A DNA stretch of 51,970 nt, from positions 1-51,970 of the forward strand of contig CAMWLJ010000011.1 of assembly GCA_947175055.1 (NCBI GenBank). Reading direction: 5' to 3'. The notes beneath the pieces were generated by a model that had not been told where the DNA came from, made no database searches, and saw only the letters and a program-made list of their open reading frames with translations. The position numbers were made by a program, and so were the translations under genes. Source of the stretch: an uncultured Lachnospiraceae bacterium (GTDB lineage Bacteria; Bacillota; Clostridia; Lachnospirales; Lachnospiraceae). Of the stretch, positions 1 through 51,970 are shown in pieces; positions within the stretch are counted from its first letter, which is position 1; the number at the start of each line of letters is the position of its first letter.

Positions 1-259
1 GCAGGCTGTCCGGCTTCTCCTTGCGAATGATCTCCTCCAGCACCCTTACTGTCAGTGGTTCGATATATACCTTATCTGCAATATCACCGTCGGTCATGAT
101 GGTGGCCGGATTGGAGTTCACCAGGATGACTTCCATGCCCTCCTCTTTCAGAGAGCGGCATGCCTGCGTCCCTGCATAGTCAAATTCCGCCGCCTGCCCG
201 ATCACTATAGGCCCCGAGCCGATCACGAGTACTCTTTTTACATTCGGATTCTTAGGCAT
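1..259 (-). CDS. carB: Carbamoyl-phosphate synthase large subunit, N-terminal part (cut by window edge)
   Basis: The large subunit makes carbamoyl phosphate from bicarbonate, ATP and ammonia delivered by CarA, feeding pyrimidine and arginine synthesis. Only the first 86 codons are inside the window. The translation begins [17 protein letters not shown] and continues with [13 protein letters not shown], the typical CarB opening with the first dinucleotide-like ATP-grasp loop, followed by [10 protein letters not shown]. The start ATG overlaps the last codons and stop of carA by 8 bp (ATGCCTAA), so the two subunits are probably translationally coupled. The rest lies to the left of the window. 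Confidence 0.95.
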
Positions 260-1445
260 TCTTTCCCCTCCACATCATTTTGATAAACCGCTCAAACAGC
301 TCCCCGGAATCCTGGGGCCCCGGACAAGCTTCCGGGTGAAACTGCACAGTGAAGATATGCTTGCCTGTATAAGAGAGCCCTTCGTTGGTCCCGTCATTGA
401 CATTCTCAAACGCAGGCACCGCCACCCTGGGATCCAGCTTCTTCGTATCTACCACGTAACCGTGATTCTGGGAAGAGATATAAACTCTGCCTGTCTCTAA
501 ATCTTTCACCGGATGATTGCCGCCCCTGTGGCCGTATTTCATCTTATAGGTATCTGCTCCGGTGGCCAGCGCCATCAACTGATGTCCCAGACAGATCGCA
601 AATATCGTAATATCCGTATCATACAGCTTCTTGACCTGTTCGATCACCTCCCTGCACTCCTTCGGATCACCAGGGCCATTACTCAGCATAATACCGTCCG
701 GCTTCGCGTCAATGATCTCCTGCGCCGTCGTAAAAGCGGGATAGACCGTCACCTCACAACCTTTGGCAGCCAAAGACCTGGCGATATTGCCCTTCGCACC
801 CAGATCTAACAGCGCGACTTTTAACCCTCTGCCCGTCAATTCACGGACCATGCTGGGCTTCTTCTCTCGTATACCACGCTCATATGCTTCTTTTTTAAAT
901 TGGGAACTTCCGGAGACCGGACCATTATCTGATAAGTCTTGTGCGGCAGACAACGTATATTTTTCCCGGCAGGTCACAAGATCGACTACCTTACCGGTCG
1001 TATACGCCTTTAGTTTCGGAAGGATTTCTTCCAGATCATATTTCTCATTGGTGGTGATCATACCGTTCATCGTACCTTTTTCCCGAAGGATCCTGACAAG
1101 CGCCCTCGTGTCGATCCCTGCGATGCCAGGAATACCGTTTTCCTCAAGAAACTGCTGAATCGTCATATCACACCGAAAATTGCTGGGAATACGACTCAAT
1201 TCCCGGACGATAAATCCGTCCGGCCAGGGCCTGCTCGACTCCATATCATCCTTACAGATGCCGTAATTACCGATCAGCGGATACGTCATGCAGACAGCCT
1301 GTCCGGCATAGGACGGATCTGTCAGCACTTCCAGATACCCTGCCATCGACGTATTGAACACGATCTCACTGATAATCTCCCGCTCAGCGCCGATATGGAT
1401 TCCCTCAAAAAGAGTCCCGTCTTCCAAAATTAAGAAAGCTTTCAT
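252..1445 (-). CDS. carA: Carbamoyl-phosphate synthase small subunit (glutaminase)
   Basis: CarA hydrolyses glutamine and channels ammonia to CarB. The 397-residue length is usual for the family with a modest linker. The N-terminal CPSase small-chain domain covers about residues 1-150. The class I amidotransferase domain runs from about 207 to the end, with nucleophile Cys285 in AICLGHQ, and His370 and Glu372 in [10 protein letters not shown]. The linker around 165-200 is more variable and longer than in E. coli. ATG at 1445 follows an AGGTGACAGG-like ribosome site. It forms an operon with carB and has its own SigA-type promoter about 60 bp upstream. No PyrR-type attenuator is evident in the roughly 56-nt leader. 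Confidence 0.97.
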
Positions 1446-1507
1446 CCTGTCACCTGTTTCCTCTCAAACTATATCTGAAATCTTGATCCCTTTCACATAA
1501 TCGCTTC

Positions 1508-1536
1508 ATTATAGCACAAGAGTTTCACACGTTCAA
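1508..1536 (-). promoter_or_regulatory. SigA-type promoter for carAB
   Basis: On the minus strand TTGAAC (1531-1536), a 17-bp spacer and a perfect TATAAT (1508-1513) precede carA. Transcription would start near 1502, leaving a 56-nt leader. Confidence 0.8.
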
Positions 1537-1565
1537 TTCATAAAATTTATTTTACACGCTTCGTG

Positions 1566-2891
1566 TCATTCGCCTGTCAGGTCATAATACAACATGGAAA
1601 TGGCGGGCACAGTAGGCATTGCCTCGACCAACTCCGCCGGAATCTTACATGTTCCGAACAGCTGTCCGTACACAGTAAGCATATCTCCTTCCAGAATAAG
1701 GATATCGTCTGTTTCTCTATCATCCCTGACAATATAGTAACGTATGATATTATTATCATCTTCCGTCTCGCACAAATAATAGGTGTTATCATCAAACAAG
1801 CCGCCGTCAACTTGACACATCACCTGCACTTCCACCATAAGCGCCGTGTCCAAATATCTCTCTGTATTCCTGAGAATTGACTTATAGCCGATCAATACAC
1901 ATTCCTCACGGAACTTCTGCTCCTGCCTGTCCATCTTCTTTGCAGGCACGTCAGTTCCCGGAGTCTTTGTATCTTTTGTAGCTTCTGCATTTTCCACGTT
2001 TTGTGTATCTTCTATATTTTCTGTATCTTCCGTATTTCCTGTTTCTTCTGTATCTTCTACATTCGCCGTATTTTGTTTTTGTGTATTTCTTGTGTCTTCC
2101 GTATTTCCTGTTCCTTCTATATCTTCATCTTCTGTGTCTTCACGCTCTTCCCCGGTCAAAACACTGTCCTGTTTCGCCATTGTCACCTGAGAACGTTCCT
2201 TCTTTGCCAGATCCGTTTGCATGTCAGCCTCCGTTGCGCTTTCAACCTCTGTCTGACTGTCTGTGCCGTCCGTCTCTGCTCCTGCCGCCTCTTTGGCCTG
2301 TTTATCCTCTGCCGACTTCGCATCTGGCTTGCTCTCCACGGCCGTTGACTTCTTGGTATCGGCTGTTTCTGTTGCCGCTCCCTCTGTCTGCTTTCCTACA
2401 TCCTCCGGATGCCCGGCACCTTCCGACACGCTTTCCGATTCCGCCTCCGACAGGTTTGTGACCTCGGAAGGCTCCACCGCTGCTCCGCCGGCTGCCAGCT
2501 CCTTGTTGTCCACTGTCGTCACCGACATGACCGGCAGAGCAGACTGCTTCTGCGCCATCCAGACGGACGCTGCCGCGTCTTTCATGATCCCCCAATGTGC
2601 CGAAAGATAATACCCGCCCACACCGATCACCGCAATGGCAAAGACCGCCGCCACCAGGTTGCGGAGCCAATGCCTTTTCAGGCTCATTCTGCAGTTTGGG
2701 CAGACCTTCGCTTTCTTCGGGATCATCACACGACAATACCGGCATTCCTTCAACTTCACGTCCGGTGCAAAATCATATTCACGTCGTATGGAATCTTCTC
2801 TGCCTTCTGTCTCCCTGTATTTCATCGTCTCCTGGCCGTCCGTTTCCTTATGCTCCAGTTCCTTCTCCGGTATTTCTCTTTCATTTCCCAT
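1566..2891 (-). CDS. Zinc-ribbon membrane protein with acidic Thr/Glu/Asn repeat linker
   Basis: Function unknown. In order: a short charged N-terminus; a zinc ribbon C-x2-C-x10-C-x2-C (CRYC ... CPNC) near residues 50-70; one membrane segment (NLVAAVFAIAVIGVGGYYL); a low-complexity tract of about 200 residues rich in E, T, D and N with repeated NTEDT/VEDTE units; and a folded C-terminal domain of about 110 residues (from ECVLIGYK to YYDLTGE) that looks beta-rich and may resemble an OB fold. The arrangement suggests a cytoplasmic zinc ribbon and an extracytoplasmic domain on a flexible stalk. An upstream TTG (2915) keeps the frame open, but the AAGGAGA ribosome site at 2904-2910 fits only ATG 2891, giving 441 residues. 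Confidence 0.75.
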   Translation of the reverse strand: MGNEREIPEKELEHKETDGQETMKYRETEGREDSIRREYDFAPDVKLKECRYCRVMIPKKAKVCPNCRMSLKRHWLRNLVAAVFAIAVIGVGGYYLSAHWGIMKDAAASVWMAQKQSALPVMSVTTVDNKELAAGGAAVEPSEVTNLSEAESESVSEGAGHPEDVGKQTEGAATETADTKKSTAVESKPDAKSAEDKQAKEAAGAETDGTDSQTEVESATEADMQTDLAKKERSQVTMAKQDSVLTGEEREDTEDEDIEGTGNTEDTRNTQKQNTANVEDTEETGNTEDTENIEDTQNVENAEATKDTKTPGTDVPAKKMDRQEQKFREECVLIGYKSILRNTERYLDTALMVEVQVMCQVDGGLFDDNTYYLCETEDDNNIIRYYIVRDDRETDDILILEGDMLTVYGQLFGTCKIPAELVEAMPTVPAISMLYYDLTGE

Positions 2892-3080
2892 CTCTATGCC
2901 ACGTCTCCTTCTCAATCTGCAAATTTATCCGCAGGGCATATGCATTACCTGCTCTCGTCTTCTACGCACCTGCGCGCTGCTCATCTGCTGCCGTAAAGCA
3001 AAGACCTCCTGCAAAGGATTGCTCCCCTACACGAGGTCATTGCATATGAAAACGATAGGAATTCTCTCCTCATTGCTTTC

Positions 3081-3109
3081 ATTATAACGATACGTCTATA
3101 GCTTGACAA
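3081..3109 (-). promoter_or_regulatory. SigA-type promoter for the zinc-ribbon gene
   Basis: Minus strand TTGTCA (3104-3109), 17-bp spacer, TATAAT (3081-3086). The leader to the start codon at 2891 is about 180 nt. It contains an inverted repeat GACCTC/GAGGTC around 3010-3040 and ends in an R2-like stretch (2911-2926) just before the ribosome site. No known riboswitch was recognised in the leader. Confidence 0.7.
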
Positions 3110-3118
3110 GAACTTCTT

Positions 3119-5902
3119 TTACGGTTCCACCTGATCGGTCTTGATGACGAATTTCACACTGCCGTCTACATTCTCCGGAAGTCCTGTAAAGGTATCATAT
3201 TCTTTTCCTGCATCTGCCACTGCCTTTAATCTGTCCACTACGTCCTGCACGTCATCGCCGAAAAGATCCGTCAATCTGCTTATGCCTTCCTCATCAAACT
3301 CAAACATACCGTTCAGCAGTTCCAGAGCACCCTCATCCAGAGTTCCCATACCGTCGTCCAGCTCTATGGCCCCATCCCGCAGGGCACCGGCTCCATCCCG
3401 CAGCGTCGTAACACCGTCGCTCAATTCTCCGGCGCCATCTAAAAGGGTTCCCGTCCCTTCCCGCAAAGTGCCTGCGCCATCATTCAATCTACCGACGCCG
3501 TCTACAAGCTGTCCGGTACCGTCCTTCAATTGTGATGCGCCGTTCTTTAACGTTCCGGCGCCGTTTGCCAACTCCGCCGTGCCGTTATCCAAGGTTATGA
3601 TCCCGTTTTTCAACTCTTTCGCACCATGATCCAATTCCTTTGCCCCGTCAAGTGCACTCTTAGTTCCGGCAGCCAGATCCCCGGCTCCTTTTATAAGTGC
3701 TGACATACCGGCCGTGCTCTCCGCCGAATGAAGAGCTCCCGAAAGTTCTTTCAGTGCATTGTCCAGATATGCCGCATAGGTGACCGCAGGACCCCATTTC
3801 TGCATCAAAGCCATCTGTTCCTGCTGTATGGCTGCACCGGCAGCATCTGCCTGCGCAATCTGGTCTTCAAGTGCCTCAATCTGCATGGAGCAGGCACTCA
3901 CCTCCGCCTGAAGGGCTGCAACTTCTTCCATGGCACTCTGATAGGCACTCGCCTTATGCTGCAGATCTTCCATATCCACTGACTGTATCTGCATCCGGTC
4001 CGTATCCACCACCTCTATCATCACAACACCGCTCCCGGTAACGGACTGCGTCTGTACTTCCGTGTTCTCTTCCACCGTTTCCACTACTGTCTCTGCTGCT
4101 TCTTTGCTCTCTTCTCCTGCTTGCTGCATCACGGTTCTTGTTGTCGTATAGACAGGCGCCTCCACCGCCACGTCCACATACCTTTCTTCCTCATGCGTTC
4201 CGATAACTGTCTCTATCTCCTGTGTATTTCCCTGACAGGCTGTCATAAGCTCTGCCTGCGCCGCTGCGGCCCGCTCTCTGGCCATAGTCAAGTCTTCGTT
4301 AGCACGGTTCAGGCTTTCCTGGGCCTGTGTTTTCTCCTGTTGAAGCTTCTGCAGGATCGCATTATAGTAAGAGTCTGACAGTCCGTCATTGCTGCTTGCC
4401 GTTTTCAAAGATTCCTGCAATAGGCAGGATAACTGCAGCAGTGTACTTGGATTTGCCGCATCAAATTCACCCGACGAGGATACCGGGGTGCCAATCTTCG
4501 TCTGAAGCATGTTCATCTGTGCCGCCATCTGATCGATACCACCCTGTACAAGAAGCGCACCGTTATTCAGATTTTCCGCGCCCGATACCAGATTTCCGGT
4601 TCCGGCCGCCAGTTTGTTTCCTCCCTCCTTCAGAGCGCCTGCGCCTTGCTGTAGTTTATGCACCCCATCGCCCAAAGCCGCAGAACCGTCATAGAGTGCC
4701 AGTGCACCGTCATAAAGCAGTCCTGATTTATCATAGAGTTCCTGCGTACCGTCCTTTAACTGTGCCGCACCATTTTGCAGTTCCGCCGCCCCGTCCCGAA
4801 GCCTTGATGTACCGTCCTGCAGTTTTCCAGTGCCGTCCCACAACTCCCCGGTACCGGACACCAGTTCCTTCGTCCCTTCCTTTAACTTCCCACTTCCGTC
4901 CTTCAGAGCCGATGTCCCATCCTTCAATTGATCTGCTGCATCTCCCAGCTGTTCCATAGAATCATTGAGCTCTGCAAGATCTATAGAATCCGTCAGTTCA
5001 AACCTGGAAAGAATATCGCTCATGGCTACCGTCATAGTCATGCCCAGTTCAAAGGATTCCGTATCCGCTGACACCTCAATATAGTCCGGTATCTCCAACT
5101 CCCTGAACGCTTCACTCTGTTCTGAATCGCTCATCCTATCCTGCATCCCTTCCATATCAATGCTTTCCCGCAAGCCGGGAAATGCCACTCCCACAACGAT
5201 ACTGTTACTTCCTTCGGACAGAAGTCTCGCATTCTTTACCTCGATATTGGAAAAAGTGCTCTGCGGCAGGATCATCCCGGAGATCATGGCAAAAGGGATC
5301 TTTATCTCCTCCTCTTTACCGCCAACCATTACCTTCCTTGTCTCCTGATTGTCATAGTCCAATCGGATCGTTACCCTGCCACTCTTGCCTGCCAGTTCTT
5401 CAGGCGTGACAGTCTTACCGTCCAATTGATAAGAAACCTTTACTGTCACCGGAATCTGTTTGTCAGTCGTACCCTGGTAATAGATATCCGAACCGTCTGC
5501 CTGCCAGATAAGATCACCGCCCTGATTCCTTTCATAGGTCTCAAATCCTTTAACATTCCGGATATCCTGTAGATCCGAACTGTCCATAAGTTCCGCACCA
5601 CCTGCCCCGTTTTTCAACCAGTTGCTGACGATGACCTGGTTCACACTTCCATCTGCATCTGCAAGTACATAGACAGTCTCTTCTTTGCCAGACTGGCTGC
5701 TGTGTGAAGGACTGACCTGGGCCTGCAGGATATTCTGCAATGCCTGTGCCTGCTCCTGCCCCTCTCCTGCCACTTCTGCCGCCTGTTCTGTTCCCTGCTG
5801 CCCACATCCTACAAGTCCCAATGCCAACGCAGTACTTAAAGAAATACACAGCACTTTTTGCTGTCTGCTTCTATGAACTTTCTTATGATCTGTTTTCTTC
5901 AT
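3119..5902 (-). CDS. Large lipoprotein with xxxLxxG heptad-repeat tracts, MMPL partner
   Basis: A 927-residue predicted lipoprotein: basic N-terminus, hydrophobic stretch and lipobox LVGC at about residue 33. About residues 60-310 form a mixed beta domain. Two long tracts of the xxxLxxG type (units such as LKDGT, LRDGA, LANGA) lie at about 330-460 and 765-890, separated by a long Ala/Glu/Gln-rich coiled-coil region. No C-terminal membrane segment is seen. Such heptad repeats are known from YhgE/Pip-like proteins that pair with MMPL/RND exporters; the gene follows an MMPL gene on the same strand. I infer a periplasm-like spacer or adaptor for that exporter. ATG 5902 is chosen because GGAGGT stands 6 nt upstream; the ATG at 5914 overlaps that ribosome site. 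Confidence 0.8.
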   Translation of the reverse strand: MKKTDHKKVHRSRQQKVLCISLSTALALGLVGCGQQGTEQAAEVAGEGQEQAQALQNILQAQVSPSHSSQSGKEETVYVLADADGSVNQVIVSNWLKNGAGGAELMDSSDLQDIRNVKGFETYERNQGGDLIWQADGSDIYYQGTTDKQIPVTVKVSYQLDGKTVTPEELAGKSGRVTIRLDYDNQETRKVMVGGKEEEIKIPFAMISGMILPQSTFSNIEVKNARLLSEGSNSIVVGVAFPGLRESIDMEGMQDRMSDSEQSEAFRELEIPDYIEVSADTESFELGMTMTVAMSDILSRFELTDSIDLAELNDSMEQLGDAADQLKDGTSALKDGSGKLKEGTKELVSGTGELWDGTGKLQDGTSRLRDGAAELQNGAAQLKDGTQELYDKSGLLYDGALALYDGSAALGDGVHKLQQGAGALKEGGNKLAAGTGNLVSGAENLNNGALLVQGGIDQMAAQMNMLQTKIGTPVSSSGEFDAANPSTLLQLSCLLQESLKTASSNDGLSDSYYNAILQKLQQEKTQAQESLNRANEDLTMARERAAAAQAELMTACQGNTQEIETVIGTHEEERYVDVAVEAPVYTTTRTVMQQAGEESKEAAETVVETVEENTEVQTQSVTGSGVVMIEVVDTDRMQIQSVDMEDLQHKASAYQSAMEEVAALQAEVSACSMQIEALEDQIAQADAAGAAIQQEQMALMQKWGPAVTYAAYLDNALKELSGALHSAESTAGMSALIKGAGDLAAGTKSALDGAKELDHGAKELKNGIITLDNGTAELANGAGTLKNGASQLKDGTGQLVDGVGRLNDGAGTLREGTGTLLDGAGELSDGVTTLRDGAGALRDGAIELDDGMGTLDEGALELLNGMFEFDEEGISRLTDLFGDDVQDVVDRLKAVADAGKEYDTFTGLPENVDGSVKFVIKTDQVEP

Positions 5903-5971
5903 ATTTACCTCCATTCCGAAGCGTTTTACGCTGAGGACGCGAGCAGAATTTCAGATTCTGCTCTGCTCATC
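5903..5971 (-). repeat. R1 repeat copy a, ends in ribosome-binding site
   Basis: Minus strand copy of the R1 family. It starts with GATGAGCA, contains the hairpin AGCAGAAT-CTGAA-ATTCTGCT, and ends with GCTTCGGAATGGAGGT followed by AAAT and the ATG of the lipoprotein gene. Inner hairpin and 3' end recur at 47387-47460; the 3' end recurs at four more places. Confidence 0.8.
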
Positions 5972-6065
5972 ATCATTTACTATAACTCAACGCGCTTCTG
6001 CCCGATCCGCGCAGCACAAGTTCCTCTCCGGCTGTGCCGCCCTATTGTCTTTTACATTGTTTCTG

Positions 6066-6116
6066 AACACCCATATCCTACATTATGATATCACCATGAA
6101 TAGAAGTGGGTGTTTA
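6066..6116 (-). repeat. R5 repeat copy a with inverted end
   Basis: The plus strand reads AACACCCATATCCTACATT, also found at 18514-18534 and 50128-50151. Here it is closed by an inverted TGGGTGTT (6107-6114), which pairs with the AACACCCA end. It lies between the MMPL and lipoprotein genes in the 320-bp gap 5903-6222, which holds R1, R5 and R4 and no gene. Confidence 0.65.
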
Positions 6117-6200
6117 GAAAATTACGCACACAAAATCGGAGATTTTGGCGCGTTCACGGAGTCCGCAGTGTAATGCGTACTCCTGATTGACAGGATATTT

Positions 6201-6286
6201 CTACAGTAAACTTACATCATGCTCAGCCTGCCGTCGGGCGGGCCGCATGGCCATCCATGCTATGAAAGTCGAAGACTTTCATAGTA
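6201..6286 (-). repeat. R4 repeat copy a, overlaps the 3' end of the MMPL gene
   Basis: Minus strand copy of R4. It opens with a hairpin CTATGAAAGTC-GAA / TTC-GACTTTCATAG type palindrome (6261-6286), then the GGATGGCCATGCGGCC core, ending CATGATGTAAGTTTACTGTAG. The 56 bp at 6201-6256 match 18541-18596 with three differences. The core also matches the tandem copies at 51839-51970. Confidence 0.8.
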
Positions 6287-8316
6287 ATAATTCTGTCAAA
6301 TACCATGAACATGGATGGCAGAATAAAAATAACCGATACCATGCTGACAAGCGCTCCTCTTGCCATCAAAGTGCACAGGGAACTGATCATGTCAATGTTG
6401 GAATAAAGCCCCACGCCGAAGGTCGCCGCAAAGAAGGACAGTGCACTGACAACGATCGATTTCACACTGCTTTGGCACGCGATCGCGACAGCCTCCTTCC
6501 TGGACATCCCTCCATACCGCTCCTTCCTGTATCTGGTCGTCATCAGGATCGCATAGTCTACCGTTGCGCCCAACTGGATTGTTCCAATGACAACCGACGC
6601 GATGAAGGGAATCTGTGTTCCCGTATAATAAGGAATCCCCATATTGACAAAAATTGCCATCTCTATGACCGATACCAGGATCACCGGCAGTACTGCCGAT
6701 TTAAACACCAGGAAGATTATGACGAAAATAACCCCGATAGACACCACACTCACTGTCTTGAAATCCTGATCTGTGATCTCGATCAGATCCTTCGTACAGG
6801 GCGCTTCCCCCACTAACATTCCCCGGCTGTCATAGGATTTGCAGACAGCACTGATCCTGCTGCACTGGTCATTGACTTCCTCCGATGCCACCTTGTACTG
6901 AGACCCGATCAGAAGAAGCTGCCAGTTGTCGCTCTCGAGAGCGCCTTTCAAGCTGTCCGGGATCATCTCCTCCGGGATCATATCCCCTTTGACGGCATTC
7001 AGGCCCAGCACCCAATTTACCCCGTCAACAGCCTGTAGTTCCTCTGTCATACTCTTCACCTCCCTTCCCGGAAGGTCGGCACTCAGCAAAAGCATATGTG
7101 TCGCATTCATATCGAATTTCTCATTCAACTTGTCATTTGCTATGATGCTGGCGAGATCCTTCGGCAAGGTCTCATCCAGGTTATAATAGACTTTCGTGTT
7201 TCGATACCCGAAAATGGCCGGAAACAGCATTGCCGCAAATAACAGAATAAAAACCCTGTAATGCCTTGTCACAAATTCTCCTATCCCTTGCAGATCGGGA
7301 AGCAGCGCTTTATGCTTCGTCTTCTCCAAGGCTTTGTCAAACACCAGGATCATGGACGGCAGAATCGTCACGCAGGTGACTACACCGAAAACAACCCCCT
7401 TGGCCATTACCACTCCCAGATCCATTCCCAAAGTAAAACTCATAAAGCACAATGCAATGAAACCGGCCACTGTCGTTAGTGAACTGCTCACCACGGATGT
7501 AATGGTCTCACCGATCGCTTTCGCCATTGCCTCCTTGTTATCAGCAGCCTCCGGGATTTTTTCCTGATAGCTGTGCCATAGGAAAATGGAGTAATCCATC
7601 GTCACTCCCAGCTGCAGGACCGCACTGAGCGCTTTGGTGATATAGGAGATCTCTCCCAGGAAAATATTGCTGCCCAGGTTGTATAAAATTGCCATCCCGA
7701 TACTCAGAAGAAACAGAAAGGGAATGAGGAAAGAGTCCATAGTCAGCGACAATACCAGGCAGGAAAGCAAAACCGCAATGCACACATAGATCGGCGCTTC
7801 TTTCTCCGAAAGATTCTTCGTGTCGGTCACTACTGCCGACATGCCACTCAGAAAACAGCTGCGGCCGGCTACCCTGCGGATATCCTCTATGGCCTCCATC
7901 GTTCCATCGGCAGATGTGGTCTCATCAAATATGATCGCCATCATAGTCGCATCACCGCTGTTAAATGCCCTGTAGATCTCCTCCGGCATCATCTCCATCG
8001 GAGTGGAGATATCCATGACCGTATCATACCAGACTACTTTCTCCACATGCTCGATCAGCTCGATCTCTTCCTTCAGTCTCACGACCTCCTTAGCCTCCAT
8101 ACCTTCCACGATAAACATGGAAAATGCTCCTGTCCCAAATTCCTCCACCAGGATATCCTGTCCCACCATCGTCTCGATATCTTTCGGAAGGTAAGAGAGG
8201 ATATCGTAATTGACCCTGGTCCCCACATATCCTAAAAAAGACGGAATAAGCAATACAATGCTTATGAGCAGGATCGGTATCCTAAACTGTACTACCTTTC
8301 TACCAAATTTTTCCAT
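6223..8316 (-). CDS. MMPL/RND family transporter
   Basis: A 697-residue membrane exporter with two MMPL halves. Each half has one N-terminal helix, an extracytoplasmic loop of about 140-200 residues and a five-to-six helix bundle (for example LSAVLQLGVTMDYSIFLWHSY in the first half, GTIQLGATVDYAILMTTRYR in the second). The paired GVTMDY and GATVDY motifs carry the Asp-Tyr pair expected of proton relay in this family. Substrate unknown. GTG 8325 is possible, but AAGGAG fits ATG 8316 with an 8-nt spacer. The last 17 or so codons, MKVFDFHSMDGHAARPTAG, lie inside repeat R4, so the native 3' end has been replaced. Divergent tetR and a shared operator imply repression by that regulator. Confidence 0.92.
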   Translation of the reverse strand: MEKFGRKVVQFRIPILLISIVLLIPSFLGYVGTRVNYDILSYLPKDIETMVGQDILVEEFGTGAFSMFIVEGMEAKEVVRLKEEIELIEHVEKVVWYDTVMDISTPMEMMPEEIYRAFNSGDATMMAIIFDETTSADGTMEAIEDIRRVAGRSCFLSGMSAVVTDTKNLSEKEAPIYVCIAVLLSCLVLSLTMDSFLIPFLFLLSIGMAILYNLGSNIFLGEISYITKALSAVLQLGVTMDYSIFLWHSYQEKIPEAADNKEAMAKAIGETITSVVSSSLTTVAGFIALCFMSFTLGMDLGVVMAKGVVFGVVTCVTILPSMILVFDKALEKTKHKALLPDLQGIGEFVTRHYRVFILLFAAMLFPAIFGYRNTKVYYNLDETLPKDLASIIANDKLNEKFDMNATHMLLLSADLPGREVKSMTEELQAVDGVNWVLGLNAVKGDMIPEEMIPDSLKGALESDNWQLLLIGSQYKVASEEVNDQCSRISAVCKSYDSRGMLVGEAPCTKDLIEITDQDFKTVSVVSIGVIFVIIFLVFKSAVLPVILVSVIEMAIFVNMGIPYYTGTQIPFIASVVIGTIQLGATVDYAILMTTRYRKERYGGMSRKEAVAIACQSSVKSIVVSALSFFAATFGVGLYSNIDMISSLCTLMARGALVSMVSVIFILPSMFMVFDRIITMKVFDFHSMDGHAARPTAG

Positions 8317-8339
8317 GGCATCCACTCCTTTTCAATTAA

Positions 8340-8398
8340 TGACCATTAGTCATTTTTATCTTTACTTAGTATTATATGCAAAAATGACTAATGGTCAA
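8340..8398 (-). promoter_or_regulatory. MMPL promoter embedded in a doubled TetR-type operator
   Basis: A perfect 18-bp inverted repeat, TGACCATTAGTCATTTTT (8340-8357) and its complement (8380-8397), is separated by 22 bp. Each arm contains its own palindrome TGAC-N5-GTCA. On the minus strand TTGACC (8393-8398), a 16-bp spacer and TATAAT (8371-8376) form a strong promoter, with the distal arm covering the -35 box and the proximal arm covering the start region. This is the likely binding site of the adjacent TetR protein. Confidence 0.85.
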
Positions 8399-8446
8399 TA
8401 TTCTATTTGCAAAGAATTCTTAAAAAATTATAAACTCTAAAAACAA

Positions 8447-8475
8447 TTGGACTTTTCAGACAAGTATTCTATAAT
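8447..8475 (+). promoter_or_regulatory. SigA-type promoter for tetR
   Basis: Plus strand TTGGAC (8447-8452), 17-bp spacer, TATAAT (8470-8475). Start near 8482, about 45 nt before the tetR ATG. It lies outside the operator arms, so tetR may be less tightly self-controlled than the transporter operon. Confidence 0.75.
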
Positions 8476-8527
8476 GGGATTACCTTCATCGACAAGGACA
8501 CTCTTATATAAAGGAATTTGAGAAATC

Positions 8528-9145
8528 ATGGGAAAATCTGATCTGAACAAACAAAAAAAGCGGGAGGCTCTTCTGAACACCGCTTTTGAATTATTTACCA
8601 CCCAGGGGATCACGAGGACGACCATCAACAACATCGTGGAAGCCGCCGGTGTGGCAAAAGGAACTTTCTATCTCTATTTTAAAGACAAATATGATATTCG
8701 AAATAAACTGATCGCCCATAAGGCCAGCCGCATTTTTTCCGTCGCGGACGACGCGCTTTCCAAAACACAGCTGACCGAATTGGACGATCGGATCATTTTT
8801 CTTGCAGACAATATCATCGAACAGTTCAATGCCGACAAATCGCTGCTCGGCTTTATCTCTAAGAACCTGAGCTGGGGGATTTTTAAAAATGAGCTGATCT
8901 CCTCCGGCGGCAGTTCCGATGTGGACTTCTATAATATCTATACTGTCCTGGAGAATTCACCCAGATCCTTCAAGAATCCGGAAATCCTCCTGTTTATGAT
9001 CGTTGAATTTGTCAGCTCCACCTGTTACAGCTCCATTCTGTACAATGAACCCACCGATATCGAAACGCTGAAACCTTACATCTTCGATGCGATCCGGCAG
9101 ATCATCAGGAGTCAGGAGCTCGATCCCGATGCTTACTTGAAATAG
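8528..9145 (+). CDS. TetR/AcrR family transcriptional regulator
   Basis: A 205-residue regulator. The N-terminal helix-turn-helix covers about residues 10-57 (ALLNTAFELFTTQGITRTT, then AAGVAKGTFYLYFKDK), the standard TetR signature. The rest is an alpha-helical ligand-binding domain without clear relatives visible by eye. It is divergent from the MMPL transporter and most likely binds the doubled palindrome at 8340-8397. ATG 8528 has AAGGA about 12 nt upstream. Its last 13 bp overlap the 3' end of purL on the other strand, so neither gene has room for an intergenic terminator. Confidence 0.93.
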   Translation: MGKSDLNKQKKREALLNTAFELFTTQGITRTTINNIVEAAGVAKGTFYLYFKDKYDIRNKLIAHKASRIFSVADDALSKTQLTELDDRIIFLADNIIEQFNADKSLLGFISKNLSWGIFKNELISSGGSSDVDFYNIYTVLENSPRSFKNPEILLFMIVEFVSSTCYSSILYNEPTDIETLKPYIFDAIRQIIRSQELDPDAYLK

Positions 9146-12100
9146 CTCACCCCGGACTCGAAGATCTTCATATCCTGTTCTCCGTAGATGTTGACAGCCA
9201 CGCCGTCCCCTCTTCTCTCCGAATGCGCCATCTTACCCAGGCAGCGTCCGTCCGGAGAGGTTATGCCTTCGATCGAAGCGTAGGACCCGTTGATGTTCCA
9301 CTCCTCATCCATGGAAATATTGCCCGCAGGATCTGCATACTGCGTCGCCACCTGTCCGTTTGCAAACAGCTTGTCGATCCACTCCTTCGGTGCGACGAAG
9401 CGTCCCTCACCGTGGGATGCCGGGTTTACATAAGTATTCCCCAGAACCGCTCCCTGCAGCCAGGGCGACTTATTGGAAACCACTTTCAGGTATACCATCT
9501 TGGAGATATGACGGTTCACCGTATTAAAAGTCAGCGTCGGCGAATCTTCTTTCTGCCCTCTGATCTCACCGTAAGGAACCAGCCCCAGCTTGATCAGCGC
9601 CTGGAACCCGTTACAGATCCCCAGCGCCAAGCCGTCCCGCTCCTGCAGCAGACGCGTGACTGCTTCTTTCATCTTTTCATTCTGAAATGCAGTGGCAAAG
9701 AACTTGGCGGAACCATCCGGTTCGTCACCCGCCGAGAAGCCGCCGGGGAACATGATGATCTGCGCCTGTGAGATGGCTTTCTCGAACACATCCACACTCT
9801 CCCTTATATCCGCTGCCGTCAGATTCTTAAACACCTTGGTGGTCACGTCAGCACCTGCCCGCTCGAAGGCTGCCGCACTGTCATACTCACAGTTGGTGCC
9901 CGGGAAGACAGGGATAAAGACGGTCGGTCTTGCAACTTTATGTTTACATACATAGATATCTTTCGCTTCATACAGATCGGAAGCTACGGCACACTTATCC
10001 TTGCCGGCTGTATACGGGAATACCTTATCCAGCTTCCCGGTCCATGCACTAAGAGCCTCCGCCATGGTGATCTGCACATCCCCGTAAGCGAATGCGGGCG
10101 CCTCGGTAACCGTTCCGATCACCGTGTACTCCAGACCCGTCCCTTTCTTTGCCGTCGCCGCCAGTTCTTCCACAGCCTCCGCCGGCATCTCCGCCACGAT
10201 CTCACCAAGCCCGTTATCAAAAAGTGCCTCTGCCGCAAGGCCGCTTTCCACCGTCACGCCCAACTGATTGCCGAAGGCCATCTTGCCGAGTGCCGCCGCC
10301 ACACCTTTGGCATCCAGCGCGTAGGCCGCCGTGATCTTCTTGTCAGCCATCAACGACAATATGCCGTCATATACTTTCAGCACGTCTTCATAGACCGGCA
10401 GGTCATACTGGTCTTTCCTGATGTGGAAACGCACCAGTTTATCCCCGGCTTTCTTCAGTTCCGGCGTCACCATGTTCTGCTGCCTGCTGATATCCACCGC
10501 AAAGGAAACAAGCGTGGGCGGCACATCAATATCGTTGAACGTGCCGGACATGGAATCCTTACCGCCGATGGAAGGCAGCCCGTATCCCATCTGCGCATCG
10601 TAGGCACCCAGAAGCGCCGCGAAAGGCTGGCTCCAGCGGCCGGGCTCTTCACTCATCCGCCGGAAATATTCCTGGAAGGTAAATCGGATCGTCTTATGAT
10701 CCCCGCCGTTTGCCACGATCTTGGCCATGGACTCCGTCACTGCATAGATCGCGCCGTGGTATGGGCTCCAGCTGGACAGATAGGGATCAAAACCGTAACT
10801 CATCATCGTCACGGTATCGGTCTTTCCTATTAACACCGGCAGCTTAGCGACCATCGCCTGCGTCTCCGTCAGCTGATACTTACCGCCGTAAGGCATATAG
10901 ACGCTGCCTGCACCGATGGAAGCATCGAACATCTCCACCAGTCCCTTCTGGGAGCAGACATTCAAGTCACCGAGTAAGGCAAGCCATGCCTTCTTCACAT
11001 CACCTTCTGCTACGGCCTGCGCCACCGCAGGAGTCGCGATCTTACGCAGGTAGTTATCCTTCTCTTCCGGCATATCCACACTGACGGCTGTCTCCTGATG
11101 CGCCCCGTTGGTATCTAAGAAGGCTCTTGCGATATTCACGATCTGTCTGCCGCGCCACTTAAGAACCAGTCTCGGTTCCTTCGTCACCACCGCGACTTCC
11201 ACTGCCTCCAAGTTCTCCTCTGCAGCATAGCCTAAGAAAGCATCCACATCCTTGGGCGCAACAACAACAGCCATACGCTCCTGGGATTCGGAGATAGCCA
11301 GCTCCGTACCGTCTAAGCCCGCATATTTCTTAGGCACCTTATCCAGATCCACCACCAGACCGTCCGCCAACTCCCCGATGGCAACCGACACGCCGCCTGC
11401 ACCAAAGTCATTGCATTTCTTGATCAGCCTGCTCACTTCCTCCCGGCGGAACAATCTCTGTATCTTGCGTTCCGTGGGCGCATTTCCCTTCTGCACTTCT
11501 GCGCCGCAGGTCTCAATAGAGCTCTCCGTGTGCACCTTGGAAGATCCCGTGGCCCCGCCGCAGCCGTCACGTCCCGTCCTACCGCCTAAGAGAATAATCA
11601 CATCATCCGGATCGGAAGTCTCACGGATCACGTTCTTCCGCGGCGCCGCTCCCATGACCGCGCCAATCTCCATCCTTTTCGCCACATAATCGGGATGGTA
11701 GATCTCCTTCACCAGCCCCGTCGCCAGACCGATCTGGTTGCCGTAGGAAGAGTAACCGCTGGCCGCGCCGCGCACCAGCTTCTTCTGGGACAATTTGCCC
11801 TTCAACGTATCGGCCACCGGCACCGTGGGATCCGCCGCACCCGTAACACGCATCGCCTGATATACATAACCGCGTCCGGAGAGCGGATCGCGTATCGCAC
11901 CGCCCAGACAAGTAGCCGCACCACCGAAAGGCTCAATCTCCGTAGGATGGTTGTGGGTCTCGTTCTTAAAGAACACAAGCCACTCCTCGGTCACCGGCCC
12001 CTCGCCATAATCCATCTCCACCGGCACCACCACCGAGCAGGCATTGATCTCGTCAGACTGCTCCATGTCCTCCAGTTTGCCGTCTTTCTTCAACTTGCGC

Positions 12101-12948
12101 ATCGCCATCAACGCCAGATCCATCAGGCAGACGAACTTGTCCTGCCTGTCCCCGAAGATCTCCTGTCTGGTAGCCAGATAGTCCTCATAAGTTTTCCGGA
12201 TCGGCTCCGCGTAATATCCCTCTCCGAACGTAACCTCTTTCAACTCTGTAGAAAAAGTCGTATGGCGGCAGTGATCCGACCAATAAGTATCCAATACACG
12301 GATCTCCGTCATCGTCGGATCCCGATGCTCCTCCGCCTGAAAATAACGCTGTATATGCTGGAAATCCTTAAAGGTCATGGCCAGCCCCAGGGACGCATAC
12401 AAGGCTCTCAATTCCGCCTCCGCCATGTCCTTAAATCCCGTAAAGACAGACACATCCGCCGGTTCCTCATAGTCAGTCACCAGTGTATCCGGCTTCACCA
12501 TATCCGTCTGCCTAGAATCCACCGGGTTGATGCAGTAAGCCTTGATCTTCTCGAACTCCTCATCAGAAATAACACCCGTTATAAGATAAGTGACCGCCGT
12601 TCTGATAAGCGGTTCCTCATCCTCCTTCAAAAACTTCACACACTGTACCGCAGAATCTGCCCGCTGGTCAAACTGCCCCGGCAAGTATTCCACGCTGAAC
12701 ACCCTGCCATCTTCCGGGATCTCGATCGTTTCTTCATATAAAATATCGACCGGCGGCTCTGAAAAGACCGTCCTGCATGCCTTCCCATACACCTCTTCTG
12801 AAAGATTCTCCACATCGTAACGGATAAACACGCGGACATCCTGCACTCCGCCGATCCCCAGATAACTTCCGATCTCCTCTTTCAGTTCCCTCGCCTTAAC
12901 CGCAAAAGGCTCTTTCTTCTCCACATAAACCCGTTTCACGTTTCCCAT
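9133..12948 (-). CDS. purL: Phosphoribosylformylglycinamidine synthase, long single-chain form
   Basis: Catalyses FGAR + glutamine + ATP to FGAM in purine synthesis. At 1271 residues, it fuses the synthetase and glutaminase parts that are separate proteins (PurS, PurL, PurQ) in Bacillus; the long form is known in Clostridia. Visible motifs are FKNETHNHPTEIEPFGGAAT, the GGRTGRDGCGGATGSS loop, and a C-terminal glutaminase with PGGFSAGDE, Cys in LGICNGFQ near residue 1115, and a His/Glu pair in ASHGEGRF. The open frame extends to 12999, but GGAG precedes ATG 12948. The gene stands alone, about 27 kb from purEMND. Its 3' end overlaps tetR by 13 bp. Confidence 0.95.
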   Translation of the reverse strand: MGNVKRVYVEKKEPFAVKARELKEEIGSYLGIGGVQDVRVFIRYDVENLSEEVYGKACRTVFSEPPVDILYEETIEIPEDGRVFSVEYLPGQFDQRADSAVQCVKFLKEDEEPLIRTAVTYLITGVISDEEFEKIKAYCINPVDSRQTDMVKPDTLVTDYEEPADVSVFTGFKDMAEAELRALYASLGLAMTFKDFQHIQRYFQAEEHRDPTMTEIRVLDTYWSDHCRHTTFSTELKEVTFGEGYYAEPIRKTYEDYLATRQEIFGDRQDKFVCLMDLALMAMRKLKKDGKLEDMEQSDEINACSVVVPVEMDYGEGPVTEEWLVFFKNETHNHPTEIEPFGGAATCLGGAIRDPLSGRGYVYQAMRVTGAADPTVPVADTLKGKLSQKKLVRGAASGYSSYGNQIGLATGLVKEIYHPDYVAKRMEIGAVMGAAPRKNVIRETSDPDDVIILLGGRTGRDGCGGATGSSKVHTESSIETCGAEVQKGNAPTERKIQRLFRREEVSRLIKKCNDFGAGGVSVAIGELADGLVVDLDKVPKKYAGLDGTELAISESQERMAVVVAPKDVDAFLGYAAEENLEAVEVAVVTKEPRLVLKWRGRQIVNIARAFLDTNGAHQETAVSVDMPEEKDNYLRKIATPAVAQAVAEGDVKKAWLALLGDLNVCSQKGLVEMFDASIGAGSVYMPYGGKYQLTETQAMVAKLPVLIGKTDTVTMMSYGFDPYLSSWSPYHGAIYAVTESMAKIVANGGDHKTIRFTFQEYFRRMSEEPGRWSQPFAALLGAYDAQMGYGLPSIGGKDSMSGTFNDIDVPPTLVSFAVDISRQQNMVTPELKKAGDKLVRFHIRKDQYDLPVYEDVLKVYDGILSLMADKKITAAYALDAKGVAAALGKMAFGNQLGVTVESGLAAEALFDNGLGEIVAEMPAEAVEELAATAKKGTGLEYTVIGTVTEAPAFAYGDVQITMAEALSAWTGKLDKVFPYTAGKDKCAVASDLYEAKDIYVCKHKVARPTVFIPVFPGTNCEYDSAAAFERAGADVTTKVFKNLTAADIRESVDVFEKAISQAQIIMFPGGFSAGDEPDGSAKFFATAFQNEKMKEAVTRLLQERDGLALGICNGFQALIKLGLVPYGEIRGQKEDSPTLTFNTVNRHISKMVYLKVVSNKSPWLQGAVLGNTYVNPASHGEGRFVAPKEWIDKLFANGQVATQYADPAGNISMDEEWNINGSYASIEGITSPDGRCLGKMAHSERRGDGVAVNIYGEQDMKIFESGVSYFK

Positions 12949-13163
12949 GCTGCTTTCTCCTTTAATGTTGTTCTGCCCCTGTCCTTGCTGCCATAGCATA
13001 TCCCGTTGTCCTGCCGCTCCATTCCTTTGTGCCCGTGCTTTGTCTCACCCGCGCCCTGTCCGCCTTCGCCGCAAATGTTACATGTTTTGATGCCCGAGCT
13101 GCCCTCATATCACGAATGCCAAAATGCGAATAGATTCACTGAATGAAACCCCATGTCTTTTTT

Positions 13164-13229
13164 ATTATGCCAAACATTCGGCCATATTTCAATCTGTGAT
13201 TTCATACGCGATGAATGTTTATTTGTCAA
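13164..13229 (-). promoter_or_regulatory. Tandem promoters and inverted repeat upstream of purL
   Basis: Two SigA-like promoters read to purL: TTGACA-N17-TATGAA (13224-13229, 13201-13206) and TTGAAA-N17-CATAAT (13187-13192, 13164-13169). An inverted repeat AAACATTC (13172-13179) / GAATGTTT (13213-13220) places one arm in each spacer, suggesting a dimeric repressor site. The arms partly resemble the PurR box core, but the match is imperfect. The leader from about 13157 to 12949 shows no purine riboswitch and no gene. Confidence 0.5.
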
Positions 13230-13282
13230 TTACTTCTCCCCCCTCCCGCTGCTTCCTGGCAGTCTGTTTGGAAATTCTGTCA

Positions 13283-13330
13283 AGACACAAAAAACAGCCT
13301 TCCTGCTTCTGAGAAAAGCAAAAGGCTGTT
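13283..13330 (-). terminator. Rho-independent terminator after spoVAE
   Basis: Minus strand stem AACAGCCTT (13322-13330) / AAGGCTGTT (13293-13301), followed by a run of six T and GTGT. It lies about 45 bp after the spoVAE stop and insulates purL. Confidence 0.85.
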
Positions 13331-13373
13331 CTTTATCCAACTATTCAATTCACCGGATTCCTTCTTTGTCGGC

Positions 13374-13733
13374 TTAGCCTTTCATCTTCGGCTTAAACAC
13401 CAGGCTGGCCAGATATCCGAACACCAGCGCCGCGCAGCATCCCACCGCGCCGGTCTTGAAGCCGCCCTGAAACAGACCGATGAAGCCATTCTCGGCTACC
13501 GCCTCCTTAACACCTTTCATCAGGATATTGCCATAACCCAGCAGCGGTACGCTCACGCCGGCGCCCGCGTATTCCATAAGGGGTTCATACCAGCCAAAGA
13601 AACTGATCACCGCGCCAAGACATACGAGCAGCACCATCACACGTCCCGGCAGCATCTTCGTTTTTTCCAGCAAAATCTGTACCAGCGCACAGATCAGGCC
13701 GCCTACCCAAAATGCATTCAAATAATCCATCAT
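13374..13733 (-). CDS. spoVAE: Stage V sporulation protein AE (SpoVAE/AEb type)
   Basis: A 119-residue protein with about four membrane segments, containing FWVGGLICALVQILLEKTK, the GYGNILMKGVKE loop and FQGGFKTGAVGCCAAL, all characteristic of SpoVAE. It is part of the SpoVA channel in the spore inner membrane that moves calcium dipicolinate during sporulation and germination. Two adjacent ATGs (13733, 13730) are possible, with AAAGGTG upstream. It is normally next to spoVAC and spoVAD. Here spoVAD is about 5 kb upstream and spoVAC is not in the window. A terminator follows the gene, and a weak sigma-G-like promoter lies upstream. Confidence 0.92.
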   Translation of the reverse strand: MMDYLNAFWVGGLICALVQILLEKTKMLPGRVMVLLVCLGAVISFFGWYEPLMEYAGAGVSVPLLGYGNILMKGVKEAVAENGFIGLFQGGFKTGAVGCCAALVFGYLASLVFKPKMKG

Positions 13734-13772
13734 ACCGATACCACACCTTTCTTTTACATCTGCAGATCTTTA

Positions 13773-13816
13773 ATGATCGTAGCAGTTTCTACTTCGTTTT
13801 CACTGCTGCAGATCAT
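13773..13816. repeat. Hairpin in the leader of spoVAE
   Basis: Inverted repeat ATGATC-gt-AGCAGT (13773-13786) / ACTGCT-gca-GATCAT (13802-13816), loop about 15 nt. No T-run follows on either strand, so it is not a standard terminator. Confidence 0.55.
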
Positions 13817-13836
13817 TCTTCATGGAGCGTTATGAT

Positions 13837-13866
13837 TATTTTCTGCAATTCCGGAATAAACTATAC
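13837..13866 (-). promoter_or_regulatory. Possible sigma-G-like promoter for spoVAE
   Basis: Minus strand GTATA (13862-13866), 18-bp spacer, GAAAATA (13837-13843). The -35 and spacing fit the sigma-G pattern GHATR-N18-CATNHTA; the -10 has two mismatches. Low confidence. Confidence 0.35.
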
Positions 13867-13947
13867 TGTCCAAAACTGATTTTCAGTGTGATCCTCACAA
13901 ACTTTGTAACAGTTCCAATCCGTACTGACATTTGCTCTGGAGTCTTC

Positions 13948-14448
13948 TCATTTTATTCTGCGAACAATCTCCTCCACGATCTCACGTATGGAATGATTCT
14001 CGCAATCCATCGTAATGTGTGCATATTTCTCATAAAGCGGCGTACGCTCCTCATAAAGTGTTTCCAGCGTCTGCCCTTCACGCAGTGTCACACCCCGCTC
14101 ATTCAGATCTCCCAGCCTGCCTGCGATTTCCCTGCAGGACAGTTTCAGATAAATGATAATGCCGTTCTTCCCTAAATGCTCCATGGCTTTGCTTCCGTAG
14201 ATAACGCTGCCGCCTGTGGCGATCACAGTACGTACGGCATCGATGGAAAGATTTGCTTCCTCCTCGATGGACCAGAACTTCTCCACCCCCTGCTCCTCGA
14301 TGATCTCATGCAAAAGCCTGCCTTCTCTGCTCTGAATCACCAGATCGGAATCCAGAAACGCAAACCCAAGCTTTTTCGCCAGCACAACGCCCACCGTGCT
14401 CTTCCCCGCACCCGGCATGCCGATCAGAACAATATTTTTTTGTTTCAT
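13948..14448 (-). CDS. Shikimate kinase-like P-loop kinase
   Basis: A 166-residue protein with the shikimate kinase fold: Walker A GMPGAGKS near residues 9-16, the DSD motif (FLDSDLV), GGS (ATGGSVIY) and the C-terminal R-x-PLY (EERTPLYEKYA). Canonical enzymes bind the shikimate carboxylate with an Arg in an FRxxE motif. Here the corresponding stretch is KFWSIEEEA with Trp in place of Arg, and the lid reads NERGV rather than a typical RPL. The acceptor may therefore not be shikimate. No other aro genes are nearby. ATG 14448 is preceded by GGGGG supplied by repeat R2; the open frame upstream runs through R2/R3 and is not trusted. Confidence 0.75.
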   Translation of the reverse strand: MKQKNIVLIGMPGAGKSTVGVVLAKKLGFAFLDSDLVIQSREGRLLHEIIEEQGVEKFWSIEEEANLSIDAVRTVIATGGSVIYGSKAMEHLGKNGIIIYLKLSCREIAGRLGDLNERGVTLREGQTLETLYEERTPLYEKYAHITMDCENHSIREIVEEIVRRIK

Positions 14449-14454
14449 ATTAAT

Positions 14455-14498
14455 CCCCCATTCTTGCTCAGTCTGCAAATTTGGGCGCAAGCACAAAT
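14455..14498 (-). repeat. R2 repeat copy a, ends in GGGGG ribosome site
   Basis: A 44-bp element matching 46555-46598 with three differences. On the minus strand it contains AAATTTGCAGACTGAG and ends in AATGGGGG, seven nt before the kinase start codon. A partial copy (2911-2926) precedes the zinc-ribbon gene. Confidence 0.8.
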
Positions 14499-14507
14499 CA
14501 AAGCCCC

Positions 14508-14547
14508 TCTGCAAGCAGCCACCCGGCTCATTGCTCGCAGAAATAAA
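14508..14547 (-). repeat. R3 repeat copy a
   Basis: A 40-bp element matching 51157-51196 with three differences. Minus strand: TTTATTTC then GCGAGCAA, GAGCC and GGCTGCTTGCAGA. Joined directly to R2 here. A shorter inverted-orientation copy is at 27431-27453. Confidence 0.75.
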
Positions 14548-14587
14548 CCAATACGATCGCCCTGCTTACCGATGCATGTAACACAGT

Positions 14588-14625
14588 GCACAGACATTTG
14601 AGAATACAGCCCCAAATATCTGTGC
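14588..14625. repeat. Strong hairpin between ridA and the kinase gene
   Basis: GCACAGACATTTG (14588-14600) pairs with CAAATATCTGTGC (14613-14625) over 13 positions with one wobble, loop 12 nt. It lies 30 bp after the ridA stop. It has no U-tract on the minus strand, so it may be a processing or stability element rather than a terminator. Confidence 0.6.
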
Positions 14626-14654
14626 AAAGGTCTTCCGTACATAGTACCAGGTTA

Positions 14655-15032
14655 CTACTTCAGATAAGCCACTACTTCCACTTCACACAATACACTCTTC
14701 GGCAGCTGCTTCACCGCCACACAGCTTCTGGCCGGTTTCTCAGTAAAATACTTCTCGTACACCCCGTTGAACGCGGCAAAATCTGCCATATCTGCTAAAA
14801 AGCAGGTAGTCTTGACAACATTTGCATAATCCGTGCCTGCCTCGGCCAGGATAGCGCCCACATTCTTCATCACCTGTTCCGCCTGCTCCGTGATATCGCT
14901 GCCTTTGATCTCGCCATTTGCCGGATCGATGGGAATCTGCCCCGATGCAAACAAAAAATCTCCTGCGATAATGCCCTGCGAATACGGCCCGATCGCTGCC
15001 GGTGCCTTGTCTGTAGATACTTTAGTTAACAT
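14655..15032 (-). CDS. ridA: RidA family reactive imine/enamine deaminase
   Basis: A 125-residue protein of the YjgF/YER057c/UK114 family, which hydrolyses reactive enamine/imine intermediates made by PLP enzymes, releasing ammonia. Typical motifs are APAAIGPYSQG near residue 10, FLFASGQIPIDP, and the C-terminal signature ARSCVAVKQLPK with the active-site Arg, then CEVEVVAY. Full length. ATG 15032 follows AGGAAGG. It is flanked by a small KOW-like gene upstream and the kinase-like gene downstream on the same strand. Confidence 0.95.
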   Translation of the reverse strand: MLTKVSTDKAPAAIGPYSQGIIAGDFLFASGQIPIDPANGEIKGSDITEQAEQVMKNVGAILAEAGTDYANVVKTTCFLADMADFAAFNGVYEKYFTEKPARSCVAVKQLPKSVLCEVEVVAYLK

Positions 15033-15154
15033 AATATATACCTTCCTTTCTTGTAATAACTGCCATTTGTACTTTCTCTTTGCCTATCCTGTGACGCATT
15101 CCGTCCCGAACCCGACACAAATGCTCTTGCACTATTCTGCTGCCGGGAAACTTC

Positions 15155-15436
15155 TCATTCTCCGAACCTTGCCCGTACGTAGAATCCTCTGGCGTTCTCG
15201 ATCACTTCCGTCACCACACCTTCCCGCTCCAGCATACGCTCTCTGAAGGGGAAATTCCCCGACATGGCCAGAGACGGATCTATCGTATAATAATAGTTAC
15301 TGGGAAGCACACCCTCTGTCACGGTGACCTTATCCCCCTCCTTTAACAATCCGGGACGCTCCATCTTAAATTCCATCTCCCGCACTGCCTCACCCCTTCC
15401 TCTCCTGTCAATCCCCTGTAAGCCGCCGTCCCGCAT
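15155..15436 (-). CDS. Small conserved-looking protein, KOW/SH3-like
   Basis: A 93-residue protein not firmly recognised. The segment LLKEGDKVTVTEGVLPSNYYYTID resembles a KOW/SH3-like barrel opening, and the C-terminus VVTEVIENARGFYVRARF fits the final strands of such a domain. ATG 15436 has AAGGAG 9 nt upstream (15446-15451). An inner ATG (MEFKMERP) would also give a complete domain. Genes of this type often sit near membrane or phage-like loci, but nothing here indicates a role. Confidence 0.6.
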   Translation of the reverse strand: MRDGGLQGIDRRGRGEAVREMEFKMERPGLLKEGDKVTVTEGVLPSNYYYTIDPSLAMSGNFPFRERMLEREGVVTEVIENARGFYVRARFGE

Positions 15437-15505
15437 CGTCTGCCGCTCCTTAAGCCACGCATATCTATATCTGTACGTACGCCGGAGTGAGTCTGCAGCC
15501 CCGAA

Positions 15506-16546
15506 TCAAACCGCGTACTCCTCTGACGCCTTCACGATCCGCAGCGCCTCTTCCTGTGCCGCTGCCACCTTGTCACACCACTGGTCAAATTCCGGATCTA
15601 ACTTCTGGCATTCCGGGTGCTCTTTAATATACTTAAGTGCCATCCTGACTCCCTGGTCAAAACGTACCGTTGCCGCAAAGTCCGGCACCAGCCGTTTCAA
15701 TTTCGTATTATCAAAGACGACACTGTTGGACTTATCTCCCAGCAGACCGCCTCGAAGATCCCACTCCGCCGGACTACAGGAGGCAAGAAACTCGCTGGAA
15801 ACATAGCATGGCTTCAGTTCCACGCCAAGTTCCCTGGCTATCACAGTATAGATCTGGTTCCATGTAAGCGTCTCATCGCCGGTGATCTGCACCGCTTCCC
15901 CGATGGCATGGATATTACCCATCAGCCCGATAAAACCTTTGGCAAAATCCGTGTTGAAAGTCAGCGTCCAGAGAGACGTACCGTCTCCATGCAAGATCAC
16001 CTTCTTCCCTTCTAACATCCTCTGGATCACCTGGTAGCTGCCCCCGGCCCCATGAACACCGACCGGCACGGAACGTTCACTGTAAGTATGGCTCGGCCGC
16101 ACGATCGTGACCGGGAACCCCTCCTCCCGGTACAGCTTCATCAAATATTCCTCACCGGCGATCTTGTTGCGCGAATATTTCCAATAAGGATTTGCCAGCG
16201 GCGTTCCCTCGTCGATCCGATGATCGGACAGTGGTTTCTGATACGCAGAGGCCGAACTGATATAGATGAACTGTTTTGTCTTATCCCGGAACAACCTGTG
16301 ATCTCGTTCCAGCTGGCTCGGCACAAAGGCGATAAAATCCGCCACTACATCGAACTTGTGCCCTTCCAGTTTCTGCGCCACAGTCTCCTCGTCATTGATA
16401 TCCGCCGTAATGATATGCGCACCGGACGGCAGCACATCATTGCGCGTTCCCCGGTTGATCAGCCACAGTTCATGCCCCTCCTCCAGAAGCCTGGTGGAGA
16501 TGGCCGTGCTGATCGTACCTGTTCCCCCGATAAACAATGCTTTCAT
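15506..16546 (-). CDS. NAD-dependent epimerase/dehydratase (extended SDR)
   Basis: A 346-residue extended short-chain dehydrogenase/reductase. It has an N-terminal Rossmann motif GGTGTISTA (residues 8-16), DFIAF near residue 70, the catalytic Ser in YISSASAYQ, and the Tyr-x3-Lys pair in YSRNK around 145. The C-terminal substrate domain includes TFNTDFAKGFIGL. It likely acts on an NDP-sugar or related substrate; the specificity cannot be read from sequence. ATG 16546 follows AAAGGAAGG. It is downstream of a small hypothetical gene with its own promoter. Confidence 0.9.
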   Translation of the reverse strand: MKALFIGGTGTISTAISTRLLEEGHELWLINRGTRNDVLPSGAHIITADINDEETVAQKLEGHKFDVVADFIAFVPSQLERDHRLFRDKTKQFIYISSASAYQKPLSDHRIDEGTPLANPYWKYSRNKIAGEEYLMKLYREEGFPVTIVRPSHTYSERSVPVGVHGAGGSYQVIQRMLEGKKVILHGDGTSLWTLTFNTDFAKGFIGLMGNIHAIGEAVQITGDETLTWNQIYTVIARELGVELKPCYVSSEFLASCSPAEWDLRGGLLGDKSNSVVFDNTKLKRLVPDFAATVRFDQGVRMALKYIKEHPECQKLDPEFDQWCDKVAAAQEEALRIVKASEEYAV

Positions 16547-16597
16547 TTCTGCTTTTCCTTCCTTTCTCTTTTGTCTTTGCTCTTGTCTTTTCTTCCA

Positions 16598-16942
16598 TCA
16601 TATCTGAAACAGATTCCTGATCGGATTGATCTGTTTCGCCTGTCGAAGGAACATTTCCTTCTCGCCCGCCAGATAGGCCTGCAGCTGTCCGATCTCCTCT
16701 CTGGAAAACCCTTCTGACTTCTCGATCACACCGTCTGGGACAATCCCTTCCGCCCAGTCCTTTCCCCGCAGAAAAGACACCCGCACGAAAGTCTTCCCCT
16801 CATGATGGAGCACTCCGGATACCAGTACATTCATGGCCTCCGCGGCCACATCCGTCTTTCCACTGTTTTGACTGTCACTGCCGCTGCCTGTAGAAGTCTT
16901 CCCGGCTCCGGCACTTTTGATGATCACTCTGCCATCTTCCAT
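16598..16942 (-). CDS. Hypothetical protein, 114 residues
   Basis: Not recognised. The first 35 residues are Gly/Ser/Lys-rich and probably disordered. The remainder (MNVLVSGVLHHEGKTFVRVSFLRG, then WAEGIVPDG and a helical SREEIGQLQAYLAGEK segment) looks like a small alpha/beta domain. ATG 16942 has only a weak ribosome site. It is probably first in a transcript with the epimerase, since a promoter with nested inverted repeats lies about 100 bp upstream. Confidence 0.6.
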   Translation of the reverse strand: MEDGRVIIKSAGAGKTSTGSGSDSQNSGKTDVAAEAMNVLVSGVLHHEGKTFVRVSFLRGKDWAEGIVPDGVIEKSEGFSREEIGQLQAYLAGEKEMFLRQAKQINPIRNLFQI

Positions 16943-17026
16943 CTATCCATGACCATGCCTTTCTCATGATCCAATGCACGGATTTTGTATCACCTGCATC
17001 GATACATGTCTCTATCTTGTATCTTC

Positions 17027-17062
17027 TATCAAACAGTATAAACCAATTTATGGTTTTGATAA
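17027..17062 (-). promoter_or_regulatory. Promoter with nested inverted repeats
   Basis: Minus strand TTATCA (17057-17062), 16-bp spacer, TATACT (17035-17040). The spacer holds AAACCA/TGGTTT (17040-17045, 17051-17056). A wider pair TATCAAA/TTTGATA (17027-17033, 17055-17061) encloses it. This layout suggests a repressor operator over the promoter of the 16942 gene and its neighbours. Confidence 0.5.
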
Positions 17063-17090
17063 ACACTATTCTATATCGTGTTACGACCCA

Positions 17091-18449
17091 TCACTGTTTT
17101 TCCATTTTCTTAAAGATTCGCACAAGTACCGCTATCGCTGCCGCACATAAGATCCACTCCGTGACTGGCTGGGCATAAGGCAGCCCATACAGCGGAAACA
17201 GATAATTAAGTATATACAACGCCGGAATCTCCAACACGATCTTCCGAAGCAGCGCAAAGACCAGCGACTTCTCCCCCATACCGCAGGACTGGAAGACACC
17301 CACCGCAATAAAATCCATACACATAAATGGCAGTTCCAGGCAGAATCCCCGCAAGAACCGCTCCCCGTAAGCGATGATCGCTTCATTGCGCATGAAAAGA
17401 GCCGTGATCTGTCCGGCACCCAGATAATATCCGGCTGCCACCACTGCCAGGAAAGCGACCGCGATCCGCACCGTAAAGAACAGCGTCTTTTTCATGCGTT
17501 TTACATTCCCGCTGGCATAGTTATAACTGATCAGCGGCATAATGCCCTGGGACAGACCAAAGGCGACCTGCATAGGTACCATATTGACTTTCTGCACGAT
17601 CCCCATCGCCGCCACCGCATCTGAACCGTAAGACGCCGTGAAATTGTTGAGGACCGTCATGCCCGTCACATTCAGCAGGTTCTGAATGGCGGCCGGAATG
17701 CCGACTCCGCACACACCCATGACTACCCGCCTGTCCGGCCGGAACATGGACGGCCTGATACACACATAGGTATCTCCTCTTTTCTTCCATAATAAAAAGA
17801 AAAAATAGCCGCAAGCGACACAGTTAGAAAGCATCGTTGCAAGTCCTGCCCCGGCAGCACCCATATTCAATCCCATGGGCAGCACAAAGAAAGGATCCAG
17901 AATAATGTTCAGCAGACACCCGCTCATAGTCCCGATACTGGCATGCAGGGAGGCACCTTCCGACCTTACCATATACGCCATGACCACATTTAAGATCGCT
18001 GGAACCGCTCCGAACGACACCGTCCATTTCAGATACTGCGCCGTAGCCGCCACAGTCTCCGCATCCGCACCCAGTACATGCAGCAGCGGATTGTGAAAGA
18101 TCGTGTAAAGCAGCGAAAACAACACACCGGCTATCAGCGTACAATAAAATCCAAACGCTGAGCTTCGCCGCACCAGCCCATGATCCCTGCTGCCCAGCGC
18201 ACGGCTCATCATACTGGAGGTGCCCACGCCAAACAGGTTGTTCACCGCATTAAATGCAAGCAGCACCGGCGCCGCCAGCGTCACGGCCGCATTCTGCACC
18301 GGATCGTTCAGCATCCCTACAAAATAAGTGTCCGCCAGGTTATAGATCACCATCACAAGAGAACTGAGTACCGTCGGTATGGACAGCGTCATCACGGCTT
18401 TCTGTACAGGCATCTCCTCAAACAGGGCAACTTTCTTCGTATCTTCCAT
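17091..18449 (-). CDS. MATE family efflux transporter
   Basis: A 452-residue polytopic protein of the MatE family (Na+ or H+ coupled multidrug export), with about 12 membrane segments in two similar halves. Recognisable pieces are IPTVLSSLVMVIYNLADTYFVG at the start, AFNAVNNLFGVGTSSMMSRALG, and the second-half equivalent GIPAAIQNLLNVTGM. Full length. ATG 18449 has AAAGGA 13 nt upstream. Upstream it is separated from spoVAD by a terminator and an R5-R4 repeat block. Substrate unknown. Confidence 0.93.
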   Translation of the reverse strand: MEDTKKVALFEEMPVQKAVMTLSIPTVLSSLVMVIYNLADTYFVGMLNDPVQNAAVTLAAPVLLAFNAVNNLFGVGTSSMMSRALGSRDHGLVRRSSAFGFYCTLIAGVLFSLLYTIFHNPLLHVLGADAETVAATAQYLKWTVSFGAVPAILNVVMAYMVRSEGASLHASIGTMSGCLLNIILDPFFVLPMGLNMGAAGAGLATMLSNCVACGYFFFLLWKKRGDTYVCIRPSMFRPDRRVVMGVCGVGIPAAIQNLLNVTGMTVLNNFTASYGSDAVAAMGIVQKVNMVPMQVAFGLSQGIMPLISYNYASGNVKRMKKTLFFTVRIAVAFLAVVAAGYYLGAGQITALFMRNEAIIAYGERFLRGFCLELPFMCMDFIAVGVFQSCGMGEKSLVFALLRKIVLEIPALYILNYLFPLYGLPYAQPVTEWILCAAAIAVLVRIFKKMEKQ

Positions 18450-18513
18450 GGCTTTTCCGGATCCTTTCTTTTGTCAGCTTATAAGTTTCTTATATCATTT
18501 CTCTATTGCTTAC

Positions 18514-18604
18514 TAAACACCCATATCCTACATTTTACTTCTACAGTAAACTTACATCATGCTCAGCCTGCCGTCGGGCAGGCCACATGTCCATCCTAGT
18601 AATA
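18514..18604 (-). repeat. R5 plus R4 repeat block upstream of the MATE gene
   Basis: R5 (TAAACACCCATATCCTACATT-type, 18514-18534) is followed within 6 bp by R4 (18541-18604), giving a contiguous element. In the MMPL region the same two parts are separated by about 115 bp. The R4 part lacks the CTATGAAAG hairpin. This block and the downstream terminator fill the gene-free stretch 18450-18792. Confidence 0.75.
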
Positions 18605-18667
18605 TATTAGACTATTGTATCACTATTTGGCCCATGGAAAACAGGAAATTCGCAAAATTTTGTCAAA

Positions 18668-18703
18668 CACAAAAAGGGACAGCACCTTTTTGATACAGTC
18701 CCT
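18668..18703 (-). terminator. Rho-independent terminator after spoVAD
   Basis: Minus strand AGGGAC-T-GTATC, loop AAAAA, GGTGC-T-GTCCCT, followed by TTTTGTG. The stem spans 18675-18703, about 90 bp past the spoVAD stop. Confidence 0.85.
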
Positions 18704-18792
18704 CTCATTTTATTACCATAGTCACCCGGCCTTGCTCGTGCACCCGCTCCTGCAGCTGCTCTTTAGCCGGCTGTCCACAAACATATACCGCA

Positions 18793-19809
18793 CTATCCCT
18801 CGTAATGCTCCAATACTACGCCGTGCGCAATTCCCGGAATGCTCTGCCCCTCATTGAAGCTGGTCTTGCTAAGGAGTGCACCCGTGGGCAGGAAGAGTAC
18901 GCGCTTCCAGACACCCTCTTCCAATTTCTTCAGAATATAGGCCGACAGCACCACCGCACTGCACCCGCATCCCGAACCGCCCGCATTGGTATCCTGTCTC
19001 TCACTGTCGAAGATCTCAATACCGCAGTCCATATGCTGCTTCGTGATGTCAATCTGCACTTCCGCCAGCAAATCGAAAAGAAGCTGCTGACCCACCGTAC
19101 CCAGATCTCCGGTTATGATCTTGTCATAGTAATCCGGCTGCCTGCCGAAATCTTCCAGATGCTGTCTGATCGTGTCCGCAGCGGCAGGGGCCATACAGGC
19201 TCCCATATTCATGGAGTCCTTTAAACCGTAATCCACGATCTTGCCAATGGTAGCCCCGGATATCACTGCCCGCACCTGGCTGCCCGGCTGCGCCGAGAGC
19301 AGGAAGGCCCCGCTGCCAGTCACCGTCCAGGTAGCTGACTTCGGCCGCTGGTTGCCATAGGCCAACGGAAACCGGAACTCTTTCTCCGCGCTGGCAAAAT
19401 GACTGGACGTGATACAGGCTGCCTTTTCCGCGAACATGCCCGCTACCGCCATGCTCCCCATGGTCAGAGACAGGCCACAGGTCGAACAGGCGCCGTACAG
19501 TCCCACATGAGGAAGCTGATAGCCAGCCAAACCGAAACTGCTGGCGATAGACTGCCCCAACAAGTCTCCGGCAAAGACAAGCTGCAGATCTTTCTTCTTG
19601 AGTCCGGCCTTTTCCAGCGCGATCTCCAGCGCTTCCTTCTGCAGACTGCTCTCCGCATCCTCCCATGTATCGGCCCCGAATTTATCGTCGTAACCAACCC
19701 TGTCAAACAACTGGCCCATAGGGCCGGCGGCCTCCTTGCTCCCCACGATGGAACCACTGCTGATGATATATGGTTTATTCATAAACTGAAGACTTTGTTT
19801 TCCCAACAT
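18793..19809 (-). CDS. spoVAD: Stage V sporulation protein AD
   Basis: A 338-residue thiolase-fold protein of the SpoVA dipicolinate channel. Motifs include KPYIISSGSIVGSKEAAGP at the N-terminus, GACSTCGLSLTMGSMAV, GDLGTVGQ and the Gly-rich NAGGSGCGCSAVV. SpoVAD binds dipicolinic acid directly in Bacillus. ATG 19809 follows GGAGGAGATAGGAA. Unlike the usual spoVAC-spoVAD-spoVAE order, this gene is alone: a hypothetical gene lies upstream, a terminator downstream, and spoVAE is about 5 kb away. It has its own sigma-G promoter, as expected for forespore expression. Confidence 0.95.
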   Translation of the reverse strand: MLGKQSLQFMNKPYIISSGSIVGSKEAAGPMGQLFDRVGYDDKFGADTWEDAESSLQKEALEIALEKAGLKKKDLQLVFAGDLLGQSIASSFGLAGYQLPHVGLYGACSTCGLSLTMGSMAVAGMFAEKAACITSSHFASAEKEFRFPLAYGNQRPKSATWTVTGSGAFLLSAQPGSQVRAVISGATIGKIVDYGLKDSMNMGACMAPAAADTIRQHLEDFGRQPDYYDKIITGDLGTVGQQLLFDLLAEVQIDITKQHMDCGIEIFDSERQDTNAGGSGCGCSAVVLSAYILKKLEEGVWKRVLFLPTGALLSKTSFNEGQSIPGIAHGVVLEHYEG

Positions 19810-19902
19810 TTCCTATCTCCTCCACACTTCTACAGATTATCAGATCATCGCCCAAACATTATGGTCATTGATAAGTTGATATGTTAAGTTCATAGATGAA
19901 GA

Positions 19903-19932
19903 TAGTATGTATCCTATTATATTGCTTTATAC
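19903..19932 (-). promoter_or_regulatory. Sigma-G-type (forespore) promoter for spoVAD
   Basis: Minus strand GTATA (19928-19932), exactly 18 bp, CATACTA (19903-19909). This matches the published sigma-G pattern GHATR-N18-CATNHTA at every defined position. Transcription would start near 19896, about 87 nt before the spoVAD ATG. An overlapping TATAAT at 19914-19919 lacks a good -35. Confidence 0.75.
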
Positions 19933-19970
19933 CTATATGTCTCCGTTATGCTGTTAGCTTTTCGTTTTTA

Positions 19971-20054
19971 CCTCCATTCCGAAGCGCCACAAACTCTAAC
20001 TGAACTTGTTTCGTTTGTTGAACTAAATTGCTCATCAGAGAATTTATTCAACCT
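19971..20054 (-). repeat. R1 repeat copy e (84 bp), not followed by a gene start
   Basis: Matches 42923-43006 with about seven differences over 84 bp. It starts AGGTTGAATAAATTC on the minus strand, which includes the TGA stop of the DUF3781 gene, and ends GCTTCGGAATGGAGG. The ATG inside the end opens only a seven-codon frame, so this copy does not start a gene. The sigma-G promoter of spoVAD lies 39 bp further on. Confidence 0.85.
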
Positions 20055-20299
20055 TTTTCCTTATGAGCCGTAATGATCGTATAACTATACGCATTTACCG
20101 TTATAATACAATTATCTACCTTTACATACCAATTTTTCCCGTTTCGTATAATAACAGCATTAGCAGAATTGATTTCTGTTTTACACCAGTCAACCACATC
20201 ATCTGTATCTAAAGACAGGTTTCTTTTAATACGATTTATGCCTAATTCGGTTGTATGTAATTTATCTAAATTCTTTAGTAACTCATTATCTGCATTCAT
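20048..20299 (-). CDS. DUF3781 family protein
   Basis: An 83-residue protein of unknown function. NLDKLHTTELGINRIKRNL, DDVVDWCKTEI, GKNWYVKVDNC and TVNAYSYTIITAHK match what I know of DUF3781, a small family widespread in gut Firmicutes. ATG 20299 is chosen because GGAGG lies 5 nt upstream; the frame to 20311 overlaps that site. The gene is more A+T rich than its neighbours. It is sandwiched between two R1 copies, one providing its ribosome site and the other its stop, which suggests a recently moved cassette. An extended -10 (TGATATAAT, 20440-20448) may serve it. Confidence 0.75.
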   Translation of the reverse strand: MNADNELLKNLDKLHTTELGINRIKRNLSLDTDDVVDWCKTEINSANAVIIRNGKNWYVKVDNCIITVNAYSYTIITAHKEKG

Positions 20300-20304
20300 T
20301 GAAT

Positions 20305-20360
20305 CCTCCATGCCAAAGCAGCTTTTGCAAAATCAGCACATCAGTATGATTGTTCAACCT
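20305..20360 (-). repeat. R1 repeat copy f (diverged)
   Basis: Minus strand starts AGGTTGAACAATC, contains TGATGTGC, and ends GCTTTGGCATGGAGG, with the DUF3781 ATG 5 nt later. The ends fit the R1 family; the middle has diverged. Confidence 0.55.
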
Positions 20361-20462
20361 ATTCTCCTCGTATTTTTCTCCGTTTTTAATCCGGAGGACA
20401 CAGAACCTATTGGTTTTATGACCAGTTCCTCTGCAAAATATTATATCACAATGAGATAGTGT

Positions 20463-20490
20463 TTGCACTCCTACACACAACTGCTATAAT
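20463..20490 (+). promoter_or_regulatory. SigA-type promoter for uxaC
   Basis: Plus strand TTGCAC (20463-20468), 16-bp spacer, TATAAT (20485-20490), start near 20497. The gene-free stretch 20300-20686 contains this promoter, the cre-like box, R1 copy f and a leader of about 190 nt with a small GCGGGC/GCCCG pairing. Confidence 0.7.
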
Positions 20491-20500
20491 AATACTATAA

Positions 20501-20514
20501 TGTAAATGCTTACA
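20501..20514 (+). promoter_or_regulatory. cre-like box (CcpA catabolite repression) at the uxaC start
   Basis: TGTAAATGCTTACA is a near-perfect palindrome and matches the cre consensus TGWAANCGNTNWCA at all but one defined position (T for C at position 7). It begins about 4 nt after the predicted start, a classic position for repression. Confidence 0.65.
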
Positions 20515-20686
20515 CAGAAGCGGGCACGACTACCGCCCGAAACGGACACTGCACGTTACTACTCATGATGCCCTGATCATGGTCGTTTCCGATCACACTT
20601 ATGATACGTCGGAGCTTACCACCATCGACAACCGGGTCGCAGTACTGTTTTTGTCAACCAAGAACCCAAAGAAAGGACGTTACACA

Positions 20687-22093
20687 ATGAAGACATTTAT
20701 GGATCAAAATTTTTTGCTGCGCACGGAATGTGCCAGAAAGCTCTACCACGATTTTGCAGAACCTATGCCCATCCTGGACTATCACTGCCATATCAGCCCG
20801 CAGGAAATCGCACAGGACAAACAATTCACCGATATCACTGAGGTCTGGTTGGGCGGCGACCATTACAAATGGCGGCAGATGCGCTCCAACGGCGTAGACG
20901 AAGCTTACATCACCGGTGACGCCCCGGCCCGTGACAAATTCCAGAAATGGGCCGAGACTCTGGAGAAACTGATCGGCAATCCCCTGTATCACTGGTCCCA
21001 TCTGGAACTGCAGCGCTTTTTCGGATATTACGGACACTTAAACAGTGAAACCGCAGAAGAAGTATGGCAGCTTTGCAATGCTAAACTGCAGGAACCGCAG
21101 ATGAGCGTGCGCGGCCTGATCAGGCAGGCCGGCGTCACACTGCTGTGTACCACGGACGATCCGGCAGATACGCTGGAATGGCATGATAAGATCAGAGAAG
21201 ACGAGAGCTTCGACACGCAGGTACTTCCGGCATGGCGCCCTGATAGATCCCTGAATGTAGATGCTCCTGCTTTCGCCGATTATATCAGACAATTGGAAGC
21301 TGCAAGCGGCATCACCGTTAAGACCTTCTCCGACTTAAAAGACGCCTTGAAGAATCGTATGGAACATTTTCACCAAAGAGGCTGCCTGCTGTCCGATCAC
21401 GGTCTTGACTATGTGATGTATACCCCTGTCGGCGATGCCGAAGCGGAAGCCGTTTTCCAGAAGGGGCTGCGCGGCGAGCCGCTGACTCCTGCAGAGATTG
21501 CCGGATACAAGACCGCCTTAATGCTATTCCTGGGACGGGAATACCATCGGCTGGGCTGGGTGATGCAGCTGCATTACGGCTGCCGCCGCAACAACAACAG
21601 CAGCATGTTTGACAAGACCGGCCCCGACACCGGCTTCGACTGCATCAGTAGCTACGCGCCTGCCGACCAGCTTGTGGGCTTCCTCAATGCACTCTCGGTC
21701 ACGGATGAATTGCCCAAGACGATCCTGTACTCCCTGAATCCGAATGACAACGCAGTCATCGACTCCGTAATCGGCTGCTTCCAGGATGCTTCCGCCGTGG
21801 GCAAACTGCAGCATGGCTCTGCGTGGTGGTTCAATGACCACAAGGCCGGAATGATAGAACAGATGACCTCTCTGGCAAATATGGGAATGCTCGCGAATTT
21901 CGTAGGCATGCTCACCGATTCCAGAAGTTTCCTCTCCTATACAAGACACGAGTATTTCCGCCGCATTCTCTGCGACTTGATCGGTGGTTTCGTGGAAGAA
22001 GGCGAATACCCTTATGATGAGAAGGTGCTGGAAAAGATCGTGAAAGGGGTCTGTTACGAGAATGCCGTGAGGTATTTTGGGTTTGATCTGTAA
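20687..22093 (+). CDS. uxaC: Glucuronate (uronate) isomerase
   Basis: Converts D-glucuronate to D-fructuronate and D-galacturonate to D-tagaturonate, the first step of uronic acid breakdown. Length 468 residues, as in E. coli UxaC. Amidohydrolase-fold metal motif YHCHISPQEIA, WLGGDHYKWRQMR, TTDDPAD, LHYGCRRNNNS, and SLADMG-like LANMGMLANFVGMLTDSRSFLSYTRHEYFRR are all family hallmarks. The frame is open back to 20579, but AAAGGA and homology favour ATG 20687. It is a lone gene: no uxuA, uxuB or kdgK nearby. The cre-like box indicates catabolite repression. Confidence 0.96.
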   Translation: MKTFMDQNFLLRTECARKLYHDFAEPMPILDYHCHISPQEIAQDKQFTDITEVWLGGDHYKWRQMRSNGVDEAYITGDAPARDKFQKWAETLEKLIGNPLYHWSHLELQRFFGYYGHLNSETAEEVWQLCNAKLQEPQMSVRGLIRQAGVTLLCTTDDPADTLEWHDKIREDESFDTQVLPAWRPDRSLNVDAPAFADYIRQLEAASGITVKTFSDLKDALKNRMEHFHQRGCLLSDHGLDYVMYTPVGDAEAEAVFQKGLRGEPLTPAEIAGYKTALMLFLGREYHRLGWVMQLHYGCRRNNNSSMFDKTGPDTGFDCISSYAPADQLVGFLNALSVTDELPKTILYSLNPNDNAVIDSVIGCFQDASAVGKLQHGSAWWFNDHKAGMIEQMTSLANMGMLANFVGMLTDSRSFLSYTRHEYFRRILCDLIGGFVEEGEYPYDEKVLEKIVKGVCYENAVRYFGFDL

Positions 22094-22115
22094 ATGCAGA
22101 TCTGCTATGAGAAGG

Positions 22116-22151
22116 AAGGGTGAAAATCCGGCAAGATTGACTTTCACCCTT
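22116..22151 (+). terminator. Terminator hairpin between uxaC and the PPTase gene
   Basis: AAGGGTGAAA (22116-22125) pairs perfectly with TTTCACCCTT (22142-22151), loop 16 nt. Only a short T-rich tail follows on the plus strand. It may act on both converging transcripts. Confidence 0.65.
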
Positions 22152-22187
22152 TCATTCCATACAGCTATTGATAGACATGTCTGTATA

Positions 22188-22925
22188 TCAGAACACCACC
22201 GGCTCCATGTTCTGCACCGTCTCGCTGTTCGCCTGACAGCACACCGCCGCCCGATACCCGGGAATATCCTCGTATTCCTTCATACGATACACCACATTCC
22301 CGGAACCATATTCCACCCGGGCTATATCCGTCTTAGCATCCACGATCACCGAGAAATCCTTAAGCGGCAGCGTCATGCCTTTGCCCGTCACCTTTAAGAA
22401 GCTCTCCTTCATCGTCCACATGCGGAACATTCTCTTCGTGACTTCTTCCTCATCTATCCCGCCGTGTTCTTTGACGCCTTCGACACAGACTTTCTGTATA
22501 TTCTCTACGTCCTCCTGTCTCCTGTACAGGAATTCCAGTTCCTGCTCCGTATAGAAGCGCTCCGCCACCTTAAGCTTTCCCGGCCTGATACGTTCAATAT
22601 CATTGCCGACAGGGCACTCCCCTATACTGCACAGGGCATAATCCCCCGAATGGGACAGGGAAAAGTGGATTTCCGGGTAATCCCGAAAAGAAGGTTTCCC
22701 CCACGCCCCAAACACATACTCCATGTCCTGTTCCCTGAGGCCTGACCCGTAAATCCTGAGCGCATGGTCAAGTGCAAGACCCGCTCCCATACTCCTTTGC
22801 CTGTCCTTTTTGAGTTTCAGCCGTGCGATCCTCTTCTGTCTGCAGGGTGACAGGAGACGCAGCTTTTCCTGATAAAGGTTCCTGTCTTCAAACTGTGTCA
22901 CATCAATATAATATGTGTAGACCAT
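22188..22925 (-). CDS. 4'-phosphopantetheinyl transferase, Sfp type
   Basis: Transfers the phosphopantetheine arm of CoA to carrier proteins. 245 residues from ATG 22925, which has GGAGGT 9 nt upstream; a longer open frame to 23033 overlaps the helicase gene and is rejected. Motifs: HFSLSHSGDYALCSIG, the Mg-binding VGNDIERI and WTMKESFLKVTGKGM. The Sfp length, rather than the short AcpS form, suggests secondary metabolism or broad carrier use, but no NRPS or PKS gene is in the window. The start lies 7 bp after the stop of the helicase gene, so the two are probably co-transcribed. Confidence 0.92.
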   Translation of the reverse strand: MVYTYYIDVTQFEDRNLYQEKLRLLSPCRQKRIARLKLKKDRQRSMGAGLALDHALRIYGSGLREQDMEYVFGAWGKPSFRDYPEIHFSLSHSGDYALCSIGECPVGNDIERIRPGKLKVAERFYTEQELEFLYRRQEDVENIQKVCVEGVKEHGGIDEEEVTKRMFRMWTMKESFLKVTGKGMTLPLKDFSVIVDAKTDIARVEYGSGNVVYRMKEYEDIPGYRAAVCCQANSETVQNMEPVVF

Positions 22926-22932
22926 ACTGCAC

Positions 22933-25017
22933 CTACCTCCGGTTCCGGTCATGGGGATATCGATGCATGGAACGCCGTACCCGGTCGTCCTTGACTCCAC
23001 TGTGATAACAGTCCTGACAGATCGGAAAATCATAATCCCAAGGCAGCGTCACGCCGCAGCCCCGGCACTTCTTCTCGAACTGCCCCTTGTCATCCTCCAG
23101 CATCTCGCCGATCACGGACTGCGCCCACTCCCTGTTCACCGCCACCTCTTCCTTGTCGATCTCCCAGTTCATCCTGCCGGAAAACTGAGTATATAAGTCG
23201 AGCTGTTTATAATAGGATTCCAATCCCTCCAGTGTAAAATCCTGGGGCAGCATCGGACAGTTATGGTCTTCCGTCGGCTTCTCACAGTACCACAGCCACA
23301 GTCGCAGCACTTCCCTGTCCTTCACGTCAAAGGGACAGGTGATCAGGGACAGCACAAATTTCCTGTCCTCCATATAGGACAATTTCCTGCGATAATTCTT
23401 CAGATAACGGTATTTCTTCACACTCTCCGCCATAGAGATCTTGTCGTAGAAAGCCAGATTCTTCGTGCCCTCCCAGGCCTCAATGATCTCATCCAGTTCC
23501 ATATCGATATCCAGAAGCACCTCCGGGAAGCCCGTCCTCGCCTTGGTGAGCGGCTGCAGCGGTTCCTCCAGCTTCTTACCGATATATTCCACATCCAGTG
23601 CCGACTGCACGTACCCAACATCATAGAAACCGTACCGTCCCGCACGGCCGGCGATCTGTCTTATCTCCTCCGCCTCCAGGCGCCGCTTGTCCGTGCCATC
23701 AAACTTAGACGTATTCATAAAGACCACCCGCCGGATTGGCAGATTGATCCCCATGCCGATCGCATCTGTAGCCACCACCACCTGATTGACGCCTTCTGTA
23801 AAAAGGCGTACCTGTTCCCGTCTCGTCTGAGGCGGCAGGTTGCCGTAGATCACGCTGGCTTTGATTCCCCTGCTCTCCAAGGTCGCCGCGATCGCCAGCA
23901 CATTTTTCTTGGAAAAGGCGATCAGGGCGTCTCCCGGCTCCACATCTTTGCTCATGTCGAAACGCTTCGGGATAAATTCCAGCTTCGTGTTTCGCTCGTG
24001 ATAGACTGTCTCATAAGAATCGCCGCACCGTTCGATCATCTTCACCAGAAGCTGCTGTGCCGTGCCGGAACAGCACACGTGAATCTCCTCCGCACGGATA
24101 CCGAGAATGGCCCTCGTCCAGAAGCTGCCCCGGTTCTCGTCCGCCATCATCTGCGCCTCATCGATCACCGCAATATCATAGATCTCCCGGATATCCATGA
24201 TCTCTACCGTGGATGCCTGCACGAAACTGCCCGGAGTGCGGATCGATTCCTCACCGGTGATCATACTGCAGGGAATGCCAGCCGCCGTCATCCTGTCATA
24301 GACCTCCAACGCCAGCAGACGAAGCGGCCCCAGGTAGATACCGTGATAGGCCTGCTTTAACCGCTGCAGCGCCTGAAAGGTCTTACCGCTGTTGGTAGGC
24401 CCGATATGCAGGATAAAATGACGCTCCATACCTCTGGCCTCCGGATACTGTTTCTCCGGCTCCGCCTCCATCAGTTCCTCGATTCGCTGGCCCACCAGAT
24501 ATTGCATATACTCTTCTCTGTAGATCTCGTAGAGAGACCTGCTCCGCAGCAGCTGCGCAGCCCCCGGCATATGCAAGATATCCTCCGGGTTCGCGCCGGC
24601 TGCCATTTTACGCAGGAATGTAATATCCAGTCTGGCCAGCATACGCAGCGCATGTCTGTATTTCTTCAGCAGCCTGATCTCCTTGCTTCCCACCGTATAG
24701 CCGATGGCCGCCGCTTTCTTGTGCAATTCCTTCATATCGGCCAGCACCTGGTGGTTCTCCTGGCCCCTCTTGCGGGCGATACGCCGCTCCAGCTGCCCAA
24801 TCTGCTTCTCACAGCCCTTCAGGAACCGCCGCTGTTCCCTATCCTCAAATTCCAGAAAAGTCTGCAGATAAACTGCCCAGACAGATTCCGGGATATCCGC
24901 TACATTCTGTTCCTGCTCTTCCTCCGCTCCCTGTGCGGTTCCATCCGTCCGTTCAGGAGCATTCTCTCTGTTCTCCTGTTCCCTGTGTCTCCTATGTCTT
25001 GTGTGTCTTCTCGCCAT
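22933..25017 (-). CDS. Suv3-like superfamily 2 RNA/DNA helicase with C-terminal zinc ribbon
   Basis: A 694-residue SF2 helicase closest in motif style to mitochondrial Suv3. The N-terminal 200 residues are charged and helical. Motif I is HIGPTNSGKTFQAL near residue 210; the next motifs include LGPLRLLALEV, VIDEAQMM (motif II), SGTAQQLL, VIYGNLPPQTR, ATDAIGMGINLP and QIAGRAGRYG (motif VI). A C-terminal four-cysteine ribbon (CRGC ... CQDC) near residue 665 is an addition not typical of Suv3. ATG 25017 has GGAAG upstream. Suv3 works with an exonuclease on RNA in mitochondria; no partner nuclease is encoded here, and the role in this bacterium is unknown. Confidence 0.88.
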   Translation of the reverse strand: MARRHTRHRRHREQENRENAPERTDGTAQGAEEEQEQNVADIPESVWAVYLQTFLEFEDREQRRFLKGCEKQIGQLERRIARKRGQENHQVLADMKELHKKAAAIGYTVGSKEIRLLKKYRHALRMLARLDITFLRKMAAGANPEDILHMPGAAQLLRSRSLYEIYREEYMQYLVGQRIEELMEAEPEKQYPEARGMERHFILHIGPTNSGKTFQALQRLKQAYHGIYLGPLRLLALEVYDRMTAAGIPCSMITGEESIRTPGSFVQASTVEIMDIREIYDIAVIDEAQMMADENRGSFWTRAILGIRAEEIHVCCSGTAQQLLVKMIERCGDSYETVYHERNTKLEFIPKRFDMSKDVEPGDALIAFSKKNVLAIAATLESRGIKASVIYGNLPPQTRREQVRLFTEGVNQVVVATDAIGMGINLPIRRVVFMNTSKFDGTDKRRLEAEEIRQIAGRAGRYGFYDVGYVQSALDVEYIGKKLEEPLQPLTKARTGFPEVLLDIDMELDEIIEAWEGTKNLAFYDKISMAESVKKYRYLKNYRRKLSYMEDRKFVLSLITCPFDVKDREVLRLWLWYCEKPTEDHNCPMLPQDFTLEGLESYYKQLDLYTQFSGRMNWEIDKEEVAVNREWAQSVIGEMLEDDKGQFEKKCRGCGVTLPWDYDFPICQDCYHSGVKDDRVRRSMHRYPHDRNRR

Positions 25018-25151
25018 AATTATCTTCCATTCTGTGATCGGTCCACCGAACCGTTTCCATCCGAATATCTATACGATCATAAAATTCAGTGACGAAAGTA
25101 ATAGTATCACAGATCTTCAGAAAATACCAGCTCACTACGCACAAAAAGAGA

Positions 25152-26381
25152 CTATTCCGCTAATTCCCTAAACACCACCGTAGCCTTATTGTACTCTTCT
25201 CCATCCCACATATTTTTTTCCTCACCGTCCTCCAACGTTGCAATATCCTTTTCCTCGATCTCATGCAGAGTACCACTCCACGTGTACGCGATCCCATATG
25301 CATGCTGATCCTCCATAACAAAGTAGAACACTGGTCCGATATCGGCCGATCCGTCTTCATAATCCAGATAATAAACATAGACCTTATCGTAAGCTGCACC
25401 TACTTGGCTCCTCATAGTCTCTGCCGCTGCCGCCTGCAGCTGTGGGATCTTGCCCTGCGCTTCCTCCACTGTCACTGCAGGCTCTTCATGCAGGCTCGTA
25501 CCGGAATAGCTTGCCCTGACCAGATGACCGTCCTGCGCGTCGATATTGAAATAATAGAACTTGTGGGCGATGTTATTCGACCAGTTGACACAATAGTCAG
25601 CCCTCTTACCTTCTTCCGGTTCATTATAGTAGGCATTCTGTTCAAAGCCATCTACCGTCATACCAAAGATATCCGCTAACTTCTGTCTGGCGGTCTCGAT
25701 CGCCTCCTGTTCAGTAATACCGCCGCCCTCCACATTCTCGTCGATCGCTGCCTGCTCTTTTGCTTCCTCCTCTGCGATCTCTTCCGCATGTTCTTTGGCA
25801 TAGCTTTCCGAGTAAGCATAGTCTCTCTTCACAAAGAAATCTATGATCTCCAGTATTTCTTCATCCGTCAGATCCCGCTCCGGCAGGCAGAACGTTGCCG
25901 TAGGCACAAGATAACAGAACTCATAGCCAGCCGCTTCCTCCTCGCTCTCTGCCTGGGGAAGCGCCTGCACAGGAAAAGTTCCTTCCTGATACTGCTTCGT
26001 CAGCTCCTGATATCTCGCAACCTCCTGTTTGGTATAAGCTCTGGAAAAGCCATCCGCCGCCACATTCTGCTCTTTCAACGTATCCACATACGTCTCTTTC
26101 TCCTCCTTAGGCATCTCCTCCATGCGCTCCCGCACCAGAGAATTGACGAAGGCTCTTACCGGAACCGCCACGATACCGATCGCCACAAGAACGGCCGCTG
26201 CCACTGCCAGGTTCTTCCTCCAGACCGATCCATGGTTCTTACTGCACCTGCTGCTTCTTGCCTTTCCGTTTCCGGTTTTGGATTCTTCCGTCCTTTCTTT
26301 TACATTTCTGATGACTGCTGTTCTCATATCTTCCGTCATGCCGATCCCACTGACCGCATCTCTTAATTGCTCTGCTCTCAT
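25152..26381 (-). CDS. Anti-sigma factor-like membrane protein, partner of the ECF sigma
   Basis: A 409-residue single-pass protein. The first 55 residues are cytoplasmic and basic, followed by one membrane helix (NLAVAAAVLVAIGIVAVPV) and an extracytoplasmic part of about 330 residues. The outer part has an E-rich helical segment and PepSY-like stretches (ITEQEAIETARQKLADIFG ... YYFNIDAQDGHLVRASY). The position just downstream of an ECF sigma gene and the topology suggest an anti-sigma factor with an external sensor, but no HxxxCxxC zinc anti-sigma motif is seen. ATG 26381 follows AAAGGAG. Confidence 0.7.
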   Translation of the reverse strand: MRAEQLRDAVSGIGMTEDMRTAVIRNVKERTEESKTGNGKARSSRCSKNHGSVWRKNLAVAAAVLVAIGIVAVPVRAFVNSLVRERMEEMPKEEKETYVDTLKEQNVAADGFSRAYTKQEVARYQELTKQYQEGTFPVQALPQAESEEEAAGYEFCYLVPTATFCLPERDLTDEEILEIIDFFVKRDYAYSESYAKEHAEEIAEEEAKEQAAIDENVEGGGITEQEAIETARQKLADIFGMTVDGFEQNAYYNEPEEGKRADYCVNWSNNIAHKFYYFNIDAQDGHLVRASYSGTSLHEEPAVTVEEAQGKIPQLQAAAAETMRSQVGAAYDKVYVYYLDYEDGSADIGPVFYFVMEDQHAYGIAYTWSGTLHEIEEKDIATLEDGEEKNMWDGEEYNKATVVFRELAE

Positions 26382-26495
26382 TGATCCCGCTCCTTTCTAA
26401 ACCCATTATGCTCCGGTATTCTACAGCCTGTATCATGCCGGCCTGCTTCCTTTCCACCGGATCCCATGCCCTTCTTACATTACTCCTATGACGCT

Positions 26496-27062
26496 TCAAA
26501 CGTGTGCTGACGATGGCTCTTCCTTCCCAAGGATCAGCTTCAGGCACTCTCTGCCCCGCTGCATCCTCTTCTTCACCGCATGAAGGGTGATGCCCAGCAT
26601 CTGCGCGATCTCCGCCGCCTTATACCCCTCTATATAGTGCAGATAGACCACTGTCTTAAGCGGATCCGGCAAGTTCATCAGTTCTGCCAGAACCTCACTC
26701 TGTTCCGGAAATTCACAATACTGATCCACATCTTCCCATTGTACCGAAGGATGCCTGCTTCTGCCCCGATGCACATCCATACACCGATTAGTCGCTACCC
26801 GGATCAGCCACGCCTTCTCATGCTCTCTGTTCCGAAACCCTGCCGAATGCTCCATATAGCTGCAGAACGTGTCCTGCACCGCATCCTGGGCGTCCTGCTC
26901 GTTACATAACAGGACCATACACACCCTGAAAAGCATGTCACCGTATTCCATGACCGCCTCTTCCACATTCAACTGCATGTTACCGCGTTCTTTAACCGTT
27001 TCTTTCACTTTCAATTGCATGTCACCGCGTTCCTTAACCGCTTCTTCCACTCTCAACTGCAT
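26496..27062 (-). CDS. ECF-type RNA polymerase sigma factor with triplicated N-terminus
   Basis: A 188-residue sigma-70 family factor. Region 2 includes CNEQDAQDAVQDTFCSYM and WLIRVATNRCMD. Region 4 is LPDPLKTVVYLHYIEGYKAAEI with helix-turn-helix to AVKKRMQRGRECL. Before region 2 stand three 14-residue repeats beginning MQLRVEEAVKERGD, MQLKVKETVKERGN and MQLNVEEAVMEYGD, where a normal ECF has one. Each repeat begins with an ATG. The best ribosome site, GGAGG with 4-nt spacing, fits ATG 27062; the TTG at 27083 is unlikely. It is paired with the membrane protein downstream. Confidence 0.88.
   Translation of the reverse strand: MQLRVEEAVKERGDMQLKVKETVKERGNMQLNVEEAVMEYGDMLFRVCMVLLCNEQDAQDAVQDTFCSYMEHSAGFRNREHEKAWLIRVATNRCMDVHRGRSRHPSVQWEDVDQYCEFPEQSEVLAELMNLPDPLKTVVYLHYIEGYKAAEIAQMLGITLHAVKKRMQRGRECLKLILGKEEPSSAHV
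26937..27062 (-). repeat. Three tandem 42-bp repeats inside the ECF sigma gene
   Basis: Units 27021-27062, 26979-27020 and 26937-26978 encode 14 residues each and keep the frame. Units 1 and 2 are the most similar. Each unit boundary carries GGTGACATGCA or a close variant, which duplicates part of the ribosome site and a start codon. Confidence 0.9.
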
Positions 27063-27121
27063 GTCACCTCCTGTATCTTTCAAAGTTCACTTTATGTAAA
27101 TCATCGTAACAGTTCAGCCCA

Positions 27122-27146
27122 GGACTTTGCATTTACTGCAAAGTCC
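27122..27146. repeat. Perfect hairpin in the ECF sigma leader
   Basis: GGACTTTGCA (27122-27131), loop of 5 nt, TGCAAAGTCC (27137-27146). A perfect 10-bp stem 60 bp upstream of the sigma gene. It has no T-run, so it is either an operator or a leader structure. Confidence 0.65.
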
Positions 27147-27258
27147 GTGAGAACAGGTAAATTTGTCCAAAAGAATCTGCCCTTATCTGCCCTGTTATAT
27201 AGAACACGCATCCATCCACCAAAAAGTGACATAGAAGTGAAAAAATTCTCTTAATAGC

Positions 27259-27287
27259 TTGCATCCCCTCTCCACCTATGCTATAAT
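27259..27287 (+). promoter_or_regulatory. SigA-type promoter for tRNA-Trp
   Basis: TTGCAT (27259-27264), 17-bp spacer, TATAAT (27282-27287). Start near 27294, about 32 nt before the mature tRNA. Confidence 0.8.
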
Positions 27288-27325
27288 ACAATTCGTCGGT
27301 TTAAGAAAGCTTGACCATGATTCAT

Positions 27326-27396
27326 AGGGGCATAGTTCAAAGGTAGAACAGTGGTCTCCAAAACCATCGATGTGGGTTCGATTCCTACTGCCCCTG
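27326..27396 (+). tRNA. tRNA-Trp (anticodon CCA)
   Basis: A 71-nt cloverleaf: acceptor AGGGGCA/TGCCCCT with G discriminator, D stem GTTC/GAAC, anticodon stem GTGGT/ACCAT with loop CTCCAAA (CCA), T stem GTGGG/CCTAC with loop TTCGATT. No CCA is encoded. It has its own promoter and terminator. Confidence 0.95.
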
Positions 27397-27408
27397 TTAT
27401 TTTTCAGA

Positions 27409-27433
27409 GTTTGCCTCCAGGCGAACTTTTTTT
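27409..27433 (+). terminator. Terminator of tRNA-Trp
   Basis: GTTTGCCT (27409-27416) pairs with AGGCGAAC (27419-27426) with one wobble, followed by seven T. Confidence 0.85.
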
Positions 27434-27453
27434 ATTCCCGCGAGCAACGAGCC
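27431..27453 (+). repeat. R3 repeat copy c (short)
   Basis: TTTATTCCC followed by GCGAGCAACGAGCC, sharing about 22 bp with R3 at 51157-51196 in the orientation of the local transcript. It begins inside the T-run of the tRNA terminator, as the 51157-51196 copy does for the Hpt terminator. Confidence 0.6.
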
Positions 27454-27499
27454 AACACAAAGGGGCTTTTCAATCATGCAGAAAGGAAATACATACCTT

Positions 27500-28006
27500 A
27501 TGAAAAAGATACTCTCTCTACTGGCCACCCTGGGCCTGACGCTGGGGCTGCTGACCGGCTGCGGCAAGGATGATCCTCTCCTCAGTGCTGCCGATTATGA
27601 ACTGGATCCGGCCACCAATGCCACAAGTAAGGAGGTATCCGTCGGGGACAATGCCGAGACTTTCCTCGCTGCCTACGGTGATTACAAGATCTTCACTTCC
27701 GTTGCAGGCGGAGAATACCAGGCGCTGGCCACCGAAGAGATTCCTTTCGATTCCGCCATATCGCTCCTCCTGCCCACCTTTTTCATCGACGGAGCGCCCA
27801 CTGACCTGGACCGGTTCTGCGAAGAGAACGAGATCGGGAAAGCGGATCTGACCACCACTCTGAATTCCGAAACTTTCCTGCAGGCCCACACCGTTATCTA
27901 CAGTTATCTTGTCTTCACATGGGAAAACGGCGTCATCACTGCTATCCGTTCCGAATACATGGATTACAATGAGGACGCCGCCTACTATAAAGAAATGAAT
28001 TCCTGA
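27500..28006 (+). CDS. Small predicted lipoprotein of unknown function
   Basis: 168 residues from ATG 27500 (AAAGGA 11 nt upstream); an in-frame ATG at 27476 lacks a ribosome site. The signal peptide MKKILSLLATLGLTLGLLTGC has a lipobox LLTGC. The mature part is acidic and contains AETFLAAYGDYKIF and a C-terminal VIYSYLVFTWENGVITAI that looks like a beta hairpin. No family recognised. It follows tRNA-Trp on the plus strand, converges with the ABC operon, and is closed by a strong hairpin. Confidence 0.8.
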   Translation: MKKILSLLATLGLTLGLLTGCGKDDPLLSAADYELDPATNATSKEVSVGDNAETFLAAYGDYKIFTSVAGGEYQALATEEIPFDSAISLLLPTFFIDGAPTDLDRFCEENEIGKADLTTTLNSETFLQAHTVIYSYLVFTWENGVITAIRSEYMDYNEDAAYYKEMNS

Positions 28007-28014
28007 TCTCCATT

Positions 28015-28054
28015 ATGCTGTGTAATCCCGGGTGCCGGATTTCACAGCATTTTT
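28015..28054 (+). terminator. Terminator after the small lipoprotein gene
   Basis: ATGCTGTG-t-AATCC, loop of 8, GGATT-t-CACAGCAT (28015-28050), then TTTTTC. A long stem that probably also slows the converging ABC transcript. Confidence 0.85.
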
Positions 28055-28059
28055 CAGTT

Positions 28060-29826
28060 TTATGCGCTGTATCCCACGAACTGGCTGTTGTACAGAGTCG
28101 CATAGAATCCGTTCTGCTGCAGCAATGTCTCGTGGTCACCCTGCTCGATGATATTGCCGTCTTTCATAACAAGGATCACATCCGCCTCCCTGATCGTGGA
28201 CAGTCTGTGAGCCACAATGAAGCTGGTCCTTCCCTCCATCATCGCCGCAAAAGCCTTCTGGATGCGGATCTCCGTTCTCGTATCGATGGAAGAAGTTGCT
28301 TCGTCCAGGATCAGCATGGGCGGCAGGCACAGCATGACTCTTGTGATACATAACAGCTGTTTCTGTCCCTGGGAAAGATTGCCGCCGTCCTCGGCGATCA
28401 CCGTATCATACCCATCCGGCAGTCTCTTGATAAAACTGTGTGCATGGGATGCCTTGGCCGCAGCGATCACTTCCTCCTCAGTGGCCTCCGGCTTGCCCAT
28501 CACGATATTGTCTCTCACCGTACCACCCTTTAACCAGGTCTCCTGCAGCACCATGCCATAGTTGGCCCGCAGGCTCTTTCTGGTCACATCCCGTATATCA
28601 TTTCCTTCCACCCGGATGCTCCCGGCATTCACGTCATAGAAACGCATCAGCAGATTGATGACCGTGGTCTTACCGCAGCCCGTAGGCCCGACGATAGCCA
28701 CACGCTGGCCCGGCTTCACCGAAAGATTGAAATCCGTGATCAGCTTCTTATCCGGCACATAAGAGAAATCCACATGCTCTAAGTCTATCCTTCCCTCCAC
28801 ATGGCCCAGGGAGACCGCATTCTCCTTATCCGGCACCTGCGCATCTTCCTCGATCAGAGCAAAGATCCTGGCCGCGCAGGCAAGGGCATTCTGCAGTTCT
28901 GTCACCACGCCGGAAATCTCGTTAAAAGGCTTCGTATACTGGTTCGCATAGCTCAAGAAACAGGACAGCTGTCCTACGCTGATCCCGCCACGGATCGCAA
29001 ACACCGCTCCCGTCACCGCAACGCCTGCATACACCAGGTTATTGACAAATCTGGTAGACGGATTGGTGATGGAAGAATAGAAGATTGCCTTTAAAGAGCA
29101 CTTCTCCAGTCTGCCGTTGATCTCGTCGAACTCGGCAAGCGCCTCGTCCTCATGGGAAAAGGCCTGCACCACCTTCTGGTTACCGATCATCTCCTCGATC
29201 AGCGCCGTCTGCTCTCCTCTCGTCTCCGACTGTGCCCGAAACATAACGAATGTCTTCTTGGCAATAAAAGCCGCCACCAGGAAGGACAAGGGTGTGATCA
29301 GCACTACCACGCCCGTGATGCCTACGTTGACGCTGAGCATAAAGCCCAGTGTACCCAGAATCGTAATGACTCCCGTAAAGAACTGTGTGAATCCCATCAA
29401 CAGGCCGTCCGCAAACTGATCCACATCCGCGATCACCCGGCTCACCACTTCCCCGTAAGAGTGCTCGTCGATATATTTCAGTGGCAGGATCTCAATTCGT
29501 TTAAACGCCTCGTCACGGATATCCTGCACGATCCGGTAAGTCATCTTATTGTTACAGATATTCATGATCCACTGCGCCACCGCCGTGATTCCGATTACCA
29601 CCGCCATCTGTCTCAGAATGGCAAACACACCGTCGAAATCCACCAAACCCTTATCAATGATCAGGTCGATCACCCGTCCGGTAAGAATCGGCAGATACAA
29701 AGTCAACGTCACGGTAACCGCCGCCATGATGATCGACAACGCCAGATATACCCAATATTTTCTAATATAGCGCAGCACCTTACGCAGTGTTCCCCTCTGC
29801 CTGCCGCTGTTTTCTGATTTCGCCAT
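28060..29826 (-). CDS. ABC exporter subunit, catalytically complete half of a heterodimer
   Basis: A 588-residue membrane/ATPase fusion: six membrane helices in residues 20-320, then an ATPase domain. Walker A GPTGCGKTT, Q-loop VLQETW, signature LSQGQ, Walker B MLILDEATSSID with the catalytic Glu, and the switch His in FIVAHRLST. The altered signature LSQGQ, opposite a degenerate Walker site in the partner, is what heterodimeric multidrug-type exporters of the LmrCD/TM287-288 kind show. It lies 40 bp downstream of the partner gene, same strand. ATG 29826; AGGAGG is 14 nt upstream with a closer AGGTAGAG. Substrate unknown. Confidence 0.94.
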   Translation of the reverse strand: MAKSENSGRQRGTLRKVLRYIRKYWVYLALSIIMAAVTVTLTLYLPILTGRVIDLIIDKGLVDFDGVFAILRQMAVVIGITAVAQWIMNICNNKMTYRIVQDIRDEAFKRIEILPLKYIDEHSYGEVVSRVIADVDQFADGLLMGFTQFFTGVITILGTLGFMLSVNVGITGVVVLITPLSFLVAAFIAKKTFVMFRAQSETRGEQTALIEEMIGNQKVVQAFSHEDEALAEFDEINGRLEKCSLKAIFYSSITNPSTRFVNNLVYAGVAVTGAVFAIRGGISVGQLSCFLSYANQYTKPFNEISGVVTELQNALACAARIFALIEEDAQVPDKENAVSLGHVEGRIDLEHVDFSYVPDKKLITDFNLSVKPGQRVAIVGPTGCGKTTVINLLMRFYDVNAGSIRVEGNDIRDVTRKSLRANYGMVLQETWLKGGTVRDNIVMGKPEATEEEVIAAAKASHAHSFIKRLPDGYDTVIAEDGGNLSQGQKQLLCITRVMLCLPPMLILDEATSSIDTRTEIRIQKAFAAMMEGRTSFIVAHRLSTIREADVILVMKDGNIIEQGDHETLLQQNGFYATLYNSQFVGYSA

Positions 29827-29866
29827 CTCTACCTATATACCTCCTTCCAAGATCCGCCCGACACCC

Positions 29867-31606
29867 TTACGATTTGGGGTATTGGGAGTAATAGATCTCC
29901 TGATACACTTCACACCGTGCAAGCAGCTCCGCGTGTGTCCCGATATCCGCCATCTCTCCGTCGTCCAACACAATGATCTGATCCGCATGCTGAATGGAGG
30001 ATGCCCTCTGGGACACAATGAACACCGTCATATCGCCTTCCATATCCCGGATGGCCTGCCTTAGTGCCGCGTCTGTGGCATAGTCAAGCGCCGATGCACT
30101 GTCGTCCAAGATCAGGATCTCCGGCTTTCCCACCAGAGCCCTGGCTATGGTCAGACGCTGCCGCTGACCGCCGGAAAGATTCCTTCCGGTCTGTGCGATC
30201 GCCGCATCCAGCCTGCCGTCCTTCTTCTCCACGAACTCCTTCGCCTGCGCCGTCCCGATGGCCTGCCAGATCTCCGCATCCGTCGCATCGTTCTTGCCCC
30301 ACTGCATATTCTCTCTGATTGTTCCCTGAAAAAGCACTGCCTTCTGCGGTACGATGCCGATCATCTCCCGCAGTTCTTCCATCCCGTACTCCCGCACATC
30401 CTTACCCTTGATCCGGACATGCCCTTTCGTCGCGTCGTAGAAACGCGGTATCATATTGACCAGCGAAGTCTTACCGGAACCGGTGCCGCCGATGATACCC
30501 ACCGTCTGTCCCTTTTTCACATGAAAAGTAAGATCCGTCAATGACTCCGCTCCGGCGCCCGCATAAGTCAGGCAGACATGGTCAAATACAACTTCATCCG
30601 CCGTATCCACTGTGCTCTTATGTATGCTGTCCGTCTCCTTTATCTTCTGTTCCCACGTCATACTGGATTCTATCTCAAACACGCTCTGGATCCGGTTCGC
30701 GCAGGCCAGTGCCTTGGTGATCGTGATGATCAGGTTCGCCAGCTTCACCAACTCGATCAGGATCTGGGACATATAGTTGACCAGCGCCACTACCTCACCC
30801 TGGGTGATGGTCCCCTCGTCCACCCGCACCGCTCCCGTATAGAGCAGCACCACTGTAGCTACATTGATAATGATATAAGTGACCGGATTGGTCAACGCAG
30901 AGATCTTGCCCACAAACAGCTGCATATGCGCCAGTGCGCTGTTCTTCTGCTCAAATGCCTCTATCTCTTCCTGTTCCTTGTTGAACGCCCGGATGACCCT
31001 GGCGCCTGTAAGATTCTCTCTGGTGGCGCCCAGCACACTGTCCAACCCTGCCTGCACTTTCTTAAACAAAGGCATTGTCCACATCATAATGCCGAATACC
31101 ACAACGGAAAGCGCCGGGATCGTCACCACGAAAATAAAGGCTGCCTTCACATCTATGGTAAACGCCATCACCATAGCACCGAACACGATAAAGGGCGAAC
31201 GCAAGAACAGGCGCAGTACCATGTTCACGCCGCTCTGTACCTGGTTCACATCGGAAGTCATCCGCGTGATCATGGTAGCCGTCCCCAGCGTATCGATCTC
31301 CGTGTAGGACAATCCCTGAATATGAGCAAACAGCGCGTGCTTCAATTTCGTAGAAACGCCTACCGCAGCCTTCGCCGAAAAATACTGCGCCGTAATGGAA
31401 CAGGCCAGTCCGACTACGCCAAGCATCACCAGCACACCGCCCATACGCAGCACATAGGAGATGTCGCCGCTGCCGATTCCCTGATCGATGACCGCCGCCA
31501 TCACGAGCGGTACGAACAACTCGAAGGTGGCTTCCAGCATCTTAAAAAGCGGCGCCAGTATCGTCTCTTTCTTATAATCTTTTAAATATACGAGTAACTT
31601 TCTCAT
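29867..31606 (-). CDS. ABC exporter subunit, degenerate ATPase half of a heterodimer
   Basis: A 579-residue membrane/ATPase fusion. The ATPase has an intact Walker A (GGTGSGKTS) and signature LSGGQRQR, but Walker B reads ILILDDSASALD with Asp for the catalytic Glu, and the switch region is FIVSQRASSI with Gln for His. This marks it as the degenerate site partner of the next gene. ATG 31606 has GGGGG 6 nt upstream; the frame extends to 31639 with a poor start. The operon probably starts in 31640-31798, where a TCGTTAACGA palindrome lies. Confidence 0.94.
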   Translation of the reverse strand: MRKLLVYLKDYKKETILAPLFKMLEATFELFVPLVMAAVIDQGIGSGDISYVLRMGGVLVMLGVVGLACSITAQYFSAKAAVGVSTKLKHALFAHIQGLSYTEIDTLGTATMITRMTSDVNQVQSGVNMVLRLFLRSPFIVFGAMVMAFTIDVKAAFIFVVTIPALSVVVFGIMMWTMPLFKKVQAGLDSVLGATRENLTGARVIRAFNKEQEEIEAFEQKNSALAHMQLFVGKISALTNPVTYIIINVATVVLLYTGAVRVDEGTITQGEVVALVNYMSQILIELVKLANLIITITKALACANRIQSVFEIESSMTWEQKIKETDSIHKSTVDTADEVVFDHVCLTYAGAGAESLTDLTFHVKKGQTVGIIGGTGSGKTSLVNMIPRFYDATKGHVRIKGKDVREYGMEELREMIGIVPQKAVLFQGTIRENMQWGKNDATDAEIWQAIGTAQAKEFVEKKDGRLDAAIAQTGRNLSGGQRQRLTIARALVGKPEILILDDSASALDYATDAALRQAIRDMEGDMTVFIVSQRASSIQHADQIIVLDDGEMADIGTHAELLARCEVYQEIYYSQYPKS

Positions 31607-31717
31607 CTTCAACCCCCAATAACACTCTTTTACTGTCATTCCTTCAAGATTCTGCTTCCGCTTCCTGCCAAATCCATACGCGGGAGCTTTTGCAGGATCG
31701 AAAACGAAATTTTAATG

Positions 31718-31727
31718 TCGTTAACGA
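31718..31727. promoter_or_regulatory. Palindrome upstream of the ABC exporter operon
   Basis: TCGTTAACGA is a perfect 10-bp palindrome 110 bp before the exporter start. A second inverted repeat ATGACAG/CTGTCAT lies just upstream (about 31732-31766). Possible regulator site or remnant terminator of the LCP gene; no T-run is present. Confidence 0.35.
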
Positions 31728-31798
31728 TAGAATGACAGCAGCCGGAATGTATCCAACTACTGTCATAAACATCTCCGAACAGTCCTTTTGTATCAAAT

Positions 31799-33007
31799 TT
31801 ATTGTCTGTATTCCAAGGTCAGTGCATCGATCTCACCGCTGATACTGCGCACCTGCCTGGAAGGCTTATACTCTGCTTCAGGGAAAAGTAATTCATGCAG
31901 CTCCACGACGTTTTCTTCCAGGTCATCCGGTATGACACAGCTCCCTTTGCTGCCAACATTTGCTCCCGTCCGACTGTCCTCAAATGGAAATCCGTCACTT
32001 GCTACCACAGTATACCCTGCAACACTGCCAAGAACGCTTATGATCTCATTCACACCCAAGGATGTCTCTACCTCCGGCAGAATAGCATCGACCATCTCCG
32101 TTAAAGAACTGACAGATGCTTCCTTCGCTTTCTCCATCATTGCCGTCAACACATCTCTCTGCCTTTGGGCACGCCTGAAATCATCGCCTTTCGTATACCG
32201 TATCCTACAATATGCAGTCGCCTGCATCCCGTTCAAAACCTGCTTACCACTATGCTCTATCGGTATATAGTCCACACCCAATTCCTCAGACATTGTCAAC
32301 TGGTAATTATTCAGATGAGAAATCTCTACTTCCATGATCTCCATCTCAATGCCGCCCAACGCATTTACGGAGTCGATCAATCCGCCGAAACCGACTGTCA
32401 CATAATCCGTAATATCCAGATCCAGATTCGTATTCAGCATACTGATCGCCTGTTCCGGACCACCCTGCGCATACGCTGCATTGCATTTATTATAAGTATC
32501 ATTGCTCAGATTCAGGAATGTATCCCTGAAAACAGAGACCAATTTAATTTCCTGCGTATCCTGATTGATACTTGCTATGATAATACTGTCGCTCCTGGTA
32601 CCTCTTCCCAGTTGCCCGTCTCTGGCATCCACACCGAACAGGGCAATATTACGATACCCCTTCGAGATTTTCTGCTTCTCTTCTTTCTTATGCGTCTCTT
32701 TTACTTCTTCATTGATGATGATCTGTTCTCGGTCAATATCTTTATGCTCTACCTCATCCGTAGTCGTCACCACTACATACATGACGGCAACTGAGATCAG
32801 CAATATACAGATTTCCGCGATCAACAACGGAAGACTTCTGATCCATTTACGCTTCTTCTCGCCTTTGTCCTCCACGCCGGGCTGCTCTTGATTCGTTATC
32901 CGCTCATTCCCTGCCGGTTCCCTTGTTGATTCTGTTTGATCGTTATCTTTCAGATTCCTGTTCTTTTTCTTTGCATGTTCCTGAGAATCCTGTGTCTGCT
33001 TGTCCAT
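31799..33007 (-). CDS. LytR-CpsA-Psr (LCP) family protein
   Basis: A 402-residue membrane-anchored enzyme of the family that attaches glycopolymers to peptidoglycan. The N-terminal 55 residues are charged and cytoplasmic, followed by one helix (LPLLIAEICILLISVAVMYVV) and the LCP domain. Conserved features are NIALFGVDARDG, GTRSDSIIIASI with the Arg-x-Asp core, VFRDTFL, KCNAAYAQGGPEQAI, VGFGGLIDSVNALGGIEM and YCRIRYTKGDDFRRAQRQRDV. ATG 33007 follows GAGGGAG. The polymer attached cannot be told. It is next to the ABC exporter but probably a separate unit. Confidence 0.93.
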   Translation of the reverse strand: MDKQTQDSQEHAKKKNRNLKDNDQTESTREPAGNERITNQEQPGVEDKGEKKRKWIRSLPLLIAEICILLISVAVMYVVVTTTDEVEHKDIDREQIIINEEVKETHKKEEKQKISKGYRNIALFGVDARDGQLGRGTRSDSIIIASINQDTQEIKLVSVFRDTFLNLSNDTYNKCNAAYAQGGPEQAISMLNTNLDLDITDYVTVGFGGLIDSVNALGGIEMEIMEVEISHLNNYQLTMSEELGVDYIPIEHSGKQVLNGMQATAYCRIRYTKGDDFRRAQRQRDVLTAMMEKAKEASVSSLTEMVDAILPEVETSLGVNEIISVLGSVAGYTVVASDGFPFEDSRTGANVGSKGSCVIPDDLEENVVELHELLFPEAEYKPSRQVRSISGEIDALTLEYRQ

Positions 33008-33323
33008 AAATGACTCCCTCGTCCAAGTTCACGGTAAGACAGTTCCTAATTCCTGTATGCAAACTGCCGGTTCAATACTCAAATATTATTCCATAAGTCT
33101 CCTGCATCTATGTATCAGAAACAACGGTACATCTTCGATATTCTACCATAAAAAGGTAATTTTGAATACATAAAAATTAAGAAATATTAAATTACATCAG
33201 ATTTCTGTTACATTTTTGTCATATCTTGTTGCATTTACGTACCAAAACCCGGCATTCCATGACCATGCCTCCACAAAGCCATACACCTTATACACCATTC
33301 CTCAGATCGGGGCCAAGAATTTC
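33008..33323 (-). other. Gene-free A+T-rich stretch upstream of the LCP gene
   Basis: About 316 bp between radA and the LCP gene. The A+T-rich part 33120-33230 contains a TAGAAT -10-like box (33143-33148) without a good -35. GGCAT/ATGCC inverted bases occur just after radA (about 33251-33270). No gene, riboswitch or clear terminator is seen. Confidence 0.4.
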
Positions 33324-34691
33324 TCAGATCAGATCCACGGCATCCCGCACGGTCCGTACACCGATCAGCCTGATCCCTTCCACATGTTTCACCTGACCTC
33401 TGTTGACTTCCGGAACAATACAGGTCGTAAATCCCAGCTTAGCCGCTTCCGCAACTCTCTGCTCTACCATGGAAACACCGCGCACCTCACCGCTCAAGCC
33501 GATCTCCCCGAAAGCGATCGTCCTGTCGTCAATAGCCCTGTTCTTAAAGCTCGATACCACTGCCATGGCAATGCCAAGATCGATGGCCGGCTCCACGATC
33601 CGCATTCCGCCTGCCAGATTTACATATGCATCACAATCCGACATCTGCAGATTCAGTCTCTTCTCCAATACAGCCATCAGCAGGTTCACTCTGTTGAAAT
33701 CCGTACCGATCGCCTGTCTTCTCGGAATACCGAAATTACTGTGGCATACAAGAGCCTGGATCTCCAGCAGAATAGGCCGGGTGCCTTCCATGGAACAGGA
33801 TACCACCGATCCGCTTGCTCCCTCCGGTTTACCACTCAACATAAACTCGGAAGGGTTTTTCACTTCAACCAATCCTTCCTCCTTCATCTCAAAAACACCG
33901 ATTTCATTGGTGGAACCGAATCTGTTCTTAACGCCTCTCAGGATACGATAGGACGCGTGCCTGTCTCCCTCGAAGTACAGTACCGTATCTACCATATGTT
34001 CCAATACTCTGGGCCCTGCCACGGTCCCCTCCTTGGTCACATGCCCAACAATGAATACGGAGACCGTCATCCCCTTTGCCAGCTGCAGAAGTGTATTCGT
34101 CGCTTCTCTCACCTGTGATACACTGCCGGGAGCCGCAGAGATCTCCTCGTCATACATCGTCTGTATGGAATCAATGATCACAGCATCCGGCACGACACTG
34201 CGGATCGTCTCTTCCACCGTTGCCAGTCCTGTCTCGCATAACAGCAGCAGATTGTCCGAAAACTCACCAAGACGATTGGCTCTGATCTTAATCTGACGCA
34301 AAGATTCCTCTCCCGATATGTACAACACTTTCCTGCCGTCCCCTGCCAGATTCCTGCATACCTGCAGCAACAGCGTAGACTTGCCGATTCCCGGATCGCC
34401 GCCTACCAACGTCAAAGAGCCGGGCACGATACCGCCGCCCAGCACTCTGTCCAGTTCTTCCATATGTGTCAGCATACGGCTCTCTTCCTGTATGCTGACC
34501 TCCGATAATCTGGCCGGAGCAGAAGATATCTTCTTATGCACACCGTGACTGTTTCCACGGGACGAGGAAGGCATCTTCTCTTCCACCATCGTATTCCATT
34601 CCCTGCATCCGGGACACTGCCCCATCCACTTGGAAGATTCATGACCACAATTCTGACAATAAAAAACCGTAGTCGTCTTACTCTTAGCCAT
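33324..34691 (-). CDS. radA: DNA repair protein RadA (Sms)
   Basis: A 455-residue RecA-like helicase that promotes branch migration and recombinational repair. Features are an N-terminal zinc finger CQNCGHESSKWMGQCPGC, Walker A GGDPGIGKSTLLL near residue 97, the RadA-specific KNRFGST motif, and a C-terminal Lon-like domain (SDCDAYVNLAGGMRI, AIDLGIAMAVVSSF). Its start overlaps the upstream gene stop by 8 bp (ATGGCTAA), giving likely coupling. The clpC-radA order is conserved in Firmicutes; here a 140-residue gene is inserted between them. Confidence 0.96.
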   Translation of the reverse strand: MAKSKTTTVFYCQNCGHESSKWMGQCPGCREWNTMVEEKMPSSSRGNSHGVHKKISSAPARLSEVSIQEESRMLTHMEELDRVLGGGIVPGSLTLVGGDPGIGKSTLLLQVCRNLAGDGRKVLYISGEESLRQIKIRANRLGEFSDNLLLLCETGLATVEETIRSVVPDAVIIDSIQTMYDEEISAAPGSVSQVREATNTLLQLAKGMTVSVFIVGHVTKEGTVAGPRVLEHMVDTVLYFEGDRHASYRILRGVKNRFGSTNEIGVFEMKEEGLVEVKNPSEFMLSGKPEGASGSVVSCSMEGTRPILLEIQALVCHSNFGIPRRQAIGTDFNRVNLLMAVLEKRLNLQMSDCDAYVNLAGGMRIVEPAIDLGIAMAVVSSFKNRAIDDRTIAFGEIGLSGEVRGVSMVEQRVAEAAKLGFTTCIVPEVNRGQVKHVEGIRLIGVRTVRDAVDLI

Positions 34692-35106
34692 TCTGTATCT
34701 TTACCATCTTGACCGCAACCTCGCCCACATTCTCCAACTCCACACTGATGCTCAGCTTGCCGCTTAGATTTGTCTTCATCGTACCGATATTAGTATCACC
34801 TACACTGACACTGTATTCCATATCTTCCTCAAGTCCTACTGTGATCTGCGCATCTGCCTCTCCGTCTACCAGGAAGCTGACACCATTCTCCGTCTCTTCA
34901 AACTGCAGCACACTTGTACCAGGCTCAGACTCATAGGCAAACATACCGTTCTTCTCCAGCTTTGTCAGTTTCCGGTAAGTCTTCACTTTATAAAGGTCTC
35001 CGCCGTGCTCATAGTCTTCCACCTTAGCCTTGGCCTCCAGTGCATAATTTCCGAAACTGATCGCGCCGTTTTCCTCTGTACGCAATAATTCTTCTACTAC
35101 AGCCAT
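34684..35106 (-). CDS. Conserved-looking beta-rich protein between clpC and radA
   Basis: 140 residues, function not recognised. It begins MAVVEELLRTEENGAISFGNY, has no cysteine pairs, signal or membrane helix, and is predicted largely beta (SVLQFEETENGVSFLVDGEADAQITVGLEEDMEYSVSVGD). The last third repeats V/I alternation typical of a small beta sandwich. ATG 35106 follows AGGAGG. It is coupled to radA by an 8-bp overlap and sits 56 bp downstream of clpC, so it is probably in the same transcript and may relate to stress or DNA repair by context only. Confidence 0.75.
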   Translation of the reverse strand: MAVVEELLRTEENGAISFGNYALEAKAKVEDYEHGGDLYKVKTYRKLTKLEKNGMFAYESEPGTSVLQFEETENGVSFLVDGEADAQITVGLEEDMEYSVSVGDTNIGTMKTNLSGKLSISVELENVGEVAVKMVKIQNG

Positions 35107-35162
35107 TGTATTTTCCTCCTGATTCTTTACTCTTATTTATGTCGTTTCCTATAAAGCATGTG

Positions 35163-37613
35163 CTACGTCTCGCTTCGCGCCGTAAACACGATCTTCTTAT
35201 TCTTAAGTCCTGCCGTCACATGTTCCCCGCTTCTGACATTCCCGGACAGAATCTCCTCTGCCAGCACATCCTCGATCTCTGACTGGATTGCCCTTTTCAT
35301 AGGTCTGGCGCCCATCTTCGTATCGATGTGCTTCTCTATCAGCCATTCCTTGACTGCCGGTGTGATCGTTAAGTCGATATCCATCTGTTCTTTACAACGT
35401 TTGATCAGACTTCCCGCCAACAGTGTGACGATTCTTTTCATATCTTCTCTGTGCAAGGGATGGAAGACCATGATCTCATCGATCCGGTTAATGAATTCCG
35501 GCTTGAATAGTCTCTTTACTTCCTCCATCACATTGGATTTCATCTTATCATAGTTCTGCTGCTGTGTCTGCTCCGCACCGAAGCCTAAGTTTTTGGGATC
35601 GATGATCCTCTGAGCCCCTGCATTGGAGGTCATGATCAGGATCGTATTCTTGAAACTGACCTTCCTGCCCTTAGAATCCGTGATGTGCCCGTCATCCAGT
35701 ACCTGCAACAGGACATTAAATACATCCGGGTGTGCCTTCTCGATCTCATCGAACAGCACAACGGAATAGGGGTTACGGCGAATCTTCTCGGAAAGCTGTC
35801 CGCCCTCTTCAAACCCTACGTAACCGGGAGGCGAACCGATCATCTTCGAGACCGAATGTCCTTCCATATATTCCGACATATCCACCCGGATCAGCGCATT
35901 CTCCGAACCAAACATCGCTTCCGCCAACGCCTTACTCAGCTCCGTCTTACCCACGCCGGTAGGTCCCAGGAAAAGGAACGAACCGATCGGTCGGTTAGGA
36001 TCCTGCAGACCCACTCTGCCTCTGCGCATGGCTTTGGACACGGCATTCACCGCCTCCTCCTGGCCGATCACACGCTTATGCAGTATGGATTCCAGTTTGA
36101 GCAGCCGTTCACTCTCCTTCTCCGCCAGCTTCTTCACCGGAATCTTGGTCCAGAGAGCTACCACCTCCGCGATCTCATTCTCCCCTACCACATAAGTGCG
36201 TTTCTCTTCTTCACGCTCCATCTTCTTGACGATGCGCTCGTATTTCCTGATACACTCCTGCTGTTTCTTCTTCAGCTCCGCCGCCTGAGTAAACGCTTCC
36301 ATGCGGATAGAACGTTCGATCTGCAGATCGATCTTCTTGATCTCCTCCGACAATTCCCGCAGTTTATCCGGCTGGCTCGTCACCTTTAACCTTACTGCCG
36401 CCGCGGCCTCATCGATCAGATCGATCGCCTTATCCGGCAAATTCCTGTCATTGATGTAGCGGTTGGACAATGCCACTGCCGCGCTGACCGCCTCCGGCGT
36501 GATCGTCACCCGGTGGTGCTCTTCATACTTATAAGCAATGCCCCGCAGAATACTTTCCGCCTCTTCCACAGTGGGCTCTTCCACAGTGACCGGCTGGAAT
36601 CTTCTCTCCAGTGCCGCATCTCTCTCCACATATTTACGATATTCCGCGATCGTTGTTGCGCCGATCAGCTGAATCTCTCCTCTGGCCAGAGAAGGCTTCA
36701 GGATATTGGAAGCGTCGATCGCCCCCTCTGCGCCTCCGGCTCCGATGATCGTATGCATTTCATCCAGAAAAAGTACGACATCTCCGTCCTCGATCACTTC
36801 ACGGATCACTTTCTTGATCCGCTCTTCAAACTCGCCGCGATATTTACTGCCGGCTACCATACCGGACAGATCCAGGGTCAATACTCTTTTGTTCTGTACA
36901 GTAAAAGGAACATCCCCAGTCACAATACGGGAAGCCAGTCCTTCTACCACTGCGGTCTTCCCTACGCCCGGTTCTCCGATCAGACAAGGATTGTTCTTGG
37001 TCCTTCTGCTTAGGATCTGAACTACCCGCGTGATCTCTTCTTCTCTGCCGATCACCGGATCCAGTTTCCCTTCCCTCGCAAGTGCCGTCAGGTCACGGCT
37101 GTACTGCTCCAACGTAGATGCTCCGCTTCTCTTGCGACTCTGCCGTTTCCCCAGATCCTCCTTATACAGAGCTCCATCTTCACCCATCGCTACAAGAACG
37201 TCCACATATAGCTTCTGCACGGAGATTCCCATCGTATTGAGCAGTCTTACCGCTACATTCTCTCCTTCCTTCAAAAGGGCTAACAGTATATGTTCCGTCC
37301 CGGTCTTATCGCTGTGAAAGCGGTCTGCCTGTCTGTGCGCCTCATCCAGAATACTTTGTGCCCGGGGAGAATAGCCGTCTCGCTCCGCGATCAGAACAGA
37401 ACTCTCCGGCGCGATCAGATCCTTGATCATTTCCTTAAGCTGGACGACGTCCACCCCGTTATTGTGCAGGACCGTAGCCGCAACTCCTGTATTTTCCCGA
37501 AGCAGGCCGATCAGAATATGCTCGCTTCCCACATAACTCTGCCGTAAACTTCTGGCTGCTCGTTCAGCCAGTATCAAGGCGGCCTTCGCCTTGTCTGTAA
37601 ACTGTGGCTGCAT
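35163..37613 (-). CDS. clpC: ATP-dependent Clp protease ATP-binding subunit ClpC
   Basis: An 816-residue AAA+ unfoldase. Two N-terminal Clp repeats (FTDKAKAALILAERAARSL, then ARSILDEAHRQADRF-like) cover residues 1-145. The first ATPase has GEPGVGKTA and LFLDEMHTIIGAGG. The middle coiled-coil is about residues 410-470, and the second ATPase has GPTGVGKTELSKAL and LFDEIEKAHPDVF. An adaptor/ClpP-loop-like region follows. It targets proteins to ClpP. ATG 37613 shares one base with the TGA stop of the upstream gntR gene, implying translational coupling. ctsR, mcsA and mcsB, usual partners upstream, are absent here. Confidence 0.97.
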   Translation of the reverse strand: MQPQFTDKAKAALILAERAARSLRQSYVGSEHILIGLLRENTGVAATVLHNNGVDVVQLKEMIKDLIAPESSVLIAERDGYSPRAQSILDEAHRQADRFHSDKTGTEHILLALLKEGENVAVRLLNTMGISVQKLYVDVLVAMGEDGALYKEDLGKRQSRKRSGASTLEQYSRDLTALAREGKLDPVIGREEEITRVVQILSRRTKNNPCLIGEPGVGKTAVVEGLASRIVTGDVPFTVQNKRVLTLDLSGMVAGSKYRGEFEERIKKVIREVIEDGDVVLFLDEMHTIIGAGGAEGAIDASNILKPSLARGEIQLIGATTIAEYRKYVERDAALERRFQPVTVEEPTVEEAESILRGIAYKYEEHHRVTITPEAVSAAVALSNRYINDRNLPDKAIDLIDEAAAAVRLKVTSQPDKLRELSEEIKKIDLQIERSIRMEAFTQAAELKKKQQECIRKYERIVKKMEREEEKRTYVVGENEIAEVVALWTKIPVKKLAEKESERLLKLESILHKRVIGQEEAVNAVSKAMRRGRVGLQDPNRPIGSFLFLGPTGVGKTELSKALAEAMFGSENALIRVDMSEYMEGHSVSKMIGSPPGYVGFEEGGQLSEKIRRNPYSVVLFDEIEKAHPDVFNVLLQVLDDGHITDSKGRKVSFKNTILIMTSNAGAQRIIDPKNLGFGAEQTQQQNYDKMKSNVMEEVKRLFKPEFINRIDEIMVFHPLHREDMKRIVTLLAGSLIKRCKEQMDIDLTITPAVKEWLIEKHIDTKMGARPMKRAIQSEIEDVLAEEILSGNVRSGEHVTAGLKNKKIVFTARSET

Positions 37614-37996
37614 CAATAATCCATTCCTTTCCCATAATCTTCATAAATTTCATCTATAAGAGCATGCACTTCTTCTCCGGAAATATTCTTGCAGCTTGCC
37701 TTAGCCAGCGTTACCTGCAATTCTCTTCGTATTTCCTCAAGTGCACGCATCTTATCAATGTCCAGGGCGATCATGGCCCCTTTCCTTCGGTCAACCTTGA
37801 CATAGCCCTCCTGTTTCAATACGGTATATGCCTTATTGACCGTATGCATATTGATGCCAATACTGTCAGCCAGCTGTCTGACCGAAGGAAGCATGTCACC
37901 TTCCTGAAAACGCGAAGTGGCAATGCCCAGAATGATCTGGTTCCTCAACTGCATATAGATTGCTTCGTCACTGTTAAAGTCTATCTCAATAAACAT
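37613..37996 (-). CDS. GntR family regulator, YtrA type, coupled to clpC
   Basis: 127 residues: a short GntR helix-turn-helix (residues 10-75: EAIYMQLRNQIILGIATSRFQEGD then LPSVRQLADSIGINMHTVNKAYTVLKQEGYV) with a C-terminal helical dimerisation tail typical of the YtrA subgroup. ATG 37996 is preceded by GGAAGAAA. The TGA stop overlaps the ATG of clpC by one base. In place of the usual CtsR, this regulator may control the clpC operon; this is inference from position. Confidence 0.9.
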   Translation of the reverse strand: MFIEIDFNSDEAIYMQLRNQIILGIATSRFQEGDMLPSVRQLADSIGINMHTVNKAYTVLKQEGYVKVDRRKGAMIALDIDKMRALEEIRRELQVTLAKASCKNISGEEVHALIDEIYEDYGKGMDY

Positions 37997-38047
37997 TTTC
38001 TTCCAATCATATTAATTTGTCAGCTTAATAGTTGTATATGACGTTTC

Positions 38048-39346
38048 TTACAGATCCTTACCGTCCATATTTAAAAATTCAAATTCAAACTCATCGTCAT
38101 CTAACAGGAAATTTTTCGACTTGCGATTCGCTGCCGGCCTCACACGCGGTGACAGATCCTGTTCCTTACGAGGTTCTCTTTCCCTGACAGGTCTGCGGGG
38201 AGGAACTTCTGCTTCGCGTACGGGTCTGCGGGGCGGCTGCTCACTTTCTCTTACGGCACTTTCGGCCGCGCGTCCCCTTCTCCTTATCGGCATATCCTCT
38301 TCCTCATCTGCCGTATCTTCCTCTTCGTCGTCTTCTTCCTCGTCATCCTCATCGTCTTCATCATCCTCGTAATCCTCATAATAAGCATCCCGAAGCTTGA
38401 TCGCCATGATGATCACTACGATCAGAAGCATCGCTGCCAACACACCCAATACAACGATCGCGATCCGCTGTTTTACCAACTTCTTCGTATCGGCTTCTGC
38501 CGTCTCGCTCTGCTGCTTCCCTGCATCCAACAACGGCTGCAGCTCCTGTTCGTATCCTGCAACATTATTGATAAGATACCATGCACCATTCTTAAATGTC
38601 ACTTCATAATCCTGGCTGACCGTCTCCTGAGGTTCCGACACTGGCTCTTCCTCCGGCGCAGGCTCTTCCTCCGGCGGCGGCACCATATCCCCCAAGTCTA
38701 CCAGATCGGAACGCACATATCCTGTTTTCTCCGCACTGTCTGCCCCCGTGAATGTGACATAATACCAGGTCTTGCCGTCGCTGCTGCCATTGGACTGTCC
38801 ACTGACCACCAGTTGGGTACCACTCTGCAGACTCTCCACCACACTGTCATTGGTGGACGGCCCCGAACGTATCTTGGCTACCTGAACAGATATCGTGGCA
38901 TACTGTGCATCCATTGCATTCTCCGCCTGAGCAGATGCGCCCTGACCGCTCCCCGCAGAGGCATCACTTGCAGCTGCGCCGTCTGTACCGCCCTCTGCAG
39001 AATTGAGTGCCAGACTGCTGCCGCCTTCTTTATCGATCAGATCGGCACGTACAAATCCAAGCGTATTCGCATCCACATAGACCTGATACCACAACGTCCC
39101 GGATGCATCCTTGACCTCATCCTTGATCGTCACGCTCTTCCCTTTGGTAATACTGCCGACCGCATCACTGTTCGTGTCTGCATTCGCACGAATCTTCGCT
39201 GATTCCACAGTGACTGTACCGGTCGAATCAGCCAGACTGACAAACGGCGTCCCCCAAAGCATGGCAGCCGCGATCACTGCCGATATGCCACGCAGGAAAT
39301 GTTTTCTTCCTGCCGTCTTCTGTTCGTAATTCTGTTTTATCCTCAT
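38048..39346 (-). CDS. Secreted/membrane protein with two SH3 domains and an acidic linker
   Basis: 432 residues. A signal-anchor (HFLRGISAVIAAAMLWGTPFVSL) precedes two bacterial SH3 domains (TVTVESAKIRANADTNSDAVGSI at about 35-100, and ATISVQVAKIRSGPSTNDSVVESL at about 140-205). A Pro/Glu stretch, a short domain, a second membrane helix (IAIVVLGVLAAMLLIVVIIMAI) near residue 310 and a Asp/Glu-only run of about 30 residues follow. The C-terminus is Arg/Pro-rich. Likely anchored at the cell envelope with the SH3 domains outside, where they could bind wall peptides. ATG 39346 has GGAG 7 nt upstream; the ATG at 39358 lacks one. Confidence 0.82.
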   Translation of the reverse strand: MRIKQNYEQKTAGRKHFLRGISAVIAAAMLWGTPFVSLADSTGTVTVESAKIRANADTNSDAVGSITKGKSVTIKDEVKDASGTLWYQVYVDANTLGFVRADLIDKEGGSSLALNSAEGGTDGAAASDASAGSGQGASAQAENAMDAQYATISVQVAKIRSGPSTNDSVVESLQSGTQLVVSGQSNGSSDGKTWYYVTFTGADSAEKTGYVRSDLVDLGDMVPPPEEEPAPEEEPVSEPQETVSQDYEVTFKNGAWYLINNVAGYEQELQPLLDAGKQQSETAEADTKKLVKQRIAIVVLGVLAAMLLIVVIIMAIKLRDAYYEDYEDDEDDEDDEEEDDEEEDTADEEEDMPIRRRGRAAESAVRESEQPPRRPVREAEVPPRRPVREREPRKEQDLSPRVRPAANRKSKNFLLDDDEFEFEFLNMDGKDL

Positions 39347-39382
39347 TGTTTGCTCCATTTCTGCGCTGCCTATGTATTGACT

Positions 39383-39865
39383 TTAAGTCTCTCGTGTAAA
39401 GCGCTTGGCACCGCCTTCTCCGGTAGGTTTTTCCATACCGAAACCGGCCATGTTCATCTTCTTTCTCGCCCGCTCTTCTATTTCTCTGTGATGAGCCGTC
39501 TCACACTTGGCACAAAATCTCCCATAGCGGATCGTAGTCCCACAGATCTCGCACCGCAAAAATACGCTGGACGTCGGCGCAATCTCCAACCGGCACTCCT
39601 TGATCATACTGCGAATGGCTTTCTGTGCCACACCGGTCTCGTTTGCCACCTCCGCCATCGTGGCACCCGGATGCTGCTCGATATAATTGCGTGTCTTGCC
39701 GTAGTCATCAAATCCGATACAGCCACATTTCTCGCATTTATATTCCCCTACCCCCTTAAAGACCATAATGCCGCCGCACGCAGAACATATCGTAGGCCTG
39801 TTATAATTTTCTTCATCCATCAAATCTTTTCTTAATTTCTCTGCTCTTTCTTCTCTGTCCTGCAT
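39383..39865 (-). CDS. Double zinc-ribbon helix-turn-helix protein
   Basis: 160 residues from ATG 39865 (GGGGAG 8 nt upstream); the frame extends further into purD and is not used. A first ribbon (CSAC ... CEKC, residues about 30-52) precedes a helix-turn-helix-like segment (HPGATMAEVANETGVAQKAIRSMI) and a second ribbon (CEIC ... CAKC, about 110-127), ending in a charged helix. The layout resembles YvyF-like proteins near flagellar genes, but no flagellar gene is here. It may be a DNA-binding regulator. It follows purD by 43 bp. Confidence 0.75.
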   Translation of the reverse strand: MQDREERAEKLRKDLMDEENYNRPTICSACGGIMVFKGVGEYKCEKCGCIGFDDYGKTRNYIEQHPGATMAEVANETGVAQKAIRSMIKECRLEIAPTSSVFLRCEICGTTIRYGRFCAKCETAHHREIEERARKKMNMAGFGMEKPTGEGGAKRFTRET

Positions 39866-39908
39866 CGTAATCGCTCCCCTTCCCTTTCTTCTACACAAAT
39901 ATTCTGCC

Positions 39909-41186
39909 CTATGACAAAACCTCATCGATCGCTTTCCCAATATCCGACCGCATATATTGATTGTCAAAAGACACCCACCCCGTGGCTTCATAAGCCCTGG
40001 CTCTCGCCTCTTTTAAGTCCGCGCCTTTCGCGGTAATACCCAGCACCCGGCCACCGTTTGTGACGATGCCATCTTCTGTCTGCTTCGTCCCCGCGTGGAA
40101 GCAATAATACCCTTCTGCCTCCTCGAAACGCTCTAAGCCGTTGATGACAAAGCCCTTGTCATAGGAAACCGGATATCCTTTGGACGCCAGCACCACACAC
40201 ACGGCGGCATTGTCTTCAAACTGCAGATCGATCTGATCCAGCCGCCCGTCAATACAGGCTTCCGCCACCTCGATCATATCATTCTTCATCCGCGGCAGCA
40301 CTACCTGTGCTTCCGGATCCCCGAATCTGGCATTGTACTCAAGTACCCTGGGGCCATCCGGTGTCAGCATCAGTCCAAAGAATATCACACCTTTAAAAGG
40401 CCTTCCTTCAGCCGCCATGGCATCCACCGTTGCCTGATAGATATATTGCCGACAGAACGCATCCACCTCTTCCGTATAGAAGGGACTTGGTGAAAAGGTT
40501 CCCATGCCACCGGTATTTAGTCCCTGGTCTCCGTCCCCGGCCCGCTTATGGTCCTGGGCAGAAGACATGATCTTGATCGTCTTACCATCTACAAAAGAAA
40601 GCACGGATACTTCACGGCCTGTCATGAATTCCTCAATGACCATGCGATTTCCCGCCGCGCCGAATTTCTTGTCTTCCATAATGGTCTTGACACCTTCCTG
40701 TGCCTCCGCGAGCGTATTGCAGATCAGCACACCCTTTCCGAGAGCCAGACCGTCAGCCTTAAGCACCACCGGCATCTTCGCCGTCTCCAGATATGCAAGC
40801 GCCTTCACCGGATCGTCAAAATTCTCGTAAGCTGCTGTGGGGATATGATACTTCTTCATCAGATCCTTGGAAAAGGCCTTGCTGCCCTCCAGGATCGCCG
40901 CATTCTTCCTCGGTCCAAAGACCCGGAGCCCTGCCGCCTCCATCTCATCCACCAGGCCGCCTACCAGCGGATCGTCCATACCCACGATAGTCAGGTCGAT
41001 CTCCTTCTCTTTCGCAAATGCCACGATCTTCTCAAATTCCATAGCACCGATGGGAACACACTCTGCGAGCTGCCCGATCCCAGCATTGCCCGGTGCGCAG
41101 TAGATCTTCTCCACTCTCGGACTCTTCGCCACACTGGCTGCGATCGCATGTTCCCTGCCGCCGCTTCCTACGATCAGAACTTTCAT
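39909..41186 (-). CDS. purD: Phosphoribosylamine-glycine ligase
   Basis: Second step of purine synthesis: joins glycine to phosphoribosylamine using ATP. 425 residues with GSGGREHAIAASVAKSP at the N-terminus, the ATP-grasp motifs VLKADGLALGKGV and GVIFFGLMLTPDGPRVLEYNARFGDPEAQ. Normal length. It is the last pur gene in the purE-purM-purN-purD cluster; ATG 41186 lies 31 bp after the purN stop. Confidence 0.97.
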   Translation of the reverse strand: MKVLIVGSGGREHAIAASVAKSPRVEKIYCAPGNAGIGQLAECVPIGAMEFEKIVAFAKEKEIDLTIVGMDDPLVGGLVDEMEAAGLRVFGPRKNAAILEGSKAFSKDLMKKYHIPTAAYENFDDPVKALAYLETAKMPVVLKADGLALGKGVLICNTLAEAQEGVKTIMEDKKFGAAGNRMVIEEFMTGREVSVLSFVDGKTIKIMSSAQDHKRAGDGDQGLNTGGMGTFSPSPFYTEEVDAFCRQYIYQATVDAMAAEGRPFKGVIFFGLMLTPDGPRVLEYNARFGDPEAQVVLPRMKNDMIEVAEACIDGRLDQIDLQFEDNAAVCVVLASKGYPVSYDKGFVINGLERFEEAEGYYCFHAGTKQTEDGIVTNGGRVLGITAKGADLKEARARAYEATGWVSFDNQYMRSDIGKAIDEVLS

Positions 41187-41217
41187 TCCAATATCCTGCC
41201 TTTCTAATGTCTAAATT

Positions 41218-41844
41218 CTACTCCGTTATATGCGCCTGTCCATCTGCCACCGTCACCTTGCCGGCTGCGATCAGGTCGAGACACTTGGGCAGGATCACCC
41301 ACTCCGCCTCTTCCATGACCCGTCTTTGCAGACTCTCCGGCGTATCACCATCCCTGACGGCCACGGCCTTCTGCATCAGAATGGGCCCCGTATCTGTCCC
41401 TTCATCCACGAAATGTACCGTAGCACCGGTCACCTTGACCCCTCTGTCCAGAGCCGCCTCATGCACCTTGAGCCCGTAATAGCCCGTACCACAGAAAGCT
41501 GGGATCAGTGACGGATGGATATTGACGATCCGATTCTCATACCGCCTGATCAGCTCCGGCGGTATCACCACCAGAAATCCCGCCAGCACGACCAGATCCG
41601 GAGCCGCCTCCTCCACTTTCCGTAATAACGCTCTGTTGAATTGTTCTCTATCCGCATAATCCCGGGGTGACACGCAGACTCCCTCAATACCGGCCTGCTC
41701 TGCCCGCTTTAGGGCATAAGCCTTCTTATTATTACTGATCACCCGCACAATCTGTACATTGCCGATCGTTCCCCGGGCTATCCCATCTATGATCGCCTGT
41801 AAATTAGTGCCCCCGCCGGACACACACACCACTATCTTAAGCAT
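41218..41844 (-). CDS. purN: Phosphoribosylglycinamide formyltransferase (folate-dependent)
   Basis: Transfers formyl from 10-formyl-THF to GAR. 208 residues: MLKIVVCVSGGGTNLQAIID, the catalytic Asn-His pair in RIVNIHPSLIPAF, and DEGTDTGPILMQKAV. The frame opens at 41895, where the ATG overlaps the purM stop (ATGA); the additional 17 residues do not belong to the family, so ATG 41844 with GGAAAGG upstream is preferred, though coupling from 41895 cannot be excluded. The family Asp is present in the DEGTDTG loop. Confidence 0.93.
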   Translation of the reverse strand: MLKIVVCVSGGGTNLQAIIDGIARGTIGNVQIVRVISNNKKAYALKRAEQAGIEGVCVSPRDYADREQFNRALLRKVEEAAPDLVVLAGFLVVIPPELIRRYENRIVNIHPSLIPAFCGTGYYGLKVHEAALDRGVKVTGATVHFVDEGTDTGPILMQKAVAVRDGDTPESLQRRVMEEAEWVILPKCLDLIAAGKVTVADGQAHITE

Positions 41845-41891
41845 TTTCTCTATAGCCTTTCCATGCGCGATATACGGCAAAGATCCCATGA

Positions 41892-42917
41892 TCATTGCAG
41901 CACAACGCCTTCACTGCCCGACATCACTTCTCCTACCAGATAAGCCTGTTCTCCGGCAGCCTGCAGCGCATTGACCGTCTGCTGCACATCCGCCGCATCC
42001 ACTGCCAGCACCATACCCAGACCCATATTGTAGGTATTATACATCATCTTCTCTTCCAGGCCCCCCTTCTGCTGTAAAAGCCTGAAGATAGGGGGTATCG
42101 GATAGCTGTCTTTACGAACTGCTGCCATCGTACCTGCCGGCAGCATTCTCGGTATATTCTCATAGAACCCACCGCCGGTGATATGACTGCATCCCTTGAT
42201 GGTCACACCCGCATCGCGCACGGCTTTTAACGCTTTCACATAAATCCTCGTAGGCGTCAGAAGCGTCGCTCCCAGAGTTGCTCCCAATTCTTCATAATAA
42301 GTATCCAGACTCTCCTTCGTCATCTCGAACACCTTGCGCACAAGCGAAAAACCATTGCTGTGAACACCGGAAGAGGCAATGCCGATCAGTGCATCTCCGG
42401 GCCCAATCTGTTCTCCTGTGATCAAATCCTTCTGATCCACCACGCCGACCGCAAATCCCGCCAAGTCATACTCTTCCTCCGGCATCAGACCCGGATGCTC
42501 TGCCGTCTCGCCGCCTACAAGAGCTGCTCCGGCCTGTCTGCAGCCTTCGGCCACACCGCCCACGATCGTAGCGATCTTCTCAGGGTAGTTCTTGCCGCAG
42601 GCAATATAGTCCAGGAAGAAAAGCGGCTCTCCTCCGGCACACACCACATCGTTGACGCACATGGCCACACAGTCGATTCCTACCGTATCATGCTTATCCA
42701 TCAGAAACGCCAGCTTGATCTTCGTCCCTACGCCGTCCGTGCCGGACAATAATACCGGATGTTCCATCTCCTTGATCTTATCAAGACAAAAAGCGCCTGA
42801 AAACCCACCAAGTCCTCCCAGCACTTCCGGCCGCATCGTTCCCTTGACATGTTCCTTCAACAATTCTACCGACTGGTAACCCGCTTCAATATCAACTCCT
42901 GCTGACTTGTAATCCAT
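41892..42917 (-). CDS. purM: Phosphoribosylformylglycinamidine cyclo-ligase
   Basis: Closes the imidazole ring (FGAM to AIR). 341 residues with [54 protein letters not shown] and [16 protein letters not shown], all standard. ATG 42917 follows AGGAGG supplied by repeat R1 copy d. The ATG at 42929 lies in the repeat and is not used. Gap to purE is 175 bp, of which 84 bp are the repeat. Overlaps the possible extended start of purN by 4 bp. Confidence 0.97.
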
Positions 42918-42922
42918 ATTTT

Positions 42923-43006
42923 CCTCCATTCCGGAGCGTCACAAATTCTAACTGAACTTGTTGGGTTTGTTGCACTAAATTGCTCATCAGAGAATTTATT
43001 CAACCT
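42923..43006 (-). repeat. R1 repeat copy d (84 bp) between purE and purM
   Basis: Near-identical to 19971-20054. It starts AGGTTGAATAAATTC, ends GCTCCGGAATGGAGG, and is followed by AAAATATGG where the ATG is purM. It lies inside what should be a pur operon and supplies the purM ribosome site. Confidence 0.88.
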
Positions 43007-43092
43007 TACGACCGTGCTCCTTTTCCGTACTTTCCCGTATCGTGCGGTGATCAAGTTAAGTCAGTACACAACATCTGACATCCTGTTATTCT

Positions 43093-43596
43093 TTATGTAT
43101 AGTTCTTATATCCGACTTCCTGCAGTCTTGCATCCTTCTTCTGCACACTTTCACCCAATTGCCGGGTATAGTCTTTCAGTCTCTGCAAAAGCTCTCCGTC
43201 AGAAGTAGCCAAGATCTTCGCCGCAAGGATACCTGCATTCTGTCCGCCGCCGATAGCTACCGTAGCCACCGGTATACCGGAGGGCATCTGTACGATGGAA
43301 TACAGAGAATCCACACCGCCCAGATCGGAAGTCTTCATGGGGACACCAATGACCGGCATAGGAAAGATTGCCGCACACATACCCGGCAGATGTGCCGCTT
43401 TGCCGGCACCCGCAATGATCACTTTGAATCCTTTCTCCTCTGCCCCCTTTGCATACTCGAAGAATACGTCCGGTTCCCTGTGCGCCGAGATGATCGCCAT
43501 CTCATAAGAAATCCCCAGTTCATCCAAAATATCCGCTGCCTTCGCCATAACGGGCATATCGGAATCGCTTCCCATTACAATACCTACCTGTGCCAT
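43093..43596 (-). CDS. purE: N5-carboxyaminoimidazole ribonucleotide mutase
   Basis: Purine step AIR to CAIR. 167 residues: VGIVMGSDSDMPVM, ISAHREPD, VIIAGAGKAAHLPGMCA and IGVPMKT, typical of class I PurE, which needs PurK; purK is not in the window. ATG 43596 has AGGAGG 8 nt upstream; the ATG at 43602 is too close. First gene of the purE-purM-purN-purD cluster, with a promoter at 43659-43687. Confidence 0.96.
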   Translation of the reverse strand: MAQVGIVMGSDSDMPVMAKAADILDELGISYEMAIISAHREPDVFFEYAKGAEEKGFKVIIAGAGKAAHLPGMCAAIFPMPVIGVPMKTSDLGGVDSLYSIVQMPSGIPVATVAIGGGQNAGILAAKILATSDGELLQRLKDYTRQLGESVQKKDARLQEVGYKNYT

Positions 43597-43658
43597 CCAC
43601 ATGTCCTCCTATCATTCGTTGCTCTCACTCTTCACAACACCGTTTCCATGACGCAATC

Positions 43659-43687
43659 AGTATACCATAATCAAAGCATGAAGTCCA
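43659..43687 (-). promoter_or_regulatory. SigA-type promoter for purEMND
   Basis: Minus strand TGGACT (43682-43687), 17-bp spacer, TATACT (43659-43664) with an extended TGG before the -10. Start near 43652, about 55 nt before purE. No purine riboswitch is seen in this short leader. Confidence 0.6.
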
Positions 43688-43720
43688 TCATAACCGATCC
43701 ATGCATCAGCGCATTCGCCG

Positions 43721-45856
43721 TCACAAAAATGCTTTATTCAGCTCCTCGCATCCCTCCAGTACGAACCGTCCGTCTTGGATGATCACGATCTTATCACCGT
43801 CATGTGTCTGCACTGCCAGTTCTCCAAGCTCGTCATATGGAATCGTGATATCCGTGTGACACTGGAAATATGCCTTACTGACATCCGTATCACGCAAAGC
43901 CGACACTTCATTGTCCTTCGCGATGATCTCTTTACCGTCTTGATTGTACACCCGCACGTTCTCCGCATGGGAATAGCACGTATCTCCCACTGCAAAATGC
44001 GGACCTGTCTTCTCCGCGATCAGGATCGGCATCTTATCCTCGATTCCATACCTGCGTGCCGTCACGTAAGCGGTAGTGTTGGTACCGATCGCAAACTCCC
44101 CAAGCGGCAGCGTATCGTGATGGAACAGCACGTTGTCCTTGATATATTTGCGGTTCTCCTCCTCGGAAAGGAAATTGGCGCATCCATAATCTACGATCAT
44201 TCCGTCTTCGAATTTCAGCCAGATATCCTTAAACTCCAGCTCATTCAAAAATACCCTTGTCACATGCAGAATACCGTCCGTTGCGGCCAGTACCGGAGAA
44301 GTAAACACTTCTCCCACCGGGATATTCACATCCGCCACGCAGTTTTCAAAGTTTGTCTCCCTGTCAGGGTTCTTCAGCTCATGCAGACTGATCTTCAAAT
44401 CCGTCCGGTTAGCGCCGCACCCTTTGACTGCTACGGCCACCCCCTGATCCAACACATCAATGATCTTCTGCTGGATTCCCTGATACAGCTTATAGTCCAA
44501 CGTGTTGATGCGCACGATATCGTCGAAGATCTCCTCATACTGCGCCCCGATATCCGGTACCGGAAAAGCGATGATCGTAAAACTGCGCTCCTCCCCCGGA
44601 ATATATTCATTCTGCAGCATGCCCGCCTTCGAGGCGTACTCCACGGAAAGCTTCTGCTGCTTCTCCGACAATCTGCAGGCCGCCGCCTTCGTCTGCGGCA
44701 CAAAAGGCTTCTCCCCGAAGATCTCCAGCACCGCCGGTCCTCCATGCACTTTCGCCTGCTCCTTATACTGTTCAAAAGCGCCTCTCACACATTCCAGTCT
44801 GCGCTCCACAAGAAGTTTGTCCAGCACCAACGCCAGATCTTCCCGGTGATCATAGTCGAACTGCTTGTTGGGATTGGCTCCGAAATAGCCATTCTTATTG
44901 ACACTTCTGCCCTGGAAAATATTCGTTCCAGAACGATAAATCGTAGATTGCAGACCGATCTGTTCAAAATTATGGACCGCACGCCGGATCATTCGCTCGA
45001 AACCAAGACAGTAACGCACATTTACCGTCTTCTTGATCGAAATATCCTTATTCCCCATGGCGAAACCAATCCGGTATCCTTCCGTGTATGTGTCCGCCAT
45101 CAGTGCGATCTTCTCCTCCGACATCCGGTTAAGATGTGCCGCCGTACGCAGTTCATTTTCCGTCACATACTCGCCGTAATAATACAGATAGCGCAGATCT
45201 GTCAAGTCACTGTCCTTCACGATGCGCAGGGCAAAATCTTTCTCCGGACAGACAAGCTGCGCTATCTTCTCATTGCTCTCCGGCTCATAATAATCGCTCA
45301 CATACCAGTACAGGATCTGCTTTAATTCCTCCGGATCCGGAAACCGATCGGCACCTGCCGTTCCCGCCTGTGCCGTTTCCTCTGCCGAAACGCTATCCGC
45401 CTGCGCTGCGCACAGGCACGCCTGATAAATTTCCAGCAGCAGTTCCATCCGAATCACCATAGCAAACCGGTTCTGTTCAAAAGCTGCGGGGATCATACTC
45501 CGCAGTTCCGCATAGAGAAACGACAGCATCTGCCCGATCGACTCTCCAAGACAATCTACGGCATATTCCGGGTTGGCATAACTTGCATCATAATGTTCCG
45601 GCAAGATGTCCTCATACAGCTTCCTGTTGAAAACCTGCAGCTCATCCATCGTCATCTGCCGCAGCCGCCCGCTCTTCACCACATTCCAAGCTTCCTCCAT
45701 GGAAAGGACAAAGGCTGCCATGGTGCAAAAATACTTCTGCAGACTTTCACCACAGACCTTCTCATCCGGTATCTCCCGGATCCTCTCTATGGCCAGCGCA
45801 AACCGTTCCTCTTCCAGATCATTCCTATCCTCTTCCACAATATATATATCTTCCAT
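43721..45856 (-). CDS. M29-family aminopeptidase with long N-terminal extension
   Basis: 711 residues. The C-terminal 400 residues match M29 metal aminopeptidases (AmpS/PepS): KGCGANRTDLKISL, metal-binding Glu in NIPVGEVFTSP, second Glu in LGEFAIGTNT, His in GPHFAVGDT and the H-x-D pair in CHTDITI. The first 300 residues are helical, charged, and not part of the canonical M29 domain of about 410 residues. They contain SLQKYFCTMAAFV and an Ala/Glu-rich stretch. Intracellular peptide turnover is likely. ATG 45856 has GGAGGT from repeat R1 copy c 6 nt upstream. Confidence 0.88.
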   Translation of the reverse strand: MEDIYIVEEDRNDLEEERFALAIERIREIPDEKVCGESLQKYFCTMAAFVLSMEEAWNVVKSGRLRQMTMDELQVFNRKLYEDILPEHYDASYANPEYAVDCLGESIGQMLSFLYAELRSMIPAAFEQNRFAMVIRMELLLEIYQACLCAAQADSVSAEETAQAGTAGADRFPDPEELKQILYWYVSDYYEPESNEKIAQLVCPEKDFALRIVKDSDLTDLRYLYYYGEYVTENELRTAAHLNRMSEEKIALMADTYTEGYRIGFAMGNKDISIKKTVNVRYCLGFERMIRRAVHNFEQIGLQSTIYRSGTNIFQGRSVNKNGYFGANPNKQFDYDHREDLALVLDKLLVERRLECVRGAFEQYKEQAKVHGGPAVLEIFGEKPFVPQTKAAACRLSEKQQKLSVEYASKAGMLQNEYIPGEERSFTIIAFPVPDIGAQYEEIFDDIVRINTLDYKLYQGIQQKIIDVLDQGVAVAVKGCGANRTDLKISLHELKNPDRETNFENCVADVNIPVGEVFTSPVLAATDGILHVTRVFLNELEFKDIWLKFEDGMIVDYGCANFLSEEENRKYIKDNVLFHHDTLPLGEFAIGTNTTAYVTARRYGIEDKMPILIAEKTGPHFAVGDTCYSHAENVRVYNQDGKEIIAKDNEVSALRDTDVSKAYFQCHTDITIPYDELGELAVQTHDGDKIVIIQDGRFVLEGCEELNKAFL

Positions 45857-45892
45857 ATTTACCTCCATGCCGAAGCAGTCACAAATTCTTGT
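45857..45892 (-). repeat. R1 repeat copy c (3' part)
   Basis: Only the 3' half of R1 remains: AATTTGTGACTGCTTCGGC followed by ATGGAGGTAAAT and the ATG of the aminopeptidase gene. Confidence 0.6.
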
Positions 45893-45954
45893 TTGTATTT
45901 CCTATGAACAATGTGGGATAGTACGCCAACGGACCGTATCAAACACATACGACC

Positions 45955-46272
45955 TCATGCATAAGCACCCGCATACAAAATTGCACTGATCGCCGCCAAC
46001 GCCAGCACATTCAACCCGATTCCCACATAAGTGAACAGATAATACTTATCCCGTTCCGTCTTGGACACCAATCCCAGCCCTATCCCTACAAACGCAAAGA
46101 TCATGACAAGCATCACTGCTGCCCCATACTGTACCGGTACATCTCCCACTCTGCGGTAACTCATAAAAACAGCATACCCCAGCGTCGCCAGCGAGATCAC
46201 GCCCAGGATCGTGGACATGATGCCTTTTTGCGTATGCTCTTTATTCGTAAACATATAGCTGCTCTTTTTCAC
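45955..46272 (-). CDS. Small three-helix membrane protein (DUF6142-like)
   Basis: 105 residues from GTG 46272, which has GGGAG 8 nt upstream; an ATG at 46338 keeps the frame open (127 residues) but has no ribosome site. Three membrane helices: IMSTILGVISLATLGYAVFM, YGAAVMLVMIFAFVGIGLGL and YLFTYVGIGLNVLALAAISA. The sequence YMFTNKEHTQKGIMSTILG looks like a small family I associate with DUF6142, from memory only. Function unknown. It lies 98 bp from the aminopeptidase gene on the same strand. Confidence 0.65.
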   Translation of the reverse strand: MKKSSYMFTNKEHTQKGIMSTILGVISLATLGYAVFMSYRRVGDVPVQYGAAVMLVMIFAFVGIGLGLVSKTERDKYYLFTYVGIGLNVLALAAISAILYAGAYA

Positions 46273-46395
46273 TGCCAAAACTCCCTGTCTATCCACAATT
46301 TTGAAATGGGTATCTTCGTCTTCTCCGAAAACACCCATTTGTTATGAAAGCCACACGCCAAACAGGCGCAGACCTGATCGAATTGTCACCCATAT

Positions 46396-46548
46396 TTAAA
46401 ATAAAATTTTACTTCTACCGGCCAACAGCTTGGCACCGCTGATCAGTAAAAGCACACCGCTGGCCACACCCACTACGAGCGTCACCACACCCACTGCAAT
46501 ATTGAGCGCACCGGAGCCGCCCATCACCTTATAGATTCTCTCTTCCAT
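46396..46548 (-). CDS. 50-residue membrane protein, too short for usual gene calling
   Basis: The frame begins MEERIYKVMGGSGALNIAVG, continues as hydrophobic VVTLVVGVASGVLLLISGAKLL and ends GRSKILF. It forms one long or two short membrane helices with a Gly-rich GGSGALN turn. ATG 46548 has GGGGG 7 nt upstream, donated by repeat R2 copy b exactly as for the kinase-like gene at 14448. Codon use looks coding, stop TAA. Function unknown. Confidence 0.7.
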   Translation of the reverse strand: MEERIYKVMGGSGALNIAVGVVTLVVGVASGVLLLISGAKLLAGRSKILF

Positions 46549-46554
46549 CTTAAT

Positions 46555-46598
46555 CCCCCATTCTTACTCAGTCTGCAAATTTGGTCGCAAACACAAAT
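46555..46598 (-). repeat. R2 repeat copy b, ends in GGGGG ribosome site
   Basis: 44 bp matching 14455-14498 with three differences. It ends in AATGGGGG upstream of the 50-residue gene. Confidence 0.8.
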
Positions 46599-46644
46599 TT
46601 GCGTATGAAAAATCCTGGTCTGCACATTCTCAGGCGCAAGATCT

Positions 46645-47322
46645 TTACTTCGCTCCATACTGCTCATAGTATGCATCGATCGCGCTCTTTAATGCATCGT
46701 CAATATAGATCGTTCCTTTATATGGCTGATTGTATAGGCAGCTCACCACATCTTTCATCGTTACGATAGCACTTGCCTCGAATCCGTACTTCTCCTTGAT
46801 CTCATGCAATGCACTCTTCTCACTGTCCAGTCCTCGCTCCATACGGTTTAAGGATACCATCAGACCCTTGATCTCCACGTCGGCCTGCTGTCTTAAGATC
46901 GGGAAAGTTTCCTCGATCGACTTACCGGAAGTGGTCACATCCTCGATGATCACTACCTTGTCTCCATCTTTCAGTTTGCTGCCCAGCAAAATACCCGTAT
47001 CGCCGTGATCCTTCACTTCTTTCCGGTTGGAACAGTATCTGACTTCCTTCCCATACAACTCGCTGATCGCCATAGTCGTAGCTACCGAAAGCGGAATCCC
47101 TTTATAGGCCGGCCCGAACAGCACGTCGAAATCCAAACCGTAATGATCGTGGATCGCCTTCGCATAGTACTCTCCCAACTTCCGCAGCTGCGCTCCTGTC
47201 ACATAGGCTCCTGCATTCATGAAAAAAGGGGATTTCCGACCGCTCTTTAAAGTAAAGTCGCCGAATTTGAGCACCTGACTATCCACCATGAACTCAATAA
47301 ATTCCTGTTTGTATGCTTCCAT
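46645..47322 (-). CDS. pyrE: Orotate phosphoribosyltransferase
   Basis: Makes OMP from orotate and PRPP. 225 residues: FGDFTLKSGRKSPFF at the N-terminus, FGPAYKGIPLS, RKEVKDHGDTG and the PRPP signature VVIIEDVTTSGKSIEE near residue 125. ATG 47322 with GGAG 6 nt upstream. It is the last gene of the Nudix-pyrF-pyrE unit; the gap to pyrF (129 bp) is filled by repeat R1 copy b. The carAB unit is about 45 kb away. Confidence 0.96.
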   Translation of the reverse strand: MEAYKQEFIEFMVDSQVLKFGDFTLKSGRKSPFFMNAGAYVTGAQLRKLGEYYAKAIHDHYGLDFDVLFGPAYKGIPLSVATTMAISELYGKEVRYCSNRKEVKDHGDTGILLGSKLKDGDKVVIIEDVTTSGKSIEETFPILRQQADVEIKGLMVSLNRMERGLDSEKSALHEIKEKYGFEASAIVTMKDVVSCLYNQPYKGTIYIDDALKSAIDAYYEQYGAK

Positions 47323-47386
47323 CTTATACTCCATTCTTCTCTCTTAACCTGCGGATCTGCTGTCTTCCTGCCGCTTTGCTTATTTT

Positions 47387-47460
47387 GCTCCATTCCGAAG
47401 CGCTTTGCGCGAAGTTTTCCGAAGGAATACTTTCGACGCAGGAGCAGAATTTCAGATTCT
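47387..47460 (-). repeat. R1 repeat copy b between pyrF and pyrE
   Basis: Minus strand begins AGAATCTGAAATTCTGCTC, which includes the TGA stop of pyrF, and ends AGCGCTTCGGAATGGAG. It shares both ends with 5903-5971. A CTTCGGAA/TTCCGAAG pairing lies in its middle. Confidence 0.75.
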
Positions 47461-48405
47461 GGCTGCCAGTGCCTGCGCAATATCCTCTTTCATATCCAAT
47501 ACCGCCGCCCTTGATGCGTCCGCGAAATGTTCCGCACCGTATCCTGCATACTTTTCCTGCTGATAGGCTGCAATGATACCCCGAGACGAATTGATGATCG
47601 CACCCAGTCCGTCTTCGTTGAAGAAGTGCACCAGATCCGCGCCCTTACCGCCCTGCGCGCCGTAGCCCGGCACCAGGATGTAAGCTTTCGGCATGATCTT
47701 ACGCAGGATCTTCCCCTGCTCCGGATACGTAGCGCCTACCACGGCCCCCACATAGCTGTAGGAATCGCCCATGCACTCTGCCCCCCAGGACGCAACCTGC
47801 TCTCCCACCACCTCATACAGCGGCCGCCCTTCGCTTCCTTTCTCATTCTCGTCCTTGATCAACCTGTCCTGAAACTCGCCACTGCTGGGATTGGATGTCT
47901 TCACCAGGACGAAGATCCCCTTCTTCTCTTGCTGGCACACCTTGATAAAAGGCTTCACCCCGTCGGAACCAAGATAAGGATTCACCGTCACAAAGTCTTC
48001 GTCAAACCCTCTGCACAGGGTACTGCCCACCTGCACCTGTCCCAAATGGCCTACCGCATAGGCTTCTGAGGTAGAACCGATATCACCGCGCTTGACATCG
48101 CCGATGACCACCAGTCCCTTCTCCTTACAGTATTCCACCGTCCTCTGAAAAACGATCATGCCTTCCACGCCAAACTGCTCATACATGGCGATCTGCGGCT
48201 TCACCGCCGGAATCAGATCGCTGATGGCATCCACGATGGCCTTATTATACTGCCAGACCGCTTCCGCCGCACCTTTCATCGTCTCTCCGTATTCTGCAAA
48301 AGCCTTCTTCTTAATGTGTTCCGGCACAAATTTTAACGTAGGATCCAAACCTGCTACAATAGGCGCCCCCGTCTTCTTGATCTTCTCTACCAGTTGATTG
48401 ATCAC
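47452..48405 (-). CDS. pyrF: Orotidine 5'-phosphate decarboxylase, group 2
   Basis: Last step of UMP synthesis. 317 residues, the longer type found in Clostridia and mycobacteria: APIVAGLDPTLKFVP, the catalytic Asp-Lys array in VIGDVKRGDIGSTSEAYA, and VPGYGAQGGKGAD near residue 265. Start overlaps the Nudix gene stop by 4 bp (ATGA). The final codons and stop (RI, TGA) fall at the edge of repeat R1 copy b. Confidence 0.96.
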   Translation of the reverse strand: MINQLVEKIKKTGAPIVAGLDPTLKFVPEHIKKKAFAEYGETMKGAAEAVWQYNKAIVDAISDLIPAVKPQIAMYEQFGVEGMIVFQRTVEYCKEKGLVVIGDVKRGDIGSTSEAYAVGHLGQVQVGSTLCRGFDEDFVTVNPYLGSDGVKPFIKVCQQEKKGIFVLVKTSNPSSGEFQDRLIKDENEKGSEGRPLYEVVGEQVASWGAECMGDSYSYVGAVVGATYPEQGKILRKIMPKAYILVPGYGAQGGKGADLVHFFNEDGLGAIINSSRGIIAAYQQEKYAGYGAEHFADASRAAVLDMKEDIAQALAARI

Positions 48406-48806
48406 AGCACTCTGCCCTCCAAATCATGCAATACATAGGTGTTATCGATATACTTCGGGAACTCCTCCCTGGTGATCCACTTCCATTCAACGTAATCTTC
48501 CGGCAGTACGATATTCGCCTCGTCCTCTTCCATAATAGAACACAGATAGGCGATTCCCACGCAGTGAGTATCTCCCAGCAGGTTCGACCACGTATACTCG
48601 ACCTTCTCGATAACTCCCTCCACCGACAACAACTCCTCGATGGCACGCAGCACCGTATCATCCGGAGCCTCGCCATGCTGTACTTCCGCATCGATAAATT
48701 CCCATACATAAGGGGTCGGAATATGGTCATCCACACATCTTCTGATCACCAGATACTCATCACCCCTCTTGATAATACCTTTAACCCGTACATAAGTATT
48801 GTTCAT
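48402..48806 (-). CDS. Nudix-like protein with degenerate catalytic box
   Basis: 134 residues with the Nudix fold: VRVKGIIKRGDEYLVIRR, WEFIDAEVQHGEAPDDTV, then RAIEELLSVEGV where the Nudix box should read REUXEEXGU. The second position is Ala and the last Glu is Leu, so metal binding and hydrolysis may be lost or changed. It leads the pyrF-pyrE unit (4-bp overlap with pyrF), with a strong promoter. Possibly a nucleotide-binding regulator or a damaged housecleaning enzyme; this is inference. Confidence 0.82.
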   Translation of the reverse strand: MNNTYVRVKGIIKRGDEYLVIRRCVDDHIPTPYVWEFIDAEVQHGEAPDDTVLRAIEELLSVEGVIEKVEYTWSNLLGDTHCVGIAYLCSIMEEDEANIVLPEDYVEWKWITREEFPKYIDNTYVLHDLEGRVL

Positions 48807-48840
48807 TCCCGTACCATACCTTCCCTTTTATTATTTAAAA

Positions 48841-48869
48841 TAGTACCATCGGCTATTTTACTTGTCAAT
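48841..48869 (-). promoter_or_regulatory. SigA-type promoter for the Nudix-pyrF-pyrE unit
   Basis: Minus strand TTGACA (48864-48869), 17-bp spacer, TACTAT (48841-48846) preceded by TGG (extended -10). Start near 48834, a 28-nt leader, leaving no room for an attenuator. Confidence 0.8.
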
Positions 48870-48982
48870 CCGTAACAGCTCAGCCTTCGGCTTCACTGTC
48901 ACGCCTGAATCATGTTCTCACGCAATGCACAGTATATGTGTATTCCTGACATTGCCCGTGAAAAGCTACCTTAAGACCGCCC

Positions 48983-50110
48983 TTATCTCGTCCGCAGGAA
49001 CTCATATTCCCGCTTCGCCGCCGCATCGTCCGGATAGGACTTCAGATAACTGTTCAGTAGCGCAGACGCCGTCTTAAAATCTCCCATATACTCATACGCC
49101 ACGACCTCATTGAACTTCAGGCTCTGCATCATCCCGTTGTCCTCGATGTTCATGGCCGCCTGAAAAGCTTCCAGCGCCGCACTGTATTCCTTCATCTGCA
49201 TCCTGCACAGTCCCAGCTGATTGTAGATCTCTGCCCTGCTCTGGTCATTCTCCGTAAATGCGGCATAGATGCTGGAAGCGTAATTATAATCTCCCAATGC
49301 TTCATAGGTCCTGCCAAGATACAGCGCAGCGCCGTAATCCTTCGCCGTCTCCAGCCTGGAAAGATAGTCTCTGGCCTTCTCATAGTCACCCATATAATAG
49401 CACATACGGCCCATATCATAATCGGAGATGGATTTCTCATTCTGCGCCATCACTTTCTGGAGGTATACCATACCGGCCTCTTTATAACCGTATTCCTCCA
49501 GCGCCGTGTAGATACGGATCATCTGGTCATAGTCCTTGCCATCCAATGCTACAGCCGCTTCAAAGTCCTTCTGGGCCGCTTCAAACTCATTCCGGGACAA
49601 TTTCACATACCCCCGCAGGTAGAAGGCATCCTTCTCCTTCGGCCGAAGCGCCAGGATCGCATCGTAAGCACTCACCGCATCCTCGGCCCGTCCACTCTTA
49701 TAATACGCCGTGGCAAGATAGTAATTAATGTCAAAATCTATATCCTCCACACGGCCGCCGCTCTCATGCAGCGCCGCCTCCAGATAAAGGATCGCATCCT
49801 CATAATGCGTCATTCCCATAAACGCCAGACCCATGCCGCGGTAGATCGCCCGCTTGTCCTCACCCTTGTCCAGACCGGTCTCAAAATATCTCAGCGCTTC
49901 CTCATATTCCAGCGCCTCTACCGCATTCATACCCTGCTTCGTATAACTTAACTGCTCCTGCGTGCCACAGCCTGCAAGCAGCACCGCCGCCGTAAAAAGC
50001 ACCGCCGCGTACCGTACAAACTGCCCCCGGCCAATTTGGCCGGCCAACTTTGTATGTTTGTTTTTCAATTTATCTATCGTCGCTTTCTTAAGTCCTTCTT
50101 CTGTTCCCAA
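48983..50110 (-). CDS. Lipoprotein with tetratricopeptide repeats
   Basis: 375 residues. The N-terminal 30 residues are basic and precede a hydrophobic segment with lipobox LLAGC near residue 48. The rest is about eight TPR units (for example AVEALEYEEALRYFETGLDKG, INYYLATAYYKSGRAEDAVSAY, AEIYNQLGLCRMQMKEYSAALEAF). TPR lipoproteins scaffold envelope complexes; the partner is unknown. The N-terminal 40 residues before the signal are unusually long; an inner start could be real, though none has a good ribosome site. A 17-bp palindrome lies in this part (50027-50043). Confidence 0.83.
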   Translation of the reverse strand: MGTEEGLKKATIDKLKNKHTKLAGQIGRGQFVRYAAVLFTAAVLLAGCGTQEQLSYTKQGMNAVEALEYEEALRYFETGLDKGEDKRAIYRGMGLAFMGMTHYEDAILYLEAALHESGGRVEDIDFDINYYLATAYYKSGRAEDAVSAYDAILALRPKEKDAFYLRGYVKLSRNEFEAAQKDFEAAVALDGKDYDQMIRIYTALEEYGYKEAGMVYLQKVMAQNEKSISDYDMGRMCYYMGDYEKARDYLSRLETAKDYGAALYLGRTYEALGDYNYASSIYAAFTENDQSRAEIYNQLGLCRMQMKEYSAALEAFQAAMNIEDNGMMQSLKFNEVVAYEYMGDFKTASALLNSYLKSYPDDAAAKREYEFLRTR

Positions 50111-50127
50111 CTTTCCCTATACTGCCA

Positions 50128-50151
50128 CTAAACACCCATATCCTACATTAT
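50128..50151 (-). repeat. R5 repeat copy c
   Basis: Same 19-bp core AACACCCATATCCTACATT as 6066 and 18515, here in the 85-bp gap between the YdcF gene and the TPR gene, oriented as in the other copies relative to the genes. Confidence 0.65.
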
Positions 50152-50195
50152 CATACCATATCTCCACTGCAAATCCAATCTAACAGAAATATTTT

Positions 50196-50951
50196 TTACG
50201 AAAAATTCCCAAATATAAAATCCTTCAAAACTCCAAAAAACTCGCGCACCATGTTGTTCAGCTGGAAATAGACATTGGAGCGCGCCGCGATACCGCATAC
50301 ATTCTCAAACCCGGCTGCCCTGGCCAGATGGAGACCGCGGAACACGTGGAAGTTGTTAGTGACGATCCCCACACTGACATCCGTGCGTCCGATCAGCTCC
50401 GCACTGTAAGCGATGTTCTCTGACGTATCCGTAGACCGGTCTTCCCGGAGGATCCGCTCCGGCGCGATCCCCTTTTCCATAAGATAGGAATACATTCCCT
50501 CTGCCTCGCTGCAAGGCTCATTCCTCCCCTGTCCGCCGGACACGATACAGATCGTCTCCTCATTGTGCAGCAGATACTCATATGCCGCATCCAGACGGAA
50601 TTGTAACACCGCGCTGGGCCCCTTCTCCTTCATCTGCGCGCCCAGAACGATGATATAATCCAGCTCCTCTTCTCCCTTATCCCGATAGTGACTGATGATA
50701 CAGCCCTCCACGAACACGAACAGTACCGCACCTATTGCCACGAGCATGCAGAAGATACGCCTAAGTATAAGCGGCACCCGATCCCACAGCCCAAAATGCA
50801 GCATGCAGGCCAGGATCACCAGACAGATGCCCCCTGCCGCCCATACAAGATAGAACCTGCTGCCGGATCTGATCATAAACACCACCGCACAGTAGGTAAA
50901 ACAAAAAATCGCTCCCAAAATACAAAATAAACTCATCATCCTCTTTCCCAT
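50196..50951 (-). CDS. YdcF/SanA family membrane protein (DUF218)
   Basis: 251 residues. Three membrane helices fill residues 5-85, followed by a cytoplasmic or external DUF218 domain: DYIIVLGAQMKEKGPSAVLQFRLDAA, ICIVSGGQGRNEPCSEAEGM, DRSTDTSENIAYS and VGIVTNNFHVFRGLHLARAAGF. These are family hallmarks. SanA-like members affect envelope barrier function; the substrate is unknown. ATG 50951 with AGGA about 10 nt upstream. Confidence 0.9.
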   Translation of the reverse strand: MGKRMMSLFCILGAIFCFTYCAVVFMIRSGSRFYLVWAAGGICLVILACMLHFGLWDRVPLILRRIFCMLVAIGAVLFVFVEGCIISHYRDKGEEELDYIIVLGAQMKEKGPSAVLQFRLDAAYEYLLHNEETICIVSGGQGRNEPCSEAEGMYSYLMEKGIAPERILREDRSTDTSENIAYSAELIGRTDVSVGIVTNNFHVFRGLHLARAAGFENVCGIAARSNVYFQLNNMVREFFGVLKDFIFGNFS

Positions 50952-51156
50952 CTGATCCTGCTTTCCTTTCTCTGCCCGTCACATTTCCTCAAAGACCGCA
51001 ACGATATATGACTCTCTCCCTGCATCTATCATAGAAGCAAAATCTTAATTCCAGCCTTCCTATTTCTTAATAATCATTTAACTAAACGTACAAATTTCGC
51101 TGGCGAGATCTGGTTTACAACCTTGAAGATCCACTGCAGTTTCTTATCGCCAAATG

Positions 51157-51217
51157 TCTGCAAGCAGCCACTCGGCTCGTTGCTCGCGGAAATAAAAGGC
51201 AGACCCATCGGCCTGCC
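51157..51217 (-). repeat. R3 repeat copy b joined to the Hpt gene terminator
   Basis: A terminator stem GGCAGGCC (51210-51217) / GGTCTGCC (51198-51205) with TTTTATTT runs straight into R3 (51157-51196). R3 matches 14508-14547 with three differences. The 295-bp gap 50952-51246 otherwise shows no gene. Confidence 0.75.
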
Positions 51218-51246
51218 CTCTACCCTGTTATATCAATTCCCGACAC

Positions 51247-51594
51247 TTATAACGACAAGATCACTTCCCGCGTCTCCTCATACATTCTCGTCACCTGCTC
51301 CATATAATCCATGATCTTCTCCTCATCGTAAGGTTCCGACCTCACCTCATCCGTCAACGGAGCCGCATATTCCAATATGCCGTCCAGACCCAAATTCCCG
51401 CATAATCCTTTCACCGTATGGGCAAATGTAAATGCATCAGTCCAGCGCTTCTCCGCTACCGCTGCCTTTAGCCCTTCATAATTCTTGTCATCGAGAAATT
51501 TCTTCAGCATTCTCAGATAAAAATCTTCTTTCCCCATGAAGCGCTTGAGCACCTCATCATATTTTACACCAACTGTCTGTAATTTTTCTTTCAT
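51247..51594 (-). CDS. Hpt domain phosphotransfer protein
   Basis: 115 residues, a single histidine-phosphotransfer domain: four-helix bundle with FTFAHTVKGLCGNLGLDGI, where the His in AHTVKG is the phospho-acceptor. Free-standing Hpt proteins relay phosphate between hybrid kinases and response regulators; no kinase or regulator gene is adjacent in the window. ATG 51594 follows AAGGGGACG. A terminator follows. Confidence 0.9.
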   Translation of the reverse strand: MKEKLQTVGVKYDEVLKRFMGKEDFYLRMLKKFLDDKNYEGLKAAVAEKRWTDAFTFAHTVKGLCGNLGLDGILEYAAPLTDEVRSEPYDEEKIMDYMEQVTRMYEETREVILSL

Positions 51595-51777
51595 TGCTCG
51601 TCCCCTTATTCTGACTTTTCTTTATTTTGCCTTCGGTAAATCATTTCACCTTCGGTGGAATAGAACCTTCCTAATTTAGATTACGTTGTTTTTGCACAAA
51701 TGGCAAGTGTTTTCTGTAAGATTATTCTCTCATTTTACTCCATTGAGAAATCTCTGACAGCATGGTAAAATCAAGTT

Positions 51778-51830
51778 GTTGCATGTATGGTCTTGACATA
51801 ACAGCCCCTTCCCGGTTATGTCCCTGCAAC
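51778..51830 (+). repeat. Long inverted repeat upstream of the R4 array
   Basis: GTTGCA (51778-51783) ... GACATAAC (51795-51802), loop, GTTATGTC (51815-51822) ... TGCAAC (51825-51830), then ATTTTTATT. Two nested perfect arms. It may end a transcript or be a border of the repeat array. It lies in the gene-free right end 51595-51970, which otherwise contains only the R4 array and A+T-rich sequence. Confidence 0.55.
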
Positions 51831-51838
51831 ATTTTTAT

Positions 51839-51970
51839 TATGAAAGTCTTCGTCTTTCATAGTATGGATGGCCATGCGGCCCGCCAACCGGCAGGTTATG
51901 CATGATGTTATTTACTATGAAAGTCTTCGTCTTTCATAGTATGGATGGCCATGCGGCCCGCCAACCGGCA
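51839..51970 (+). repeat. R4 tandem array (77-bp unit, 1.7 copies visible)
   Basis: Unit 1 begins at 51839 and unit 2 at 51916, identical over the 55 bp visible of unit 2. Each unit has the hairpin CTATGAAAG ... CTTTCATAG, then GGATGGCCATGCGGCC and CCGGCA. Each unit opens a 21-residue frame (MKVFVFHSMDGHAAR, then QPAGYA and stop; first copy 51840-51905) without a ribosome site. The array runs out of the window. Confidence 0.85.

Follow-up and report, generated by a model that had tools for sequence, protein, structure and literature searches.

A family of short repeats with a predicted RNA fold, probably mobile, placed between ribosome-binding sites and start codons in Lachnospiraceae

The dispersed repeat considered here, R1, is probably best understood as a family of short, likely mobile elements with a predicted RNA fold (the enzyme that moves them likely being supplied in trans), which run parallel to genes and lie between what is likely to be the gene's original Shine–Dalgarno (SD) sequence and its start codon, each ending in a second SD sequence 5 nt before the start. 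An earlier note, made from the window (the whole stretch of 51,970 nt that was analysed), was right as to the repeat itself, but silent on its covarying structure, its full-length unit, its tandem copies and its spread across genera.

When the whole genome and relatives are searched, the family proves larger than that note stated: there are 164 sites in the genome of origin (up to 2 mismatches to a 16-mer), whereas reversing the pattern gives 2, so that they are not to be put down to chance. A stricter 18-mer finds 142 sites in the same genome (G000, 81% complete), 200 in a congener (G030; both assemblies are drafts) and 0–29 in 35 other congeners, while a covariance model detects R1 in 31 of 200 Lachnospiraceae genomes, 7 of them with at least 16 matches, and in 1 of 291 genomes of a class sample, namely the genome of origin. 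The distribution over genera is patchy, and individual genomes hold many near-identical short copies, as MITE-like elements do. Among cultured species, Parablautia muri carries a full copy (L135). With one 140-nt copy as query, no match was obtained in plasmids, and phage sequences gave only partial matches, in two unannotated faecal records.

In the window itself there are indeed six copies where they had been placed, all on the minus strand and all short or truncated relative to the full-length unit; in four (5903, 20305, 42923 and 45857) an ATG lies exactly 5 nt past GGAGG. The 5903 copy (5903..5978) is left-truncated, comprising the third hairpin, the terminal hairpin and the SD tail, and is followed by a gene ATG at 5902 (covariance model 66 bits, E 4.5e-14). 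Two copies are of an 84-nt type made up of first hairpin and tail: the 42923 copy (42918..43007; model E 0.0013) has an older SD (AAAAGGAG) on one side and the purM ATG at 42917 on the other, while the 19971 copy (19966..20055; model E 1.3e-5) has ACG at the expected ATG, with no ORF found; their identity is 92–93%, consistent with the figure of over 90% given previously. The 20305 copy (20300..20360) is a short variant whose match to the model is weak and partial (E 0.24), with its GGAGG 5 nt before the DUF3781 gene ATG at 20299; the left-truncated copy at 45857..45892, which is absent from the covariance-model matches listed, precedes the M29 peptidase ATG at 45856; and the copy at 47387..47460 (model E 0.025), upstream of the next gene, has a degenerate end (GGAGC, then AAG) without a start codon. 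Mismatches to GCTTCGGAATGGAGG number 0 in the 5903 and 19971 copies, 1 in those at 42923, 45857 and 47387, and 2 in that at 20305. As to the genes that follow, PurM is borne out by both Pfam and NCBIfam, and DUF3781 and the M29 peptidase by Pfam only, but the “MMPL lipoprotein” could not be upheld, there being no Pfam match at 1e-5 and from NCBIfam an xxxLxxG heptad repeat only.

The window also contains two copies of a second type, R2, related to R1 and missing from the earlier note, both on the minus strand. One (14449..14498) reads GCAAG-AAT-GGGGG-ATTAAT, the same architecture being assigned by eye, and is followed at 14448 by the ATG of a kinase-like gene (shikimate/homoserine kinase group); the other (46549..46598) has the same end and precedes an ATG at 46548 that opens an ORF of 50 codons.

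The right end of R1 is tied closely to start codons. A sample of 452 kb, consisting of the window and 400 kb from the largest contigs, holds 27 sites, of which 21 adjoin the start codon of an ORF of at least 60 codons (17 of 21 if the window is left out) and 6 do not; long copies at L065:2046-2207, L062:11985-12100 and L207:1610-1771 likewise lack such a start. In 16 further genomes a start codon follows 31 of 33 copies. The distance from GGAGG to ATG is 5 nt for 19 of 22 R1 genes as compared with 7 of 84 other GGAGG genes (Fisher p 2e-12; the controls were taken from a mechanical ORF scan, and some of their ATGs may be internal). Copies are therefore not placed at random relative to start codons, and the original proposal that the repeat delivers an SD sequence, and is joined to unrelated genes running in its own direction, is supported. 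Among the 18 downstream proteins scanned (of 21 in the sample) there is no common functional theme: they comprise purM, DUF3781, M29, cellulase, MatE, formyltransferase, AMP-binding, RsmB, hexapeptide transferase, RecJ, HTH, DHDPS, HAD, phosphorylase, serine dehydratase, GH10 and NusB, together with one lacking any assignment.

The left end requires a different description. It had been suggested that the repeat occupies exactly the space from a stop to a start, and the two coincidences with stops that prompted this are real (the DUF3781 TGA lies within GGTTGA of the 19971 copy, and the TGA of pyrF is supplied from inside the 47387 copy); as a general rule, however, they fail, being particular cases, of which the pyrF one involves a left-truncated copy. 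Whereas the right end is anchored at the start codon, the left ends of full-length copies mostly fall just past an older SD sequence. Such a sequence (at least 4 nt, no more than 16 nt from the left end) accompanies 26 of 27 copies from the 16 further genomes, against 35 of 135 control windows; among near copies, drawn from named records and from G000, G030 and G074, it accompanies 16 of 23, the control figure being 24 of 115, and in the remaining 7 of these 23 none is recognisable.

Evidence bearing on mobility comes mainly from comparing orthologous junctions, which are found both with and without R1 rather than all sharing it by descent. Empty junctions occur in relatives for purM, M29 (one relative), a udp-like gene and L221:17475, 16884, 6430 and 3025, a presence/absence pattern in keeping with a MITE-like element, while some sites are common by descent (L056/L152). 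The proteins compared are about 61–99% identical, and for that reason no insertion has been caught between near-identical strains. G000, G030 and G074 also contain units in head-to-tail tandem, the distance between them often being 136 nt, and there is one triple, all keeping a single register. The idea of a mobile module is thus supported by junctions with and without R1, from which we infer transposition itself. The 55 non-tandem copies showed no target-site duplication, with 4.05 matches out of 8 against 3.91 (p 0.16), although this set, since tandems were labelled by motif, still includes at least two tandems, L222 and L220:1265; the flanks of 24 tandem copies do match beyond chance, and these drive the pooled 79 to p 0.0002. 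Within 260 nt downstream of 86 of 89 first hairpins there is a right end, for loci that were partly fetched for those ends, and among the fetched loci no autonomous copy, with ends common to a transposon, was found.

The full unit is about 140–180 nt long, and its hairpins covary: in the structure alignment 96.7% of cells are paired and double changes occur in 18 of 46 pairs, which was reached by 0 of 500 shuffles. In the predicted RNA the first hairpin is long, the loop of the second pairs with a strand ending three nt before the SD sequence, and the third is followed by a small terminal one, which competes with that loop pairing. For this loop/tail helix the mean is 7.9 against 5.9 when permuted, and 0 of 2000 permutations reach it. 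Rfam 15 recognises no family at its gathering cut-off (the window yields tRNA only), and the eight full-copy loci give two sub-threshold matches with E up to 1, one antisense to a copy and one elsewhere. The first hairpin contains CUGAUGAG, which resembles a hammerhead ribozyme motif; there was no Rfam match for a hammerhead, and this candidate was rejected.

A covarying, conserved structure directly before an SD sequence is of course what a cis-regulatory RNA would show, whether riboswitch-like or protein-bound, and one might suppose that R1 controls the translation of a large regulon, recombination under selection having carried it from one gene to the next, with mobility secondary. Every copy at a gene does form a 5′ leader, the loop-to-tail pairing is conserved, and pairing of a CCUC segment with GAGG is possible in 97% of cells, though with no double changes. 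Nevertheless this reading seems unlikely, as the downstream genes share no function, most hairpins are missing from many copies, doubles and a triple exist, and copy number ranges from 0 to 200 inside one genus.

It is less probable still that selection alone is responsible, with copies landing anywhere and being kept where they give a gene a strong SD sequence at a good distance. The SD end is the part retained, left truncation is common, and the three long copies named above do not stand at the start of a long ORF; however, several of the off-start copies in the sample still carry NAANN and a damaged start, and most near-identical full-length copies, presumably young, likewise stand at start codons and keep one register. 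Movement as REP-like repeats by a RAYT/IS200-IS605 Y1 transposase is disfavoured and very improbable, since, although R1 is short, palindromic and of high copy number, with GGAG beside a hairpin foot as in the REP rule, Y1_Tnp (PF01797) has 0 matches in G000 and G030, drafts both (G000 81% complete) and the richest in R1 of the genomes compared, whereas 23 of 61 genomes have one.

In the preferred reading, then, R1 would be a non-autonomous element that inserts between SD sequence and start codon and carries a substitute SD of its own. The gene's original SD would be stranded at the element's 5′ end, and the element's own would take over the gene's translation, so that insertion need not silence the gene; truncated copies would be insertions that afterwards lost their left part. 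Because R1 stands before start codons and ends in a ribosome-binding sequence, it probably jumps into gene starts in such a way that the gene is still read. The fold may in turn affect translation.

The element may also carry a reading frame. An NTG is present at nt 5–7 in 62 of 68 full-length copies (TTG 39, GTG 19, ATG 4), and its frame is open to the element end in 33 of the 68, the other frames in 1 and 6; for comparison, 14% are open with randomised stems, and 6 of 19 representatives (<80% identity) are open. Across 17 140-mers, the three codon positions carry 34, 19 and 40 substitutions. A leader ORF starting at this NTG is no more than a possibility. Going further, we tentatively suggest, as an idea that could well be wrong, that R1 is a mobile element of a new class, one aimed at translation starts, which lands between SD sequence and start codon, lets the native SD serve its own 5′ NTG and provides a fresh one at a fixed 5 nt; with one SD reused and another handed on, head-to-tail arrays could build up and R1 could, at little cost, move through essential operons. 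One would expect mobile DNA to be harmful in the short gap that separates a ribosome site from its start codon, and an element that targets this gap and repairs it on arrival would be a new answer to how selfish elements enter essential operons harmlessly. If true, translation signals would have been rewired in over a hundred genes of one genome, and R1 would be a natural system for following how ribosome-site strength evolves. R1 is, in addition, a predicted structured RNA family of gut bacteria for which Rfam gave no match above cut-off in the loci scanned.

Within the literature searched, by title and start of abstract (preprints and most subscription papers being outside its coverage), no R1-like element has been described, but several known systems share some of its features. 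The preQ1 riboswitch has an SD-proximal pseudoknot in a 5′ leader, and R1 resembles riboswitches of this type in having a pseudoknot at the SD sequence, also in a 5′ leader; it differs in its up to about 200 copies per genome, its tandems, its unrelated genes and its lack of an Rfam match above cut-off. REP/RAYT systems and the GTAG/CGTC palindromes grouped with them as palindromic repeats are, like R1, of high copy number with a fixed end, but the IS200/IS605-type transposase of REP/RAYT was not found in G000 or G030. REPs, according to the part of the source available, are 20–40 bp long, tied to IS200/IS605-type transposases, and mostly near the 3′ ends of ORFs (PMC3733652). The TAACTGA direct repeats of marine Beggiatoaceae are closer in placement, as the available part of that paper reports 169 sets, most of them immediately before a start codon, and downstream ORFs without pattern in function, both as in R1; unlike R1 they are heptamers for which no structure is predicted and which have little resemblance to an SD, and in only about 10% of the intergenic regions that bear the repeat is there an SD sequence as well (PMC4679880). 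Finally, the BOX elements of Streptococcus pneumoniae are modular short interspersed repeats with optional inner modules and a predicted RNA fold, some copies being in 5′ leaders, and were read by their authors as parasitic (PMC3049150). The accessible part of the same paper describes neither an SD sequence given to the downstream gene nor pairing of a loop with an SD strand, and has pneumococcal repeats over-represented between convergent genes rather than at start codons (PMC3049150); R1 and BOX are thus alike in being short and modular, with an RNA fold and some copies in 5′ leaders, a likeness of design only.

The earlier note had described six minus-strand copies of the repeat R1, ending in GCTTCGGAATGGAGG and joined to the starts of unrelated genes, and this description holds: all six copies are present in the window, and in four of them an ATG lies exactly 5 nt past the Shine-Dalgarno (SD) motif GGAGG. 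In the bacterium's own genome, G000 (searched as 3.47 Mb in 225 contigs, 81% complete), 164 sites match a 16-mer with no more than two mismatches, divided 81 to 83 between the strands, as against 2 for the reversed pattern. Position relative to genes was assessed in a sample of 451,970 bases, made up of the window and twenty 20-kb pieces of the six largest contigs, picked regardless of copies. It contains 27 sites with at most two mismatches to a 15-mer, and at 21 of these (17 of 21 sites if the window is left out) an ATG at 4–7 nt, on the same strand as the repeat, opens an ORF of 60 codons or more. The other six comprise an ATG with a 19-codon ORF, an ATG with 1 codon, a GTG with 25 and three sites without a start, several of the six having a damaged start behind an intact NAANN spacer. 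At three mismatches there are 18 extra sites, of which 3 qualify, while the reversed control gives 8 sites at up to three mismatches. No common theme was apparent among 18 of the 21 downstream proteins.

It might be supposed that such copies merely reuse the native SD of each gene, but the spacing argues against this. Among sample genes with GGAGG 3–12 nt before an ATG (taken from a mechanical ORF scan, which may include internal ATGs), the spacing is 5 in 19 of 22 R1-like genes and in only 7 of 84 others (Fisher p 2e-12), where it runs from 4 to 12 and is most often 7–8. The spacing is thus a property of the element, the right end of which is tied to the start codon. A spacing of 5 puts the ATG inside GGAATGGAGG into the frame of the real start, and mechanical ORF calls begin 12 nt (4 codons) too early, from this ATG in the repeat's tail, at window positions 5914, 20311, 42929 and 45868. 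We infer that R1 affects translation.

The same position rule was found in further genomes, where 36 matches to a covariance model of R1 in 30 loci, less 3 that read a place already counted, leave 33 copies. The 16 genomes that carry them represent 14 other genera of the family, a further congener (G083, with 4 copies) and another family of the order (G043, with 1). An ATG opening at least 60 codons lies at the model end in 31 of the 33, within 1 nt in 29 and 3–4 nt past it in 2; one exception (locus L273) has no such start, and the other has a GTG whose frame is still open when the locus ends after 13 codons. With tandems left out, 26 of 27 of these copies have an SD match of 4 nt or more in the 16 nt upstream, versus 35 of 135 control windows, and so do 16 of 23 copies from G000, its congener G030, the relative G074 and named records, versus 24 of 115. 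This enrichment at the left edge implies that R1 mostly has an older SD on its left and the start codon on its right.

Full-length copies, counting the 5-nt spacer, are mainly 138–140 nt long, with 162- and 180-nt forms carrying extra hairpins (the survey of 93 entries retains some chance left matches), and the window copies are shorter, being of an 84-nt type or left-truncated. The right end follows the first hairpin within 260 nt in 86 of 89 cases, although the loci were partly chosen for those ends. Head-to-tail units, of the form GGAGG-N-AAGGTTG... then GGAGG-N-AANN-ATG, occur in G000, G030 and G074, their distance being in many cases exactly 136 nt and otherwise 132 to 177, and G030 has a triple unit. 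A start-like NTG is seen at nt 5–7 of full-length copies (e.g. in locus L252 and at L221:6430, position 6430 of locus L221), in many cases some 5 nt past the upstream SD; the frame it opens is open more often than other frames, an effect that is weak once redundancy is removed.

Across 36 copies the proposed helices are paired in 96.7% of cells, with both-side changes in 18 of 46 pairs; shuffles matched the observed values in 0 of 500 cases on four of five measures and in 6 of 500 on pair types, though relatedness is lost in the shuffles and the same 36 sequences had served to draw the structure. Slid versions of the helices pair in 31–45%. Folded singly, four full units gave z values of −4.05 to −8.25, and two short window copies −1.94 and −2.63. 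The second-hairpin loop pairs with a strand ending three nt before the SD. In the first alignment of 36 copies nearly all variation in this helix falls on one side; over 57 distinct loop/tail combinations the pairing type switches between genomes (CCGAAGCGT/ACGCTTCGG, CCGGAGCGT/ACGCTCCGG, TCGCAGGCAC/GTGCCTGCGG, TGAGCAA/TTGCTCA). The longest helix averages 7.9 pairs over all 57 versus 6.4 permuted, and 7.9 versus 5.9 over the 30 combinations from further genomes, a value reached in neither case by any of 2000 permutations; 3 of the 57 have four pairs or fewer. A small terminal hairpin (paired in 90% of cells, two doubly changed pairs) shares a strand with the loop pairing, so that the two would exclude each other. 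For a possible CCUC/GAGG pairing over the SD, double changes were absent. Rfam gave only tRNA on the window and, on eight full-copy loci, two sub-cut-off matches, one of them antisense to a copy, the other at a different place.

Orthologous junctions without R1 were found at several genes. At purM (loci from 30 of 58 genomes with the gene), G000 reads AAAAGGAGCACGGTCGTAA, an 84-nt R1, then GGAGGAAAATATG, while G074, with the most similar PurM (95–96%), reads AAAGGAGTACGATAATAGCTATG without R1; G030 also lacks it, and two other genomes, G077 and similarly G001, have a short R1-like end. R1 is absent from G074 at the M29 peptidase junction (the sole relative compared) and on the pyrF-pyrE side. 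A uridine phosphorylase-like gene (PNP_UDP_1) is filled in G000 and empty in G030, G074 and G077. Contig C7 has four junctions; L221:17475 (a minimal copy), L221:16884 and L221:3025 are filled in G000 only, and at L221:6430 G000 has a double, G030 a shorter copy, and G074 and G077 none. One junction has the same copy in G000 and G030 (loci L056 and L152), consistent with descent. For window 20305, window 5908 and L078:3801, no ortholog was found within the fetched set.

What has been shown is the position of R1, its spacing, its covariation and these empty sites; transposition of R1, and some agent moving it, we infer. Y1 transposase gave no matches in G000 and G030, and outside tandem copies no duplicated target was seen. 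Two routes, decay after insertion and reverse transcription starting from the right end, could each yield copies that are truncated on the left while their right end stays constant; since the G030 copy at L221:6430 seems to retain its left edge while lacking the first two hairpins, decay is favoured. A search of plasmids with one 140-nt copy gave no match, while partial R1-like matches (81–82% identity over 65–69% of the query) occur in two unannotated faecal phage records, MT836788.1 (1969–2070) and MT837007.1 (6694–6790), which are a possible carrier.

Of the 37 genomes of the genus, own among them, 36 contain an 18-mer (at most two mismatches) and G018 does not; there are 200 sites in G030, 142 in G000 and at most 29 in other congeners. 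In other families of the order, 3 of 24 genomes have the 18-mer. The reversed control gave 3 matches over the 61 genomes, so that counts of 1–2 carry little weight. The covariance model, under stricter filters by which weak matches are lost, matches in 31 of 200 family-wide genomes (30 of 199 genera), own included, 7 of them with at least 16 matches, and in a class sample in 1 of 291, the own genome. An exact 23-mer occurs in 33 stretches, from records named Lachnospiraceae, Eisenbergiella or Parablautia muri, or without a family name. In the G043 copy (locus L081) the first hairpin is different but the loop pairing and SD tail are of the same kind, which means that the R1 family either extends beyond Lachnospiraceae or was transferred.

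A second type, R2 (window 14449–14498 and 46549–46598; L221:18150), ends in GAATGGGGG or GAATAGGGG followed by ATTAAN-ATG. By eye, an upstream CTTGC could pair with GCAAG before AAT; folding two single sequences did not recover this hairpin. R2 has a similar SD-ended design and is probably a sister subfamily of R1. Other repeats were also seen: a hairpin-like one, TCTGCAAGCAGCC...GGCTC.TTGCTCGC, at window 14508–14547 and 51157–51196 (93% identical over 40 nt) and near the R1 copies of loci L017 and L027; CAGCCTGCCGTCGGGCGGGCC... and CTAAACACCCATATCCTACATT..., at window 6196–6256, 18536–18596, 51834–51893 and 51911–51970, and at 6063, 18513 and 50128; and short tandem periodicities of 9 and 42 nt at window 1965–2126 and 26922–27068.

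The literature search found no published description of R1. A 50-genome survey of RNA motifs includes a class of mobile or repeat candidates, and the accessible part of it names no R1-like element. As far as the accessible parts of these papers go, the nearest to R1 found in print are the BOX elements (PMC3049150) and the TAACTGA repeats of Beggiatoaceae (PMC4679880).
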